Source: Antitrichia curtipendula (taxonomy: Eukaryota; Streptophyta; Bryopsida; Hypnales; Leucodontaceae). From it: a DNA stretch of 64,000 bases. How positions within the stretch are numbered: position 1 is the first letter of the stretch; each line of letters opens with the position of its first letter. Below are positions 1 to 64,000 of this stretch, piece after piece. The stretch covers positions 24,262,981 through 24,326,980 of the forward strand of contig OX579640.1 of assembly GCA_951230915.1 (NCBI GenBank), given 5' to 3'. Under the pieces are notes generated by a model. That model was not told the DNA's origin. It made no database searches and saw only the letters and a program-made list of their open reading frames with translations. The translations under genes and the position numbers were made by a program.

Positions 1-443
1 TTTTGATTCAAAAGTGAGACAAATTGGGGGTGCTGGAGTATGGCTGTCTCCAATTCATTGGGTCTTTTTTCTCTTCAGCACCTCACTCAATAGGTGTTGG
101 GAATCCAAGGTTCTTACGTGAATGAGTGTACAGGCTTTGAAGTAGCTCTAGCCAAGTGAATAGTTGGTCTTTAGATTGTAGTTCCATTCATGTGTAGAGA
201 TCATTTTCTGCACATGAGAAAATTTACAATTGAGGTTTCAGCTCGTAGTGTCAAAATTATTAGTTTTGTGCTGGAAAGTAATTATCAGACGGTATCAAAC
301 GGAGCTACTACATGTCCCCAAATATGGATCTGACCTAATTGCTTATGATGAAAATTAGATTTGAAATCTTTTTGGTTGTTTTTGGTTGTCGTGAAGTACT
401 TTATCAACGAGTTTATCAACTAATAATTCCTCTTTTTGTCTAG

Positions 444-1921
444 AGCATATCTCAGCAGTTTGCTTTTGCCTTAAGAAACCCTACTCATCTGATTGCAAGC
501 ATTCGTTCAAGCAAGTCAAAGGATTAGGTACAAACTTTCACAAGTTTGCCACCATCCTTATCTGTCTTTAATTTGTGTTATATGCTTGGGCAATTAATTA
601 AAAAAGTCTTGCTTCTGCACAAGAAATAGCTATGTAAGTAGTAGAATTTTGTTCCCTTAATACTAAACTTTTGGATTACTTGCCCTAGAGGGTATTGTTT
701 CCATAACTTGTTGCTGTCTTGGCAAGCAACTCCTAGTTTGGTGGATGATAGTGGTGCGTCTGAGCTTGCATTTGATGTCCCTAATAAAGAGGTAGATCAT
801 ACACTTGAAGAAGTAATCAATCTATATTCAAATCTGACCGTTGTGTAGCTCACAAATCCGGATTCATATGATTGCCACTGTTATTCCTTTATTGCTCTCT
901 TACTATTAAATTTTGTATTTTGGGAGGAACGCTAACTATTCTTCCTGCTTTTTGTAGGCAAATACCTCTAATCTTGAGATGGTTGATGATTTTGAACTCT
1001 ATCAACAGCTACTAGTTGAATTCTTAGAGCCCTCTAATCTATGTGGACTTGGTAAGTTTGTTTTAACATCTGCATTCTTTCTCGTTCTTAAAGTATATTC
1101 TCCAAAAGATCAATTTCAATATCTATTGTGAATGAGATATATATTTCCTGCATGTTTGTGAACCATGCATTTTGAGTTCCAGCTAGCATGAAAGTTGAAA
1201 TATGTGAAATATGACATAGATATGTCAATCTATTCAATGGTGGGTGCCTTGGACGTGGCGATTTGAAGCATTAGTTCTATATATTTTGGGAATCAGTGTG
1301 AGTTATTTACCAATTGTATCATGTTCTCCACGTGCAGGAGGGTTCCAACGAAGGCAATATACTAGAAAGGGAAGGTTGTAGATTGTTGTATATCTAAAGG
1401 AATGAAGATCCAGTAATATGTCAATTCTCTACACAGCATGCACACACTGTTATCAAATTTTTGCTAACCTACTACTACTAGTAGCTAGATTCTTTATTGC
1501 ACCTGAGTAGGTGGAGTGTTGAACAGAGTAGGTGGAGTATTGGCGAGAGTGTTGAACAAACTAGAAATCCATTATTGGTGTAATAATGCTTTGTTTGAAG
1601 ACAATCACTTTCTATGTTTCCATTGTGCCCTACTTCCTCTGAAGCATCGCAATTTAAGAGCAACTACCAAGTGACTATGGAATTAATTTACTTAATAGCC
1701 TATACCTCAAGTGGTAGCTGGTACCATTTATACGTGGATGATATTCCTTGGTTCAGTGCTTGATAGGTCTGTCATTTGATGATTATTTTTTGCCTATATG
1801 CAAGTACATTGTTCCCAAGCCTTTGGTGAATTTCACATCTTCTGAATCCATGGATCTGTCCCAAATGACATCTAAACTCTTCTCCAACATATTTGGACAT
1901 GGGCAAACTCCTGTTTCATGA
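444..1921 (+). pseudogene. AATF/BFR2-like (TRAUB domain) pseudogene, five exon remnants
   Basis: AATF (Che-1)/yeast Bfr2 is a nucleolar protein for small-subunit rRNA processing. Remnants lie in correct order: 444-527 (ISQQFAFALRNPTHLIASI, like the ISQQVASYMRDPSRMI region of plant AATF), 727-791, 958-1051 (VDDFELYQQLLVEFLE, the family's DDxEFYQQLLKEFxE block), 1338-1412 (KVVDCCISKGMKI, like KVVDRRASKSRKIRY) and 1804-1921 (ending SMDLSQMTSKLFSNIFG, the family C-terminus). Phases of the middle exons agree and GT/AG borders survive at several junctions. It is broken: an in-frame TAG closes the first remnant at 525-527, a one-base shift separates QYTRKG from KVVD near 1370, and the last acceptor reads AA instead of AG. 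The normally invariant RRAS is CCIS. N-terminal exons are not seen and may lie left of the window. The family assignment is from remembered motifs; an active but highly diverged gene is unlikely. Confidence 0.78.
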
Positions 1922-3095
1922 GATAGGATTTTATGAAAAGGATTCCTATTTATCATTGTGGGCGGGTCTTGCTTGCCCAACCAAGATTCCAGTTTTATTT
2001 ATTTGGTTGCAAGTAGCCTGCACTAAGTTAGCTTTGCTCAGATGGCCTGCCTAGATATTTTTGAACCCATTTGTTAACCCTTATCTTCAGAGTGCTGAAA
2101 CATTGCAAACTTGTATTAATCAGAACCTTGATTAGAATGCACTCAAGTGCCGCTTAATGTTGTTGCATCTTCTGCACATTGCGTGTATTTTATTGAATGC
2201 CTACGACTAGAATGTCAAAACACAAATGTGACTTGTAGACTCAACCCTCTCTAATTGCACACAATAGTTACAAATCCTTTGCATTCCCAAGAATCTTGCA
2301 CATTTGATTGGACAACTTTAAAGCCAGGGCGTGATCACATCAGAGTGCATTTAGAAGCCCATTAGGCCCCCTTGGGCAATGCAAATTAAATCAAGCATAT
2401 TGTGTATTGTTGTGCCTTGTGTCGTTGTCATAGTCGAAAAGTTATTTTTTTAATTTTTCAATTCAATAAAAAAAATTTAGTTCAATAATTTTCATACTGC
2501 CTTCCTATCTTTGTATAATACATGGAAACATGTGGAATGTGTATATAGGAATGTTTTCAATACTTTTACATATATTGGTAATGGTCAACAATGTGAGAAT
2601 AACATGATGAGAACAAACTCAATAAGTTTTGTCTATTTCCTTGTCAAATAGTTGTTTTATATTTAAATCCAACTTTCTTCAATATATCATTTTGTAGGTG
2701 ACTCTCGAGGGCCCACACATCTTGTTTAGTGTTGAAAATGAGCCTCAAGTATACTAGTTTTTGGAGAAATATCACATTAGAAATTCATTTGAACAAATAA
2801 GTGGAGCAATAGAGTAGTGGAATAGTGCCATTTTCTAACCACTCCACTCACCATCCGCTTGGCCAGGTGGCGAGGCACCACTAGCTGGGGAAGAATCCAT
2901 GGGCAGATGGTGCTGACTGCATGAACTCCCCATGCATTTGTTCAAACTCCATGTTACATCACGCCATGCTATAATTTGTTGTGAGAGTTGCTCAAATTGA
3001 ACATTCAAAATCAGATTCTTGATGCTGAAATTGAACTTTAGAAAATAACTTTTCCAAAATATAGAATGTTGATTCTCTATAGCATGGGTGACAAG
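1922..3095. other. intergenic, no gene seen
   Basis: AT-rich sequence between the AATF-like pseudogene and the first TTAA-flanked element. No supported exon, RNA gene or repeat boundary was found. Confidence 0.5.
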
Positions 3096-3099
3096 TTAA

Positions 3100-4044
3100 A
3101 CCCTAAAGTCCCAAGGCCTTTCTTCCATAAAAACCACTCAAAATTGCCATTTCTATTGCAAAGAGTAAAAAATTTTAAAATTGTTTTTCTTAAATATTTT
3201 TAACCGTAGGATCTTTTACTATACCGGTATAAGAATGCATGAAAAAAAATTCAAATACTTTGACCACGTAGATTGTAAGATATTTGCATTTAAAGTGAAT
3301 AAAATATATTTTTTTATACCTTGTTCAACTATATTTTTGGTTTTGAATTTTTTTAAATTAAATTTTTGATGGATTGATTTTCATTTTCTAACTTTTCATG
3401 TTGAAGAATAAAGTTGAAAATCTAGAAAAAAAAATTCAACAAAAAAAAATTAATAATTAATAAAAAAGCTAACTTAATATTCTACTTTAAAAATTGTTAA
3501 GTAGAAGTAGGTTCAAAATTGAAGGGATAACTATACCATTTATAGCTCTAAAATGGAATTAAAACACAATAATCTCAAAGGTGAGATTGTTCTAGCAAGC
3601 AAATTTAACCTTGCGTAATATATTTTTTGAAAAATTGTTAAAATTACATTAAAAAAATGAATGCTATAAGTTATTTCTTCAAGAAAATGCTTAGATTGCC
3701 CCCAAAACATGATTGTCCATAACTTTCTCATCATTACTCCAAAATACTCCAAATAGAATGAGTCAAAGCTTTAAATGTAGACAAAAATATAATATTTGAG
3801 GGGGGGAGAAAAAAAATTCAGTTTTTTGTGATTTTTTTTGGGTTGTCCCTGGAGTTGTTTTTTGGACTTAGGGTGGCATAACGTTTTCTCCTAGGCATCG
3901 ATTGAAAAAATAAATAAATCCCAGAAAGCTAATTTGATTTCTTATCTTGTAAAAAAGTTTCAAAAAATCATGTCAAAAATTGAGAACACACAAGCCTACC
4001 CAAAATCCCAAGAGTTCCCCGTAGGGACTTTGGGACTTAAAGGG
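3100..4044 (+). mobile_element. TTAA-flanked piggyBac-like MITE, copy 1 (degenerate ends)
   Basis: Starts after TTAA (3096-3099) with ACCCTAAAGTCCCAAGGCC and ends GGGACTTAAAGGGGTAAC, a decayed form of the family end CTTTAGGGGTTAA. The interior carries the family's ACCACTCAAAATTGCCATTTC stretch near the start and a CCGTAGGATCTT motif, in the same orientation as the 48.8 kb copy. Length is about 945 bp. No open reading frame resembles a transposase, so it is non-autonomous. Confidence 0.75.
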
Positions 4045-4048
4045 GTAA

Positions 4049-5084
4049 CTTCTGCTAATACCATGATTTAAAACACTTTCATTTACATATAGGACTATAA
4101 TTTTAGATTTCTAAAGTACATTTTGAATGTTATAAGACTTTTCTTCACTTTTTTCTTAATAAATTTAACATCTGTAAATTAAATATGAACAATGAATTGA
4201 ATATTGAATTGAATATGGACATGTATTGTGAAACATATATTGAATTGAATATTGAATTGAGCATGTACATGAACTGTGAACGAATGGCAAGCACAGAAAT
4301 TTCCTAAACCCACCAAGAACACCTGCAATGCAAAACTCATCATAAGCCATAATCATGCACAAATTTCGTTTCCAAATCCTATTCAATTTCTGACTGTTCT
4401 AACGAAGCAAGAGTTAAATGAAATTGCGTAAAAAGTTTAGTATACTTAATAAATCAAATCTAGTAATTATCGTTCATTCCATCTCCACGTGTATTGCAAA
4501 TGTAGAATATTGAAATTTTGAAGCCCATGTGTATTGCAAATGCTTTAATGTTAAAACTCAAAGTGAATGAAACATTTTAGTGACCACTACCTTTCAACTT
4601 CGGAAATTTGTAACCAATTCTCAAGAGGTCCAAAAAGTATGAAACAACTTCGGCTGGATCCCAATTCCATTTCACTTCGTACTAAAATTTACTGAAAATT
4701 GTTTGAACTCCACGAGTTGTCTGATGATCCAGGAAACCACGAGGTCAGGTAAAAGTAAAAGTAAAACCTGCTGACCCCACCACGAACGTCAATTACCGGG
4801 CGGGGTTTCACCGGCGCTGGAACTCAAACCCGCCAGACCCAGTTCCGCGAGGCGCCAGATCGTTCACGCAGTGCGACACCGACGATTTTGTGGCATGTGC
4901 GCGGGCTAAAAGCCCGTTTGCTGTTGGGATTTGGCCGCCCACGGTGGCGATGCTCTTAGCATTTGCAATCTCTTGTTGCAGTTGCAAATTCGAATTTCAT
5001 ACGACACACGAAATCTTAAAAAACCACATGTGCCCGTTCTCAATTGATTGATGTTCATCTTCCTTCAATTTGCCTTGGTGAGCT
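4049..5084. other. upstream region of the enoyl-CoA hydratase gene
   Basis: Contains at 4165-4265 a cluster of short repeats of the type TGAATTGAATATTGAATTGA. At about 4575-4700 there is one diverged unit of the repeat TTTTAGTGACCACTAC...GTATGAAACAACTTC that is tandem at 29.2 kb. The last 300 bp become more GC-rich, consistent with a promoter and 5' UTR for the gene starting at 5085. No TATA box was assigned. Confidence 0.5.
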
Positions 5085-8274
<3,190 letters not shown>

Positions 8275-11200
8275 ATAACTTGGAAATGGATTTCCAGCTG
8301 GTGGTACCTTCATGACTCGTTTAAGATACGAGGTATGTGACCATGGAAGTTGTGAACCCCCCCTGGAGTCTATTTCTCAATGTGGGCATGGCATCTTGGC
8401 CGAGTAGTGAAGCGTTCTACTTTTTCAATTGTACGTCATCGAGAAACTTCCCAACTCTTGATTTTCGTATAGAAAAGACCTGTACTCTCGAGTAATTAAC
8501 ATGAAATAAGATGTAGGTATACTAGTTGGCGACGCTGGCTTAATCAATCGTGGCTGGTGTTCCTCATCTTTTTGGACTCAGGCCTTAGAATGAAAGTCCT
8601 CGACTACTATTGTCCTCCACGCTGTTGTAAAAACAGTAATGCGTAGCTCTAGATTTTTGATTTGTGGACATTTCTATTAGTTAGTTCACTATTCATATGT
8701 CAACCGAATTATTTTCTGTTTGACCACAAAATTCGCTGAGGCCAATGGTGAGATGAGAATGGTATCATCACCCTGAATTGTATCTGATACCTCTTGCACT
8801 GCAGCATTTGAAACAATTGAGCTGTAAGGCTCTTTGCTGCAAAGAGGTACTTGGAATTTCATGTAAATAATTTTTCAAGCAAATCATTAATACTTGCGTC
8901 CTAGTTTATATTGTTGCACTTCATTTTAGGGATACCTGTTTCTGTGTTGCGAGCATCATGATTTGGAATCTTCGCGACTGGAGTATATAGGCTATTCCGG
9001 ATTGAATATTCTCGATCCGGATAAACGAAAAATTCTGGTAGCTGAGAACCCCCCTCGTTATCCTGTCACTGTCAATCACAAAAGATTCATTTACTCGCCG
9101 CCTTGGAGATGTGGGTGGGTTTGTTGTACTGTCACTTGTGCGTTAGTCAGATCCCCTTCTTTCATTGCATGAAAACACTGAATCTTGTGAAACAAACGAA
9201 GATCAAGAGTCTCTCACTTGCCTAACAGATGCTAACTAGCCTGCTGATTACAGAATTGTTTTAGCACCTGGTCAACGTAGGTCAGATTGCCATACAGACC
9301 GAGTGCAAGTAATAGATCCAGGAATGGTGATCTTCATGAAACTGCATGGAGGCGAATGTACTAGTTGGTGCTGTAATACTGGTCACTGGATTTTCACAAT
9401 GTTGTAAGTACACATATACACTCAACCCTCTCTAATGAGACTCTGTTATTTCACACTCCCTGTTTATCCTCAGAATCTGTGATCTGTATAAATCTGATTG
9501 GACAACTTCCACGTGTCAAGTTGTGAACATGCATGAGAGTGCTAATTGAAGTCCACTTGGCCTCCCCGATTTGAGTGTAAGTTACTTGTTTGTGCCTGTC
9601 CCTTGGTCGGTCAGCTCTTCAAATTTAGTCATGTCCGTAAACCTAACACGTCCAGACGTGGCAGTAGTGTATGTGTCTTTTGATAGTCACAACTCAAGCA
9701 TTTTAATTTTTCATAATTTCTGTGTTGGTGCACCTTATAGCACATCAGCTTTACCACGTACTGTAGCAATCTTGCATTTAAAGGCACCTACCTGTGGTTC
9801 AGTTCCAGGTTGTGGCTCAAATTGTCACCTTGCTGACCCGTTTCAACGCAATTGTCCTTTCTTGGAGCTCATATTCGATTCATGCAGTACTTGGGGCCAA
9901 GGTGGAAAAATCACAGTCCATTGACCGCCGCATTTTTGCAGACTTCATGGCTGGTGAGTCTTAGCTAGATGAGCCATGTGGGCAGCTTGTGAATACCACC
10001 GAGATAAGAAGCAACCTTCATGATCATAGCCGCTCATAAAGATGTACCTTGCACCATCGAAGAGAACGACGTCATGCTGGTTGATTCAACTCGTAACTAG
10101 AAAATGCTGCTCCTCCTGTAGGTAATCTTTTGGTGTCTTTTTCAGCTATAACTTATTATTTCAAGTATGATTTATATGGTGAAATTCTGCAAAAATGATA
10201 AACTCTTCTGCGTTAGAAGCTCACGTGTAGTTTGAGGGATTCTGGATCCCCATCGCTCAAACTGACTACTAACTCCCTTGTTTATATACACGTACATCTA
10301 GGTGTTGATCCTAACCTACTACCAAACTGGGCTTCCTGAAAGTGCGCATTGGGGAAGTTGATTGCGCAAAGGTACTGTGAGCTGCAAATGCATTTATCAG
10401 TAAGTAATCAAGTCAGTCAGTGTTGATTAAATTAGTTTGTTAACTGTCAAACTAGTGTGCAGCACTAGATTCTTGAACTCTACTGTCATAAAATAAGATC
10501 TCACACTTTGTGTCCTGCTGTGCTGGCATCGAGAGTTGCCTACTCGCCGCTGGCACTACTAGTACTGTACGATCAAAGTCTCTTTCAAAGAGCTGATTGA
10601 AATTATACGTTATTACAGTTTGGCCCCACTTTCCCTGAATCCGGTGACATCCTTAATCAAAGGAGTTGTACCTGAATGCTCCGTGTATCCTCATCCACCG
10701 TCGAGGACATTCAAGGAGTTATGCTACGGCACGATAATAAGTGACTCCGTAGGAATCTCCGGGTCTTTGGGGGAAGAGGTGAAGTGGCCTGGCTGTCCGC
10801 CCAACGAAAGTTCAGGCCTGGTCGTGGCTCCAGGACACTACATGATTTGGAGCCCAAGGCGTTTGACGTGGGGCAGTCGCAATATGGTTGGTACCTAATC
10901 TTATCTTACCACTCACGTGTAGTACGTCCTTCTCTTCAGACTCACGAGTTGACCAGCTTTTGATTTTCATTACAGGGCTTCATTTGAGATTATGTCAGGA
11001 TTTGCGTGTTTGTAATTATACCCTGTTCCCTTGCTCATGAGGAGAAGTTTTCCTATGTATTGTATGCAGGGACTGAACTCACTGAAGGGAGAATTTGAGT
11101 CCGTATCTTGACCAGCATTGAGAGAAGTAACGAATCACTACCCCTAAAAACTGTTCCTTAATCGAAAGTCTTAATATCCTCGAATTGAAATTTGGCGAAT

Positions 11201-12445
11201 TTACTTGTGCTCGTCTGAAACCTTTTCCGTCAATCGATCAATATGTGGTCATGACAGGGGGGGTGCAGAGCTTGGGCTTTCCCTTGAAAACCGACCGCCA
11301 TTGCTCTTTGCATCATTTGGTCCAGCTTACCACCAGCCATTAAAGAGCAATGACCCGTACGTGAAGCTCATCTCTTAGAGAGATGGGCCCATGACGACGC
11401 CAAGAGCACCAGACTATTCTACCAAGCTGTGCTCAACATTAACACTTCTGGCTTCTTCCTCTAGTCCACATGTGTTGGTGCACATGAGCTTAAAGCTGCA
11501 GCTTAACTTACCTCTCCCTTTATCTGCAGTTAGAATTCAGCACAGGTCTGAAGACTTAGATTGGCTTTTCAGGTTCTGCTCTCAGCCTACTGTGGCTGCG
11601 AGACATGCGAAATTGTATCCAGGTTAACATATCACGTGTCTAACACCGATTTAATTATTTAGGATTTTGTAGCATGCGCATCAAAGTTCTTCTATGATAG
11701 CGATTTATGAGGGATACGGCGTACTAGATGACGGCTCGGAGTTTCCACCTTTCTAATTTGTGCTACATGCTGCCTGATTTGAGGTGCAAGAGATGACTAC
11801 ATTCTCACCGTCACTTCAAGATACTCATTGATTATTTGAAATCAGTCTTGAGATTATTCAAACTGGATCTGGTGACATGTATATTCACAATCAAGGACAT
11901 GCCAGTATTTCGAGGAGAGCTGGAACAGTAGCGCTGAAGCAATTTGAGAGGCATTTGAAAGTATGAGTATCTGGATCGGAAGCAATACCTGAGAAGTCGT
12001 GGGATACTGCAATGTAGCAGGAACGCAAGACTCCTGGAGGAAGAATGCGAAGATTCTAAGCAAACATCTATTCGTGGTGGTTGCTTGAAGTGTTACTAAG
12101 TAACTCCATTCGAGATTTCATGTTGTGCTAGAGATAGGAGTGGTCCAGGATTTTTCAATGGTGCAAGATGAGTATATGGTCATTGGTGTTATTCATTTTC
12201 CTGACGATCAAATCAAGTTGGGCATATTTCCCTCGTTAGTCTTATTAGCCAAGTTGTCATCCTCTTACCTACTCGAATGTTGTCAGAACCATCCGATATA
12301 GCGCTAGCCCTACTCAGAGCGCATTTTTAATCCGTTTAATCATTTAGTATGCACTAATTACCTAGATAAGTTGCGTCTTTGCAGTATTTATCTACACATC
12401 AAGGTAGTGGGCAGGATTTTGATTACGAGACTCAGCTAGAAAAGG
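8275..12445. other. long spacer between hydratase and NAC gene; possible untranslated exons or lncRNA
   Basis: Of intermediate composition, less AT-rich than the transposon-filled parts. It holds several short open stretches (8963-9172, 9571-9924, 10620-10898, 11391-11627) that resemble no family I know and cannot be joined into one convincing gene. The first few hundred bases should include the hydratase 3' UTR and the last few hundred the NAC promoter and 5' UTR. No transposon borders were recognised. Confidence 0.4.
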
Positions 12446-14718
12446 ATGATCATGGCATCCTCATCGATTGTACCATTATCACAGATAGAATTGCCACCAG
12501 GTTTCAGGTTCCATCCTACTGACGAGGAGCTGGTGCTGCATTATCTTTGGCGGAAGGCTGAATCAGAGATGTTCTCTATCCCGGTTATCACTGAGCTTGA
12601 CCTCTATAAATTTGACCCCTGGGACCTTCCAGGTGCGTTCATACTCCTCCCAGCACGTCATCTTGTGTACTACATCAATTAACATAAAACACCTTCTACG
12701 AGCTACAAGGTTAATTAGTACGCTGATTCAGTTCATTCAATATGATTTGATTTCAATGCCAAACGATTTCAACCAAGTCCGGAGTCTACCTCAGGCTTTC
12801 GGTTTTGGGATGTGCACAATTGAATTTGGCATGAAGGGATTTTGTTTCGGTATTTTCTTGGATGTCAAAATTAAGGGAAAGGTTTGTACTCCTGTTTCTC
12901 TTGAGCAGCCGCTCCATTAAGGGCCATTACATGTATGTTCACACATTGACTCTAGAGATTATGTTCAGTTTTCGATGTGATGAGGCGAATCTGTGAGATG
13001 AACTCTTTGACATCCTCACCCTCCTTAAAATTTTCGTAATGGTACTTTAAGCTGGATCTTCATGGATACTAAAGTGCATATGCATCAATTGATGCTCTGC
13101 TTTTAACTTGCAGGGAAGGCGATTTTTGGAGAAATGGAATGGTATTTTTTCAGCCCGAGAGACCGGAAGTATCCAAACGGAGCTCGACCCAATCGCGCGG
13201 CAGCTTCGGGGTACTGGAAAGCCACGGGCACAGACCGGCCAGTGCATACCTCACGAGGGGCAGTGCACAAGATTGGGGTGAAGAAAGCGTTGGTGTTTTA
13301 CAAAGGCCGAGCACCCAAGGGTGTGAAGACCACCTGGGTCATGCATGAGTATCGCCTGGCAGACGGCATTTGCTCGCCTGCGTCCCGCAGCATTCGCAGA
13401 AAGCCAGGCTCCTTGCGAGTAAGTCGATTCCTGCTCATGGTCATATTAGTTAAATTGGCGTGTTTCAGAGCTCCGAAATCGTGACATTCAAGTGCACTGA
13501 GCTCTAAAAACTAGGACTGGTATACATCTGAGGTTTCGGACGGGTGCCTGGAGAAGTGCCAATCTCTTGAAATTTCGCCATTTTAACTAATATGACAATG
13601 CTTTTTCATCATCAGCGCAATTATTTTTTCTTGGTGATCTTTACAACATGTATCATTGACAAACTCGGGGATTTTTTAATATTGTTCTGTGGCTAATATG
13701 AGGATTTTGTTTAACTTTCCGAGATGCAGTTGGATGATTGGGTCCTTTGCCGAATATTTAAGAAGAACCCGAGTGCACAAAGAGCGTCTGGCAAAGACAT
13801 AAACAGTTCCAACGTTGAAGAGGTAAGAATGCATGAGCTTTCCGTTACTACGTCTCATGATTCTGAACAAAGACTGCTTATCAACATTTCATATGTTTTG
13901 TGCATAACTGGTCACATTCGTTAACATTTATGCAAATCTTTACACCTGAATATTCACAATCCAGGCTAGAAAGTTTTCTCGGTGTGGTCACGTAGTAGAG
14001 CTTTCGAATCTGACCTACTGTCTCACATGCTGACCGAAATTCGTTTGCTTTTTAATTTTTCATCATCCTGCTGCAGGACGGGCACGCCCCTCAATTATTT
14101 TATGTTTCCATATTCTTATATTGGAAAATTTCATTCTCCAGACCCTCAGATCAATACCAGTCCTAGCTCTAGAGCATTTGAATGTCACAGTTTTGGCCTT
14201 GTTAGTGAATATGACCATTTATGTCAATGCTAATGAGTTTTGATGGGCAGGTACTGGCATCCTTACCAGAAATTGACAACTCTGGCCTCATGCTGCCAGG
14301 CTCGACTCCTGTGCCATGTGGGAGTCTGGACTTGGACTCGTTATGGGAAGACCATAGTATTTCGGCTGATGCAGCATCATCACAGCTCATGAGCCATCAC
14401 CATCTCAACTATGCCGCCGCAGTTGCAGCAGCAGTAAACCCATCAGTAACAGACCTTTCCTCTTGGACCCATGTTCTGCCCCTCGATGGAAGCAGGGTCC
14501 ATTCTCATTTTAACACCCACTTTGAAGGCCTTGTTGCAGCTTCCAGCCCCATTCAGAGGGGCACCATGATCTCTCCTGGCTTCAGTCCAGGTGAGGTTAT
14601 GACACATGATCCATCTGTTACCATAGTTGATCAGCTACCCTTCATGAACTCGTATAATAGTGCATCTTCCTCTAAAACAGACACATCCGAATATCTGGGT
14701 GCCATGTTTCCCTTCTGA
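12446..14718 (+). CDS. NAC-domain transcription factor, NAP/SNAC-like, 4 exons
   Basis: Predicted 350-aa protein. Exons: 12446-12632, 13114-13418, 13730-13822, 14251-14718; the sum is 1053 nt, phases agree and all introns are GT-AG. The NAC DNA-binding domain spans about residues 16-177: subdomain [41 protein letters not shown] with [35 protein letters not shown] with [21 protein letters not shown] (165-176). The introns after WDLPG and before LDDW are at the positions conserved in the NAC family. The domain is closest in my judgement to the NAP/ATAF (SNAC) group, which acts in stress and senescence responses; that subfamily call is inference. The C-terminal half is Ser/His/Ala-rich and ends [10 protein letters not shown], a likely transcriptional activation region. 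The start is the first ATG; Met3 is an alternative. It is transcribed toward the second NAC gene at 31-33 kb. Confidence 0.95.
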
Positions 14719-16190
14719 ATTTCTACATAAGTTACTCTGACAGGGATTCAATTTCATCACCAAAATTCAGCCAAGGTTGTGGTTGAGTCAGCAAACCAAG
14801 TGCAGTGATTATCCAGAAGTAACTATTCTAGAATAAGATTTAACATTCGTGGTTTAATGTATCAGAATAAAGGTACTTGTGTGTTCCTAATGGAGACTGT
14901 ACCAAAGAGACGCACTATGTAACTGACCATGCATGCAACTAAATGGCTTGTAGGCTTATTTAACACATTCAGGTCCATTATTCAACACGTTTCAGAGAAG
15001 ACACGTCAACATATTCTCCTGGTCGTAGATTGCTACAGCAGCATGTTTTGCATCATTTGGTAGGCTTGGTGACCAGTCATTCAGCAGACCCAAACTGAAA
15101 TAATTATTATCTCCAATTGACATCTCGAATTAAGTTTAATTTCGTTTTTAGATATATTTAGATATGTCATATCTCATATCTAGTAAAGGTTTAGATTTGA
15201 TGCCTCAAAATTTAGAATTGGGGTTTGCATTCACGATGTGTTTTTAGTGCCAAAATTTTCAAAATTTTGCTAGAAAGGTTACTATTTATACCTAAAGACT
15301 TTTGAAGATTCCTTTGGTCTTTTGTTGGTTTTGGAAAGGTCCGTATTTGGACAACTTCATATTTCTCACTTAATTATTATGGATTTTGACCCCGTCTAGA
15401 CAAAGGGTTGCTTTTCAAGATAATTTATTAAAAATTGCTAATTTTTGATACATTGACCAATTTGAAATTTAAAAAAAAAAAATTCAAGTATACAAAAGTG
15501 TACAAAAACGTAGTAGACCATTATGTCAATGTGTGGAAAATTTTTTAGGACATTTGACCGTGTGGATTGCAAGATTATAACATTTGAAGTTTGAAAAATA
15601 TTTTTGTTTATTAGCAAATTTCAAGCACTCTTGGATTAAATCTTTTTCTCTATACACAAGGGTAAGGATTTACACCATTCATTAGTATATTTTGTAAGGT
15701 ACATTTATGCAAATTTTGAAAAACAAATAAGGGGGCTACTTTACACTTAATCAACCTACAATACAAAAAGTTCTAGCATTCCAACAATACACTTGCCATT
15801 TTTTGATGATTGCACATTGCAAAATTATTTTTTTGAAATCCAAATAGTGAAAACATAGAGTCGAAACATTTTGATTATGTGAAAAAAAATTCAAAATCTT
15901 GATGTATGCATATTGCAAGATTATAGAATTTGAATTTAGAAAAAAATGTTATTGTTTTTCAAAACTGTTTGACACATGATAGTTAACAAAGTTCGACTCT
16001 TCTTGGAATGTGAATTTTGAACTAAAATAAGTTGTTTTTTCTTACAATTGTATACTAGATCATGTTAGTTACATACATGCCAAATTTCAAAAATAAATGA
16101 GGGATTAAGCAAAAGATGCCCCGAATGCCCAAATTTTTTCAAGCAACATATATATCACCTAACTATTTGATTAGATTTTTTTTCTTCTTA
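14719..16190. other. NAC 3' flank and AT-rich repeat debris
   Basis: 14719 to about 15000 should hold the NAC 3' UTR. From about 15440 to 16130 the text (for example GACCGTGTGGATTGCAAG near 15557) resembles the interior of the TTAA-flanked family but without recognisable ends, so it is probably an old, degraded relative. Confidence 0.45.
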
Positions 16191-16704
16191 TGAAGGTCGT
16201 TAATGTAGGAATACCATAAACAATTAAAATAAGAATTTTAACATGTATATGGAGAATTCTTTAGGAAATTGAGCTTAATGTGTGCTAAATGATATCATTA
16301 GATAATCCATGATAGTAATAGACATTATTGAAAAAAAATTGTGCCTTTTGTACACTAGTGATTGTCTTTTTACAAGGGGCAAAGTGTGCCATCTTTGTCA
16401 ATTGGTCAACAACCACCAATATGGTATCAAAAAAACATGAGGATGACAAATTTGTTATGAAATCCATAGATATAGAAGACCAAGGCTGTTTGGGAATAGA
16501 CAATGGTTCTAGAAGCCTATAAGGTCTATGGCCAAGATTTTTTTGATCTAAATCATATGTTACAAGATAAGACAAATTCTTTGATGGTTTTCTATATTTT
16601 AGGCCACCAAAAATCTCAAGAAATGAGTTCCAATGTTTTGTTGAACTTAAAATGTCTGGTTGCTGGAAAATCACGACAAGTTTTAAAAACACAAAGATGT
16701 ACAT
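16190..16704 (-). pseudogene. Ty3/gypsy integrase relic, truncated
   Basis: Contains the first catalytic Asp context WSSISMDFITNLSSS and DTILVVVDQLTKMAHFAPCK, typical of gypsy integrase (MDFI...VVVDRLTKxAHF). The sequence continues with GLSNDII and a decayed QFPKEF segment (compare QFTSKFW) to about 16190, where similarity is lost before the DDE glutamate. Confidence 0.85.
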
Positions 16705-16713
16705 ATCCTTCTA

Positions 16714-16980
16714 GAACATATTCGTGAAATATTCAAGATTTTTATGGTCCGTATATATTGTGATTGTATTTTGAGCTCCTAATAATTGGTGCCATTCTTC
16801 CCAAGCATCAACAATTGCTAGTAGTTTTTTGTCATATATTTCATAGTTGATTTTTGCAGCTGAAATTTTTTGAGAGCAAAAAGAAAATGGGTGAAGCTCG
16901 TCATCTTCCCCATATTGAGATAACACAGATCCTAGTGCAAAATTAGAGGCATCTGCTTCTAGGAAAATGACTTTGGCAGG
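16714..16980 (-). pseudogene. Ty3/gypsy RNase H relic
   Basis: Minus-strand reading contains EADASNFALGSVLSQYG, NYEIYDKKLLAIVDAWEEW and TIYTDHKNLEYFTN. The catalytic D-E-D residues (EADAS, YEIYDKKLLA, YTDHKNL) are still visible although the surrounding polyprotein is broken. This is the best preserved part of the element. Confidence 0.88.
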
Positions 16981-17173
16981 TCTAGACTCTAGATGTATAA
17001 ATACAAGGACAAAAATGAATAAGTCTTTCGACTATTTAAATGCTTCCTTGGCTTTATCATCCCAAAAAAATTTATCCTTCTTTATGATTTTTATCAATGC
17101 AGCCACAATTTTGAAATATTCCTTAATAAAAATATTATAAAAATTTGAAAATCCTAAAAAAATTGCACATCTT

Positions 17174-18870
17174 TTATTGATAATAGTTAGTTCCACTTAA
17201 TGATGGTTTGAATCTTTTTAGGATCCATAGAAATTCCATTGCTTGAAATAGTATAATCCGAAAATTTGATTGAAGGTTGGTGGAAAAACATTTCTCTAAT
17301 TTGGCATATAAGCTACATTCTTGTAAATTTTCTAGTACTATAAATACATGATGTTCATGCTCTCTTTCAGTTTTGGAAAAAATCAAATGTCATTCAAATA
17401 GATGACAAAAAAATAGTCCAAATATTCTTTAATCCCTAAAGGACCAAAGTGCATTTTTTGGCAACATAGCAATTTTGGGTAGTTCTTTACAAATAGATTG
17501 CTTATTTTATTTTATTTGAAATTTTCACACAACATGTGCCCAAGGAATAGCTTTAAGGCCCAACAATTTTTGTAACTTTTGACTACATGGTCAAAAAATT
17601 ATTGTATGATATGTAGTTTTCATTACTCGATGGGCAACCCGGGCAGAAAAAAAAACTTCTTTAAAAATTACTTTTTTTTAAAATAAAAATTTGAAATTGA
17701 TTTTTTAGATTTCTATATACATGGAAAGATTTGAATCATTCCATTTTGGTTGATGAAATGAAAAAATGAGAAGTTTTAGTTGAGGGTAGTCTACGGGTAG
17801 TTATGAAATCTTTACTCTAAAATAAGCTTTAAAGTCCTTTATTTAACTCAATTTTCAATACTTTTGGAAAAATATATATATATATATTAGGTGTACATTG
17901 TTTATTACAACATTACTACCATTCGAATTGGCATTTTTCAATTCTATAAATAAATGGTTAACAATTTAGTATTTTGAATCGTTCTCTATTTCTTTCTATT
18001 TACTATTTTTTCCTATATGTTGTACAATTCCAAATGATCTAAAAATTTTTAGGCATGTAGCCAACTTGCCTTGAAGAATTCATCCAAAGAGTAGCCACCA
18101 TTTTGGACATTTTTTCATACAAATGTGACCTTGTGAAGTGCAGCTGCCCAATTTTTCACAAGGACCAAAAAAAGTTATTTTGTCAATTCAAACGCTAATA
18201 TCTTGCAATTCAAAGGGGCGAAATTTCTGAAATCTTTTTCACATCTTCAGAAACTAGCTTAGTGTAAGATCCTATGGTTACATGTGTCCAGAAACATTTT
18301 TTTTCAACAATTTGGTGCTTGTACTAGAAATGACAGTTTTGGAGTGTTTTGGTTGAAAACATAGTCTTTGACCTTTAGGAGTTAAATATATCATTCATCA
18401 TATGTTGGAAAATTGTTGGGACATTTATAAGTTCAAACGGCATTATGTTGTATTCAAAATGACCATACCTTGTACAAAATGTTGTCTTCCATTGACCTCT
18501 TTCTTTGACTCTAACTAAATTGTAAGCACCTTTTAGATCAATTTTAGTGTAAACTTTTGTTTGTACAAGTAGTTCCAACAATCCTAGAATCAAAGGCAAT
18601 GGATAGCAATTTTTATTTATTTTTATTCAATCCTCAATAGTCAATGCACATACGTAAAGAACCATCATTCTTCTTCACAAATAATATAGGTGCCTCAACA
18701 AGTGATTTAGAATGTCTAATGAAATTTTTAGACAAATTTTCCTTAGTGTATACTTGTAATTCTGTTGGTTTTATTTGTGACAAATTATAAATTGGATCAA
18801 ATGGTAGTTGTGTAACTTGTGTTCCATCTTGTAACTCAATTGCATAGCGATAAAGGCGATGCTCAGGTAT
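17174..18870 (-). pseudogene. Ty3/gypsy reverse transcriptase relic split by a TTAA element
   Basis: Upstream part (18870-18386 minus): SLVEAPILFVKKNDGSLRMC and [20 protein letters not shown], then [10 protein letters not shown], where the usual MPFGL is altered. Downstream part (17428-17174 minus): YLND in place of the catalytic YLDD, then a frameshift, then IFSKTEREHEHHV. The two parts are separated by a 949-bp element with TTAA on each side. Mutated active site, stops and shifts show it is non-functional. Confidence 0.9.
17433..18381 (-). mobile_element. TTAA-flanked piggyBac-like MITE nested in reverse transcriptase
   Basis: Flanked by TTAA at 17429-17432 and 18382-18385. Ends are TCCCTAAAGGACC and, as reverse complement of the other side, CTCCTAAAGGTC. 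Similar along its length to the 25416-26356 copy (shared GCAACATRGCAATTTTGGG, GCCCAACAATTTT and GACTACATGGT). Length is 949 bp with no transposase ORF. The interrupted RT frame holds a single TTAA at the junction, so the second TTAA is a target-site duplication. This copy is the key evidence for the family's mechanism. Confidence 0.92.
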
Positions 18871-19059
18871 ATATTTGCAAATTTCTTCTCAAACACATCC
18901 TTAAATTCATTGTATTGAGTAGAAAGTTCTTTCTAAGTATAGTCTATTGAAACACTTATAGGTGTAGCATAAATTGAAAATGCTCCATTTTTTTTTGGTA
19001 GCCTGCTCAAGCTCCTAAATATATAGGTTGTATTTTTTTTGCAACATTTGGATCTTGAA

Positions 19060-19331
19060 GTGATTCTTTGTGAATGCCAATCAGTATATAGATTGTGTAA
19101 TATAAACCATGGCAGTCCAAGAATAACAAGATTTGAAGGTGATTGAATGACAATGAAGACAATACTTGATGATTGGTCTTTTAGACCTATCTACAATGGT
19201 TGTGTTTCTTCAACAACATTTCTTGATGCAAGAAGTCGCCCATCAAGGAATTCCACTAGTATTGGAACTGTCTTCTTTATAAGAATCAATTTTGACATTC
19301 GACAAGGTTTTTATCAAAAATACTTCTATTA
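19060..19331 (-). pseudogene. Ty3/gypsy aspartic protease relic
   Basis: Minus-strand reading shows FDKNLVECQN, PILVEFLDGRLLASRNVVEE and SNLVILGLPWFILHNLYTDW, matching the C-terminal half of gypsy proteases (VILGxPWL...DW). The catalytic DSG expected just upstream is missing; a TA-flanked element (19332-19883) lies at that point. Stops and frame changes mark it as inactive. Confidence 0.75.
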
Positions 19332-19883
19332 GAGGAGAATTGGGGTCCAAGAATGCCCAACTCAAAATCGCCTAATATCCAAAAAAGTACATCCAAAAAT
19401 TAGAAAATAATGCCACATGGATGTGCACAACGTGGAACCTAAGGTGATGACATTGGATTTTAGAGGTGTTGCCACCAATAGTAGCAAGGCATTGAAAAAT
19501 AATATAAAACAATGGCATTATTTATTTGTCCCTTCGGTGAATAAAATAAACAGTGTTGCCAGTGGTTGTACCACACATCACAATTGTCCACATCCAAAAT
19601 AGAATATTTAATTCGACATCTTCATTTCTTGAAGAGGAAAGGTGCCACCATCAACCTTGTTTTGACATGACAAATACACATGGATGTTGCCACATAGGCT
19701 TAGGTATGAGTGAATTGTTGCCAACTCGACTTTGTACCACCAACATACCATTGCACATTTGGACCACTACTTTGATGGAAACATGCAACAATAACCTCTT
19801 AAATGGAATTTTGCATTTTATACAAACCAACAATTAATTTCCAAGCCAAAAATACTAGGCATGTTTAGACCCCAATTCTCCAC
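19332..19883. mobile_element. TA-flanked MITE nested in Ty3 protease region
   Basis: Flanked by TA (19330-19331 and 19884-19885). Terminal inverted repeats GAGGAGAATTGGGGTCC and, from the other end, GTGGAGAATTGGGGTCT, continuing to ATGCC with about 22 of 26 matches. It is 552 bp without a transposase ORF. The TA duplication suggests a Tc1/mariner (Stowaway-like) element; this superfamily call is inference. Confidence 0.78.
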
Positions 19884-20043
19884 TAATGCATCTTTATGCC
19901 TCCATGTTGTGATTTTATTTGGTACAAGATCAGAAGGTAAAAATAGACTTGATTTTAACAATAGATTGCTATTATCTAGCTGCATGGCCCTTACTATAGT
20001 TGGAGGCTTTTCTTTTCCGGAAATGGATCTTCATTGGTAGGTG

Positions 20044-20991
20044 TCACAACTCTAGTTTTGAACCTCCCTTTATTAGGGCAATTTTGAGCAATATGAATTG
20101 GTTCACTACAATACAAACAAAGCCCCTTTGATCGCCTTCCATATTTTTCCTCGTGCTAAATTGGGTGAAATCAATTTGCGTTGGACCATCTTGACTTGGT
20201 ACAAAATTGTTTGTAGTAACAGACATTATTGGCTCAACAAATTGGGGTGTGATATTCCATCCAAATCGCTTTTCTTGATGTCTTTCAAACAATCTAGTAT
20301 CACACGCAATGGCTTGTATAATGAATTTGCCAAGTGTGTCAACGCCTGACATTGTGAAAAGCAAATCTTTTACATCTTCTTTGAGACCAATTCAAAATTG
20401 ACTAATAAGGCTCTTTTTGTTCCAATTTAGATCATAGACAAATTGTCAAACTTTTGTAGCATACATAAAAGCAGGGTGAGATCTTTGTCAAAGGATTTTT
20501 TATTTGTATTTCTGCTATCTTTTTCCTATTGCTTTTCCCAATGTAGCAAATAATTCAATCATAAATGTCTCAAAATTGTCAAGCATTTTGAAATTTCTCT
20601 CCAATAATGGTACAAAATATGACAATGCAATGCCAGTTAAGAGGGTCCCAACAAATCCCACTTTGCAAAGTCATTAGGGTAGCTAAACGGGTGTACGCAT
20701 AAATATAGTCTTACTTGTTGAGTAAATCTACAAAATTTTGCTTTTGTTCCATCAAATTTGTCATGCATACTTATTTTGGATTCCTTTGTAAATGAATGAT
20801 GAGTCTCTCCTCTTATGCTTGCTAGTTTTACTTCTTCCAATTAATGTTGTAGACTGTTCAAGAATCAAGACATCTTCTGAAACTTGAGGCCAAGTGGATT
20901 CTAATTGAGCATTGTGTAATTGTCCCATCATTGCTTGCAAATTGTCCAACATGGCTGCAATTCTCTCTAATAGATCATCCATAGTAAGCAA
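20044..20991 (-). pseudogene. Ty3/gypsy gag relic with zinc knuckle
   Basis: At 20991-20761 minus, a segment begins MLTMDDLLERIAAMLDNLQA. The 20840-20637 segment contains KFDGTKAKFCRFTQQVRLYL, which fits the retrotransposon gag capsid pattern. At 20119-20078 the frame reads CLYCSEPIHIAQNC, a complete CX2CX4HX4C zinc knuckle, the nucleic-acid-binding motif of retroelement nucleocapsids. The frames are separated by stops and shifts. Confidence 0.85.
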
Positions 20992-21424
20992 TGATATCTA
21001 TTCCGACAATGCAAATTTTTATAATAAATACCAATTTATCAATCTTGCCAAATTGTCAAAAACACATGTGAATAACAAGTACAAGAATACACAACAATCA
21101 AGATATACAAGAGGCAAAAATGATTGAATTGATAGATGAAGAATGCAAGAGTTCAACACGTGTTGGCGATTCAGTTAGTGAGATTGAGAAATTCCTCAAT
21201 TTTGAATCCTAACATAATTATCACATATAACTAACGATTGTACGTGGTCCAAGTCATAGAATTCTTGGACTTGAAAGGTTGTGGCCATGAGAGGCTTGAA
21301 TAGTTTCAATATCTTTATTTCTTTAGATAGTTATAATAGTGATTTTAAATTATATTTAAAAAAAATCTTTGTACATAGTATTTAGGCCTTTAACCTCTAA
21401 TAGTTTTAATTCACCTAGAGTCCT
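20992..21424. other. flank of the Ty3 relic, nothing recognised
   Basis: AT-rich sequence where a 5' LTR or leader of the minus-strand retroelement would be expected. No LTR border or tRNA primer-binding site was recognised. Confidence 0.4.
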
Positions 21425-23460
21425 AAAAGGGGTCTCTTAGTAACGAGAGGGGTTTCTGGGGAAAAAAAAGATGCAAAAAAAAATTCTAATTTCTAATTTT
21501 TTAAATTTTTGGAAAGTTCCAAATCCCCAATCCCAAAAGGGATCTCTGGGTACTGAGAGGGGTTTCTCGGGGTCACAAAGTTGTGGAAAAAAAATTTGGA
21601 ATCTTTTTTTTTTTTTTTTAAAGTCCCAAATCCCAAACCCCAAAAGGAGTCTCTCGCTATTGAGAGGGGTTTCTCAGGGTCACAAAGTTGTGGAAAAATA
21701 TTTGAATATTTTTTTATTTTTTTAAAGTTCCAAATCCCAAACCCCATAAGGGGTCTTTCGCTGCCGAGAGGGGTTTCTCGGGGTCACAAGGTTGCAAAAA
21801 TAAAAAATAAAAAATATATTATTCTTATTTTTTAAAGCCCCAAACTCAGATCCCCGGGAGGGGTCTCTTAGGGCCGGTTTATACTTGGGGCCGGATTGAA
21901 GGCCGGTCGGAACTCTCCAAGTTTGAACCAATAGGATCACTCAATTTCTCTCAATCCGGCCCAAGGGCTTTATACTTGAGGCCGGATGGAACCATCACTC
22001 ATCCTACGTGTCGCCTTAGGTGGCATGGTTTTGGCGCCAAACCATCCGGCCTCAAGGGAGCAATCGGGACGAGGTTTTGGGTGGCCCGAACTCCCATCTT
22101 GGGCCGGATGGAGCCCCTCCGTTGGATTGTACAAATCTCCACCGTCTATTCTTTTGTTTTGTTTTCTTTTTATTATATGTTCTCAAGAAACTTCCTCCCA
22201 TCTGCATTGCTGAAATTTTGGGGCTCTGCTGTCAATCCCAGGCTTGCTCAATTTAGCAAGCTGCATGTACAATAATATGTCAAGAAGCAAATTATTACCC
22301 TGTTATTCAGAGGCTTAACTGAAGTTAAACTGCAAGCATTATGAAAATGTAAGACCTAGCAAGTTTACCAACGTTGTTTAATATTTGACTGAGTTTGGTA
22401 CACTGAATTGATTTAGGTTTTCATTTCAGTACCACATTTTAACTAATGTAACAATAACAATAAGGCCACTTTCTAACTTGAAATCAAGCATACTAAATAT
22501 ATAAATTAATTAATACCGTAAATTAATACATAATCTATGTTTGCGCACACCAAAATTATTTTATTGTAAGAAGAAAAATGAAAAGTTTCAAAAAAATAAA
22601 AAAATAAATCACTTCTTCATTTTTGAACTAGGAAAAATAGGAATAGAAAGGATAAAATTATTAAAAGATGAAAAAAAAAATTCTATTTTTGAAATACAAT
22701 AGAAGAAAAAGAAAAAGAAAAAAATTAATAAATAAACTCTTATATATATTTTTTGAAATAGAAAAGAACAAAAGAGAAAGGAAAATATGCATATTTTTAT
22801 ATTTTTTAATTGGGCATTGAGAAAATTCAAGAGCACATGAATTGGAAATTAGACCTTAGAGTCCGGCCCAAGGGCTTCACATTAGTTGGGGCCGGATGGA
22901 AGAATTGGGGCCGGATTGTGGGCCGGATTGAAGGCAAATCCGGCCGGCCTTCCATCCGATTATAAACCGGCCCTTAGTACCAAGAGGGGTTTCTTGGGGT
23001 CACGAAGTTGCGGAAAAAAATTGGAAAAAAATTGGAAAAAAAAAACTTTTCTTTTGCAGAGTTCCAAATTCCAAACCTCAGAAGGGGTCTTTTGGTACTG
23101 AGGGGGGTTTTCATGAGGTCACAAAGTTGCAAAAAAATTTGAAAAAATTAAAAATAATTAAAAAAATTTAAAAATTGAGAGTCTCAAACTCCAAACCCCA
23201 AAAGGTCTCTTGGTAATGAGAGGGTTTTTTGAGGGTGATGAAGTTGTAAATTTTTAAAAAATTAGTAAAATTTTAAAATTAAAATTAAAAATAAATATTT
23301 TTGAGGGTACCAAACTCTAAAACCTTCAAGGGGCTTTTGGAGGGTGATGAAATTGCAACAAAAATTGAAAAAATTGAAATTTTTTAATTTTAATTTTTTT
23401 AAAGTCCCGACCTCCATACCTCCTAAGGATCCTCTTTGTGCTGAGAGGGGTCTTTGATTC
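21425..23460. repeat. satellite-like tandem array, unit about 100-115 bp, interrupted by a DNA element
   Basis: Successive units share AAAGGGGTCTCTTGGTACYG, AGAGGGGTTTCTCGGGGTCA and CAAAGTTGYGGAAAAA followed by A/T runs and AGTCCCAAATCCCAAACCCC. Units begin near 21425, 21535, 21650, 21750 and 21855. After an insertion (21871-22973) the array resumes near 22977, 23085, 23200, 23325 and 23430. Overlapping reading frames here are products of the repeat and not genes. Inverted copies occur at 35545-36000. Confidence 0.88.
21871..22973. mobile_element. PIF/Harbinger-like non-autonomous element in the satellite array
   Basis: Ends GGGCCGGTTTATA and TATAAACCGGCCC are perfect inverted repeats of 13 bp, flanked on both sides by TTA (21868-21870, 22974-22976). 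Removing the element with one TTA restores the satellite text GGGGTCTCTTAGTACC. A 3-bp TTA duplication with ends starting GGG/GGC is typical of PIF/Harbinger (Tourist) elements. The motif GGCCGGAT, often as GGCCGGATGGA or GGCCGGATTG, recurs in both orientations near both ends and at about 22105. Length is 1103 bp; no transposase was found. Confidence 0.9.
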
Positions 23461-25411
23461 TCTAGGGATGATAGAGTCGTCATTAAAAAAATGGATAGGG
23501 TATATAGATAAGGTGTTGGAGAACATTTGGAATGTCTCAACCCTATTTCAAGCCAACTAACATATTCTTTTAAGTTCACTAGCTATAAAGATCCTAAAAT
23601 CTCAAACCACGGTCATAGGTCTACACCTTGAAAGTTAAAAAAATTGCACCTAAAATTGAAGGCTCACATGCTCCTAGGCTCTTGGGCTCATGCTCCAAAG
23701 CTCACAAAACAGCACTCCCGATTTCTCCAACATCATTAGACTTTAAAGTTAAATTAAATATATTGTATGCAAATTACAATTTGCAAAATTATTTTAATCC
23801 CTAAACAACTGTGAATCTGAAAAATTAATGAAATATTGATTGTTGCTACAAATGTAGAAAAAGATATGTACAACAATCTTACATCTCAAACTTCTCCTTC
23901 TTACTATATAGAATCAATGTCAAAGCCGATAAGAAAAGATGAATATAAAGAGAATATTTCATAGCAATGAATGTGGCACATATTTTGGGTAAACCAATAT
24001 GAACATGATCTTGATGACTAAAAACTTGTGCTCTAATTGGAGTAGGTTGGATTTATTCCTAAAGTCTATTGAGCCTTTTTGTATTGCATGGGCAAACAAT
24101 TATTTCCACTTGATGGTTTCAATTGAATGTATTTCTTCAAATGCAAACCATCATTCTAGTGCTAAAAATGACCTAGACAAGAATAATATAGATGTGGGTA
24201 AGGACAATTTCTTCATTCCAATAAAAAAAATTGTCTAAATTCTTTGAATCTATCTCGCGTCCCACCAATAGCAAAGTGAAAGTGAAGGATTTCAATTAGT
24301 TCAAACACTAGCTACATGTGATCTGACCCCATTGTAGTTAAGGTGTATGACATTGTAAATGATGGAATCAACTTTACAGACCGTATTGTTCTCACTTGCG
24401 ATATTTTAATAGTTTAGTATTAATACCAAACGGAGACAACATGACTCTTTCAATAAACCAAGTCAACATTTCATTTAAAGCTATAGCAATGGTGTTATAT
24501 GATTTGTCTTTTTAACTATTTTTACTGAATTACTTGTCTACTTTAGCAATATATTTTAGAAATGATATTAAGATTGAAGATGATCTTTTTTTTTTGACAT
24601 TGACTAATGAAATGAAGCACAAAAATTCTAGTTTGTTACCCACTTTAATGGATCAAAGAAATTTTGAAAATTGAGTTTTTCTTTTATAGCAATTTGAAGT
24701 AGAGTGGGTCAAAGACCAAAAGACATTAAACTTTACACTGAATCTATTGAATTCTAAGCTATTCTTGTACAAATCTAAACATACGGACAAGATAAGGTAG
24801 TTGCATATGAAGTCATTCTTCTCTAAAAGCCTATGTTTATTTTGTATGGCACTTCGTATATTTTGCAACCCCCTATAGTGTAGTTTTTCCTTCATTGTCA
24901 TTTATAGCCATGTTCACTTGTTATGCACTTGAATTGTTGAGTGCACACATTGTACATTCACTATATAGAATCATCTGATCATAATATGCATTAAAAATTT
25001 ATTTTCAAATCCGAATCTTTGTATTTATCTTTAATACTTTCATTATTACAAATAAGGACTTGTATTATAAGAAGGAGGGAATATTTTTAATTTCATTTAG
25101 TTGCAAAGGTTTTTTTATTGAACCATTACAAACTACAACTTCATTTGTCTTTTAAATAGAGGTAATAAATTGAACTCAGGCACTTAATGCCTTAATTTAC
25201 ATGAGTTTTTTTTCTTAACCCTTAAAGGACAATTTCATTCTTGAGGAGGTAGCCTGCAAAATATTGACAAAGAATCTTAGGGATTTGCAAAGAACCTTGT
25301 AGCCAAGCGCTCAAGAGATACACTCCCTCAACGAGGCATCTCTCTAGTTTGCTTCAAAAATAAGTTCTCCCCTCTTCCATGTCCTCCAATTTCCCTTGCA
25401 TTTGTTGAAGT
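23461..25411. other. AT-rich intergenic sequence, one weak retroelement hint
   Basis: At about 23999-24230 plus strand the reading NWSRLDLFLKSIEPFCIAW faintly recalls the SRLDRFL segment of LINE endonucleases, but too little is preserved to call it. Otherwise no gene or repeat boundary was recognised. Confidence 0.35.
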
Positions 25412-25415
25412 TTAA

Positions 25416-26356
25416 CCCCTAAAGCACTAAAATGCGTTTTTTGGCAACATGGCAATTTTGGGCAACTCACTACGAATGAAGTTTTTGTTGTTTTTCTTTG
25501 AAATTTTCACACAATATGTGCCCAAGGAGAAGCTTTAAGGCCCAACAATTTTCATAACTTTTGACTACATGGTTAAAAAGTTATGGTATGATATGTTGTT
25601 TTCATTGCTCGGCGGACAACCTAGGCAGCAAAAAAAAATTCTTGAAAATTCACTTTTTTTTTAAATTAAAATTTGAAATTGGTTCTCTAGATCTTTATAT
25701 ACATAGGAAAGCTTTGATTAATTCCATTTGGATTAATGAGATAAAAGTTATGGGAGTTTAAGTTTGCGGGTAGTTTGCGGGTAGTTGTAGAATCTCCACT
25801 CTAAGATAAACTTTGAAGTCCTTCATTTAACTCTTATTTTAATATTTTTGAAAAAAATTAAAAATATTAAGTGTAGACTGTTTACCAAAACATTACAACC
25901 ACTGGGATTGGGATTTTTCAATTCCATGAATAAATTGTTAACAATTTAGTGTTTTGAATCATTTTCTACTTCTTTCTACTTACTATTTTTTCCTATATGT
26001 TATATAATTCCAAACGATTTGGAAATTTTCAAGCATGTTGCCAGCTTGCCTTCAAGAATGAATCCAAAGAGTGACCACCATTTTGGGCATTTTTTCATAC
26101 ACATGTGACCATATGAAGTGCAGCTGCCCAGTTCTCGCAGGGCCAAAAAAAGTGTTTTTTTCAATTCAAACGCTAATATTTTGCAATCTACATGGTGGAG
26201 ATTCCTGAAAAAAATTCCACATGTTCTCAAATTAGTTTACTACAAGATCCTACGGTTACATGTGTTCAAAAAAGTTTAAAAAAAAATTTGGTACTTGTCC
26301 TAGAAATGGCAGTTTTGGAGTGTTTTGGTAAAAACAGTGTTAGAAACCTTTAGGGG
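25416..26356 (-). mobile_element. TTAA-flanked piggyBac-like MITE, well-preserved copy
   Basis: TTAA at 25412-25415 and 26357-26360 enclose CCCCTAAAGCACTAAAATGC at one end and CCTTTAGGGG at the other. Colinear with the 17433-18381 copy over the full 941 bp, including the GAGTGTTTTGGT stretch next to the right end (reverse complement of ACCACTCAAAACTGCC in plus-oriented copies). No coding capacity. Confidence 0.92.
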
Positions 26357-26360
26357 TTAA

Positions 26361-26736
26361 CAAACTTGTTGTGTGACAAGTACCACCACATTCCTCACCC
26401 CAAACAATATGAAATGATTCCACCCGATCAGAGCCTTGTTGACCATAGCAACTGCAATTTCATTTATTCCCAAGGAACTTAGCCTGAAGGGCTCGAAATG
26501 TCCTATAAGGGTTAACCCATAAACACCACTGAGGAAGTTTTTTGGCCGATGAATGACAAAGAATCTCTCCTTGTAGGACAAAAGTGCAACTATTCATCTT
26601 CCCAATTTTGAGTGAAAAGGAAAGATCATCTACAATAGTTTGTCTTCCAATAAGTGCTTTTGCAATATTTTAATCCAACAATTCATGCGGTGACAAAGCA
26701 GATGATTTCTACGATTATGAGCCCGTCATTTAAAGG
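26361..26736 (-). mobile_element. TTAA-ended element, type B, reverse orientation
   Basis: Lies between TTAA 26357-26360, shared with the preceding element, and TTAA 26737-26740. Its right part, GGAAAGATCATCTACAATAG through ATTATGAGCCCGTC, is the reverse complement of 39038-39252. Ends are less clear than in the 950-bp group: right end CATTTAAAGG, left end not matching CCCCTAAA. Confidence 0.55.
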
Positions 26737-26817
26737 TTAAAGACTGGTTTATTATTTAGCCCCTTGCTTGCTTGGTTTCTTCTTCCTAATATACAAAGTT
26801 TTTCTTACATTACTATA

Positions 26818-27226
26818 AGGTAGTCTGCTCTAAATGCGCCCATCTTCTTCAAACCGCTCCTATAATTAGCTCTGGAATGGATTTGAGGTGGTCCTTGAAC
26901 CGACCACTTTATCCATTGAGTGCATCGAGGAAAAAATATTATTTATTGTGATAGCCAATCAATCTCCTTGATTTCTTCACATCTCTTTACAAGTTGGCAG
27001 TGGACAGGTTTTGGAAGGCCTATAGTCACAAATAGGTGCCTAGGACAGAAATCTTTGAAAATTCATAACTAATTCCAAGAAGGTCCAAAAAATATGAAAC
27101 GACTTGGGTTAGATGCCAATTCCACCATTCTTCCTACATAAATTTACTGAAAATTGTTTCGAGGACTGTAGCTTCCCCCCAAAAGGCAATCAGCTCTTAA
27201 ATGGTTGCTTTAAGAGCAGACTACCT
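26818..27226. mobile_element. TA-flanked MITE with AGGTAGTCTGCTCT ends, copy 1
   Basis: Ends AGGTAGTCTGCTCTAAA and TTTAAGAGCAGACTACCT are inverted repeats (14 perfect bases, then one indel) flanked by TA at 26816-26817 and 27227-27228. Interior marker ATCTCTTTACAAGTTGGCAG near 26983 and TATAGTCACAAATAGGTGCC near 27021 recur in the copies at 43.0 and 45.9 kb. Length is 409 bp. Confidence 0.9.
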
Positions 27227-27228
27227 TA

Positions 27229-29069
27229 TGACCCTTTTGAGGGGATAGTTTCGTTCCAGGTAAGCTTTACATGCAGCATATCTGTGAATGCAGTTTCCTT
27301 CTAAGGACATGCCGAACACCTTTGATCAGCAATTCTAGTTTTACAAGAGAAAGTTGCTGTTTAACTTACTCCACACTCTAAATTCTAATTCCCTTACATC
27401 CACAGAACTCTAAGTTACTTCCCACTGACACCCAAACTCACTCATTAGGAATGCCACCATGGCCCAGGTTAGTAACTTTTGCAGCTTTAATTTTTTTAAT
27501 TTGGAAGTGAACTGAAGCTGCAAGGAATTGTGCTGAAGAAGCCCAGCATGCAGGGCTTCTCTTTTTAACAAAAAATCACACAACAGCAATCAACAACAAC
27601 AAAATTCAAGGGAATATTTGACTATACCTCTTTTTCTCAATGTATGATTAAAAGAAAACCCGCTCCACTGCTAGGAAACCTAGGCAAAACCAACATTGCT
27701 GATTTTGAATGGCATGTGGCACGGACTTCTGGATGGATACATGGTTCCTTCATCCATACTTTGCATGTCTCATCCATCCGTGCACATGGATGTGAACAGC
27801 TTCGTCACTCCATTGCAGACGACGGACGACTTTCTGCGCAGCCCCCCAAACTGAACCCTGAGCGAGTGTCCCGTCTGAACAGGATTTCAGAAAGTGGCGG
27901 GCTTGTTTGGATGTTTGTGGTGTGGTTTTTGTAGGTGCCTGTCCGTCCCCACCCACATTCCCTGCGGCATTCATCAGCTCTCATTGGGCAATGAGCACTC
28001 AGTCTACTGTAGTTGGTGCCTTGTACTAGCGTGGAGGCTACAGACGCTTCCATGCGAAGGAATAGTGATCTCAAGTGAAAAAAGATGCCGTAAGTCGTCA
28101 TCGTCAGTCCAAAACCCTCCTCACATGCTTGCTCCTCAAGAAACGTGTGTGTAGCTAGACCAGACCATGTACACGACGACTACTTACTGTACCTTACTTA
28201 CCTTCTTACTTGCGTAGCTTGCATCTGAAGTTGGAAAAAAGATTGCCCAAAGATTCCACACCAAACTACCAACTAACGGCCAAAAACTGCACCTCCCTGG
28301 AAAAAAAAAGCATATTCCCCTCCCTCCCTCCAAGATCCGGCACCCACATGGACAATGCTGCAAGACATGCTAAAACATCTGCATTCATCCGGCCACACAA
28401 AGAGTTTCCAACTGACTTTCCCGACGCATTTCTAGGCTTTTCATATCGACGAGTCTCTGCGCAACCCAGGATCGACTGAAAATCAATTCGGTTCTGATCA
28501 TCATCTGCCCTGGCTGCCCTGAGCGGCCTCGGCCTCGTCCGGAGAGAGTTTCCTCAGTTGATTCCGCTCAGCACTTTTTCCTCATGAGAATCGATTCGAT
28601 TCGATTCGTGGATGGCGCAGGCAAGCAGTGACATTCACTGCATCCCTGTAGCACCACTGCAGACAAGTGGTGGGAGAGGTGCAAGTCAACTGAATAGTGA
28701 GGAGGAGATACTGTACAGTACTGTACTGCGAGAAGGGCCAGGATATTTTCCAGGCTTTGAGGACCCATGAACTTGCTCATGCTGTGGTACCTAATGGCTG
28801 GAGCACGAATTGCTCAACAGGGACATGGAGTCTAACAGCAAAAAGCCTACTAGCGGAGCATCAAACGTAATCAATCAATCCCAAGGTGCATAGTAAGACA
28901 CAAATCGTAAGGATTGGGTGGTTGGATTTGAGCTGGCCATTACAAGTAGGCAGTAGCATAACAAGACAGCCGGCAGTGCCATGTACTGAATTGTCTTTCC
29001 ACAGACTCGGGCGCACCTGGGTACAGCATATGCCTAAGCCAGCACTACGAGATCATTAGATCTGGCGTA
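27229..29069. other. mixed-composition spacer, no gene supported
   Basis: 27640-29060 is clearly richer in G+C than its surroundings and has several short overlapping open frames (for example 27644-27934 and 28210-28479) that match no known family and conflict with each other. It includes a small ATTCG-type microsatellite at 28590-28608. It could be an old regulatory or transcribed non-coding region or a degraded gene. Confidence 0.4.
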
Positions 29070-29736
29070 GGAGGTCCATGAAGCGCGCGCGCGTCGCGGG
29101 CTCCAAAAGCGTACGCAGAGGCAGTCTGCACTGTTTGGTTGAATCTCATTGCACCAGTAATGTGCAAACGGTGTACATTTCAGGAGCTGGACGCTTTTAG
29201 TGACCACTACGTTTCCATTTCAAAAATTCATAACTAATTCCACACAAAGCTCCGAAAAGTATGAAACAGCGTTGTAGTGTGCAAATAGTGTAAACTTCAA
29301 AGAAGTGGATGCTTTTAGTGACCATTACGTTTCCACTTCAAAAATTCATTATTAATTCCTCAAAGCTCCAAAAAGTGTGAAACAACATTAATAGCAATGT
29401 GCAAATAGTGTAAACTTCAAAGAAGTGGATGCTTTTAGTGGCCATTACGTTTCCACTTCAAAAACTCAGTACTAATTCCTCAAAGCTCCAAAAAATGTGA
29501 AACAACGTAGCAATGTGCAAATAGTGTACATTTCAAAAGGATGGATGCTTTTAGTGACCACTACGTTTCCACTATAAAAATTCATTACTAATTCCACAAT
29601 GCTACAAAAAATGTGAAACAACTTCAGGTCTCTTTGAAGAAAAATTTATTGAAAAATTCATTCCAAATTCCAAGAGGCCTAACCTCCCCAAATTAATTTT
29701 CAGCTCTTAAATGAGCGCTTTCAGTTATGGACCTCC
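29070..29736. mobile_element. TA-flanked element with GGAGGTCCAT ends and internal tandem repeats
   Basis: Ends GGAGGTCCATGA and ATGGACCTCC are inverted repeats flanked by TA (29068-29069, 29737-29738). Inside are four tandem units of 116-120 bp. The right end, AGCTCTTAAATGAGCGCTTT, is related to the left end of a similar fragment at 60603. A Tc1/mariner-type affiliation is inferred from the TA flank only. Confidence 0.75.
29161..29625. repeat. tandem repeat, four units of about 118 bp
   Basis: Units start at 29161, 29278, 29398 and 29514. Each contains TGTGCAAATAGTGTAAACTT, GATGCTTTTAGTGACCA, TACGTTTCCACTTCAAAAA, then CTAATTCC, CAAAGCTCCAAAAA and GTGAAACAAC. A single diverged unit occurs at about 4575-4700 and part of one at about 27060. 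Confidence 0.92.
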
Positions 29737-29738
29737 TA

Positions 29739-31299
29739 CCTTTAAATCATTAACGAAAACCAACCCCACACTAACTCTCAGCCCTGACTCTCAGCCCTGA
29801 CATGTAGGACTGCTCACCTGAGAGGGTATTGGAGAATGATGAAACAAGGCCAGGTGTACGGAAATGTCATTAAGGAGAACTGCACTAAAACTGTCCAATA
29901 AGGCAATTGCATCCGAGTCAAAGTAATAATGAGTCCAACTAATGATGAGTCAAATAATCAGAGATCACTTTTAAACTTGAAGCCATTTAAAATCATAAAA
30001 TTTGAAAATAAAAATAAGAAAAGTCTTGAGAATTTTTCAACTTTTTTATAATTTTTGAAATCATGAATTGAAGAAACTCTAAAGTGTCATATTAGGTGCA
30101 TCTTTGAATGGGCTTCAAAAGACTCAAAATCATTTGTTTTATTTCATAGCCATGCTGAGCCATGTCTACAAGTTGAAGACATTCCACAATGATAACTGCA
30201 GTAGTTTAATATCACAAAGGTAACACTTCCAGAGTTCCCTACATGAGATAATTGGAGGGAGGAACACTCCTACATAGTTCTACCTTTACCAAATCCAACC
30301 GATTTGGCTGGAATACAACAAGACTTCCATGACTCCTTGGCACGATCAAGACATGATATTCAGAGCACGAATTCGGAAGACAAGATGTGGAAACTGGTAT
30401 TTTACTTCACCATTCACAAGGAGTTGGCAGTCAAGAATCAATCACACCTACTTACAGATGTGCAGCAACCCAGCTATTTTTTCAGATGGTTCAGCCTTCT
30501 TCTTCTTTGTGGCTTGGCTAATCGATTTACAAACTAATCTGCTTTCAGCAATCAATGTCTGAAGTCCATATAGAATATCCTGATCTGCACGAAGTATCTT
30601 TACAGCATAACAATAAGAATAATTTGCAGAACCTAGCAAGTCAATGCCCTCCGCATCGACTTCGTCGTTACCTTGGCCTTGTACACAACACCCACCTACT
30701 ACTACTATCCATCAAATTAAGCATGACGGATCAATCAATCGTCTACACGTACCTTCTAATGATATACCTACATACCTCAGAAAATCTTACATGTAATGGT
30801 GGCAGCTCAGCAGGGAAATGAATCAGAAAATGGCCGCATGCATGGCGCTGCTGTTGCTGATAATTACAGGAAGCAACAAACAAGCAACCAGAGCCACCCT
30901 GAAAACATCAACTCCGACTTGTCTTGACAAGCAAGCTCTTGGTGTCCGAGTTCAAAAATATACATTCTGGCCTTTTGCTTGAAACTGAAAAGAGGTTGGG
31001 AAAGGGGACGGGGATGGGGAAGGGAAGGGAGGAGGGATGTAGGGCAGCCAATCCGCAAGCAAAGCGCCAGAATGATACTCCCATCGTCATTCATTCAACC
31101 CAAAATTTGACGTTGATATTCTCCAGCAAACATGGTGTGGATGCTGTTGTCGTTCTTGCTGCCGGCTGCCCAGTCCCGCAATGTACACAGCCCATGTACA
31201 CAGCACACAATCAACACGGGTGGCGAACCAAACCACGGGGCGTATCGTAACTTACATTATGTTGAATAAGGTCTCCCGGGAGGAATTAGGGTTCGAAGC
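29739..31299. other. downstream flank of the minus-strand NAC gene
   Basis: The part next to 31299 should contain the NAC 3' UTR. No polyadenylation signal was assigned and no separate gene is supported. 30950-31250 is G/A-rich and holds short overlapping frames without family resemblance. Confidence 0.45.
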
Positions 31300-32959
31300 T
31301 CAGTAAGCCCATCCAAGCTCCTGCAGCCCATCAATGGGGCCACCCATCTCCGGCAAGCTCGAGAAGCCACGCAGGCGGTGAAACAGACGCACTTGCTGAT
31401 CATCCCCAAACGCGCCGTCCGTCATACAAGACGTCGACTGGCCGCCTGCGCCACCACTGTCACCCGTCACGCTTGGCATCAGTTGACTCTCGCAAGGATA
31501 CTCTGGGTAGAGTGCATTGTCGGCTCCCGGCCAAGCATAGTCCAAGTTCAAACGCTGGGAGCTTTGGGCTTCGTCCTCGCCCCCCTCGCACAAAAAGGGC
31601 TCCACCTTCGTAGCGCGCATGCGACGATCGAATGCCTTCACGGGCGTCACGGGACCGAGCGTCGTCGTCATCATGGGCTGCGGGAAACGCAGATTCATGG
31701 CAGCCATGTTGGTGTTGTAAAAGGAGTCCATAGCCGAGGTGGCCATGGCGACAGTTGGAGTAATGCTGGTGTTCCCCAGCTTGGAATCCGCCACTTGCAC
31801 CCACGTCACGTCCTGGGCTAACGACGCCTCACGAAAACTGTCGTTGCAATTGTAGCAAGACTCATTGCCCGTGCAAGTGTCGCAGTCGCCGTCGTCCGTC
31901 ACAGTCGGATTAGGCGAGCTGTCGTGGTGACCTGGAAGGGCGGAATGCGAGTCCGTGAGCTGGTAGGGGAGGTCCGCGTACATGAAGAGCTTCCTGTTGC
32001 CGGCGATCTTCTGGAAGACGCGGCACACCACCCACTCGTCATTCTGCAAATCAGACACCAATCGCTTTCGATCTCAGTTCAATGCTTGGACAGCATCGTA
32101 GCGCATCCCAGCAAGGACATAATAGTCCATTTCTTTGATCAGACCGACGTAGTGAATCCGTCAAGAAAACCAATCAAGGGCGTTCAAGATGCAATTGGAA
32201 TGTAGGCAGGATGACAAACCTTGGATCGGTGAGTTTGATGGCCGTTGAAGTGGCTGGAGGCATCAGTCTCCAGGCGATACTCATGCATAATCCAGTTGGT
32301 CTTCTCGCCGCGCGGAGCGCGTCCCCGATAGAACACGAGCGTCTTCTTCATGCCCACCAGAGTGTGCGTGCCGGAATTCATCACGTCGCGATCCTTGCCC
32401 GTGGCTTTCCAATAGCCTTTCTCCGTGGCACGATTGGTGCGCATTCCAGTGGGGTACTTGCGATCGCGCAGGCTGAAAAAGTACCATTCCTTCTCCCCCA
32501 CCTTCGCTCTCTCTGAAACACATCCAACCCAGAGCCGCCTCAAAACAGAGGCCCAGAAAAGAAAGAAATGCAAACCACCGTCAATTCATTACACTCTCAT
32601 GGAGATCATCAGCATGTCTAGCTAGGACGGAGAAGATCGTTACCTGGAAGATCCCACGGCTCGCATTTGTTGAGGTCTACTTCGCCAATGGCCCGCACTT
32701 CGAAGCGGGGGTTGCTGATCTTGCGGGTCAGGTAGTAGCTCACAAGCTCCTCGTCGGTGGGGTGGAAGCGGAACCCTGGTGGAAGCTCCACACTGCAATC
32801 CTGCTGCTGGTTCAGCTGGTCCTGCTGGTTCTGCAGCATCCCCATGCCGGCTTTGTTGCCGTTACACATGCTGGCCATGCAAGTGTTTCTACAGGCACGG
32901 TTCTCGAAATTCACGTGATGACCTTCGCTGGAGATCAAGCGAGACGACAGGCTATTCAA
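31300..32959 (-). CDS. NAC-domain transcription factor, NAM/CUC type, 3 exons
   Basis: Predicted 450-aa protein. Exons on the minus strand: 32959-32644, 32512-32220, 32043-31300; the sum is 1353 nt, phases agree and introns are GT-AG. The NAC domain spans about residues 59-215: [19 protein letters not shown] (A), [20 protein letters not shown] with [20 protein letters not shown] (C), [20 protein letters not shown] with WIMHEYRL (D), [12 protein letters not shown] (E). [24 protein letters not shown] is characteristic of the NAM/CUC subfamily, which sets organ boundaries and meristems in flowering plants; its role in this organism is unknown. Introns are at the two NAC-conserved positions. The 58-residue N-terminal extension has a Gln/Asn-rich stretch, and later in-frame Met codons (28, 31, 39, 41) are possible starts. 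The C-terminus is acidic and Ser/Asp-rich, ending [20 protein letters not shown]. It converges with the NAC gene at 12.4 kb. Confidence 0.95.
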
Positions 32960-34930
32960 GGGTCTCTCGCTAAATTGGTCAGATCAGTAATTGACACTCT
33001 TCGGGCTCGTAAAAGGCGGTGGCAACTTTGAGCGGTGCTCCGATCAACGTAGCAAGAGGGGATCCCGAGCGAAGTGGCGCGGGGCTGACGCAGAAGATGT
33101 GGGACTTTGGTGTGAGCAGGGTAATCGCATGTGCATGATCAAGTACGGAAATCGACAGTCGGATCCGCAAGGACCACGGGAGTAGCAGTACTCCAAACTC
33201 CGAGAGAATCTCTGGTCACAACTCAAAACTGGACGTTGCAGGAGGAAAATGAAGAGAGTGTCACGAGCACAGCGCCACTCGGAGCAAGCAAACTTACTGA
33301 GCGGACGATGTTCTTAAGGCACCAGAAAAGCGGCCCGGATCAGCCACCGAAACAGCAGGAACAAACGGAGAATTGAAATTAGCGGTTGTGGGAGTTCGGC
33401 ATAGAAGCGTGCGCAGCCGCAAGGCTTGAAAATTGTGACTTGTCACCGGTAACGTCCCAGAGATTTGAAGAGAGAAGATGAGCACAGCGAAAGAGGACTC
33501 CCCGGGGTTGTTTACTAGTTAGATCATTCACCACAACGGGATCGTGACTCTTCGACGAGAGTACCAGCAGCGACAGCTTCTACTTCTTCTCAGCTTCCGA
33601 CGGCGAGGAAGGCAGAACGTCTCACGGAGATGGTGACCGAATTTCGGATTGTGGGACTGGCGCATAGAATATCGAAGATCATGCGGAAGTCTAACTCGCA
33701 TATCAAGCGTCTCGACTCTCGCAACAACTCCTTCAGATTCTTCACGACGAGTCCGCAGATCACGGAAAATCAGTAATTCCTGCAACAACGACACCAACAA
33801 CACCCAGTCAGCGCAAATTGTAGAGCTCTCAACAACCATCCAGGTGCACATCCTTGGACCTACACCACGACCCCACTCTACAACCGCTTTCAACCAACCC
33901 CAAGGAATCAAATGGGAGTCACGTAACGCCACGTCCGACCAACCCAGAAGGTCCACGACTTGCATGCCCACCCGCACAGCAAAAACACAGACGCAATCTC
34001 AACACCATTCACGAGCTCACGCCACTCAATTCCCCGACGACCCTCAACGCCACAGATCAAAAAAAAAACTCAAAATCTTTCCCAAGAGCGACCCGCACCC
34101 CCCCCCCAACGACGATCCATGCCACCCGATCGACCCAATCTCAGTCAACGTCGCACCAAGAACGACACACAAGGAGTCTCACCACAACTGGACCTACGAG
34201 TCAACCACACGGCACCGTTCCCAAACAATCTCACCACTAGTACACCAATTGGTGTCCCCGAGCTACTCCAGACACACAATCGGGATACACTCATGCCTGA
34301 ATCTGCCAATGGGACCGAACGTACTCACCAGAGCAAGCAACTAGTAACGCGAGCAGGCATGAGACTTGAGGTTCGAGGAGGGAGCAGAAGGCAACGGTGT
34401 CACAGGATGTGTAACACAAGTGGTGTCCAGCCAGGAACACAAAAACAGCAACGAGACAAGCAAACCTCGCAGGATTGGGAAAAAACCAGAAGTGCCGTGG
34501 CGTTCTGGGAGTTCTATGGGCGTAGTATGGGTGCGAGAGAGTCGGACAGTGCGTGACAAAACCCTTGGAGTGCGACCCTCGCTGGGGTTTTGAAGGGGAA
34601 ATTTATTCGGGCCGGGTCAGGCAGGCTGCGCTGGTCAATGCCCCCACCTCCACCCCTACCCCGCCTACTGCCCCTGCTGCTGCCCGCCCGAACCCCGAAG
34701 CACGCCGGTGCCTGGCGGCTCGAGCTCCCGTTCGGAGCTCCTTCCGCTCGTGCTGACGTCACCGGCGAGAACTGGAGCCGGGCCCGCGCTAGGAGAGCCC
34801 CCACGGCCCGTTCGATGGGACGGGCCGAGGAAGAGTGAAAGGCTGATGCGGACGTTGGTGACTCGGCATGATGGTAAAAACGTCGTGCGCCAACTGCATC
34901 ATGCACGCACCATTCCCTTTTTTTTTCTTT
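32960..34930 (-). promoter_or_regulatory. C/G-rich upstream and probable 5' leader region of the minus-strand NAC gene
   Basis: Immediately upstream of the NAC start and unlike the AT-rich surroundings. On the plus strand 33790-34330 is extremely C/A-rich, which leaves several overlapping frames open (the longest 231 aa at 33649-34344), without any family resemblance. I read it as promoter and long 5' leader; NAM/CUC genes often have long regulatory upstream regions. The transcription start was not located. The right limit is a T-rich run at about 34918-34940. Confidence 0.5.
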
Positions 34931-35540
34931 TTTTTTTCCCCTTCTAACACCCCAAACCTAAGTGCTTGTTTATAAGCTTTGCTTTTGAAAATTTATAATG
35001 AATAATGGAAAGGTTTTTAACATATCTATAAAGGAGAAAAGATATTTAGGAGTTTTTATAGTACTTTGAAAATTTATAGTGAACAATGGAAAGTTTTATA
35101 TACAACATTTGTTATCCTTTTCTTTCTATTGATGCATTTCATGATTTTTTCATGTAATTCACAAAAGTTAAGCTACTTATTATCTTTTGGATAAGCACAC
35201 TTTTAAAAAAAAATGTTTGATTTCATTTTAGTAGAGACCTTCCAACAACTAATGAATATTGTCATATATTTATTTTTTTAGTTCCTTATGTTGATATGAC
35301 ATATATCAAATCTACCTCTTTTTGAGAGCAATTAGTCTAAATTCATATTAATAATATTGTATACTTTAATTAATATAGTATTTATTTTACTTTTTGTATG
35401 TATGACATTAATTTTCCAAAGTGAAAGTATCTATAATTATTTTGGGATTGAAATATTATTATGTTACTAATTTTCACTCAAATTTTCATGAGAATTATAA
35501 ATCATTTTCTTGTGGAGCAAACTAATTTCTCTAGCAAATT
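34931..35540. other. AT-rich spacer
   Basis: Contains two near-copies of GAAAATTTATARTGAAYAATG (34986 and 35070) but no other recognisable structure or gene. Confidence 0.4.
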
Positions 35541-35544
35541 TTTA

Positions 35545-35999
35545 CCCTAAGAATCGCCTCTCTGTACTAAGAGACTCTTCACAGGGCTTGGAGTTTGGAA
35601 CTCTTAAAATAAAAATTACCAAAATAAATGTATATATATAGGGACAACTTTGCACAACTTCATCACCCCAAGAAACCCTCTTGGTATAGAGAGATCTTTT
35701 TAGGGGTATGGGATTTGGAATAAAAATAAAAAAATAAAATTATGTGACTTCACTACCCCAAGAAAACCCTCTCAATATCGAGAGCCCCCTTACAAAGTTT
35801 GCAGTTTGGAACTCTCCAAAAAAAAAGATTAATTAAATTAAATTAAAAAATTTGAAATTTTATTTTATTTTTCCATGACTTTGTCACCCTCTTTGGGGTT
35901 TGAAACTCTAAAAATATTTAAAAATAAAATAAAGTTGGTGCGTGAATGTGTGTGGCAACTTGATCACCCCAGAAAATCCATCTTTGAGGGTTTGGGGGA
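35545..35999 (-). repeat. inverted, diverged copies of the satellite-like repeat
   Basis: The text reads ACTTCATCACCCCAAGAAAC, CCTCTTGGTATAGAGAG and AGGGGTATGGGATTTGGAA, the reverse complement of the GGGGTCAC...AAGTTG and GAGAGGGGTTTCTTGG units at 21.4-23.5 kb. About four units with spacing near 100 bp. Confidence 0.75.
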
Positions 36000-36003
36000 T
36001 TAA

Positions 36004-36477
36004 CCCCTAAAAGCCCAAGGGGTTTGGACAAAATACAAATGTGTTATAAAATATAAGTTCTAAAACTTTTTTGAAGTTTGCATCAAAGAAGATAATGTGA
36101 AGCATGAAAAGTAGAAAGCATTCGTACGGTCAAAATTATAAAATTATTTTTAGATTTTTTTTAAATGAATTTTGAAGATATAACTTCAAGAATTCACCAA
36201 AAATACAATTTCTATTTTTAGCATTTGAATTTTTTTTTTTATTGGTCAAAATTATGGTTTCTATTGATTTGTGAAAAAATGCATGAAATCTAGTAATGAG
36301 AACACCAATACTTTCCCCATATAGTAAGTTTTTCAACACTAGGCAAATCTAGACACTTTGTGCTATTTCTCTTATAGTTTTTGTTTGACCATAGCGATCT
36401 GGGTTTTGAGTATAAACATTGATAGACAACCCAATCTTTTGAAGCGACCATAAAATGGTCGCTTGAGCGCTTAGGGG
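36004..36477. mobile_element. TTAA-flanked short MITE with CCCCTAA ends
   Basis: TTAA at 36000-36003 and 36478-36481 enclose CCCCTAAAAGCCCAAGGGG and GAGCGCTTAGGGG. Next to the right end lies the palindrome AAGCGACC...GGTCGCTT (36441-36463). Length 474 bp, interior unlike the 950-bp group. Its left end lies against the satellite array. Confidence 0.72.
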
Positions 36478-36481
36478 TTAA

Positions 36482-39001
36482 GATACTCTAAAAAATTGTG
36501 CGCGCTTTGAGATGGTGCCTACTACATGAGCCTGCCATCAATAGTACAAAGTATTTGGTTTTCCTTTAAATCCCTTTAAAAGCTTGATTCTGATTAAATA
36601 TTTTCACAAGAAGGAAAAAAATAGGGCTCGAGGTGGATTAAAATTGTCACCCGCTAGCATGCCAAGCCAAGCAAAGTGTGTGTGTTGGCATGGTCCTACG
36701 GTCATAGGTCCACAATCATAGGGCTGAAATTTTACTAGTAATAGAATTTTGAAATGTCTCTATTTTTCTCTTTGTTGGCCTCAAAAATTTCAAGTTCTTT
36801 TTTGTTGATATTCTAGGCTTACAAAGCATATGTTCACAGCTCTTAAGCTCACATTTTAGGCTCACAAACTAGAATTCTTGTTATCTAAGCCACACTATCT
36901 ACAATTAGTGCAAGATTGTAATATTAGTATATTGTACTATTTTCACCATTGGAAGGGGCAATAATACTCATTTTGTAGATGTTACTATTTGCGTGCCCTC
37001 ATCATTGGGATGTATTATTGTACCTTTAAGACAAAAATTGATGATGAAATTATGAATCTCTCTTTATATTATTAAATTTGCACCTATATTTGGATGCATT
37101 TCTAAAAACAATACATGATTTTATAGATTAACAAACCAAATGTTTATAATTATATTCATTCTTCCTACCATCAAGACTAATTTGAAAAATTTTAACTTTT
37201 GAAGAAGCATAGGTAGTTAGAAATGATTGACTTTCACAAAAAAATATTCATTATTTTCTTATTTTTGCAAGATATGCAAACTCAACAAACTTGGTTTGGA
37301 TATATATTCAACTCTCTATTAAAGTCGTCTCATTGTGATTCTTCTAAGTGCTTAAACGTGTCACAAAAATAAGAATTTGATTATCAAAAGTGTCTTAATT
37401 TACAACCTTGAAGTGCAACTTTTATGAACGGCATTAGACCTAGAAATAGAGTAATCTCCCTCTACCTTATAGTATGTTGGTGTAATTGAAGTGCTACAAC
37501 TACACTAATTTGTTTTATTAGTGAGGGTGCAAAATTAGTGTCACTACAAAATCTTATATTTGTGTAAAGTGGTACAATACAGTAATACTTTAGCCTACAC
37601 AAATAGTGAAACTTTGGTAAATTAGTGTCAAATACACTAATAGAGCAAATCCATGTGCCCCTTTTCTGAATGCGTCTTTTAGTTCCATATACCATAAGGA
37701 TGCCACTGGGATTCCTCTCCAATGTATCGATGATGAACATTTTAAGATGGGAATGCTTTTGGAAGCCCACTTTTATAGTCCCAAATTGTCGACTTCAAAA
37801 ATCTATAAGTAATTCCACGAGACTTCGAAAATTGCACAATGAAAGTGGGTTATATACTAAGTCAATTTGTCTTTCATAGAAATTTCATTGAAAGACAAGA
37901 AACTAGCTGTGGTTGTGGGTTTGATATTTGGCAGCGACAAGTTCTTTACCTTGTGTGAGATCAGCCTCTCATCTTGACGGAAGCCCTTGCAATGTGTTTC
38001 CTCATTGACACGCTTGTGTCGAAAAAAACAAAACAAAACATGAAACTAACAGGTGGATGCTTCTCAAACACCCGTCTTCCGATGGAGGGTAGAGTGAGGG
38101 CCAACTTACATGTGAGCCCGGTGGGCAAAGAAAGCAACTAAAAGACAAGAACAGTGCTACTGATGATTGATAAGTGTAGAAGTAGGAGAGAGAGTTCCAC
38201 CAATATCAATGTATTAGACACTATAGAAGGAGCATAAAAATGATTTCTATATTTCAACCCTCTTGACTCCTCCCAACCACCCACCCATACATGTAAGGGT
38301 GAGCGGCCGGGGGGGGGGATCCCGCCCATTGTAGTTTTGGAGCCATGAGTTGTGCGGAAATTTGGCATGTTGGTGATGGCAGCTGCAGGTCAACTTGGCT
38401 GCTCATGATGAGCTGGTATGGGGTCTTGCTATATGAGTCATCACATTCCAACCGCAGGTCTAAATGGCTAACTGGCTTCCCAACCCTGGGTTGACTCTCG
38501 GGTGCTCCCACTCAAGGCAATTCCCATATTTAGGGTTGCCCATTTGCGGAGTCCATTTGGCCGTAAATTAAACATTTTGGACATGGGTTTATCCAGATGT
38601 ACACGTGGTTCAAGACAATGGTCTCCATGTTTGTCAAACTATTACTCAGGACGTTAAGTTATGTGAGTGTAGCAGACTTGACCATGGTTTGTTTCGGTAA
38701 ATCCAACATGGAAAAATAAAATTCAAACTTTGGGCCTATCAGTGGAGAGGAGATTTCAGTTTCTTGGTACCGTACATTACTACCCCAAAGATGCTTCTGT
38801 TGTGGAGAATGATCTATGAAATTCACTATGAGTTTCTAATTAACTCTTGAGGGACGCAACCCCATGATTGAGGTAGTCACCCAAATGCTTTAATTATTGG
38901 ATCAATAGGTGCATTCTTTGTTTCTAAATGGGAACAATGAAGTCATCCATTGGATACTTTTAGATCCTTGAAGTCTTTCAAGGTTTAAGTTTGGGTGTAG
39001 T
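36482..39001. other. AT-rich spacer with a few patches of higher complexity, no gene
   Basis: 37480-37660 repeats TTAGTGT/ACACTAAT words similar to those in the 55.7 kb element, possibly a degraded relative. 38000-38800 is more GC-rich, with a run of G at 38312-38320, but offers no supported reading frame. Confidence 0.4.
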
Positions 39002-39037
39002 TTAATCCCCAAAGTCTAAAGCCGTTTTTATGATTAA

Positions 39038-39252
39038 CCCTTAAACGACGGGCTCATAATCGTGGAAATCATCTCTTTTGACACCTTGTGAATTGTTGGA
39101 TTAAAATAATGCCAAAAGCACTCATTGGAAGTCAAGCTACTGTAGATGATCTTTCCTTTTCCCGCAAAATTTGGAGGATGATTAGTTGCACTTTTGTCCT
39201 ACACAGGAGATTCTCTTGTCATTCATCAGCCGCAAAACGTCCGCCTTGACGT
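39038..39252 (+). mobile_element. TTAA-ended element, type B
   Basis: Begins after TTAA (39034-39037) as CCCTTAAACGACGGGCTC, ends ...CGTCCGCCTTGACGT before TTAA 39253-39256, which it shares with the next element. Same sequence as the right part of 26361-26736 in reverse and as the outer parts of 55629-56390. About 215 bp. Confidence 0.65.
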
Positions 39253-39256
39253 TTAA

Positions 39257-40091
39257 CCCCTAAAGGACCAAGCCATTTTCTGACTCCGAAACCACTGAAA
39301 ACTGCCGTTTCTGCTGCGTTCATTCACGAAGTTTTAAAAATAGTTTTTTTGAAAATGTAACCGTAGGATCTTAAATTTAACTTCTTTGAGAGGATTCTGT
39401 AAAAATTTCATCAAATTTGACCGTACGGATTGGGAGATATTTGCATTCAAAAAGAAAAGTTTTTTTTTTCCCCACTGTGCCCCAGAATTTCAGATGACTT
39501 TGACCACCTTGTGCTCAAATTTTTTGCACTACACACCATAGGTTTAAATTTTTTTTCTTACATTTAATGAAGTTAGTCATATGCATGCCAATTTTCATAT
39601 CAATCCAACATCCCGAGCACATGCCAAAAATTCTTGTAATGCCACAATGTCCCAAGAATTGGCAATACACTACTGAATTTTCGAATCAAATTTCCCACCA
39701 CATACTTAGAGATATAGAAAATCCGAACGGTGGATACATAGATATACTCAGACTTCACTAGTAGGAACAAAAATTTCTCAAAAAAGTGAAAATCTCTAAT
39801 TTCTATGACCTTCCAAAGTTCGATTACAGAGTGGGCAGCCCTTGTAGAAAGGGACCCAAGATGTCAAACAGCAATTCCTTTGCCACAGCTGCCCTACGAA
39901 CTGCTTTGGAGGTAAACAACATCATAACTTCTACAGCACATGTTGGATTATGATGAAAATTATATGTACGCGAAGCTTGTGAGAAGCTACACGCACACAA
40001 AAAGTTTCAAAAAATCAGGTCAAAAAACCACTTTGAACGACCTTGCCCGAAATCCCAAGTGTCCCCCAAGGGGACTTTGGTCCTTTAGGGG
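39257..40091 (+). mobile_element. TTAA-flanked piggyBac-like MITE, well-preserved copy
   Basis: TTAA at 39253-39256 and 40092-40095. Ends CCCCTAAAGGACCAAGCC and GGTCCTTTAGGGG are exact inverted repeats for 13 bases. Contains AACCGTAGGATCTT (39359 on) and GACCGTACGGATTGGGAGAT, shared with the other copies. Length 835 bp. Confidence 0.93.
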
Positions 40092-40102
40092 TTAAGGGTT
40101 AA

Positions 40103-40950
40103 AAAAACGACTCAAAGCTACCATTTCTATTGCAAAGAGCAAAATCCTTCAAAAGTTGTTTTTGCATATTCATTAATTGTAGGATCTTATATTAGACTAG
40201 AATCATAACAATGTGTGTGAATTTTTGTAGATTATTCGACCTAAAAGATTGTATTATAATAGCATTTGAAGTGAAGAATACAAGTTTTTTTTGTACCTCG
40301 TGTGACTAGATTATAAGACTTTGAATCTTCTTAGCTAAAATTTTTAGTATTACAGATTTTGAATTACAAAAAATATTATATTGAAGAATTGAGTTGAGTT
40401 TTAGGGGTAAAAATTTCAAAACAACACATATTTGATTTTCATTCTTCAAAAAAATTGTTAAGTAGAAGTCAATGGGAGATTAAAAGAAAAAACTAAATTG
40501 ATAATAGCTCTAAGTTGGAATTGAAATACACTAATCCCAACATTTAGATTGTTCTAGAAAACATACTAAACCTTGAGGATTTAAAATATAAAAAAATTGA
40601 GTTCAATAGCAAAGCCAAAACATTATTTTCTCAAATTTTTTTTATGATTCCTTTCATAAGAAGAAGCTTTATTGACAACTTTCACACCATTAATCTAAAT
40701 GAAATGAATCAAAGCCTTCCATGTAGACAAAAATACAATCTATGAGGAGGAAAAAAGATCAACGGCTTTCTTTTTCCCCAAGTGACCTAAACTTTGGAAT
40801 TAAGATGGCATAACTTTTGCTCTTGGGCATGGATTGAAATGAAAATTACAATCCCATAAAAGGTTCCAAAAATTGTGTCCCAAATCGAGATCATATAAAC
40901 CTGCCCAAACTTTCATTTGTCCCCTAAGGAGACAATGGAACATTAGGGAG
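40103..40950 (+). mobile_element. TTAA-family MITE, 5'-truncated, adjacent to the previous copy
   Basis: Starts after TTAA 40099-40102, only three bases beyond the preceding element's TTAA, but lacks the CCCCTAAAG end and begins within ACGACTCAAAGCTACC. The interior follows the family (TGTAGGATCTTATATTAGAC). The right end GGAACATTAGGGAGGTAAT is a decayed CTTTAGGGGTTAA. Confidence 0.7.
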
Positions 40951-40951
40951 G

Positions 40952-41260
40952 TAATTCTTATAACGAAAGGTCAAGCCCCTACATCTTGGTTTTGAAAGAA
41001 CCGTTGACAAAAATAGATTTACACATTTCTTTTTTTTTCTAAAATGTTTCAATCTATTGAACCGACTTCTACAATGACAATGAATATAGCTTGCCAAACA
41101 CCGCATTCAGGCATGCAAAGTCAATGCATTTTATTCACTATTCACATGCTTATGACTGCACAAGTTTGGAGCAAGCAACAAGACCCATGCCCAACTTCAA
41201 GGAGATATTTTTCATTCTCTCTCTTGGGCTGCCTGCCAAGCAAGGGAATGTCATTTAAGG

Positions 41261-41317
<57 letters not shown>

Positions 41318-41924
41318 CATTTTTTATTTTTTTGTTTTTTTAGGGGGGGGGAGGGAATTCACCCATGTTCTTCATAATTAGTTTTTTCATCATTTTTTCA
41401 ATTGGGGAAAGTTCTTTCCACCAGTGTACTGAAAAATCCTGAAGTGCTGACGGTAAAGCGGATATATTCAACCTCATCAGCCAGACTGCCAGGGAAGGGA
41501 GTACTGGGTACAATTCCAAATTTAAGGTTCAGAATGATTAGTTCAGATTTTTCTCCTGCCAATACAGACAAATTGGGAACTCAAAGGGGGAGGCCCCGGG
41601 GGAGTGGATCCAGCATGTAAGATTCTTGTACAATCGGGCCGGTGGCTCCGCTGAATCCAGGTGGGTCAAGTTGCACCACATCTACCGTACATTTGGGTTA
41701 GATTTCAACTCTAGTTGCCGTCAATTTCTGAATTTCCATGTCACATTCCAAGAGGGTTTGACCAACCACAAGATGGTACGTGTCGCTATGGGAGCACCAT
41801 AATATTGTATATAACCAGGCAATGGTCCTCTCTATGTCACGCATGCCAGGAAGGTGTTGTGGCTTCCTCGATACCTTGAAGAGAGACTTTCAGTTATTTC
41901 AAGGATTGGTTGAGGAGATATCTA
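40952..41924. other. spacer with a TA microsatellite
   Basis: AT-rich sequence; another TTAA-type end (CATTTAAGGG-TTAA) finishes at 41264, directly before the microsatellite. 41400-41900 is more complex but no gene is supported. Confidence 0.4.
41269..41315. repeat. (TA)n microsatellite
   Basis: Uninterrupted alternating TA of about 47 bp. Confidence 0.97.
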
Positions 41925-42197
41925 AGGTAGGCACCCCAAAAAATGGCACCTGACCTTAAAGTGCCATCTACAGGTTGTGTACATTTCCAAAATCAGTTAT
42001 GTACCTATTTGGATGGAGCACTTTCAGAAACAAACTTTGACCTTTAATAACTTTTGCATACGGTGTTCAAATGCCACGTTCTCTTGTGCATTGGAACCTC
42101 CTTTCACTTGCCAATAAGAATATATGAAAATTTGACCAGTCTAGTAGTGGTAACTAGGTTCAGTAGCAAAAAGTGGCGGTTTTGGGTGTACCCACCT
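41925..42197. mobile_element. TA-flanked MITE with AGGTRGG ends
   Basis: Flanked by TA (41923-41924, 42198-42199). Ends AGGTAGGCACCCCAAAA and, reversed from the right, AGGTGGGTACACCCAAAA are imperfect inverted repeats. Length 273 bp. The AGGT start and TA flank resemble the elements at 26.8, 43.0, 43.4 and 45.9 kb. Confidence 0.75.
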
Positions 42198-42199
42198 TA

Positions 42200-43001
42200 T
42201 AAGCCATGGTTTTGTTCACTAGAGGGGTTCTATGCATAAGGGGCCTTTGTCTTAGTGGTAAATAATATTATGAAAGTGATAATAGTTTTACTGAATCTAA
42301 CCTAAATATTTAGGATTTGTAATTCATTGATAATTTTTTTTAGAAGAGCAACCTATTGCCAAATGGTTTTCTAAGTGTCAAAAAATCATGATTTTGTTCT
42401 AAATTTTATGTTTGGAAGTTGCATCTTTGTTTAAATTAGATTTTAATAGTTTTTCATTGTAATCTTGATTTCTGGTATAATCAATCATTATTCTTGGTAT
42501 GTTTTGTCTTTGATATCATTTTCTTTTATGTCCCACTTGTAAATCCTACAATAACCTTAATAACCTTACTTGAAAAATAAAGATAAAATAGTAGGAACAT
42601 AACATCGTTAACTAACTTTATAGGGCCCTTTTTTGCAACCCCTAAAATGCAGGCCCTCAGTAGCATTGGGAAAGCTTTTCAGATAAGAAGATTAAATTTG
42701 GACTGAAAGATTGGCATTGATGAAGCATATGTTTGGAATGGCTCAATTATCTAAACCTTGTGAACCTAGATGGCAAAGGTCTAACATCTAAAATCTAAAA
42801 CTATGCAAAATTAATTGAAACCCTTTATGTATCCATGAAAGTGATGAACCTCACTTTTTGGAATCCATGGGAAAAACAATAGGGGTGATTAATGTTAAAC
42901 ACATATTAAAAATATCAAACTTTAAGTAGTCATTTACACAAGGTTAAATTAAGAAGAAAAAAAATCTACATATAACGACATTCTGAATTGAAAGTCAAAA
43001 C
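42200..43001. other. AT-rich spacer, nothing recognised
   Basis: No supported gene, RNA or transposon end. Confidence 0.4.
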
Positions 43002-43003
43002 TA

Positions 43004-43341
43004 AGGTAGTATGCTGTAAAACCACCTCTCTCTTTCAAATTGCCCCTATTATTAGCTGGAGAATAGAGATCAAGTGATCTTTAAATGGACCACTTTAGCA
43101 ATTGAATGAATTGAGAAAAAATTATTTTTCTATTGCAAGAGCTAATCATTGTCTTTGATTTTTGCAAATCTCTTTACAAATTGCAAGTGGAAGGATTTTG
43201 GGAGACCTATAGTCACAAGTAGGTGCCTATGATATCTATTTTTCTTTCTCTTGAAAATGATCTAAAAATATTTTTGTCCACGGAAACCTTTGGAAAAGGC
43301 ATACTAGTCTTTAAAATGGTTGCTTCTAGAGCATACTACCT
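43004..43341. mobile_element. TA-flanked MITE with AGGTAGT ends, copy 2
   Basis: TA at 43002-43003 and 43342-43343. Ends AGGTAGTATGCTGTAAAAC and, reversed, AGGTAGTATGCTCTAGAAG. Interior ATCTCTTTACAAATTGCAAG and TATAGTCACAAGTAGGTGCC match the 26.8 kb copy. Length 338 bp. Confidence 0.88.
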
Positions 43342-43440
43342 TAAGGCCATATGTTGTAAATATTTGTAGTTATTGCTTGCTTTTTCTAGTATATTTTGAG
43401 TTACAATAAGTTGAACTTAATCCCTATATAAGAATGGATA

Positions 43441-43579
43441 AGGTGAAGACACCCTAAACCGTCTATGTATCCAATTCCGTCACAATGTACCAAGGGTGCA
43501 CATTTTTGTAGTAAGAATGTATTCTATTGGTACATGGTGACGAAATTGGGTACAAGGACGGTTTAGGGTGTTTCCACCT
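43441..43579. mobile_element. 139-bp foldback MITE flanked by TA
   Basis: TA at 43439-43440 and 43580-43581. Left arm begins AGGTGAAGACACCCTAAACC, right arm read in reverse AGGTGGAAACACCCTAAACC. The pairing runs about 50 bp per arm (43441-43491 with 43533-43579) with few mismatches, leaving a loop of about 40 bp. The whole element is essentially one hairpin. Confidence 0.9.
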
Positions 43580-43581
43580 TA

Positions 43582-45127
43582 TGGATGTCACAAACATTTT
43601 CTATTTGGAAGTCTATAGTCATCACATATAATGCTAAAATAACCATGTAGTTGAAAATTCATCATTTTTAATTGTTTGAAAGAGAAAAAGATTATATACT
43701 GTTATGAAGAACTTAAAGTATGTGAAATTTTGTTATAAAGGACAAAATGAGGTTTTCCAATTCAATTTACTAACTCTACCTTTGTCTCTAAAAAAATTAT
43801 GGTCTCTAGTGGAAAACTAGTAAAAGTATCATAGATTTATTTTGAGACAAAAGAATTAATGGATGAAGCCTATGATCATGTAGTGTAGCTTTTCCAAAAG
43901 AACTTTTGTACGCTTCAATTCATTTCTATACATGAATGATTTTTAATTGATTTTTTCCTTCAAAAGTGCAAAATTAAGTCATCTATTACAAGTTATAAAA
44001 ATTTCTTATTTTTGTAAATATTTAAAGCTTGTGACTTTTTGAAGGAAAAGTGAAGGAAGTTAATATAAAAAAGAAACCAAGCTAGGAAGTCTATTTTTTC
44101 ATCACTCAAATATATTTATGTGTAGAACATCATGGTTGAATAGATATTGTATCATTAATCTTTGTAAACTTGATGTTAGTCTCTCAACTTCAAATAACAA
44201 TAAAATACTATTTTTTATGAACCTTTTAAACTTTCAACATAGCAAATAGTAAATTTATTATACTTCCTTTTGTTGATTTCTCTCATTCTCAAGATTTGAA
44301 AAATCCTTTGGAATGTGAAAAATCAATATTTTATGGACTCAAAAGCTACAAGTGTTGAAATACACTACATAATATTTCATATTTTGGAAATAAAATCTCC
44401 TATCAATCACATACAATTAACATAGCTTAACCATAAAACAACATGTTTTTGGCCTAGCATAGAGCCCAATGGGGAATCCAAAAATCTCTTTGAAGTCAAG
44501 CATGGGTCTTGCTTCTTGCCCAAGGTTTATGTGGTGAAGGCATGTAAAATTGACTAATAAACAAAGCTTTGACTTTGCAACCTAAATGCCATGCAAGGCA
44601 AGCCTTAATCTCTATAAAAGTTGGTCCTATTGTTTGATACATTCCAAAAAAAAATTTTAAGCCTCTATTCGTCAAAGATTCATTAAAAAAAACAAGTCCA
44701 AAGATCTTGGCTTGTCATTTTAAGGGTTAGTATGATCTCAATGATATGGATATATGAAGTATCATTAAGCTTTAAAAAAGTTGGTTTACATTCATCCATT
44801 TTTTAGGATGAAAAATAATTGTTTCACTATATATGATACATTATCCCATAGTTGAGTCAATGCCAATTCTATTATGAACGTGAACTTTGAGATGCAAATT
44901 ACTAGAAGAAAACCTTGTTACTCTCAAGTCTCAACACAATCTACACGACATTTTTGTTTTCTATAACGTAAAAACATAAATGGTATGTAGATTGTATTAA
45001 GAGCAACAATGTTTTTTTTACAATTAGATGTGAAAAAATAACAATTTTTAAAGTTTCTTGCTATTTGGAATAGAAATGGCAATTTGGAGTGTTTTTAATT
45101 GAAAAAAAGGCCTTGGGACTTCCAAGA
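43582..45127. other. AT-rich spacer with TTAA-family end fragments
   Basis: Near 44715-44730 (TCATTTTAAGGGTTAG) and 45060-45127 (AATGGCAATTTGGAGTGTTT, GGCCTTGGGACTTCCAAGA) are recognisable end segments of TTAA-family elements, the latter in reverse orientation with its TTAA at 45128-45131. A complete element could not be delimited. Confidence 0.5.
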
Positions 45128-45131
45128 TTAA

Positions 45132-45870
45132 CCCCTAAATGACGGACCCATGACCACTATTTCAAGCCTCAATGCCCATCACTTAGTTTACTGCCATTTT
45201 GAAACTAGATATGTATGAGATTTTTATATTTAATTTTCAAAGACAAAATTACATGTCTTCTTTACTTCACAAAATTTTCAGATTTTTTCGTGGAAAACTG
45301 ATTTTTTTGAGAATTTTTGAAAAAAAGGTGAAGAAAAATCACACCAAATAGAAAATTATTTCAAAAAATATGAAAATTTCACCATGTATATATATAAAAA
45401 TGACAAATACCATAGTGTAAACTCAATTTCCATGTCATTCTATAATTGGAATTCAGTAGACATTGAAAATACATCCAAAGTTCAAATTGCAATAAAATAT
45501 TCAACGTTAGGATTTTTTTCAAAATTCAAATTGGAGTAGAAACCGAAGTAGATGACCTTTGTTTTGATAGTTGGGCTCAAACTCAAATTTTTACCATTTT
45601 TGTGAAGAAATTTCAGATTTAGAGCAAGGAGCAACAACATCCCAAAATACATTAAAATAGCATATTTTGTGATCTGTTTTTTTGTAATAACTTCCCATTT
45701 ATGTGAAAAACAAAACAATGGCAAGATTACAAACTCAACTGGATATTCTTCGTAACCCAACATGAAAGGTCAACAAGGAAAACAGGGATTAAAAAAGTGC
45801 TTCCCATAGTTTCACAGCTCATTGGACTGTCATTCCGGCGCCACATAATGGCGCCGGCAGCATTACAGGG
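45132..45870. mobile_element. TTAA-flanked element with CCCCTAAATGACGG end
   Basis: Between TTAA 45128-45131 and 45871-45874. Left end CCCCTAAATGACGGACCC, right end reversed CCCTGTAATGCTGCCGGC; only about the first 11 bases pair. Just inside the right end is a GGCGCC...GGCGCC repeat. Length 739 bp; the interior is not obviously related to the 950-bp group. Confidence 0.55.
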
Positions 45871-45894
45871 TTAAAGCAAATAATTCACACAGTA

Positions 45895-46218
45895 AGATAG
45901 TGTGCTCTAAAAGTGCCCATCTTCTTCAAACCGTCCATCTTCTTCAAACCGCCCCTATTTTTAGGTGAAGAATGGAGATGGGTTGATCCTTAAATGAACC
46001 AGTTTAGCAATTGAATGCATGGAGGAAAAATTAATTTTCTATTGCAAGATCTAATCATTGACTTCGATTTCCACTCATCTCTTTACAAGTTGCAAGTGAA
46101 CAGATTTTTGGAAGACCTATGGTCACAAGTTGGTGCTATGCCCCAAATCTTTGAAAATTTAGAAGTAGTGAAAAAGGCGGACGAGCCCTTAAGTGGTCGC
46201 TTTAAGAGCATGTTACCT
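45895..46218. mobile_element. TA-flanked MITE with AGGTAG-type ends, copy 3
   Basis: TA at 45893-45894 and 46219-46220. Ends AGATAGTGTGCTCTAAAAG and, reversed, AGGTAACATGCTCTTAAAG. Shares CATCTTCTTCAAACCG (here duplicated), ATCTCTTTACAAGTTGCAAG and the GGTCACAAG...GGTGC block with the 26.8 kb copy. Length 324 bp. Confidence 0.87.
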
Positions 46219-46220
46219 TA

Positions 46221-48100
46221 CCCCCAATGGGGTGATCACAGCGCAGCCTTCTAGGATTAACAGAATAGGAACCCCAGTCAAATGCTAAAAATATAATTTT
46301 ATTTATTTTTTTTTTTTTTTTTGTAAGTGCAGTCCTTTTCCCATAATCCCCATGTGAGTTTTGGAGGTTCTAGTAGTGTGCCCAGTCCAGGCTCTTTCCT
46401 GAAAGTAGATAAGAGGGCACTTGGACAGCGTGAGCTCCACAACCCAAAGCAATCAGCACATGGCGGTCTGCAACTGAATTGAAAACAGAGTCCACGCCTT
46501 TTCTCTCGGTCCTTCCGTCTGCCCGTCCCGTGAGTCCGTGAGTCCCCCGTCGTTGCCCATCCCGTTTACTGATGAGGCAATCAATCAATGGGGGGTAAGG
46601 CAGGTAAGGAGAAAAAAGGACCGTAAGAAGACGGAGACTGAGCTCAGTGCCGCAGGGCCCGTCAGCGCCTTTCTCTGAGCCTCTCCTGCGGCTCGCACAC
46701 TCCAATCCACTCGTAAGTACAAAAGAAAAACGGGAAAGTACAAAGGCCGATGATTTCGTCACATGGTAGGCCATTGAAGGAGGTGTAAGTGAGATATAAT
46801 GTACACTATTGACCACAGCCGCAAGGTGAGGGGGAAGGAAGAAAGGAGGGAGGAGTCCAGTCCGGACTCAGCTTGGACTCATCAGTCCAACTGCAGCTCC
46901 TCCATGATGCTGCCCGAACGAGAATTCGCCAAAAAAAATTTCGTGAATTTTGAGGGCGGGTGGGCTTGCTCATTCGCTCAGCAGTCAGCACAAGCAATGG
47001 GATTTTTGTTTTTTACCGTCCGGAATGTGGAGGGAGATTTGCTTTGTCATAAGTGAGTGAGGACAAGAAGGTCATGCGCTAATTTTGTGCTCTCAAAGGT
47101 TTACAAATTGTCTTCAGGGGTGGGTGGGGTAGAGGGAGGAATGGATGGATGCACACCTACTTCTATTTAACAATCTTTCAAAGAATGAAATTCAAGTCTC
47201 TTTTTGAAATTTTTATTCCTACATTCACAAATCAATTCTTCAACATAAAAGAAATTTTACACCCAAATTTGTAGTGCAAAAGTTTTAAGTTAAGAAGGTT
47301 CGAAGTCATATATATTTACACTAGGTGCAATAGATTTTTTTTTTTTTCCCACTTTAAATGCTAATATCTTGCAATCAACGAGGTCAAAGTTTTTAACATT
47401 TTTGCTACACATTTTTATACTAATCTAGTGCAAGATCATATGGTTAATATGCAAAAAAGAACAATTTCTAATTTTTTTGTTCTGTGCACTAGGAATGACA
47501 ATTTTGAGTAATTTTTGATGAAAAAAAAGACCTTGGGACTTTAAGGGTTAAAAACACAAAAAGTTGCTCAAACCCTCATAACTTTTGCTACTTATAGGAA
47601 CCTCAAAAAACAAATCTTACGACATAAATCATGTCATGTAGAAGCTACATAAAAATCTTAATTAAAAAAATGAGAAATATTAAGCTATTAGGATGTGCAC
47701 AAAATTATCAAAAGAACAAAGATGGTCTTCAAAATTTCATAGAAGGTAAGTGAGATATTGGTGTCCATTCCACTCCCATGCTCAAATATATCTTATGTGC
47801 CACTTGTTGAATTATTTGTCTAAAATGGGCAAAAATTGCCATTGTAAATGATTTTAATTCTATGCATTTTATATTATATATAGGTATAAAGTGTCAAAGC
47901 TTATATATATGATTTATAGTCTTTCTAAAAATGATTAATATACACGTTGATGTAAAATTTTTAAAAGCATTTTCAAATTTTGACTTTAATAATTCACATA
48001 AATTGCAAAACATCCTCTCTCTCCATATATTTATAATTAATTTAAGCTATAGTTTCTAGAGAGTTCATTTTATTCACTTCATTTTAATGTATTTGAGAAT
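46221..48100. other. GC-richer island then AT-rich repeat debris
   Basis: 46370-47110 is distinctly more GC-rich, with open frames on both strands (46370-46816 minus, 46799-47056 plus) that match no family; a degraded gene or promoter is possible. 47335-47547 is the end portion of a TTAA-family element in reverse orientation (GACCTTGGGACTTTAAGGG before TTAA 47548-47551) whose other end is lost. Confidence 0.45.
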
Positions 48101-48104
48101 TTAA

Positions 48105-48785
48105 TCTCTAAAGTCCAAAGTGTTTCCTTGAAGGACACTCAAAGGTTCGGTCAAGTTTTAATGATCTCAATTTTTTTTATGATTTTTTTACCCTTTTATC
48201 AGATAGTAAAATAGATAAGCTTTCTAGAAATGTAACTTCAATTTCAAGCAATGACAAGGAGCATAACCAATGTTTTACAAAGCTCAAAATAGTCAAGCTT
48301 AGGAAACAAAAAAACATTAAAAAAAAACTAAAATAATTATTTTTAAATTTATTTCTTATACATTTTATTTTTATCTAGATAGAAAGAATTGATTCATTTC
48401 ATTTGAATTAATAATGTGAAAGTGATGGAGCATCTTGTTTTGCAAGAAATCATAGCATCTTCTTGAGAAAATAATATATTTGATTTATACTTTCATTCAA
48501 AGAATGAATCCAAAGAAGCACCACCATTTTGGACATTTTTACATGCAAATGTGAGCTTGTGAAGTGCAGGGTCCAAAAAAAGATTTTTGTCACTTCAAAT
48601 AATAATATCTTGCATTCCACACGGTGGAAATTTTTTAATTTTTTGTCACATCTTCTCAAACAAGAGTACTATAAGATCCTATGGTTACATATGTCCCAAT
48701 TTATTTTTTATTTTTTCTAAATTGTGGACTTGTACTAGAAATGGCAATTTTTGAGTTTTTTGGATGAAAACATAGTCAATGAACT
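48105..48785 (-). mobile_element. TTAA-family MITE, reverse orientation, abutting the next copy
   Basis: TTAA at 48101-48104 and 48786-48789. Left end TCTCTAAAGTCCAAAG. The right part reads AGAAATGGCAATTTTTGAG and GAAAACATAGTCAATGAAC like the 17433-18381 copy, but the last CTTTAGGGG is missing. The second TTAA is also the left TTAA of 48790-49717, so one element inserted at or over the end of the other. Confidence 0.7.
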
Positions 48786-48789
48786 TTAA

Positions 48790-49717
48790 CCCCTAAAGTC
48801 CCAAGGCCATTTTTCCATCAAAACCCACTCAAAACTGCCATTTCTAGAGCAAAGAGCAAAAAAACAAATTTAATGCTTATTTTGCATATTTAACCGTAGG
48901 ATCTTGTACTAGACTAGTGTAAGAATGTGTGGAAGAAATTTCAGAAATTTTGACCATGTAGATTGCAAGATATTTGCATTTAAAGTGAAGGAATCTAGTT
49001 TTTTTGTACCTTGCTCAACTACATTTTTCGGCTTTGAACCTTTTTAACTTAAAATTTTTTCTCTAATGATTTTGAATTTCTAATTTTTTATAATGAAGAA
49101 TTGAATTGAGAATCTAGAAAAAATAAATTTAAGAAGAAACACTTAGTTTTCACTCATTAAAAAATTATTAAGTAGAAGTAGGTTCAAGATTGAAGGAAAA
49201 ATTAAATCATTAATAGCTCTGAGATAGAATTGAAATATACTAATCTCAACGGTGAGATTGTTCTAGCAAGAAATCTTGACCTTGTGAAACTTTTTTTTTT
49301 TTTAAATTGTTGAAATTGAGTTCAGAAATGAGTCCTACAAGTTATTTTTTCAAAAAGATGGTCTAACTGCCCGAAAAATAAGATTGACTATAACTTTTGC
49401 ATAACAAACCCAAATGGAATGAATCAAAGCTTCCCATGTAAATAAAAATAAAATCTATACGAAACAAATTTTTTAAATTTTAAATTTGAAGTTTTTTTGA
49501 GGATTTTTTTCTGCCCGCCGAACTAAAATTTGGGGTTTTTCTGCCATAACTTTTGCTCCCGGGCACTGATTGAAATAAAAATTACATTTTTGGAAAGCTA
49601 ATGTGATTCTCTATCTTCACAAAAAAAAAATTCAGAAAATCACAAAAAACATTGAGATCGTAGGAGCCTGCCCGAAATCCATTTTGTCCCCCGAGGGGAC
49701 AATTGGGATTTTAGGGG
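48790..49717 (+). mobile_element. TTAA-flanked piggyBac-like MITE, best-preserved plus-orientation copy
   Basis: TTAA at 48786-48789 and 49718-49721. Ends CCCCTAAAGTCCCAAGGCC and GGGATTTTAGGGG. Interior order: ACCCACTCAAAACTGCCATT, AACCGTAGGATCTTGTACTA, GACCATGTAGATTGCAAGAT, then CCATAACTTTTGC twice, TGCCCGAAATCC and a GTCCCCCGAGGGGAC palindrome near the right end. Length 928 bp with no transposase ORF. It can serve as the reference for the group. Confidence 0.93.
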
Positions 49718-49721
49718 TTAA

Positions 49722-51990
49722 GGGTTAAACTCGTAGCGGTCCAACATCCAATTGTGGATGATGAATAAAGAAGTTCCTTAGACTTCTTTTACCACACAAC
49801 TTCTCATGCATCCAAACCAATGCTTGACATATTTGAAAAAATACTTTTGTATTATGAATTTGATATGAAATAGAGATAAATAATATATATATTATAAAGA
49901 TCCAAGGCAAAAATTAAAGAAAAGATTCAGGCACACCAAGAGCGTGCCCATCATGCTTGAAAAGCAAACGAATCTGTTAAAAGGTTATCCCATTTGCAAG
50001 ACAAGCCGGCAGCCTCACCTAAAACCAACCTGCCTTGGCTGATTGATGGTCGATTACCCGGCAAGGGCTTCACAGGGGTGGGTTCATTCAATTTCTAGGC
50101 TGAGTCACTGGGCCCAGTGGGTTTTTTTTTCAGTTTTTTTTTGGGGCCGGGGTGAACTGACCCCCTCGCTTGTCCCCATGGGAAAACCCTGAATTTTTTA
50201 ATTTTCCATGCATGATTTTTTTGCAAATTAGGGGGGGTGTAGAAAGTATATTTTACACGGCACAAAATAGGGGGCTTTTTTTTTTATATGCACCCCTGGA
50301 TGGACTTTGGCAGGACGAGCAAAAGGGGCCAGTTCACCCCGGCCGTTTTGGGGGGGGGGCAACTTTGATTCTGCAATGTGCAAACATGTGCATCTGATGG
50401 ATTCGTCTTTCTGAAGAGGAATTATTCAAATCATCCGAGAAGTTGGAGCTTTACGTACAAAAAATATCCAAAATATCAGGGTACTTACCCTCCCAGTGAT
50501 TAATTTGTACCAACGTCAACAGAAGCGAAGGTGGGTAGAACGGTACCATTCAAACCTAGCCTACAGATTTTTTTCAATAGGCAATGCTCCAAAACCCATT
50601 CCGACTGTCAAGTCTGTAATCTTCACATCAAGTACATGTGGTAGGAGACTGTTTTCAAAACAAATACCACAACTGAATTTTGTCAATCTAGCATCCCAAG
50701 AATATATATTGTGTTTTGAACATTTTAAACTAGTATGCCCCTATGCCTTTGTTACAACCAAAATAAAAGTAAAAATATTTTTTCTTACAACTTGTTTGTA
50801 TAAAAAATAACTCAAATATCCATCAAGTTTCATATCGTAGGTCCAAACGCCACGAATCAAAGCCTATGCATCCCTCCTCGTAGAGAGCTTTCCGACAATC
50901 CCAAAAACGCAATTGCGGGATGTACGGTCCATAAGATATCACCTATCAAACAAAATAAATAATATTCTATAGCTGTTTGTTTTTGTTTTGTTTGCTATAA
51001 TGAAATCTCCTAGACCTTGCGTACCTCGATTGCGCTCTTGGTTTAGTCGGTAAACCCTCGGGAAAGAGGGATGCACAAACTTTTTGTTTCAAATTCATGG
51101 CAAAAAACATATTGAATTTTGAAGTTTTTTATTTATGGATTACAAAATTAGAAAAAAAATTACTTGAGATTTTTATTTGGGAGTGTAGCAAGGGCACATG
51201 GCACACTAGTAAACGAGTGAAATCATCCAACCTCGTGATCTTTTCAGAATGCTGAACATCTAAGCTTACGTCATCTGGCGCAGGTGCCTTTCATCAGTTC
51301 CGTGAAAATTCCACCCACTCTCACTGATTATTTGCAAGTTGGGGAAGGACACCTCTCGGTTCCAGTCCTCTCTCTCCGTCCCGGGTCAAAAAACAACGGG
51401 ACTGTGAAGTTTCAGTTTTTGAATGTCAAACGTGTGACAAGTGTGCGACGGTGAATTACGCTGCGACAAGTGGGCGAGATATTCCGGAGGGTCCGTCGTT
51501 TTACAGAAGCCCGGTCATGCAGGCATACTGAAGAGGTCTGATTGAGTGAATGATGCAATCATAAATTTCCACACGAAACTTGCAACATGCTGCTGTGGAG
51601 TACTGCAGCAGGCCTAGCTACAGGAGCAAGGCATCACCCAACCATCCCAAAATTTGGGCTACATTACCAGAACTTACGTTAAGGTGAAAAAACCGACACC
51701 CCACAAAACTATAAAAAAAAAAACTAAAACCCAGCAATTCAGCATGGTTGGAAGCACTTTTCTCAGAAGAAAAAAAACAGACATTACTGTAGAATTAACA
51801 ATTGAAAATTACAAAATTTTCAGGGAAAAAAATATATATCATTTTTGGATAAGATATGTCATTACTATGAATTTTCAAAGTGGAACTTTCCTAGGCCACT
51901 AAAATTGTCAACCATAGCTTAGTCATAATACTGAAATCTAGAGAAGGAACAGCCACTAAAATAACATTCAAAGCAAGAGGTCCTCATATA
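49722..51990. other. spacer of mixed composition, no gene supported
   Basis: 50000-50400 contains homopolymer runs of G and T (for example a G run at 50350-50358). 51190-51640 is GC-richer. No reading frame, splice pattern or tRNA could be supported. Confidence 0.4.
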
Positions 51991-51993
51991 TAA

Positions 51994-52930
51994 CCCCTAA
52001 ATGGTCAAGGCATGATATTTGGGTGTTGTCAACATTTTGAAGTTAAATAAGATATTATTGTATTCTTGTTACAGTTGAAAGTCCTAAAAAGTCTGTTTTA
52101 AGCATCAAAAATTTGACTTTTAAAAAATGATTATGATTTCTCTATTGAAGATTATGTGAGCGGGTGTCCATTGCAAATCTTGACATTTTATTGTGACAAG
52201 CTCTTGGAGATGAGCTTCAAATACACTAGATTGAGAAGAAAAATCACATTGAAAATTCATTTAAAAAAAAAATGGTATAACAGATATTAAGAAGCTATAA
52301 AGTAATTGTGGTTACAGATGTTATGTCTTTTAATCCTTGAAGTTCCTAAGCTCAAAAATAATAAAATACTCTCGAAGGTGCACAAAAACATCAACTTCAA
52401 CAAGAAGAGTTGTAAATAAAAATATTTGCATTTTGAAGAACTCCTAACCGTAGAATCTCATTCTTGACATGCGCTACAATGACATATATATAATTTATAG
52501 AGCTTCAAGGCTTCACAACTATATGCATGCAAAAAAAGTAGTTTTTACTACTTCACTTGAGTTGAACAAAATAGTCCCAAAATCATTTTGGATTTAAAAG
52601 AACTTTAGAAATTAACCTCATATCTTTTCCATGACCTTGTATTTTTTTCATGGCCTCAATTCCAAATTTAATATGTAATAAGAGGATTGATAGACTTCAA
52701 ATCACTTTCATTTTTTTAATATCCTCATGAAAAAATACTATAAACTTCATTTCATAAGTAATATTATTATACTTTCTTTACCTATGTGATCCATAACATG
52801 TTGAGTTTGAATTCACAAGGTTACAATTTCAAAGCTTATCAAACTAATGAAACTTATTGTCAATTTTTTTTTTTTGTTTTATTTAGAATAAATTTTAAGA
52901 AACTCAAAAAAGACCTTGGATATCTAGAGG
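51994..52930. mobile_element. possible diverged TTAA-family element
   Basis: Left end CCCCTAAATGGTCAAGGC is preceded by ATAA and not TTAA. Right end GACCTTGGATATCTAGAGG reversed gives CCTCTAGATATCCAAGGTC, pairing loosely with the left end. The 937-bp length fits the group. Target duplication is not intact. Confidence 0.45.
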
Positions 52931-54755
52931 ATAAAAATTAAAAATTAAAAAACCTTACAATTGTTGAACATTGAAAGTTCAACAAACATAATAATTGGAA
53001 TAAATAAACTGACATTTTGTAGTTAAGCACTAGTTTGCATGAATAAATTAAACCTTAAGACCCACATCTAGTGTAACCAGTTTTGGGAATTGAAGATTGG
53101 ATCCATCTAAGCATGTTTTCTACTACATTGGTTTGATCTATTAGTATATATTATAATATCAACTTATATTATACATGGTTATGACTTTTTGCAAAAGAAA
53201 AATACTTTTATCCATTTTATTTAGTTTTTGTCGTTTAATAATAGCTCAAAGAAGCAAAAAAATAGATATGCCATGAGCTCTTCTTTCTTTGGTCTATGAT
53301 TACATATGTACTATTGTAAGGACATTCATAAACACCAGGTTTTTTTTATGAATAGTTTCTATTATTAGACCTATAAAATCTTTATAGTTTCCATTGGCAA
53401 GTGACATGAGATTTCATTGCACCAAGTTATGAAGAGTCAAAGTTTTGTTGCTTGATGCTCAAAGCTTGTTTCTTCAAGATTAAGTACATATTGATTTTGG
53501 AGATGTGCACAGTGTGAGCATCTCATCAAGTAGGCACATTTGGATACATCTACTTTTATTAGTACTATTCATGTCAAATAATCTTTGCAAATATCATTGA
53601 TAAATATATTTCTATCTTGTAAAAAGATATATGTAAGTTTGTTTTGTATCATGTACCGATAAAACAAATTAATGTAGTGAAAGAAAATAACAAATAAGTA
53701 TCTACAATGAAAGAACATCTAATGCACCAATTATTATTTCTTCATATTTGTGAGTAAATTACCTTATGAATTATAGAGATCCCTTCTCCTTGCTCAATAA
53801 TGTTATGCACCAAGCATATTCTAGAATGTCGTATTGCATAATTCTCCTATATTTTGGTCGATGTCTATGCAAATTTCTCATTATTTGTATTGGGCAATTG
53901 GTATGTAAAGCCACAAGGTAAAAATACCTAATTATGATCCCTTTTTAAATTTGACCTTCTATATTCTTGCCTAAAAACTTCTCCCACTATTTATAAGAGC
54001 CTAGGGTTGATTTTAGAGACACCTATAATTTCAGCACTTTCAAAATTTATAGTTTACTCAAACGATGCCTAAAAATGCATTCTAAGAGAATCTACAATAA
54101 CCTTTTGACTATCAATAAGACCCCACAAAAACTTTTTCAGTATAATAACCAGAAGTATATTGATTTGAATGCATTTAGACCATGGATTTAGGTGTTATAA
54201 GTTACCTCAAGGAAAATCCTATTTCAACTTATTGTGTATAAGCTCTCTTTACCAAATAAGTATTGAATAAGATACAAAAAATTAACCTTTAAAGGGCGTT
54301 GCAAGCCTGGTGGGCATTTTGAAAGTCAAACCTCAATTTTCACATAACTTTTTTTCAAATGCTTTCAAGTTGAACTATGAAAACGTAGCTCTGATAACTT
54401 TTCTTTTTATTATGTATTTTTTATTTTCCATTTTATTATTATTATAGTTCGTGTAATACTTTGAAAGTAGTACTGTGAAAGCTTAATATCCACCACTTTT
54501 GAACTTCTTCTATCAAATTTTTCTTGGTGTGAGCTTAAGGAGTACAACAATTATACCATAATATCTATCACTATTATCTTCAAAACATTGTACTATTTTA
54601 AACATTTTTAAAATTACAATGATGTTGATAAAAAAATTATTTAAAAAATCCATATAAATTATATTGTAACGTTTTTAATTGTGAAAGAATGAAGAAAAAT
54701 TCCATATACAAATTACTACATGATTTTCAAATATCAAAATTTTGAAATGTGTGTT
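52931..54755. other. AT-rich spacer with one further TTAA-type end
   Basis: At 54282 the text TTAACCTTTAAAGGGCG starts another possible TTAA element running to the TTAA at 54756-54759; its right end is not recognisable. Nothing else is supported. Confidence 0.4.
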
Positions 54756-54759
54756 TTAA

Positions 54760-55503
54760 CCCCTAAAGTCCTATAATTATCCCCTTGGGAGACAAAATGG
54801 ATTTTAGGCAGGCTCTTGTGGTTTCAATATTTGTCGTGATTTTCTGAATTTTTTGTAAAGATAGAAAAATACATTAGCTTTCCAAATGTTATGTGAAAGT
54901 TATGGACAATCTTGTGTTTTGGGCAATCAAAGCATCTTCTTGAAAAAATAACTTGTAGGATTCATTTTTTACCTCAATTTTCACAATTTTTCAAAAAAAT
55001 AAATTCATAAGGCTAGGATCTCTTGCTAAAACTATCTAAGTGTTGAGATTAGTATATTTCAATTCCTTCTTAAAGCTATTAACAATTTAGATTTTCTTTT
55101 CAATCTTGAACCTATTTCTACTTTCCAAATTTTTAATGACTGAAAACTAAGTATTTTTTTAATTTTACACTTTTTTAAGACTCTCAACTCAATAATTTAT
55201 CTTATAAAATTCAAAATTCAAAATCAGTAGATCAAAAATTAGAAGTTGTGAAGGTTCAAAGCCAAAACATGTAGTTGAGCAAGGTGGAAAAAACTTGTTT
55301 CCTTCACTTTAAACGCAAATATATTGCAATCCACATGGTCAATTTTGTGAATTTTTTTTCACACATTCTTATACTAGTTTACTACAAGATCATACGGTTA
55401 GATATGCAAAAAAATATTAAATATATATTTTTGCTCTTTGCTATAGAAATGGTAGTTTTGAGTGTGTGTTTTTTATGGAGAAGAGGCCTTGGGACTTTAG
55501 GAT
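54760..55503 (-). mobile_element. TTAA-flanked piggyBac-like MITE, reverse orientation
   Basis: TTAA at 54756-54759 and 55504-55507. Left end CCCCTAAAGTCC, right GGCCTTGGGACTTTAGGA. The interior reads in reverse relative to 48790-49717: CCTTGGGAGACAAAATGG at the left, ATCCACATGGTC and AAGATCATACGGTT at the right. Length 744 bp, with internal deletions. Confidence 0.85.
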
Positions 55504-55698
55504 TTAAATATAGAAAACTAAAGAAGTTTGACCAAGTGGAAAATTTCCTAAACCCTTTCAAAAGTTAAAGGCAATTTCAATTTTATTTTTTTTGATACAA
55601 AAGAAATGGGATTTCAGTTATTCTTTAAAGGACGCTACGACCGTATTTTGGCTAGTGAACGACAAAAAATATTTTTATGCATGACGGAAGTGCAACTA

Positions 55699-56147
55699 CA
55701 CCAAAGATGATATTTAGTGTTGAGTGACATTTAGTGTTTTTACCCCCCTACTAGCTACAACACTAAATCTGAACTTGTCCACAATTAGTGTTAGACTTAA
55801 ATGTGCCGGCTGCAAACTTCAGAGCCTTGTAACTTTTGCAAAAATTCTTCAAATAAGGAAAATGAGATGTTTTTCGGCATCTACAAAAACTGTAGATGCC
55901 GAAAAACATCTCATTTTCCTGATTTGAAGAATTTTTGCAAAAGTTACAAGGCTCTGAAGTTTGCAGCCGCCTAGCCCTAATCGGTCCGATTCTGTCCGTG
56001 AACAGTGATATTCCGTCTGATATGACAACTTTGGTTCACATTTAGTGTTTGAATTGACATTTAATGTTACTTACTTTCATAGGGTAATTGGCTTTTAGTG
56101 TATGCCTTCGTATTTAGTGTACAAGACACTAAATATCATCTTTTGTG
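55699..56147. mobile_element. 449-bp TA-flanked MITE with a near-perfect internal hairpin
   Basis: Inserted at a TA (55697-55698, duplicated at 56148-56149); removal rejoins the type B text GTGCAACTA-TCC. Ends CACCAAAGATGATATTTAGT and, reversed, CACAAAAGATGATATTTAGT match at 19 of 20 positions. The words TTTAGTGT/ACACTAAA recur inside both ends. TA duplication suggests a mariner/Stowaway-type element. Confidence 0.92.
55807..55969. repeat. inverted repeat, 79-bp arms, 5-bp loop
   Basis: Arms 55807-55885 and 55891-55969 pair at 78 of 79 positions around the loop AAAAC. Arm text begins CGGCTGCAAACTTCAGAGCC and ends at the loop with GGCATCTACA. If transcribed it would form a long hairpin with one mismatch. 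Confidence 0.97.
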
Positions 56148-56717
56148 TATCCATTGTTAGAATTTTGTGTTGAAAGGGGAGGTCTTCTACAATAGTTTGA
56201 CTTCCAATGAGTGCTTCTAGATTTTTTTAAACTAATCATTCACACGGTACTAAAATTGATGATTTCCACCATACCCAAATGGATGATTTCCACGGTACCC
56301 AAATGGATGATTTCCACTGTACCAAAATGGATGATTCACATGGTACCAAAAATGGATGATTTCCACGGCCACCGGTCCGTCCTTCAAGGGTTAAAGACAG
56401 TCAATGCTGGCTGAGCAACATAAATTATCCTTGTTGCTTCTCTTTGGGGAAACAGTGATCCAAGACACAAATGTCTTTCATCCGTGAGACAGACAATGTA
56501 CAGTCCCGAACGTTTTGCAAGACCAGACAGACGGACAATCAATAGGGTGTTCCAAAATATGGAGTCGCACACTAAAAGCTTAACTGCCACGCTATTTATG
56601 GTTGTTTTCACAAATGTCTACGTGTGATGATCTCAGTGGTGACCTGGTCCAGTTGGTTCTAATCTTTGTAATTTGGATTGTTACTAAGGTAGAAAAGGCC
56701 TAAAAACGATCATTGAA

Positions 56718-57789
56718 CCCCTAAATGCCCAAGGCCTTTTTTGAGCTTTGAGGAATTTGCTCTAAATTGAACACAAAAGACAACATTTTTATGAGTTGTA
56801 TCAATTTTTTTTTTAAATTGTAGCCATACAGATTCAAACTAGATATATTAGAGACTACATAGAGAAATAAAATAAAATAAAAATAAAAAATAAAAAAATA
56901 TATATATATATATATCACTAATGAATTGAAAGATTATAATGTTTGGTCATACTAGAGATTCAAACTAGACATCCTAGAGATTTTATAGAAAAAGAAAACA
57001 CAAAAATAACAATTATGGATGGAGGATTATAGTGTTTGATCATGAGGGTGTTAAATTTGCAAAATTGATTTAGAGTCTTTTAATCTTCTTCTTACATGTC
57101 AAATCTAAAAAGTTGTCCATCCAAAAAATATGAAGATGAAGGGCCTAACCAATGGGGGGTTTTCCGGCGATTTGGTGCAAAATTGCACCAAATTTTTTGA
57201 CCTAGCACCAAGCCTATAGGAAATTTTTAGTAAATTTTTGGATGAAATCACCAAAAACCTTCAAGTTCAAGAAAAATATTGGATGAAATCGCCACATTGT
57301 GAATGAAAATAGAATTATAGATACGTAGTATCACATTTTCTATACAGCACTAGGATGAATGTTGAAACTTGGAGCACCACGGTAACATTTAATATCGCCA
57401 CTTCGCCACTTCATGGAAAATGAAAAAAAAAAAACTGGGCCTAACATGCATAACCCCAATCAATTTATGGCTTCTCAAAATCTACTCTATATTTTTCTTA
57501 AAGGAATTTCTAATGTGATTTTTTCTCCAAGATCTAGTGTATTTGAGGCTCATTTCCAAGAGCCCTCAACACTAAGGAAAGTCAAGATTGTAATGGACAC
57601 CCTTGCACAAAATCTTGAATAGGAAAATCATAATCCATCATTTTCAAAATTGTATTTTTGATGCTAAAACTAGACTTCAAGAAGAGTTTTTCAAAAAATA
57701 TAAACTACTAAAAATAGCAATTTGGTTAGCTTTTATATAACTTCAACGTATTGTGGACACTAAAACTTGGTGCCTCGAGCATTTAGGGG
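56718..57789. mobile_element. TTAA-family element with an inserted type E repeat
   Basis: Left end CCCCTAAATGCCCAAGGCC (preceded by TTGA), right end reversed CCCCTAAATGCTCGAGGCACC, followed outside by TTAA (57790-57793). The interior contains the type E repeat at about 57165-57425, which makes it longer (1072 bp) than the rest of the group. Confidence 0.65.
57165..57425 (+). repeat. dispersed type E repeat, copy 1
   Basis: Shares TTGGATGAAATCGCC, GAATGAAAATAGAATTATAG, GGATGAATGTTGAAACTTGG and AGCACCAC, then ATCGCCACTT...GCCACTTCATGG with the copies near 61.5 and 63.6 kb. The left part (TTTTCCGGCGATTTGGTGCA) also recalls the third copy. No duplication was identified, so the class is unknown. 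Confidence 0.8.
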
Positions 57790-57793
57790 TTAA

Positions 57794-59485
57794 GTTGATG
57801 TGTACAGATTGAGAGTCAAGATCATAATTAGGACTTGTTTTTTTAATTTCTTATAGACAAATAAAAATCATAAAGTTCAACAAAAAACTAATCTAAAAAT
57901 TGAATATTTTTTTTGTATTGTCTATAAATTTTCAAAGTAAAATCTTGAAAGTGTTATGTAGGTGCATGTTTGCACTAGTAGAAAGTTGGTCCTAGGGGCT
58001 CACTAGTTTGAGCCTTAAAGCTTGGTACTAGAGTCACATGTAGGCACTAAGCCCTAATGCTCTTACTAGTACTCCAAGACCACCTTTCTAATAGTGTTGA
58101 AATGCCTTCAATAAGTCCCAAAATCATTTACTAAAGGCTCTATTGCTTTGTAACCGTGTTGTTCCATGTAGAAAATGAAAAATATCTCATTGACTTTTCA
58201 AAGTGAAATCTTAAAGTACTCTATAGGTGCATGTTTTCTCTATTAGAAAAAGTTGGTTCTGGTGCTCTCACTATCTAGTGAAAAGATGTGTCCCAATTCT
58301 AAGGGTCCCCCACCCTCCAATTGAAAAATCCCCATAGCCATACTGAGATCAAAATTTATAAAAAATTGCCCCCCTCCTTGTCTTAGATCATAATGTTGAA
58401 ATAAAATAGACAATGTTGATCCAAGCTGTCAATTTGAGATACGGATACAAATATGGATACATGTACATATATAAAAGATGGATATAGAAATAAGGCAATA
58501 CGACAATATCCCATATCGATTGCATATCCCATATAAATTTGATGTAGTGAGGGTCAGGGTTGGGATTTGGGTGGGGGTCAAGAGATTTGAGTGAGAATTA
58601 AAAAAATATTTAAATTGAGTTTAATTCACTTGTAACCTCTACTTCACATAAGTATTCAAAAGGCAGGTACAAGCTCACTAATGTTCCAAAGTGGACATGC
58701 ATTTGTTAACCTTCATTGTAACTTTCAAAATAACTAGTTTTTGTGTATGATTTATACTACAAAAATTAAGCTTGATAAGGTTTTTTTTACTCCATCTTAA
58801 TTTATTTTTTAAATAAAAAAATTGAAATAATTATTGAAAATTGTAAGTTTAATGTGTTCAAATCCAAATTATAAAATATTGTGCATTTTTCATTTGTATT
58901 TTCTTCTTTTCAGAATAATTTGAAAGCTTAAATTACAAATTATGTTTCTCATTCTAACCTTTATTCATAGTAAAAAACCTGAATTCTCCTAATATCCATT
59001 ATAATTGGATTTTTTTCATTTTGATCGTTTACTTTAAAGAATTACAATAATTTGATTTTTCCATCATAATTTTTGTAAAAACTCATAATCATTAGATAGT
59101 ACAATATTTTACAAGGAAGAAAATTTAGAATTTAGAATATCAATTAAATAAAATGATAAAATTAATTGTATAATATAATTTGACTTGAAGTTCATTGGCA
59201 AGTGTGATTTGGGTGTAAAAAATGATAAGTTGATAAACATGCACACCACTTTGCATTGCTATTTACACTTTTTTTTAAATTTCATATTAATTTCATATTT
59301 TAGATATAATTTCTAATTTTTGTTTCCATTTTTTGCTACAAAATTATAACTAAATTTTTTTATGAAATAAATTAATAATTTTTGCAATGATAGACAATCC
59401 ATCATCTCATTTAATAAAAAAAATATGAGATTGGTCCTTGAACATACTCATCTAATGCCATACTTCAGTGTCATGAAAATTGTAC
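57794..59485. other. AT-rich spacer, nothing supported
   Basis: Two related passages on AGAAAGTTGGTCCTAGGGGC (57982) and AGAAAAAGTTGGTTCTGGTG (58245) with upstream TTTTCAAAGTRAAATCTT indicate an internal duplication of about 260 bp. No gene or element ends. Confidence 0.45.
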
Positions 59486-59488
59486 TAA

Positions 59489-60109
59489 GGGTTGCTTCAC
59501 ACTACGGCAGAGGGTCGAGAGGCCATCGATTTTCACTAATCAAATTGCAGGAATCCATGAATTCTTGAAATTTCAACCTTTCGATCACTATACGACACAG
59601 TCGAGAGTCCGTCGCCCTCCAAAATGACATTTCTGGCAGAAAATTAACTACATGTTGACAAACTCTCAACCATATTTTGGGTCGAGCAAAAATGAAGACC
59701 CAAATTATGATCGAGAGTCCGTCGAAATTTTTTTCCTAGAAAATCAAATTTGTTCTCTCTTTTCACACACTTTATTATTTGTTATATATACCCTTCTATT
59801 CCATTTATATCCTTCATATTCCTTGTTTGATGGTAAGAGCATGTGCTGTGATTTTCTTCCAAGGCCATTTTGGACTTCTTTCTCATGTTTTTTTTTATCT
59901 TTTACTTGAAAAAATTGACACATGGGTGAGGTTTGGACTTTGGGCTTGGCCTTTGGAGGCTTCACACTATGGCCGACCAAGTCGAGAAGCCGTGCCCAAA
60001 CTTTGGGTGAGAGTCCAAAGAGATGCCCATTAAAGAGCCCATTTTGTTGGACTCTTGACCATAGTTTGGCACGGCCTCTCGACTTGGTTGGCCATAGTGT
60101 GAAGCGGCC
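59489..60109. mobile_element. PIF/Harbinger-like MITE with TAA duplication and internal inverted repeat
   Basis: Flanked by TAA (59486-59488, 60110-60112). Ends GGGTTGCTTCACACTACGGC and, reversed, GGCCGCTTCACACTATGGCC. A second pair of arms lies inside: 59955-60022 (GCTTCACACTATGGCCGACC on) pairs with 60044-60109. Words of the type GTCGAGAGKCCGTC recur at 59515, 59600, 59711 and 59980. Length 621 bp; no transposase. Confidence 0.88.
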
Positions 60110-60602
60110 TAACTTCCATCCAGCATGTAAAAATTCTAAGGTGGGTTCCTTCCAAACCATCACTTTTTGCTACTTTGACTAGTCATTAGTATTAGACTAG
60201 TCAAATTTTCATATTTTCTTGTTGACAAGTAAGAGGAGGCACAAAAGAATGTGACATTTAGATGCCATTCGGGCAAAAGTTATGAAAAAGTCAATTTTTT
60301 TTCTTCTAAAGATGTTCTAAAATCGTTTCTGCCATGTATGTACATATTGATTTGGAAGATGTACACTGAGCGATGATGACGGCTTTGGGGTCAGTGGCAC
60401 ATTTTGGGGGGCCCACCTTATCTGCAGAAGCATGTGCAAGTCGGAGAAATTCAACAGGTTTTGCTGCCACCAACTTCTCAGTCCATCAATTTCTAGCAGC
60501 TGCAGGAATTTGCTGCATGTACGGTTCACAAGGAGAATGATGATGAAACAACTTTTACATTAAATGCAACATAGAAACCCCTTATGAATTTGGGTTAAGC
60601 TA

Positions 60603-60931
60603 GGAGGTCCATAAATCGCCCATTTAAGAGCTGAAACTAAATTATGGGGAGGTAAATTTTCTTGAAGTATATTTCAGTAAATTTTCCTTCAAAGATAACT
60701 GGAATTGGCATCTAACCCAAGTCGTTTCATATTTTTTTAGAGCTTTGCGGAATTAGTTACAAAATTTTGAAGTTGAAATGACATAGGGTTCTAAAATTGC
60801 CCACCTCCTCAAATGTACATTGTTTGTATACTCTTTATACATTGTTGAAGGCTATGAAAAATATACATGGACAAATAGTGTACATTTGAGGAGGTGGGCA
60901 ATTTTAGATCTTGTGCACTTCTGAAAACTCC
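60603..60931. mobile_element. fragment related to the 29.1 kb TA element, with hairpin
   Basis: Left end TA-GGAGGTCCATAAATCGCC and ATTTAAGAGCTGAAA match the reversed right end of 29070-29736. A possible right end (AACTCC-TA) is at 60931-60933. Inside, 60791-60827 and 60871-60907 are inverted repeats (CTAAAATTGCCCACCTCCTC on) with 35 of 37 pairs and a 43-bp loop. Confidence 0.65.
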
Positions 60932-60933
60932 TA

Positions 60934-62552
60934 CCTAATGCCATTAAATTTATGTAGAAGAATATGTGAATTTTCATTATAAATCATTAATCCTTGAAAG
61001 GCACAAATCCCATGACTAAGGTAGTCACTATAACTTTGGGAGGGTGCATAAGGTAGAAGTACCTATTTTTGATAACGTAAATATTTTAGCCTTTAGGATA
61101 TAGAAAATTTGTTGAAAAATTGAGGACAAATAAAAATAAAAATAAAAAAATTTCCAAGAATTTATATTGTATTCAATATACATGTAGATTTTTCATTTGG
61201 ATCCATTTTGGTCTCATAGACTTACCTATTACGGTTAGCTTTGGCACTTCTTCCTAAACAAGGAGGGAAGAGAGATGAGTGGACGAGAAGGTATAAACAA
61301 ATAACCTTTTTCAATGAACAATGCATCCAAGTATTGTCTATAATAGGTCACCCTAAAAAGCCTTCACAAAGGGGTTTGTTTGAAATAGGTACTTCTACCA
61401 TGTTAGTATTAGATTGCATTAGGAAGAATTAATTAAGCGAAAAAATGACAATAAACCATGAAGTTTTTTATTGGAAAACTTCAAATTAAAAAAGATCTTA
61501 GATGAAACCGCTAGATTGTGGATGAAAATAAAATTGTAGACATGTGATAAACGCTAATGTGATATCTTCTATCCAAGATGTGAATGAATGCTAAACTTCA
61601 AAGCACCACTAAAATATTTTATATCACCACTTTGGCACTTCATAAAAAAAGAAAATCTCCTTGATAATTACCTAAATGCTCTAATTATTGTCCAATAGGT
61701 GCATTTTTTTGTTTCTATAGTAAATACTAAAGTCATTCAACAAATATTTTTAGTCTTCGATGTCCTTCAAGAGTTAATATATATAGTTTGGTGTACAATT
61801 AAAATAGGAAAATTTAGCATACATCTTCAAACATTTGATTCATAAATTCATTTGAAAATTGTCGACATTATATGTTTTCAATGTTATAAATTCAAAACAG
61901 GATAACATATTAAAATTTGAATGAGGGGGTGAAATCTCTAGTGCAAATAATGTGATAAGAATTCACTTTGATATTTATTTTTAGTATCTTTCAACTTGGA
62001 TACCTCAAATTGCATGTTATATTTTACAAGTTAACATTGACAAATCAATCAATCATCCTATGATCCATGTTCATCATCTCATAGGTTTCTTATCCTGTCC
62101 TAATCTTTTTTCTAAAATGTTAGATGAACAAATCCTTTTAAATTCATGAACTGAACTTGCTACAATAAGCTAATCTATGCATGAAAAATCATCAATTTCT
62201 AAACTATTTTTTGGGATTGTACTAAAGTGTTACTTATTATTTGTCTGTTTTTTCTATAATTTTTTTTTCTTCAACTAAAAGGTTGATTATGTAATATATT
62301 GGATATTTGATCTTGAGTTATATGCCAAGTTGGATTGGATGCCCACATTTGAACATGTCCTAAACTAGATATCAATGTATTAAATGTGACACTTTAAATT
62401 CTCTAATATCTCAAAAATGAACTTATTGAATATCAACATGGGATTGTAGTTGATTGTTACAAGTTTTCAAGGTTGGACAATAGGAATCAAGAGAGGTTTG
62501 GGACATGACAAATGAAAAGTGAAGTATTACGTGCTTCAATGATAAAAAAAAT
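60934..62552. other. AT-rich spacer with type E repeat copy 2
   Basis: 61500-61655 matches the type E repeat (GATGAAACCGCTAGATTGTG; GTGAATGAATGCTAAACTTC; CAAAGCACCACTAAAATATT). The remainder holds no gene or element end that I can support. Confidence 0.6.
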
Positions 62553-62556
62553 TTAA

Positions 62557-63134
62557 CCCCTAAAACCCTGCTTGTCCCCTCAGGTGACAATTTGGGTCTA
62601 GGTAGGTTCCTATTGTCTCAATTGAAGTGAATTTTTTTGAGATTTTTTGAAGTTGTGTAGCTTTGCAAGAGCTTTGTGGATATATAATTTTTGTTTCAAT
62701 CGAATGCTGGATGAAAAAGTTATGTCACAATGAGCAAGAAATAGAGATTGGCGAGCAGCCCAAAAAAAATTACAAAAAGTCAAAATAATTTTTTTTGAAT
62801 TTTTTCCCTAAAAGATTATGTTCTTAACTATACGTGAAGCTTTGATTCATCCTGTTTGGACTAGGGATGAGAAAGTTATGGACAATCTTAGTTTTTTGGG
62901 CAATTTAAGCATTTTCTTGAAAAAAAACTTTTTGTTTAACTTTGAATGCTAATATCTTCCAATCCGTACTGTCAAATTTGATGAAATTTTGACTACATGA
63001 TCTCAGACAAATTGAGTACAAGATCCTACGGTTAAATTACCGAAAAACAAAAAAATTGGTTTCCTTAAGTGAATACAATAGAAGTGGTAGTTTTGAGTGT
63101 TTTTTGGCAGAAAACACCCTCGGGGGTTTAGGGG
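62557..63134 (-). mobile_element. TTAA-flanked piggyBac-like MITE, short copy
   Basis: TTAA at 62553-62556 and 63135-63138. Ends CCCCTAAAACCCTGC and GGGGGTTTAGGGG. Interior reversed relative to 48790-49717: TGTCCCCTCAGGTGACA palindrome at the left, GATCCTACGGTTAAAT and GTAGTTTTGAGTGTTTTTTG at the right. Length 578 bp, internally deleted. Confidence 0.9.
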
Positions 63135-63138
63135 TTAA

Positions 63139-64000
63139 AGAATTTAATGTCATATCACTAATAAAAAAAAAAGGACATCCTCCTATTGCAGTATAGCGTA
63201 GTGCTTGAAGAGGTCTCTTTTTTGCTAATGCATGTAGATATGCTATGGTTTGTAAAATATTATTGTAGAAAATCTAAAAGGTTTTATTTCTTATATTTCT
63301 AGTAGAAACTTCTTTATTGTAGTTTTGAGGTCATAGAAATTCACTCCCTTCACTTGTTTTTTTGACAAGTTTGTACTATATATTCACTAAAAGATTGTGT
63401 ACATGAATGAACTCAACTTTATGATCCATCACTAGACTAATGCATCTACAATTTGACGAGTCAAACTAGTGAATTGTCGATGGCTCATGAGTCATGGAGA
63501 ATCAATTTCCTTACTTTTCCTCTTTTGACAATTCTACTCTACATGTTCTCAAGAAGACTATATACTTGAATTAGAGGGTTTTTCTGGCTTTCTAATGCAT
63601 GATTGCACCAGAAAAAAATAATTTGGCTAGAAAATGGCAAATAAATGGCAAAAGATTGGATGAAATCTCCAGATTGTGGATGAAAATTGAATTATAGGCA
63701 TGTGATATGTGCTAATGTGATGTTTTCTATCCAATATGTAGATGAATGTTGAAATTTGGAGCACCACTCTAACATTTTATATCACCATTTGGGCACTTCT
63801 TAAAAAATAAAAAATAAAAAATAACTTGAATAGACTTGACTTTATGACCCACCACTAGAATAAGACATATAAAAACTCAATGAGCTAGACTAGCACTTGA
63901 TGAGTCTTAAAAGTTTGGTCCATTCAAACTCATATTCTACAAATGTATATGATTGTTCAGTTTTGTACTTTCTGATGTTTCTTAGCTAAAGAATTAAGGT
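63139..64000. other. right edge: AT-rich spacer with type E repeat copy 3
   Basis: 63575-63805 matches the type E repeat (TTGGATGAAATCTCCAGATT; TAGATGAATGTTGAAATTTG; GAGCACCACTCTAACATTTT). No gene is seen up to the window end. Confidence 0.6.

Follow-up and report, generated by a model that had tools for sequence, protein, structure and literature searches.

Non-autonomous piggyBac elements with TTAA targets in the genome of the moss Antitrichia curtipendula

Repeated segments in a 64-kb stretch of the genome of the moss Antitrichia curtipendula (hereafter the window; 36.5% G+C) include a main family, F1, that is a family of non-autonomous piggyBac elements, and several companion families that are very likely of the same kind. 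Taken together, the ends of these segments, their insertion sites and the transposase genes found elsewhere in the 400-Mb assembly (303 contigs) make it highly probable that F1 and its companions are MITE-like piggyBac elements of 0.2-1.1 kb, presumably mobilised by piggyBac transposases encoded at other places in the genome. A putative autonomous relative of F1, here called element E, has been identified from its sequence. An earlier, sequence-only reading of the window had proposed one non-autonomous piggyBac-related family with an autonomous partner; empty insertion sites and element E support the proposal, while the segments fall into several families and a single partner lineage is tied to F1 at both ends.

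Segment families and their shared end motif

The motif TTAACCCCTAAA or its complement is present in 12 exact copies in the window and, when at most one mismatch is allowed, in 25; in 100 dinucleotide shuffles the latter count averaged 0.66 and never exceeded 4. A telomere-like interpretation (CCCTAAA) was considered but not adopted. Self-comparison of the window yields a main family, F1, with eleven copies or pieces (at 3.1, 17.4, 25.4, 39.3, 40.1, 45.0, 47.2, 48.1, 48.8, 54.8 and 62.6 kb), the longer of which measure 835-949 bp; F2, with three segments of about 220 bp (26.5, 39.0 and 56.2 kb); F3, with two segments of about 1 kb (56.7 and 52.0 kb); and F4 (36.0 kb) and F5 (45.1 kb), with one segment each (Table 1). 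Among the matches listed in this comparison there is none between the interiors of F2-F5 and F1; the end motif is nevertheless common to all. Of the 64 kb, 7.8 kb is taken up by ten F1 intervals and 11.8 kb by all 17 intervals compared.

The sequence-only reading had assigned to a single family nine segments, each with motif ends and TTAA directly outside. Ends of the form CCCCTAAA on both sides, flanked on both sides by TTAA, are present in four of the nine (25.4, 39.3, 48.8 and 62.6 kb); each of the remaining five departs from this pattern on one side or both. Specifically, the 56.7-kb segment retains both ends and is preceded on the left by TGAA, the right end of the 36.0-kb segment reads CCCCTAAG, the 17.4-kb copy carries the ends TCCCTAAA and CTCCTAAA though TTAA stands on both sides, and the 3.1- and 54.8-kb segments have at least one degenerate end each. 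The motif is genuine, yet more than one family carries it. Two further claims of that reading hold: F1 interiors recur in both orientations, and no open reading frame of at least 150 aa lies within any F1 copy, the longest stop-to-stop frames there being shorter than 100 aa.

The host had also been read correctly as a land plant, being a moss, and a NAC protein from the window has its closest named relative in Ceratodon purpureus. This protein, spliced from 32.98-31.30 kb on the minus strand, matches that relative at 72% over its full length and an environmental protein at 92%.

Table 1. Segments of the window, with the three delimited transposase-bearing elements found elsewhere in the assembly
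Feature	Position	Strand	Ends and remarks
F1 element, 945 bp	3096..4048	+	Degenerate ends (left TTAA / ACCCTAAAG, right GTTA / CCCCTTTAAG); 72% to 48786-49721; 71% to right part of E over 167 bp
F1 element, 949 bp	17429..18385	+	TCCCTAAA and CTCCTAAA, TTAA either side; within presumed Ty3/gypsy reverse-transcriptase frame (minus strand)
F1 element, 941 bp	25412..26360	+	TTAACCCCTAAAG at either end
F1-type element, 835 bp	39253..40095	+	Exact ends; in TTAA within CCCTTAAA end of older F2 39034-39256
F1 fragment	40103..40860	+	Without either end
Short F1 fragment	45024..45121	-	
F1 fragment	47155..47551	-	Single TTAACCCTTAAAG end
Older F1 element	48097..48789	-	CCCTTAAAG end split by inserted 48786-49721
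F1 element, 928 bp	48786..49721	-	Exact ends, then GGGTTAA remnant of older element's split end
F1 element, 749 bp	54756..55512	+	Degenerate right end
F1 element, 578 bp	62553..63138	+	Exact CCCCTAAA ends, TTAA either side
F2 element, about 220 bp	26512..26740	+	One TTAACCCATAAA end; 85% to 39034-39255
F2 element	39034..39256	-	20 bp of end match right end of T40 (TTAACCCTTAAACGACG)
F2 fragment	56161..56394	-	TTAACCCTTGAAGGACGG end
F3 element, 1,072 bp	56714..57793	+	CCCCTAAATG ends; TGAA left, TTAA right
F3 relative	51990..52950	-	ATAACCCCTAAATG at one end
F4 element, 474 bp	36000..36481	+	CCCCTAAAAG and CCCCTAAGCG ends, TTAA either side
F5 candidate, 739 bp	45128..45874	+	CCCCTAAATGACGG end and CCCTGTAATGC end; palindrome near the end
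Element E, 6,990 bp	C1:4387183-4394172		Length includes both TTAAs; locus L052, PF13843 transposase frame
Control element T40, 5,161 bp	C7		Complete piggyBac, CCCYTAAACGACG ends
Control element T42, 5,315 bp	C10		Complete piggyBac, CCCYTTAGGGCCG ends

TTAA as the insertion target

Across the assembly, TTAACCCCTAAAG occurs 19,350 times (9,594 + 9,756), as opposed to 18 times (12 + 6) for a reversed control, and CCCCTAAAGGACCA occurs 6,954 times, as opposed to once for its control. TTAA stands exactly before CCCCTAAAGGACCA in 6,106 of these 6,954 ends (88%; control 0), and this near-fixation of the outer T shows the target to be TTAA rather than TA alone.

Evidence for duplication of this target comes from sites reconstructed without the inserted segment. 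Firstly, the 17.4-kb copy lies within a frame that we take, from its motifs, to encode a Ty3/gypsy reverse transcriptase. When the flanks are joined with one TTAA, this frame crosses the junction and continues for about 15 codons to the next stop; with two or zero TTAA, a stop follows after a few codons. The test rests on a short stretch, for the frame is interrupted again farther along. Secondly, the 48.8-kb copy lies in a TTAA within the CCCTTAAA end of an older F1 element, and the 39.3-kb copy in a TTAA within the CCCTTAAA end of an older F2 element; joining their flanks with one TTAA restores a TTAACCCTTAAA end at both sites. Thirdly, a search for empty sites of seven window and 17 genome copies, with the window site at 36004 excluded, gave 23 usable joined sites, six of which have, in the DNA compared, a paralogue, other than the site itself, that spans the junction. 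An exact single TTAA is present in three of these paralogues: L022, paired with L013 (89% over 136 bp); L002, paired with L024; and window positions 52199-52323, paired with L018. The other three have one altered or gapped stretch at the target. Because the 17 genome copies were chosen for TTAACCCCTAAAG at both ends, their own TTAAs are no independent evidence. TTAA is duplicated on insertion, as it is by piggyBac, and the single TTAA foreseen for empty sites by the sequence-only reading is borne out by the Ty3 frame junction together with the three exact paralogous sites.

These data also bear on the idea that the segments are MITEs that duplicate TA (Tc1/mariner, Stowaway-like) or TTA (Tourist-like) and are flanked by TTAA by chance. 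Such kinds make up most plant MITEs (PMC12550479, PMC10004981), and a TA duplication with A...T ends would give the same joined empty sites. In a TA-duplicating Tc1/mariner (Stowaway) family, however, the outer bases would be free, and a free outer base would be expected, from base composition, to place TTAA before about a third of ends rather than before 88%; moreover, the partner described below encodes a piggyBac transposase. Chance flanks of this sort are extremely improbable.

piggyBac transposases and element E

PF13843 (piggyBac transposase, DDE_Tnp_1_7) gave 116 scored matches in the assembly among 907 first-look candidates, the weakest listed having an E-value of 1.1e-69. The same search in 14 control genomes returned no match, which carries no weight in the argument, and a scan of viral contigs with the transposase returned none. 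Among the best 30 of the 116 domains, 20 are free of stops inside the domain and 10 contain stops, and a tree of these 30 has several deep clades. The transposases of L031 and L052 match the solved piggyBac and piggyBat chains by sequence (E-values at best 1.5e-35 and 3.6e-21), and D170, D259 and D376, which we take to be the three catalytic Asp residues of piggyBac, are invariant in all ten aligned moss transposases and align with Asp motifs of piggyBat. As regards the C-terminal Cys-rich domain of the superfamily, a Cys/His pattern is visible in the transposase alignment, but a second Pfam family at an E-value of at most 0.001 was found in none of the five proteins scanned.

When the best 30 loci were taken with 1.5 kb of flank, nine (one of them doubtful) had a GGTTAA-type end at most 1.5 kb downstream of the domain, and 21 had none. 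An F1-type end stands beside the transposases of L036, L053 and L060. It faces outward from the gene, and its position is shared by three near-identical copies; it was therefore interpreted as nested and rejected as their own right end. Three loci with convergent exact ends 2.5-4.8 kb apart (L009, L010 and L043), considered as long autonomous candidates, proved to be adjacent or composite MITEs that carry no transposase. Of the many piggyBac lineages in the genome, only one is tied to F1 at both ends.

In the L052/L061 lineage, the 3' flank shows a short match to the F1 interior; its right end was therefore predicted to be an F1 end, and further sequence bore this prediction out. The right end of L064/L065 aligns with an F1 end over 378 bp. 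Element E, delimited at L052, has ends that begin TTAACCCCTAAAGG, its left start reading TTAACCCCTAAAGGACCAGCCTGC and its right end, read inwards, TTAACCCCTAAAGTTCCTTCACTATG; it contains a 967-codon open frame, measured from stop to stop (2600 to 5500) with the start not set. Element E shares 99.2% identity with a twin on C9 across 6,998 alignment columns; the identity ends at TTAA on both sides, the flanks differ, and the twin has one stop inside the frame. A third copy on C5, at 98% in a protein search, is not delimited, and there are seven further long matches at 67-78%. A DDE_Tnp_1_7 element with such ends, which the sequence-only reading had suggested seeking in the assembly, is thus present in E, and it matches both F1 ends.

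Each of the ten F1 segments compared with E matches some part of it, and two match both of its ends in order. Specifically, in the same order and orientation, 17429-18385 aligns with E 1-54 at 83% and with E 6742-6990 at 67%, and 25412-26360 aligns with E 1-53 at 81% and with E 6742-6990 at 72%. The remaining eight match E partly, mostly at its right end, and in the F1-type segment 39253..40095 the similarity is confined to the first 18 bp of E, which recur at each end of the segment. Elsewhere in the genome, the F1 copies L012, L013 and L015-L017 are 67-69% identical to the last 378 bp of E, and L010 is 79% identical to the first 205 bp. E lacks a counterpart of the central 350 bp or so of F1. 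Since F1 ends are only 67-83% identical to E and the F1 middle is missing there, E is a relative of F1 and not its direct parent. The copies at 17429 and 25412 have the make-up of non-autonomous piggyBac derivatives, sharing the ends of E in order and being without a transposase of their own. One F1-type partner, in two copies, is delimited on both sides; of two further E-like transposases, one (L068) had no TTAACC end in the adjoining sequence, and next to the other (L069) there was a nested F1 piece.

The control elements T40 and T42 gave no match to the ten F1 segments at an E-value of at most 0.01. The right end of T40 matches one of the three F2 segments (39034), over 20 bp only, and F3, F4 and F5 showed no match to E, T40 or T42. 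The Kolobok and Sola3 superfamilies also duplicate TTAA, and were the segments MITEs of either superfamily, piggyBac would be a mere bystander. That is highly improbable, given that both F1 ends occur, in order, on the piggyBac element E, the right 378 bp of which align to F1.

On the piggyBac reading of F1 and its companions, transposases from full elements elsewhere in the moss genome would bind their ends, excise the segment and paste it into another TTAA; relatives of E would probably serve F1, and relatives of T40 perhaps F2. Thousands of copies would have arisen through repeated rounds, some of them inserted into TTAAs supplied by the CCCTTAAA ends of older copies. As to age, window F1 copies are mutually 65-81% identical over alignments of at least 300 bp and are older, and one F1 subfamily (L013, L015, L016 and L017) is 96-97% identical; together with the 99.2% identity of the E copies, this subfamily points to recent movement. 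A piggyBac-derived but long-dead set of elements, moved only in the past and left with no working partner, would agree with the divergence of the window copies, with the stops in 10 of the best 30 transposase domains and with the stop in the C9 twin. The near-identity of the E copies and of the F1 subfamily, and the 20 of the best 30 domains without a stop, speak against such extinction, which we consider unlikely.

Comparison with known piggyBac systems

The piggyBac family is best known from animals. Trichoplusia ni piggyBac and piggyBat target and duplicate TTAA and have ends beginning CCC. The moss transposases are homologous to both proteins (PDB 6x67, which we take to be the Trichoplusia ni piggyBac, and 9c0f), with acidic motifs aligned; the moss elements differ in their host, in their length of 5.2-7.0 kb and in their ends (CCCCTAAAGG, CCCYTAAACGACG and CCCYTTAGGGCCG). 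The inverted ends of the moss elements begin CCC, in keeping with the CCYT rule for piggyBac ends (PMC10175614). Similarly, CCCT-type ends, TTAA duplications and several clades per host group are described for beetle piggyBac and recur in the moss, whereas intact beetle elements measure 2,074-3,465 bp and encode 500-725 aa (PMC12732532); the three delimited moss elements exceed that length, and the frame in E spans 967 codons. A coral study brings MITEs, piggyBac-like elements and TTAA together in one paper (PMC2872659), and the moss case differs from it in its land-plant host, in an F1 length near 0.94 kb and in its thousands of ends.

In a published account, animals, fungi and protists widely carry piggyBac, and plants only occasionally do (PMC12732532). 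PiggyBac is named among angiosperm MITE superfamilies in a review (PMC10004981), a fern genome repeat table gives 1,230 PiggyBac repeats (PMC6890710) and a grass genome 1 PiggyBac copy (PMC8319324); in the available parts of these three sources the repeats bear the label only, and neither a paired element with a transposase nor shared ends nor empty sites are given. The literature searched, only part of what is published, yielded no account of moss piggyBac elements, which is weak evidence of absence.

With a ten-sequence moss profile, the best 120 of 187 relatives (7,997 candidates scored) comprise 119 without an organism name and one from a shark, and a single moss query gave 42 relatives; those with names come from a wasp and from cichlid fish, and some of these bear an additional ferret label. 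Neither search lists a named land-plant protein among the relatives of the moss transposases, and distant plant relatives may escape because such searches start from shared words. A quick tree, the root and long branches of which are uncertain, was built from 51 sequences (13 moss, 34 environmental and 4 chosen named animal); in it the moss sequences group with 20 environmental rows in a clade with an SH-aLRT of 100, and the named animals fall outside this clade. A broader reading, toward which we lean modestly, is that mosses are an overlooked home of piggyBac: one genome would hold many deep lineages, some recently mobile, from which several MITE families with about 19,000 exact ends arose, and similar transposases, common in environmental contigs of which many are perhaps moss, would be missing from named plant protein sets owing to repeat masking.

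These findings would revise the picture of piggyBac as only occasional in plants (PMC12732532) and would provide a native plant system in which to study TTAA-directed transposition; plant MITE surveys that use five main superfamilies (PMC12550479) may misfile or miss such families. Relative to the systems compared here, what is new is the host and the scale: a piggyBac type thought rare in plants is widely spread in a land plant.

A probable F1 copy within three piggyBac loci

At an identical place in three near-identical piggyBac loci located on different contigs of the moss assembly (L036, L053 and L060), an end of the type found in F1, the main family of non-autonomous piggyBac elements in the window, was observed; an F1 copy therefore seems to have hitch-hiked within an autonomous element. 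Separately, equally scoring piggyBac loci were found paired on single contigs of G000: on C218 in opposite orientation (1407924, minus; 1454774, plus) and on C8 both on the minus strand (10378023 and 10568624). Such same-contig pairs may reflect segmental or palindromic duplication.

Palindrome-bearing ends

In several piggyBac elements and MITEs, a palindrome (e.g. GCC...TGTGGC) lies just within the terminal repeat at one end, and this palindrome-bearing end is an architecture common to several members of both groups.

Features in the window and in two moss loci
Feature	Position	Strand	Remark
Enoyl-CoA hydratase-like gene, exons	window 5579-7990	+	frames judged by eye
NAC transcription factor gene, first of two	window 12440-14715	+	judged by eye
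Ty3/gypsy retrotransposon, broken	window 16288-19190	-	interrupted by the 17.4-kb F1 copy
NAC transcription factor gene, second of two, by which the host was assigned to the mosses	window 31303-32983	-	judged by eye
Ends with palindrome inside terminal repeat	L040, L041, window 36477, window 45870		

Tandem and dispersed repeats

Tandem repeats with units of approximately 104 and 116 bp occupy window positions 21496-21794 and 29159-29622 and are kin to further stretches of the window. One dispersed repeat, present in three places (26816-27071, 43002-43232 and 45893-46167; identity 76-90%), displays no tie to TTAA ends. Another, at window 27058-27230, 29159-29742, 60596-60904 and 4592-4707, also lies directly outside the complete piggyBac element T40 (L040, about 6008-6304), and part of it is present in L064, downstream of E, a piggyBac element with ends matching F1.
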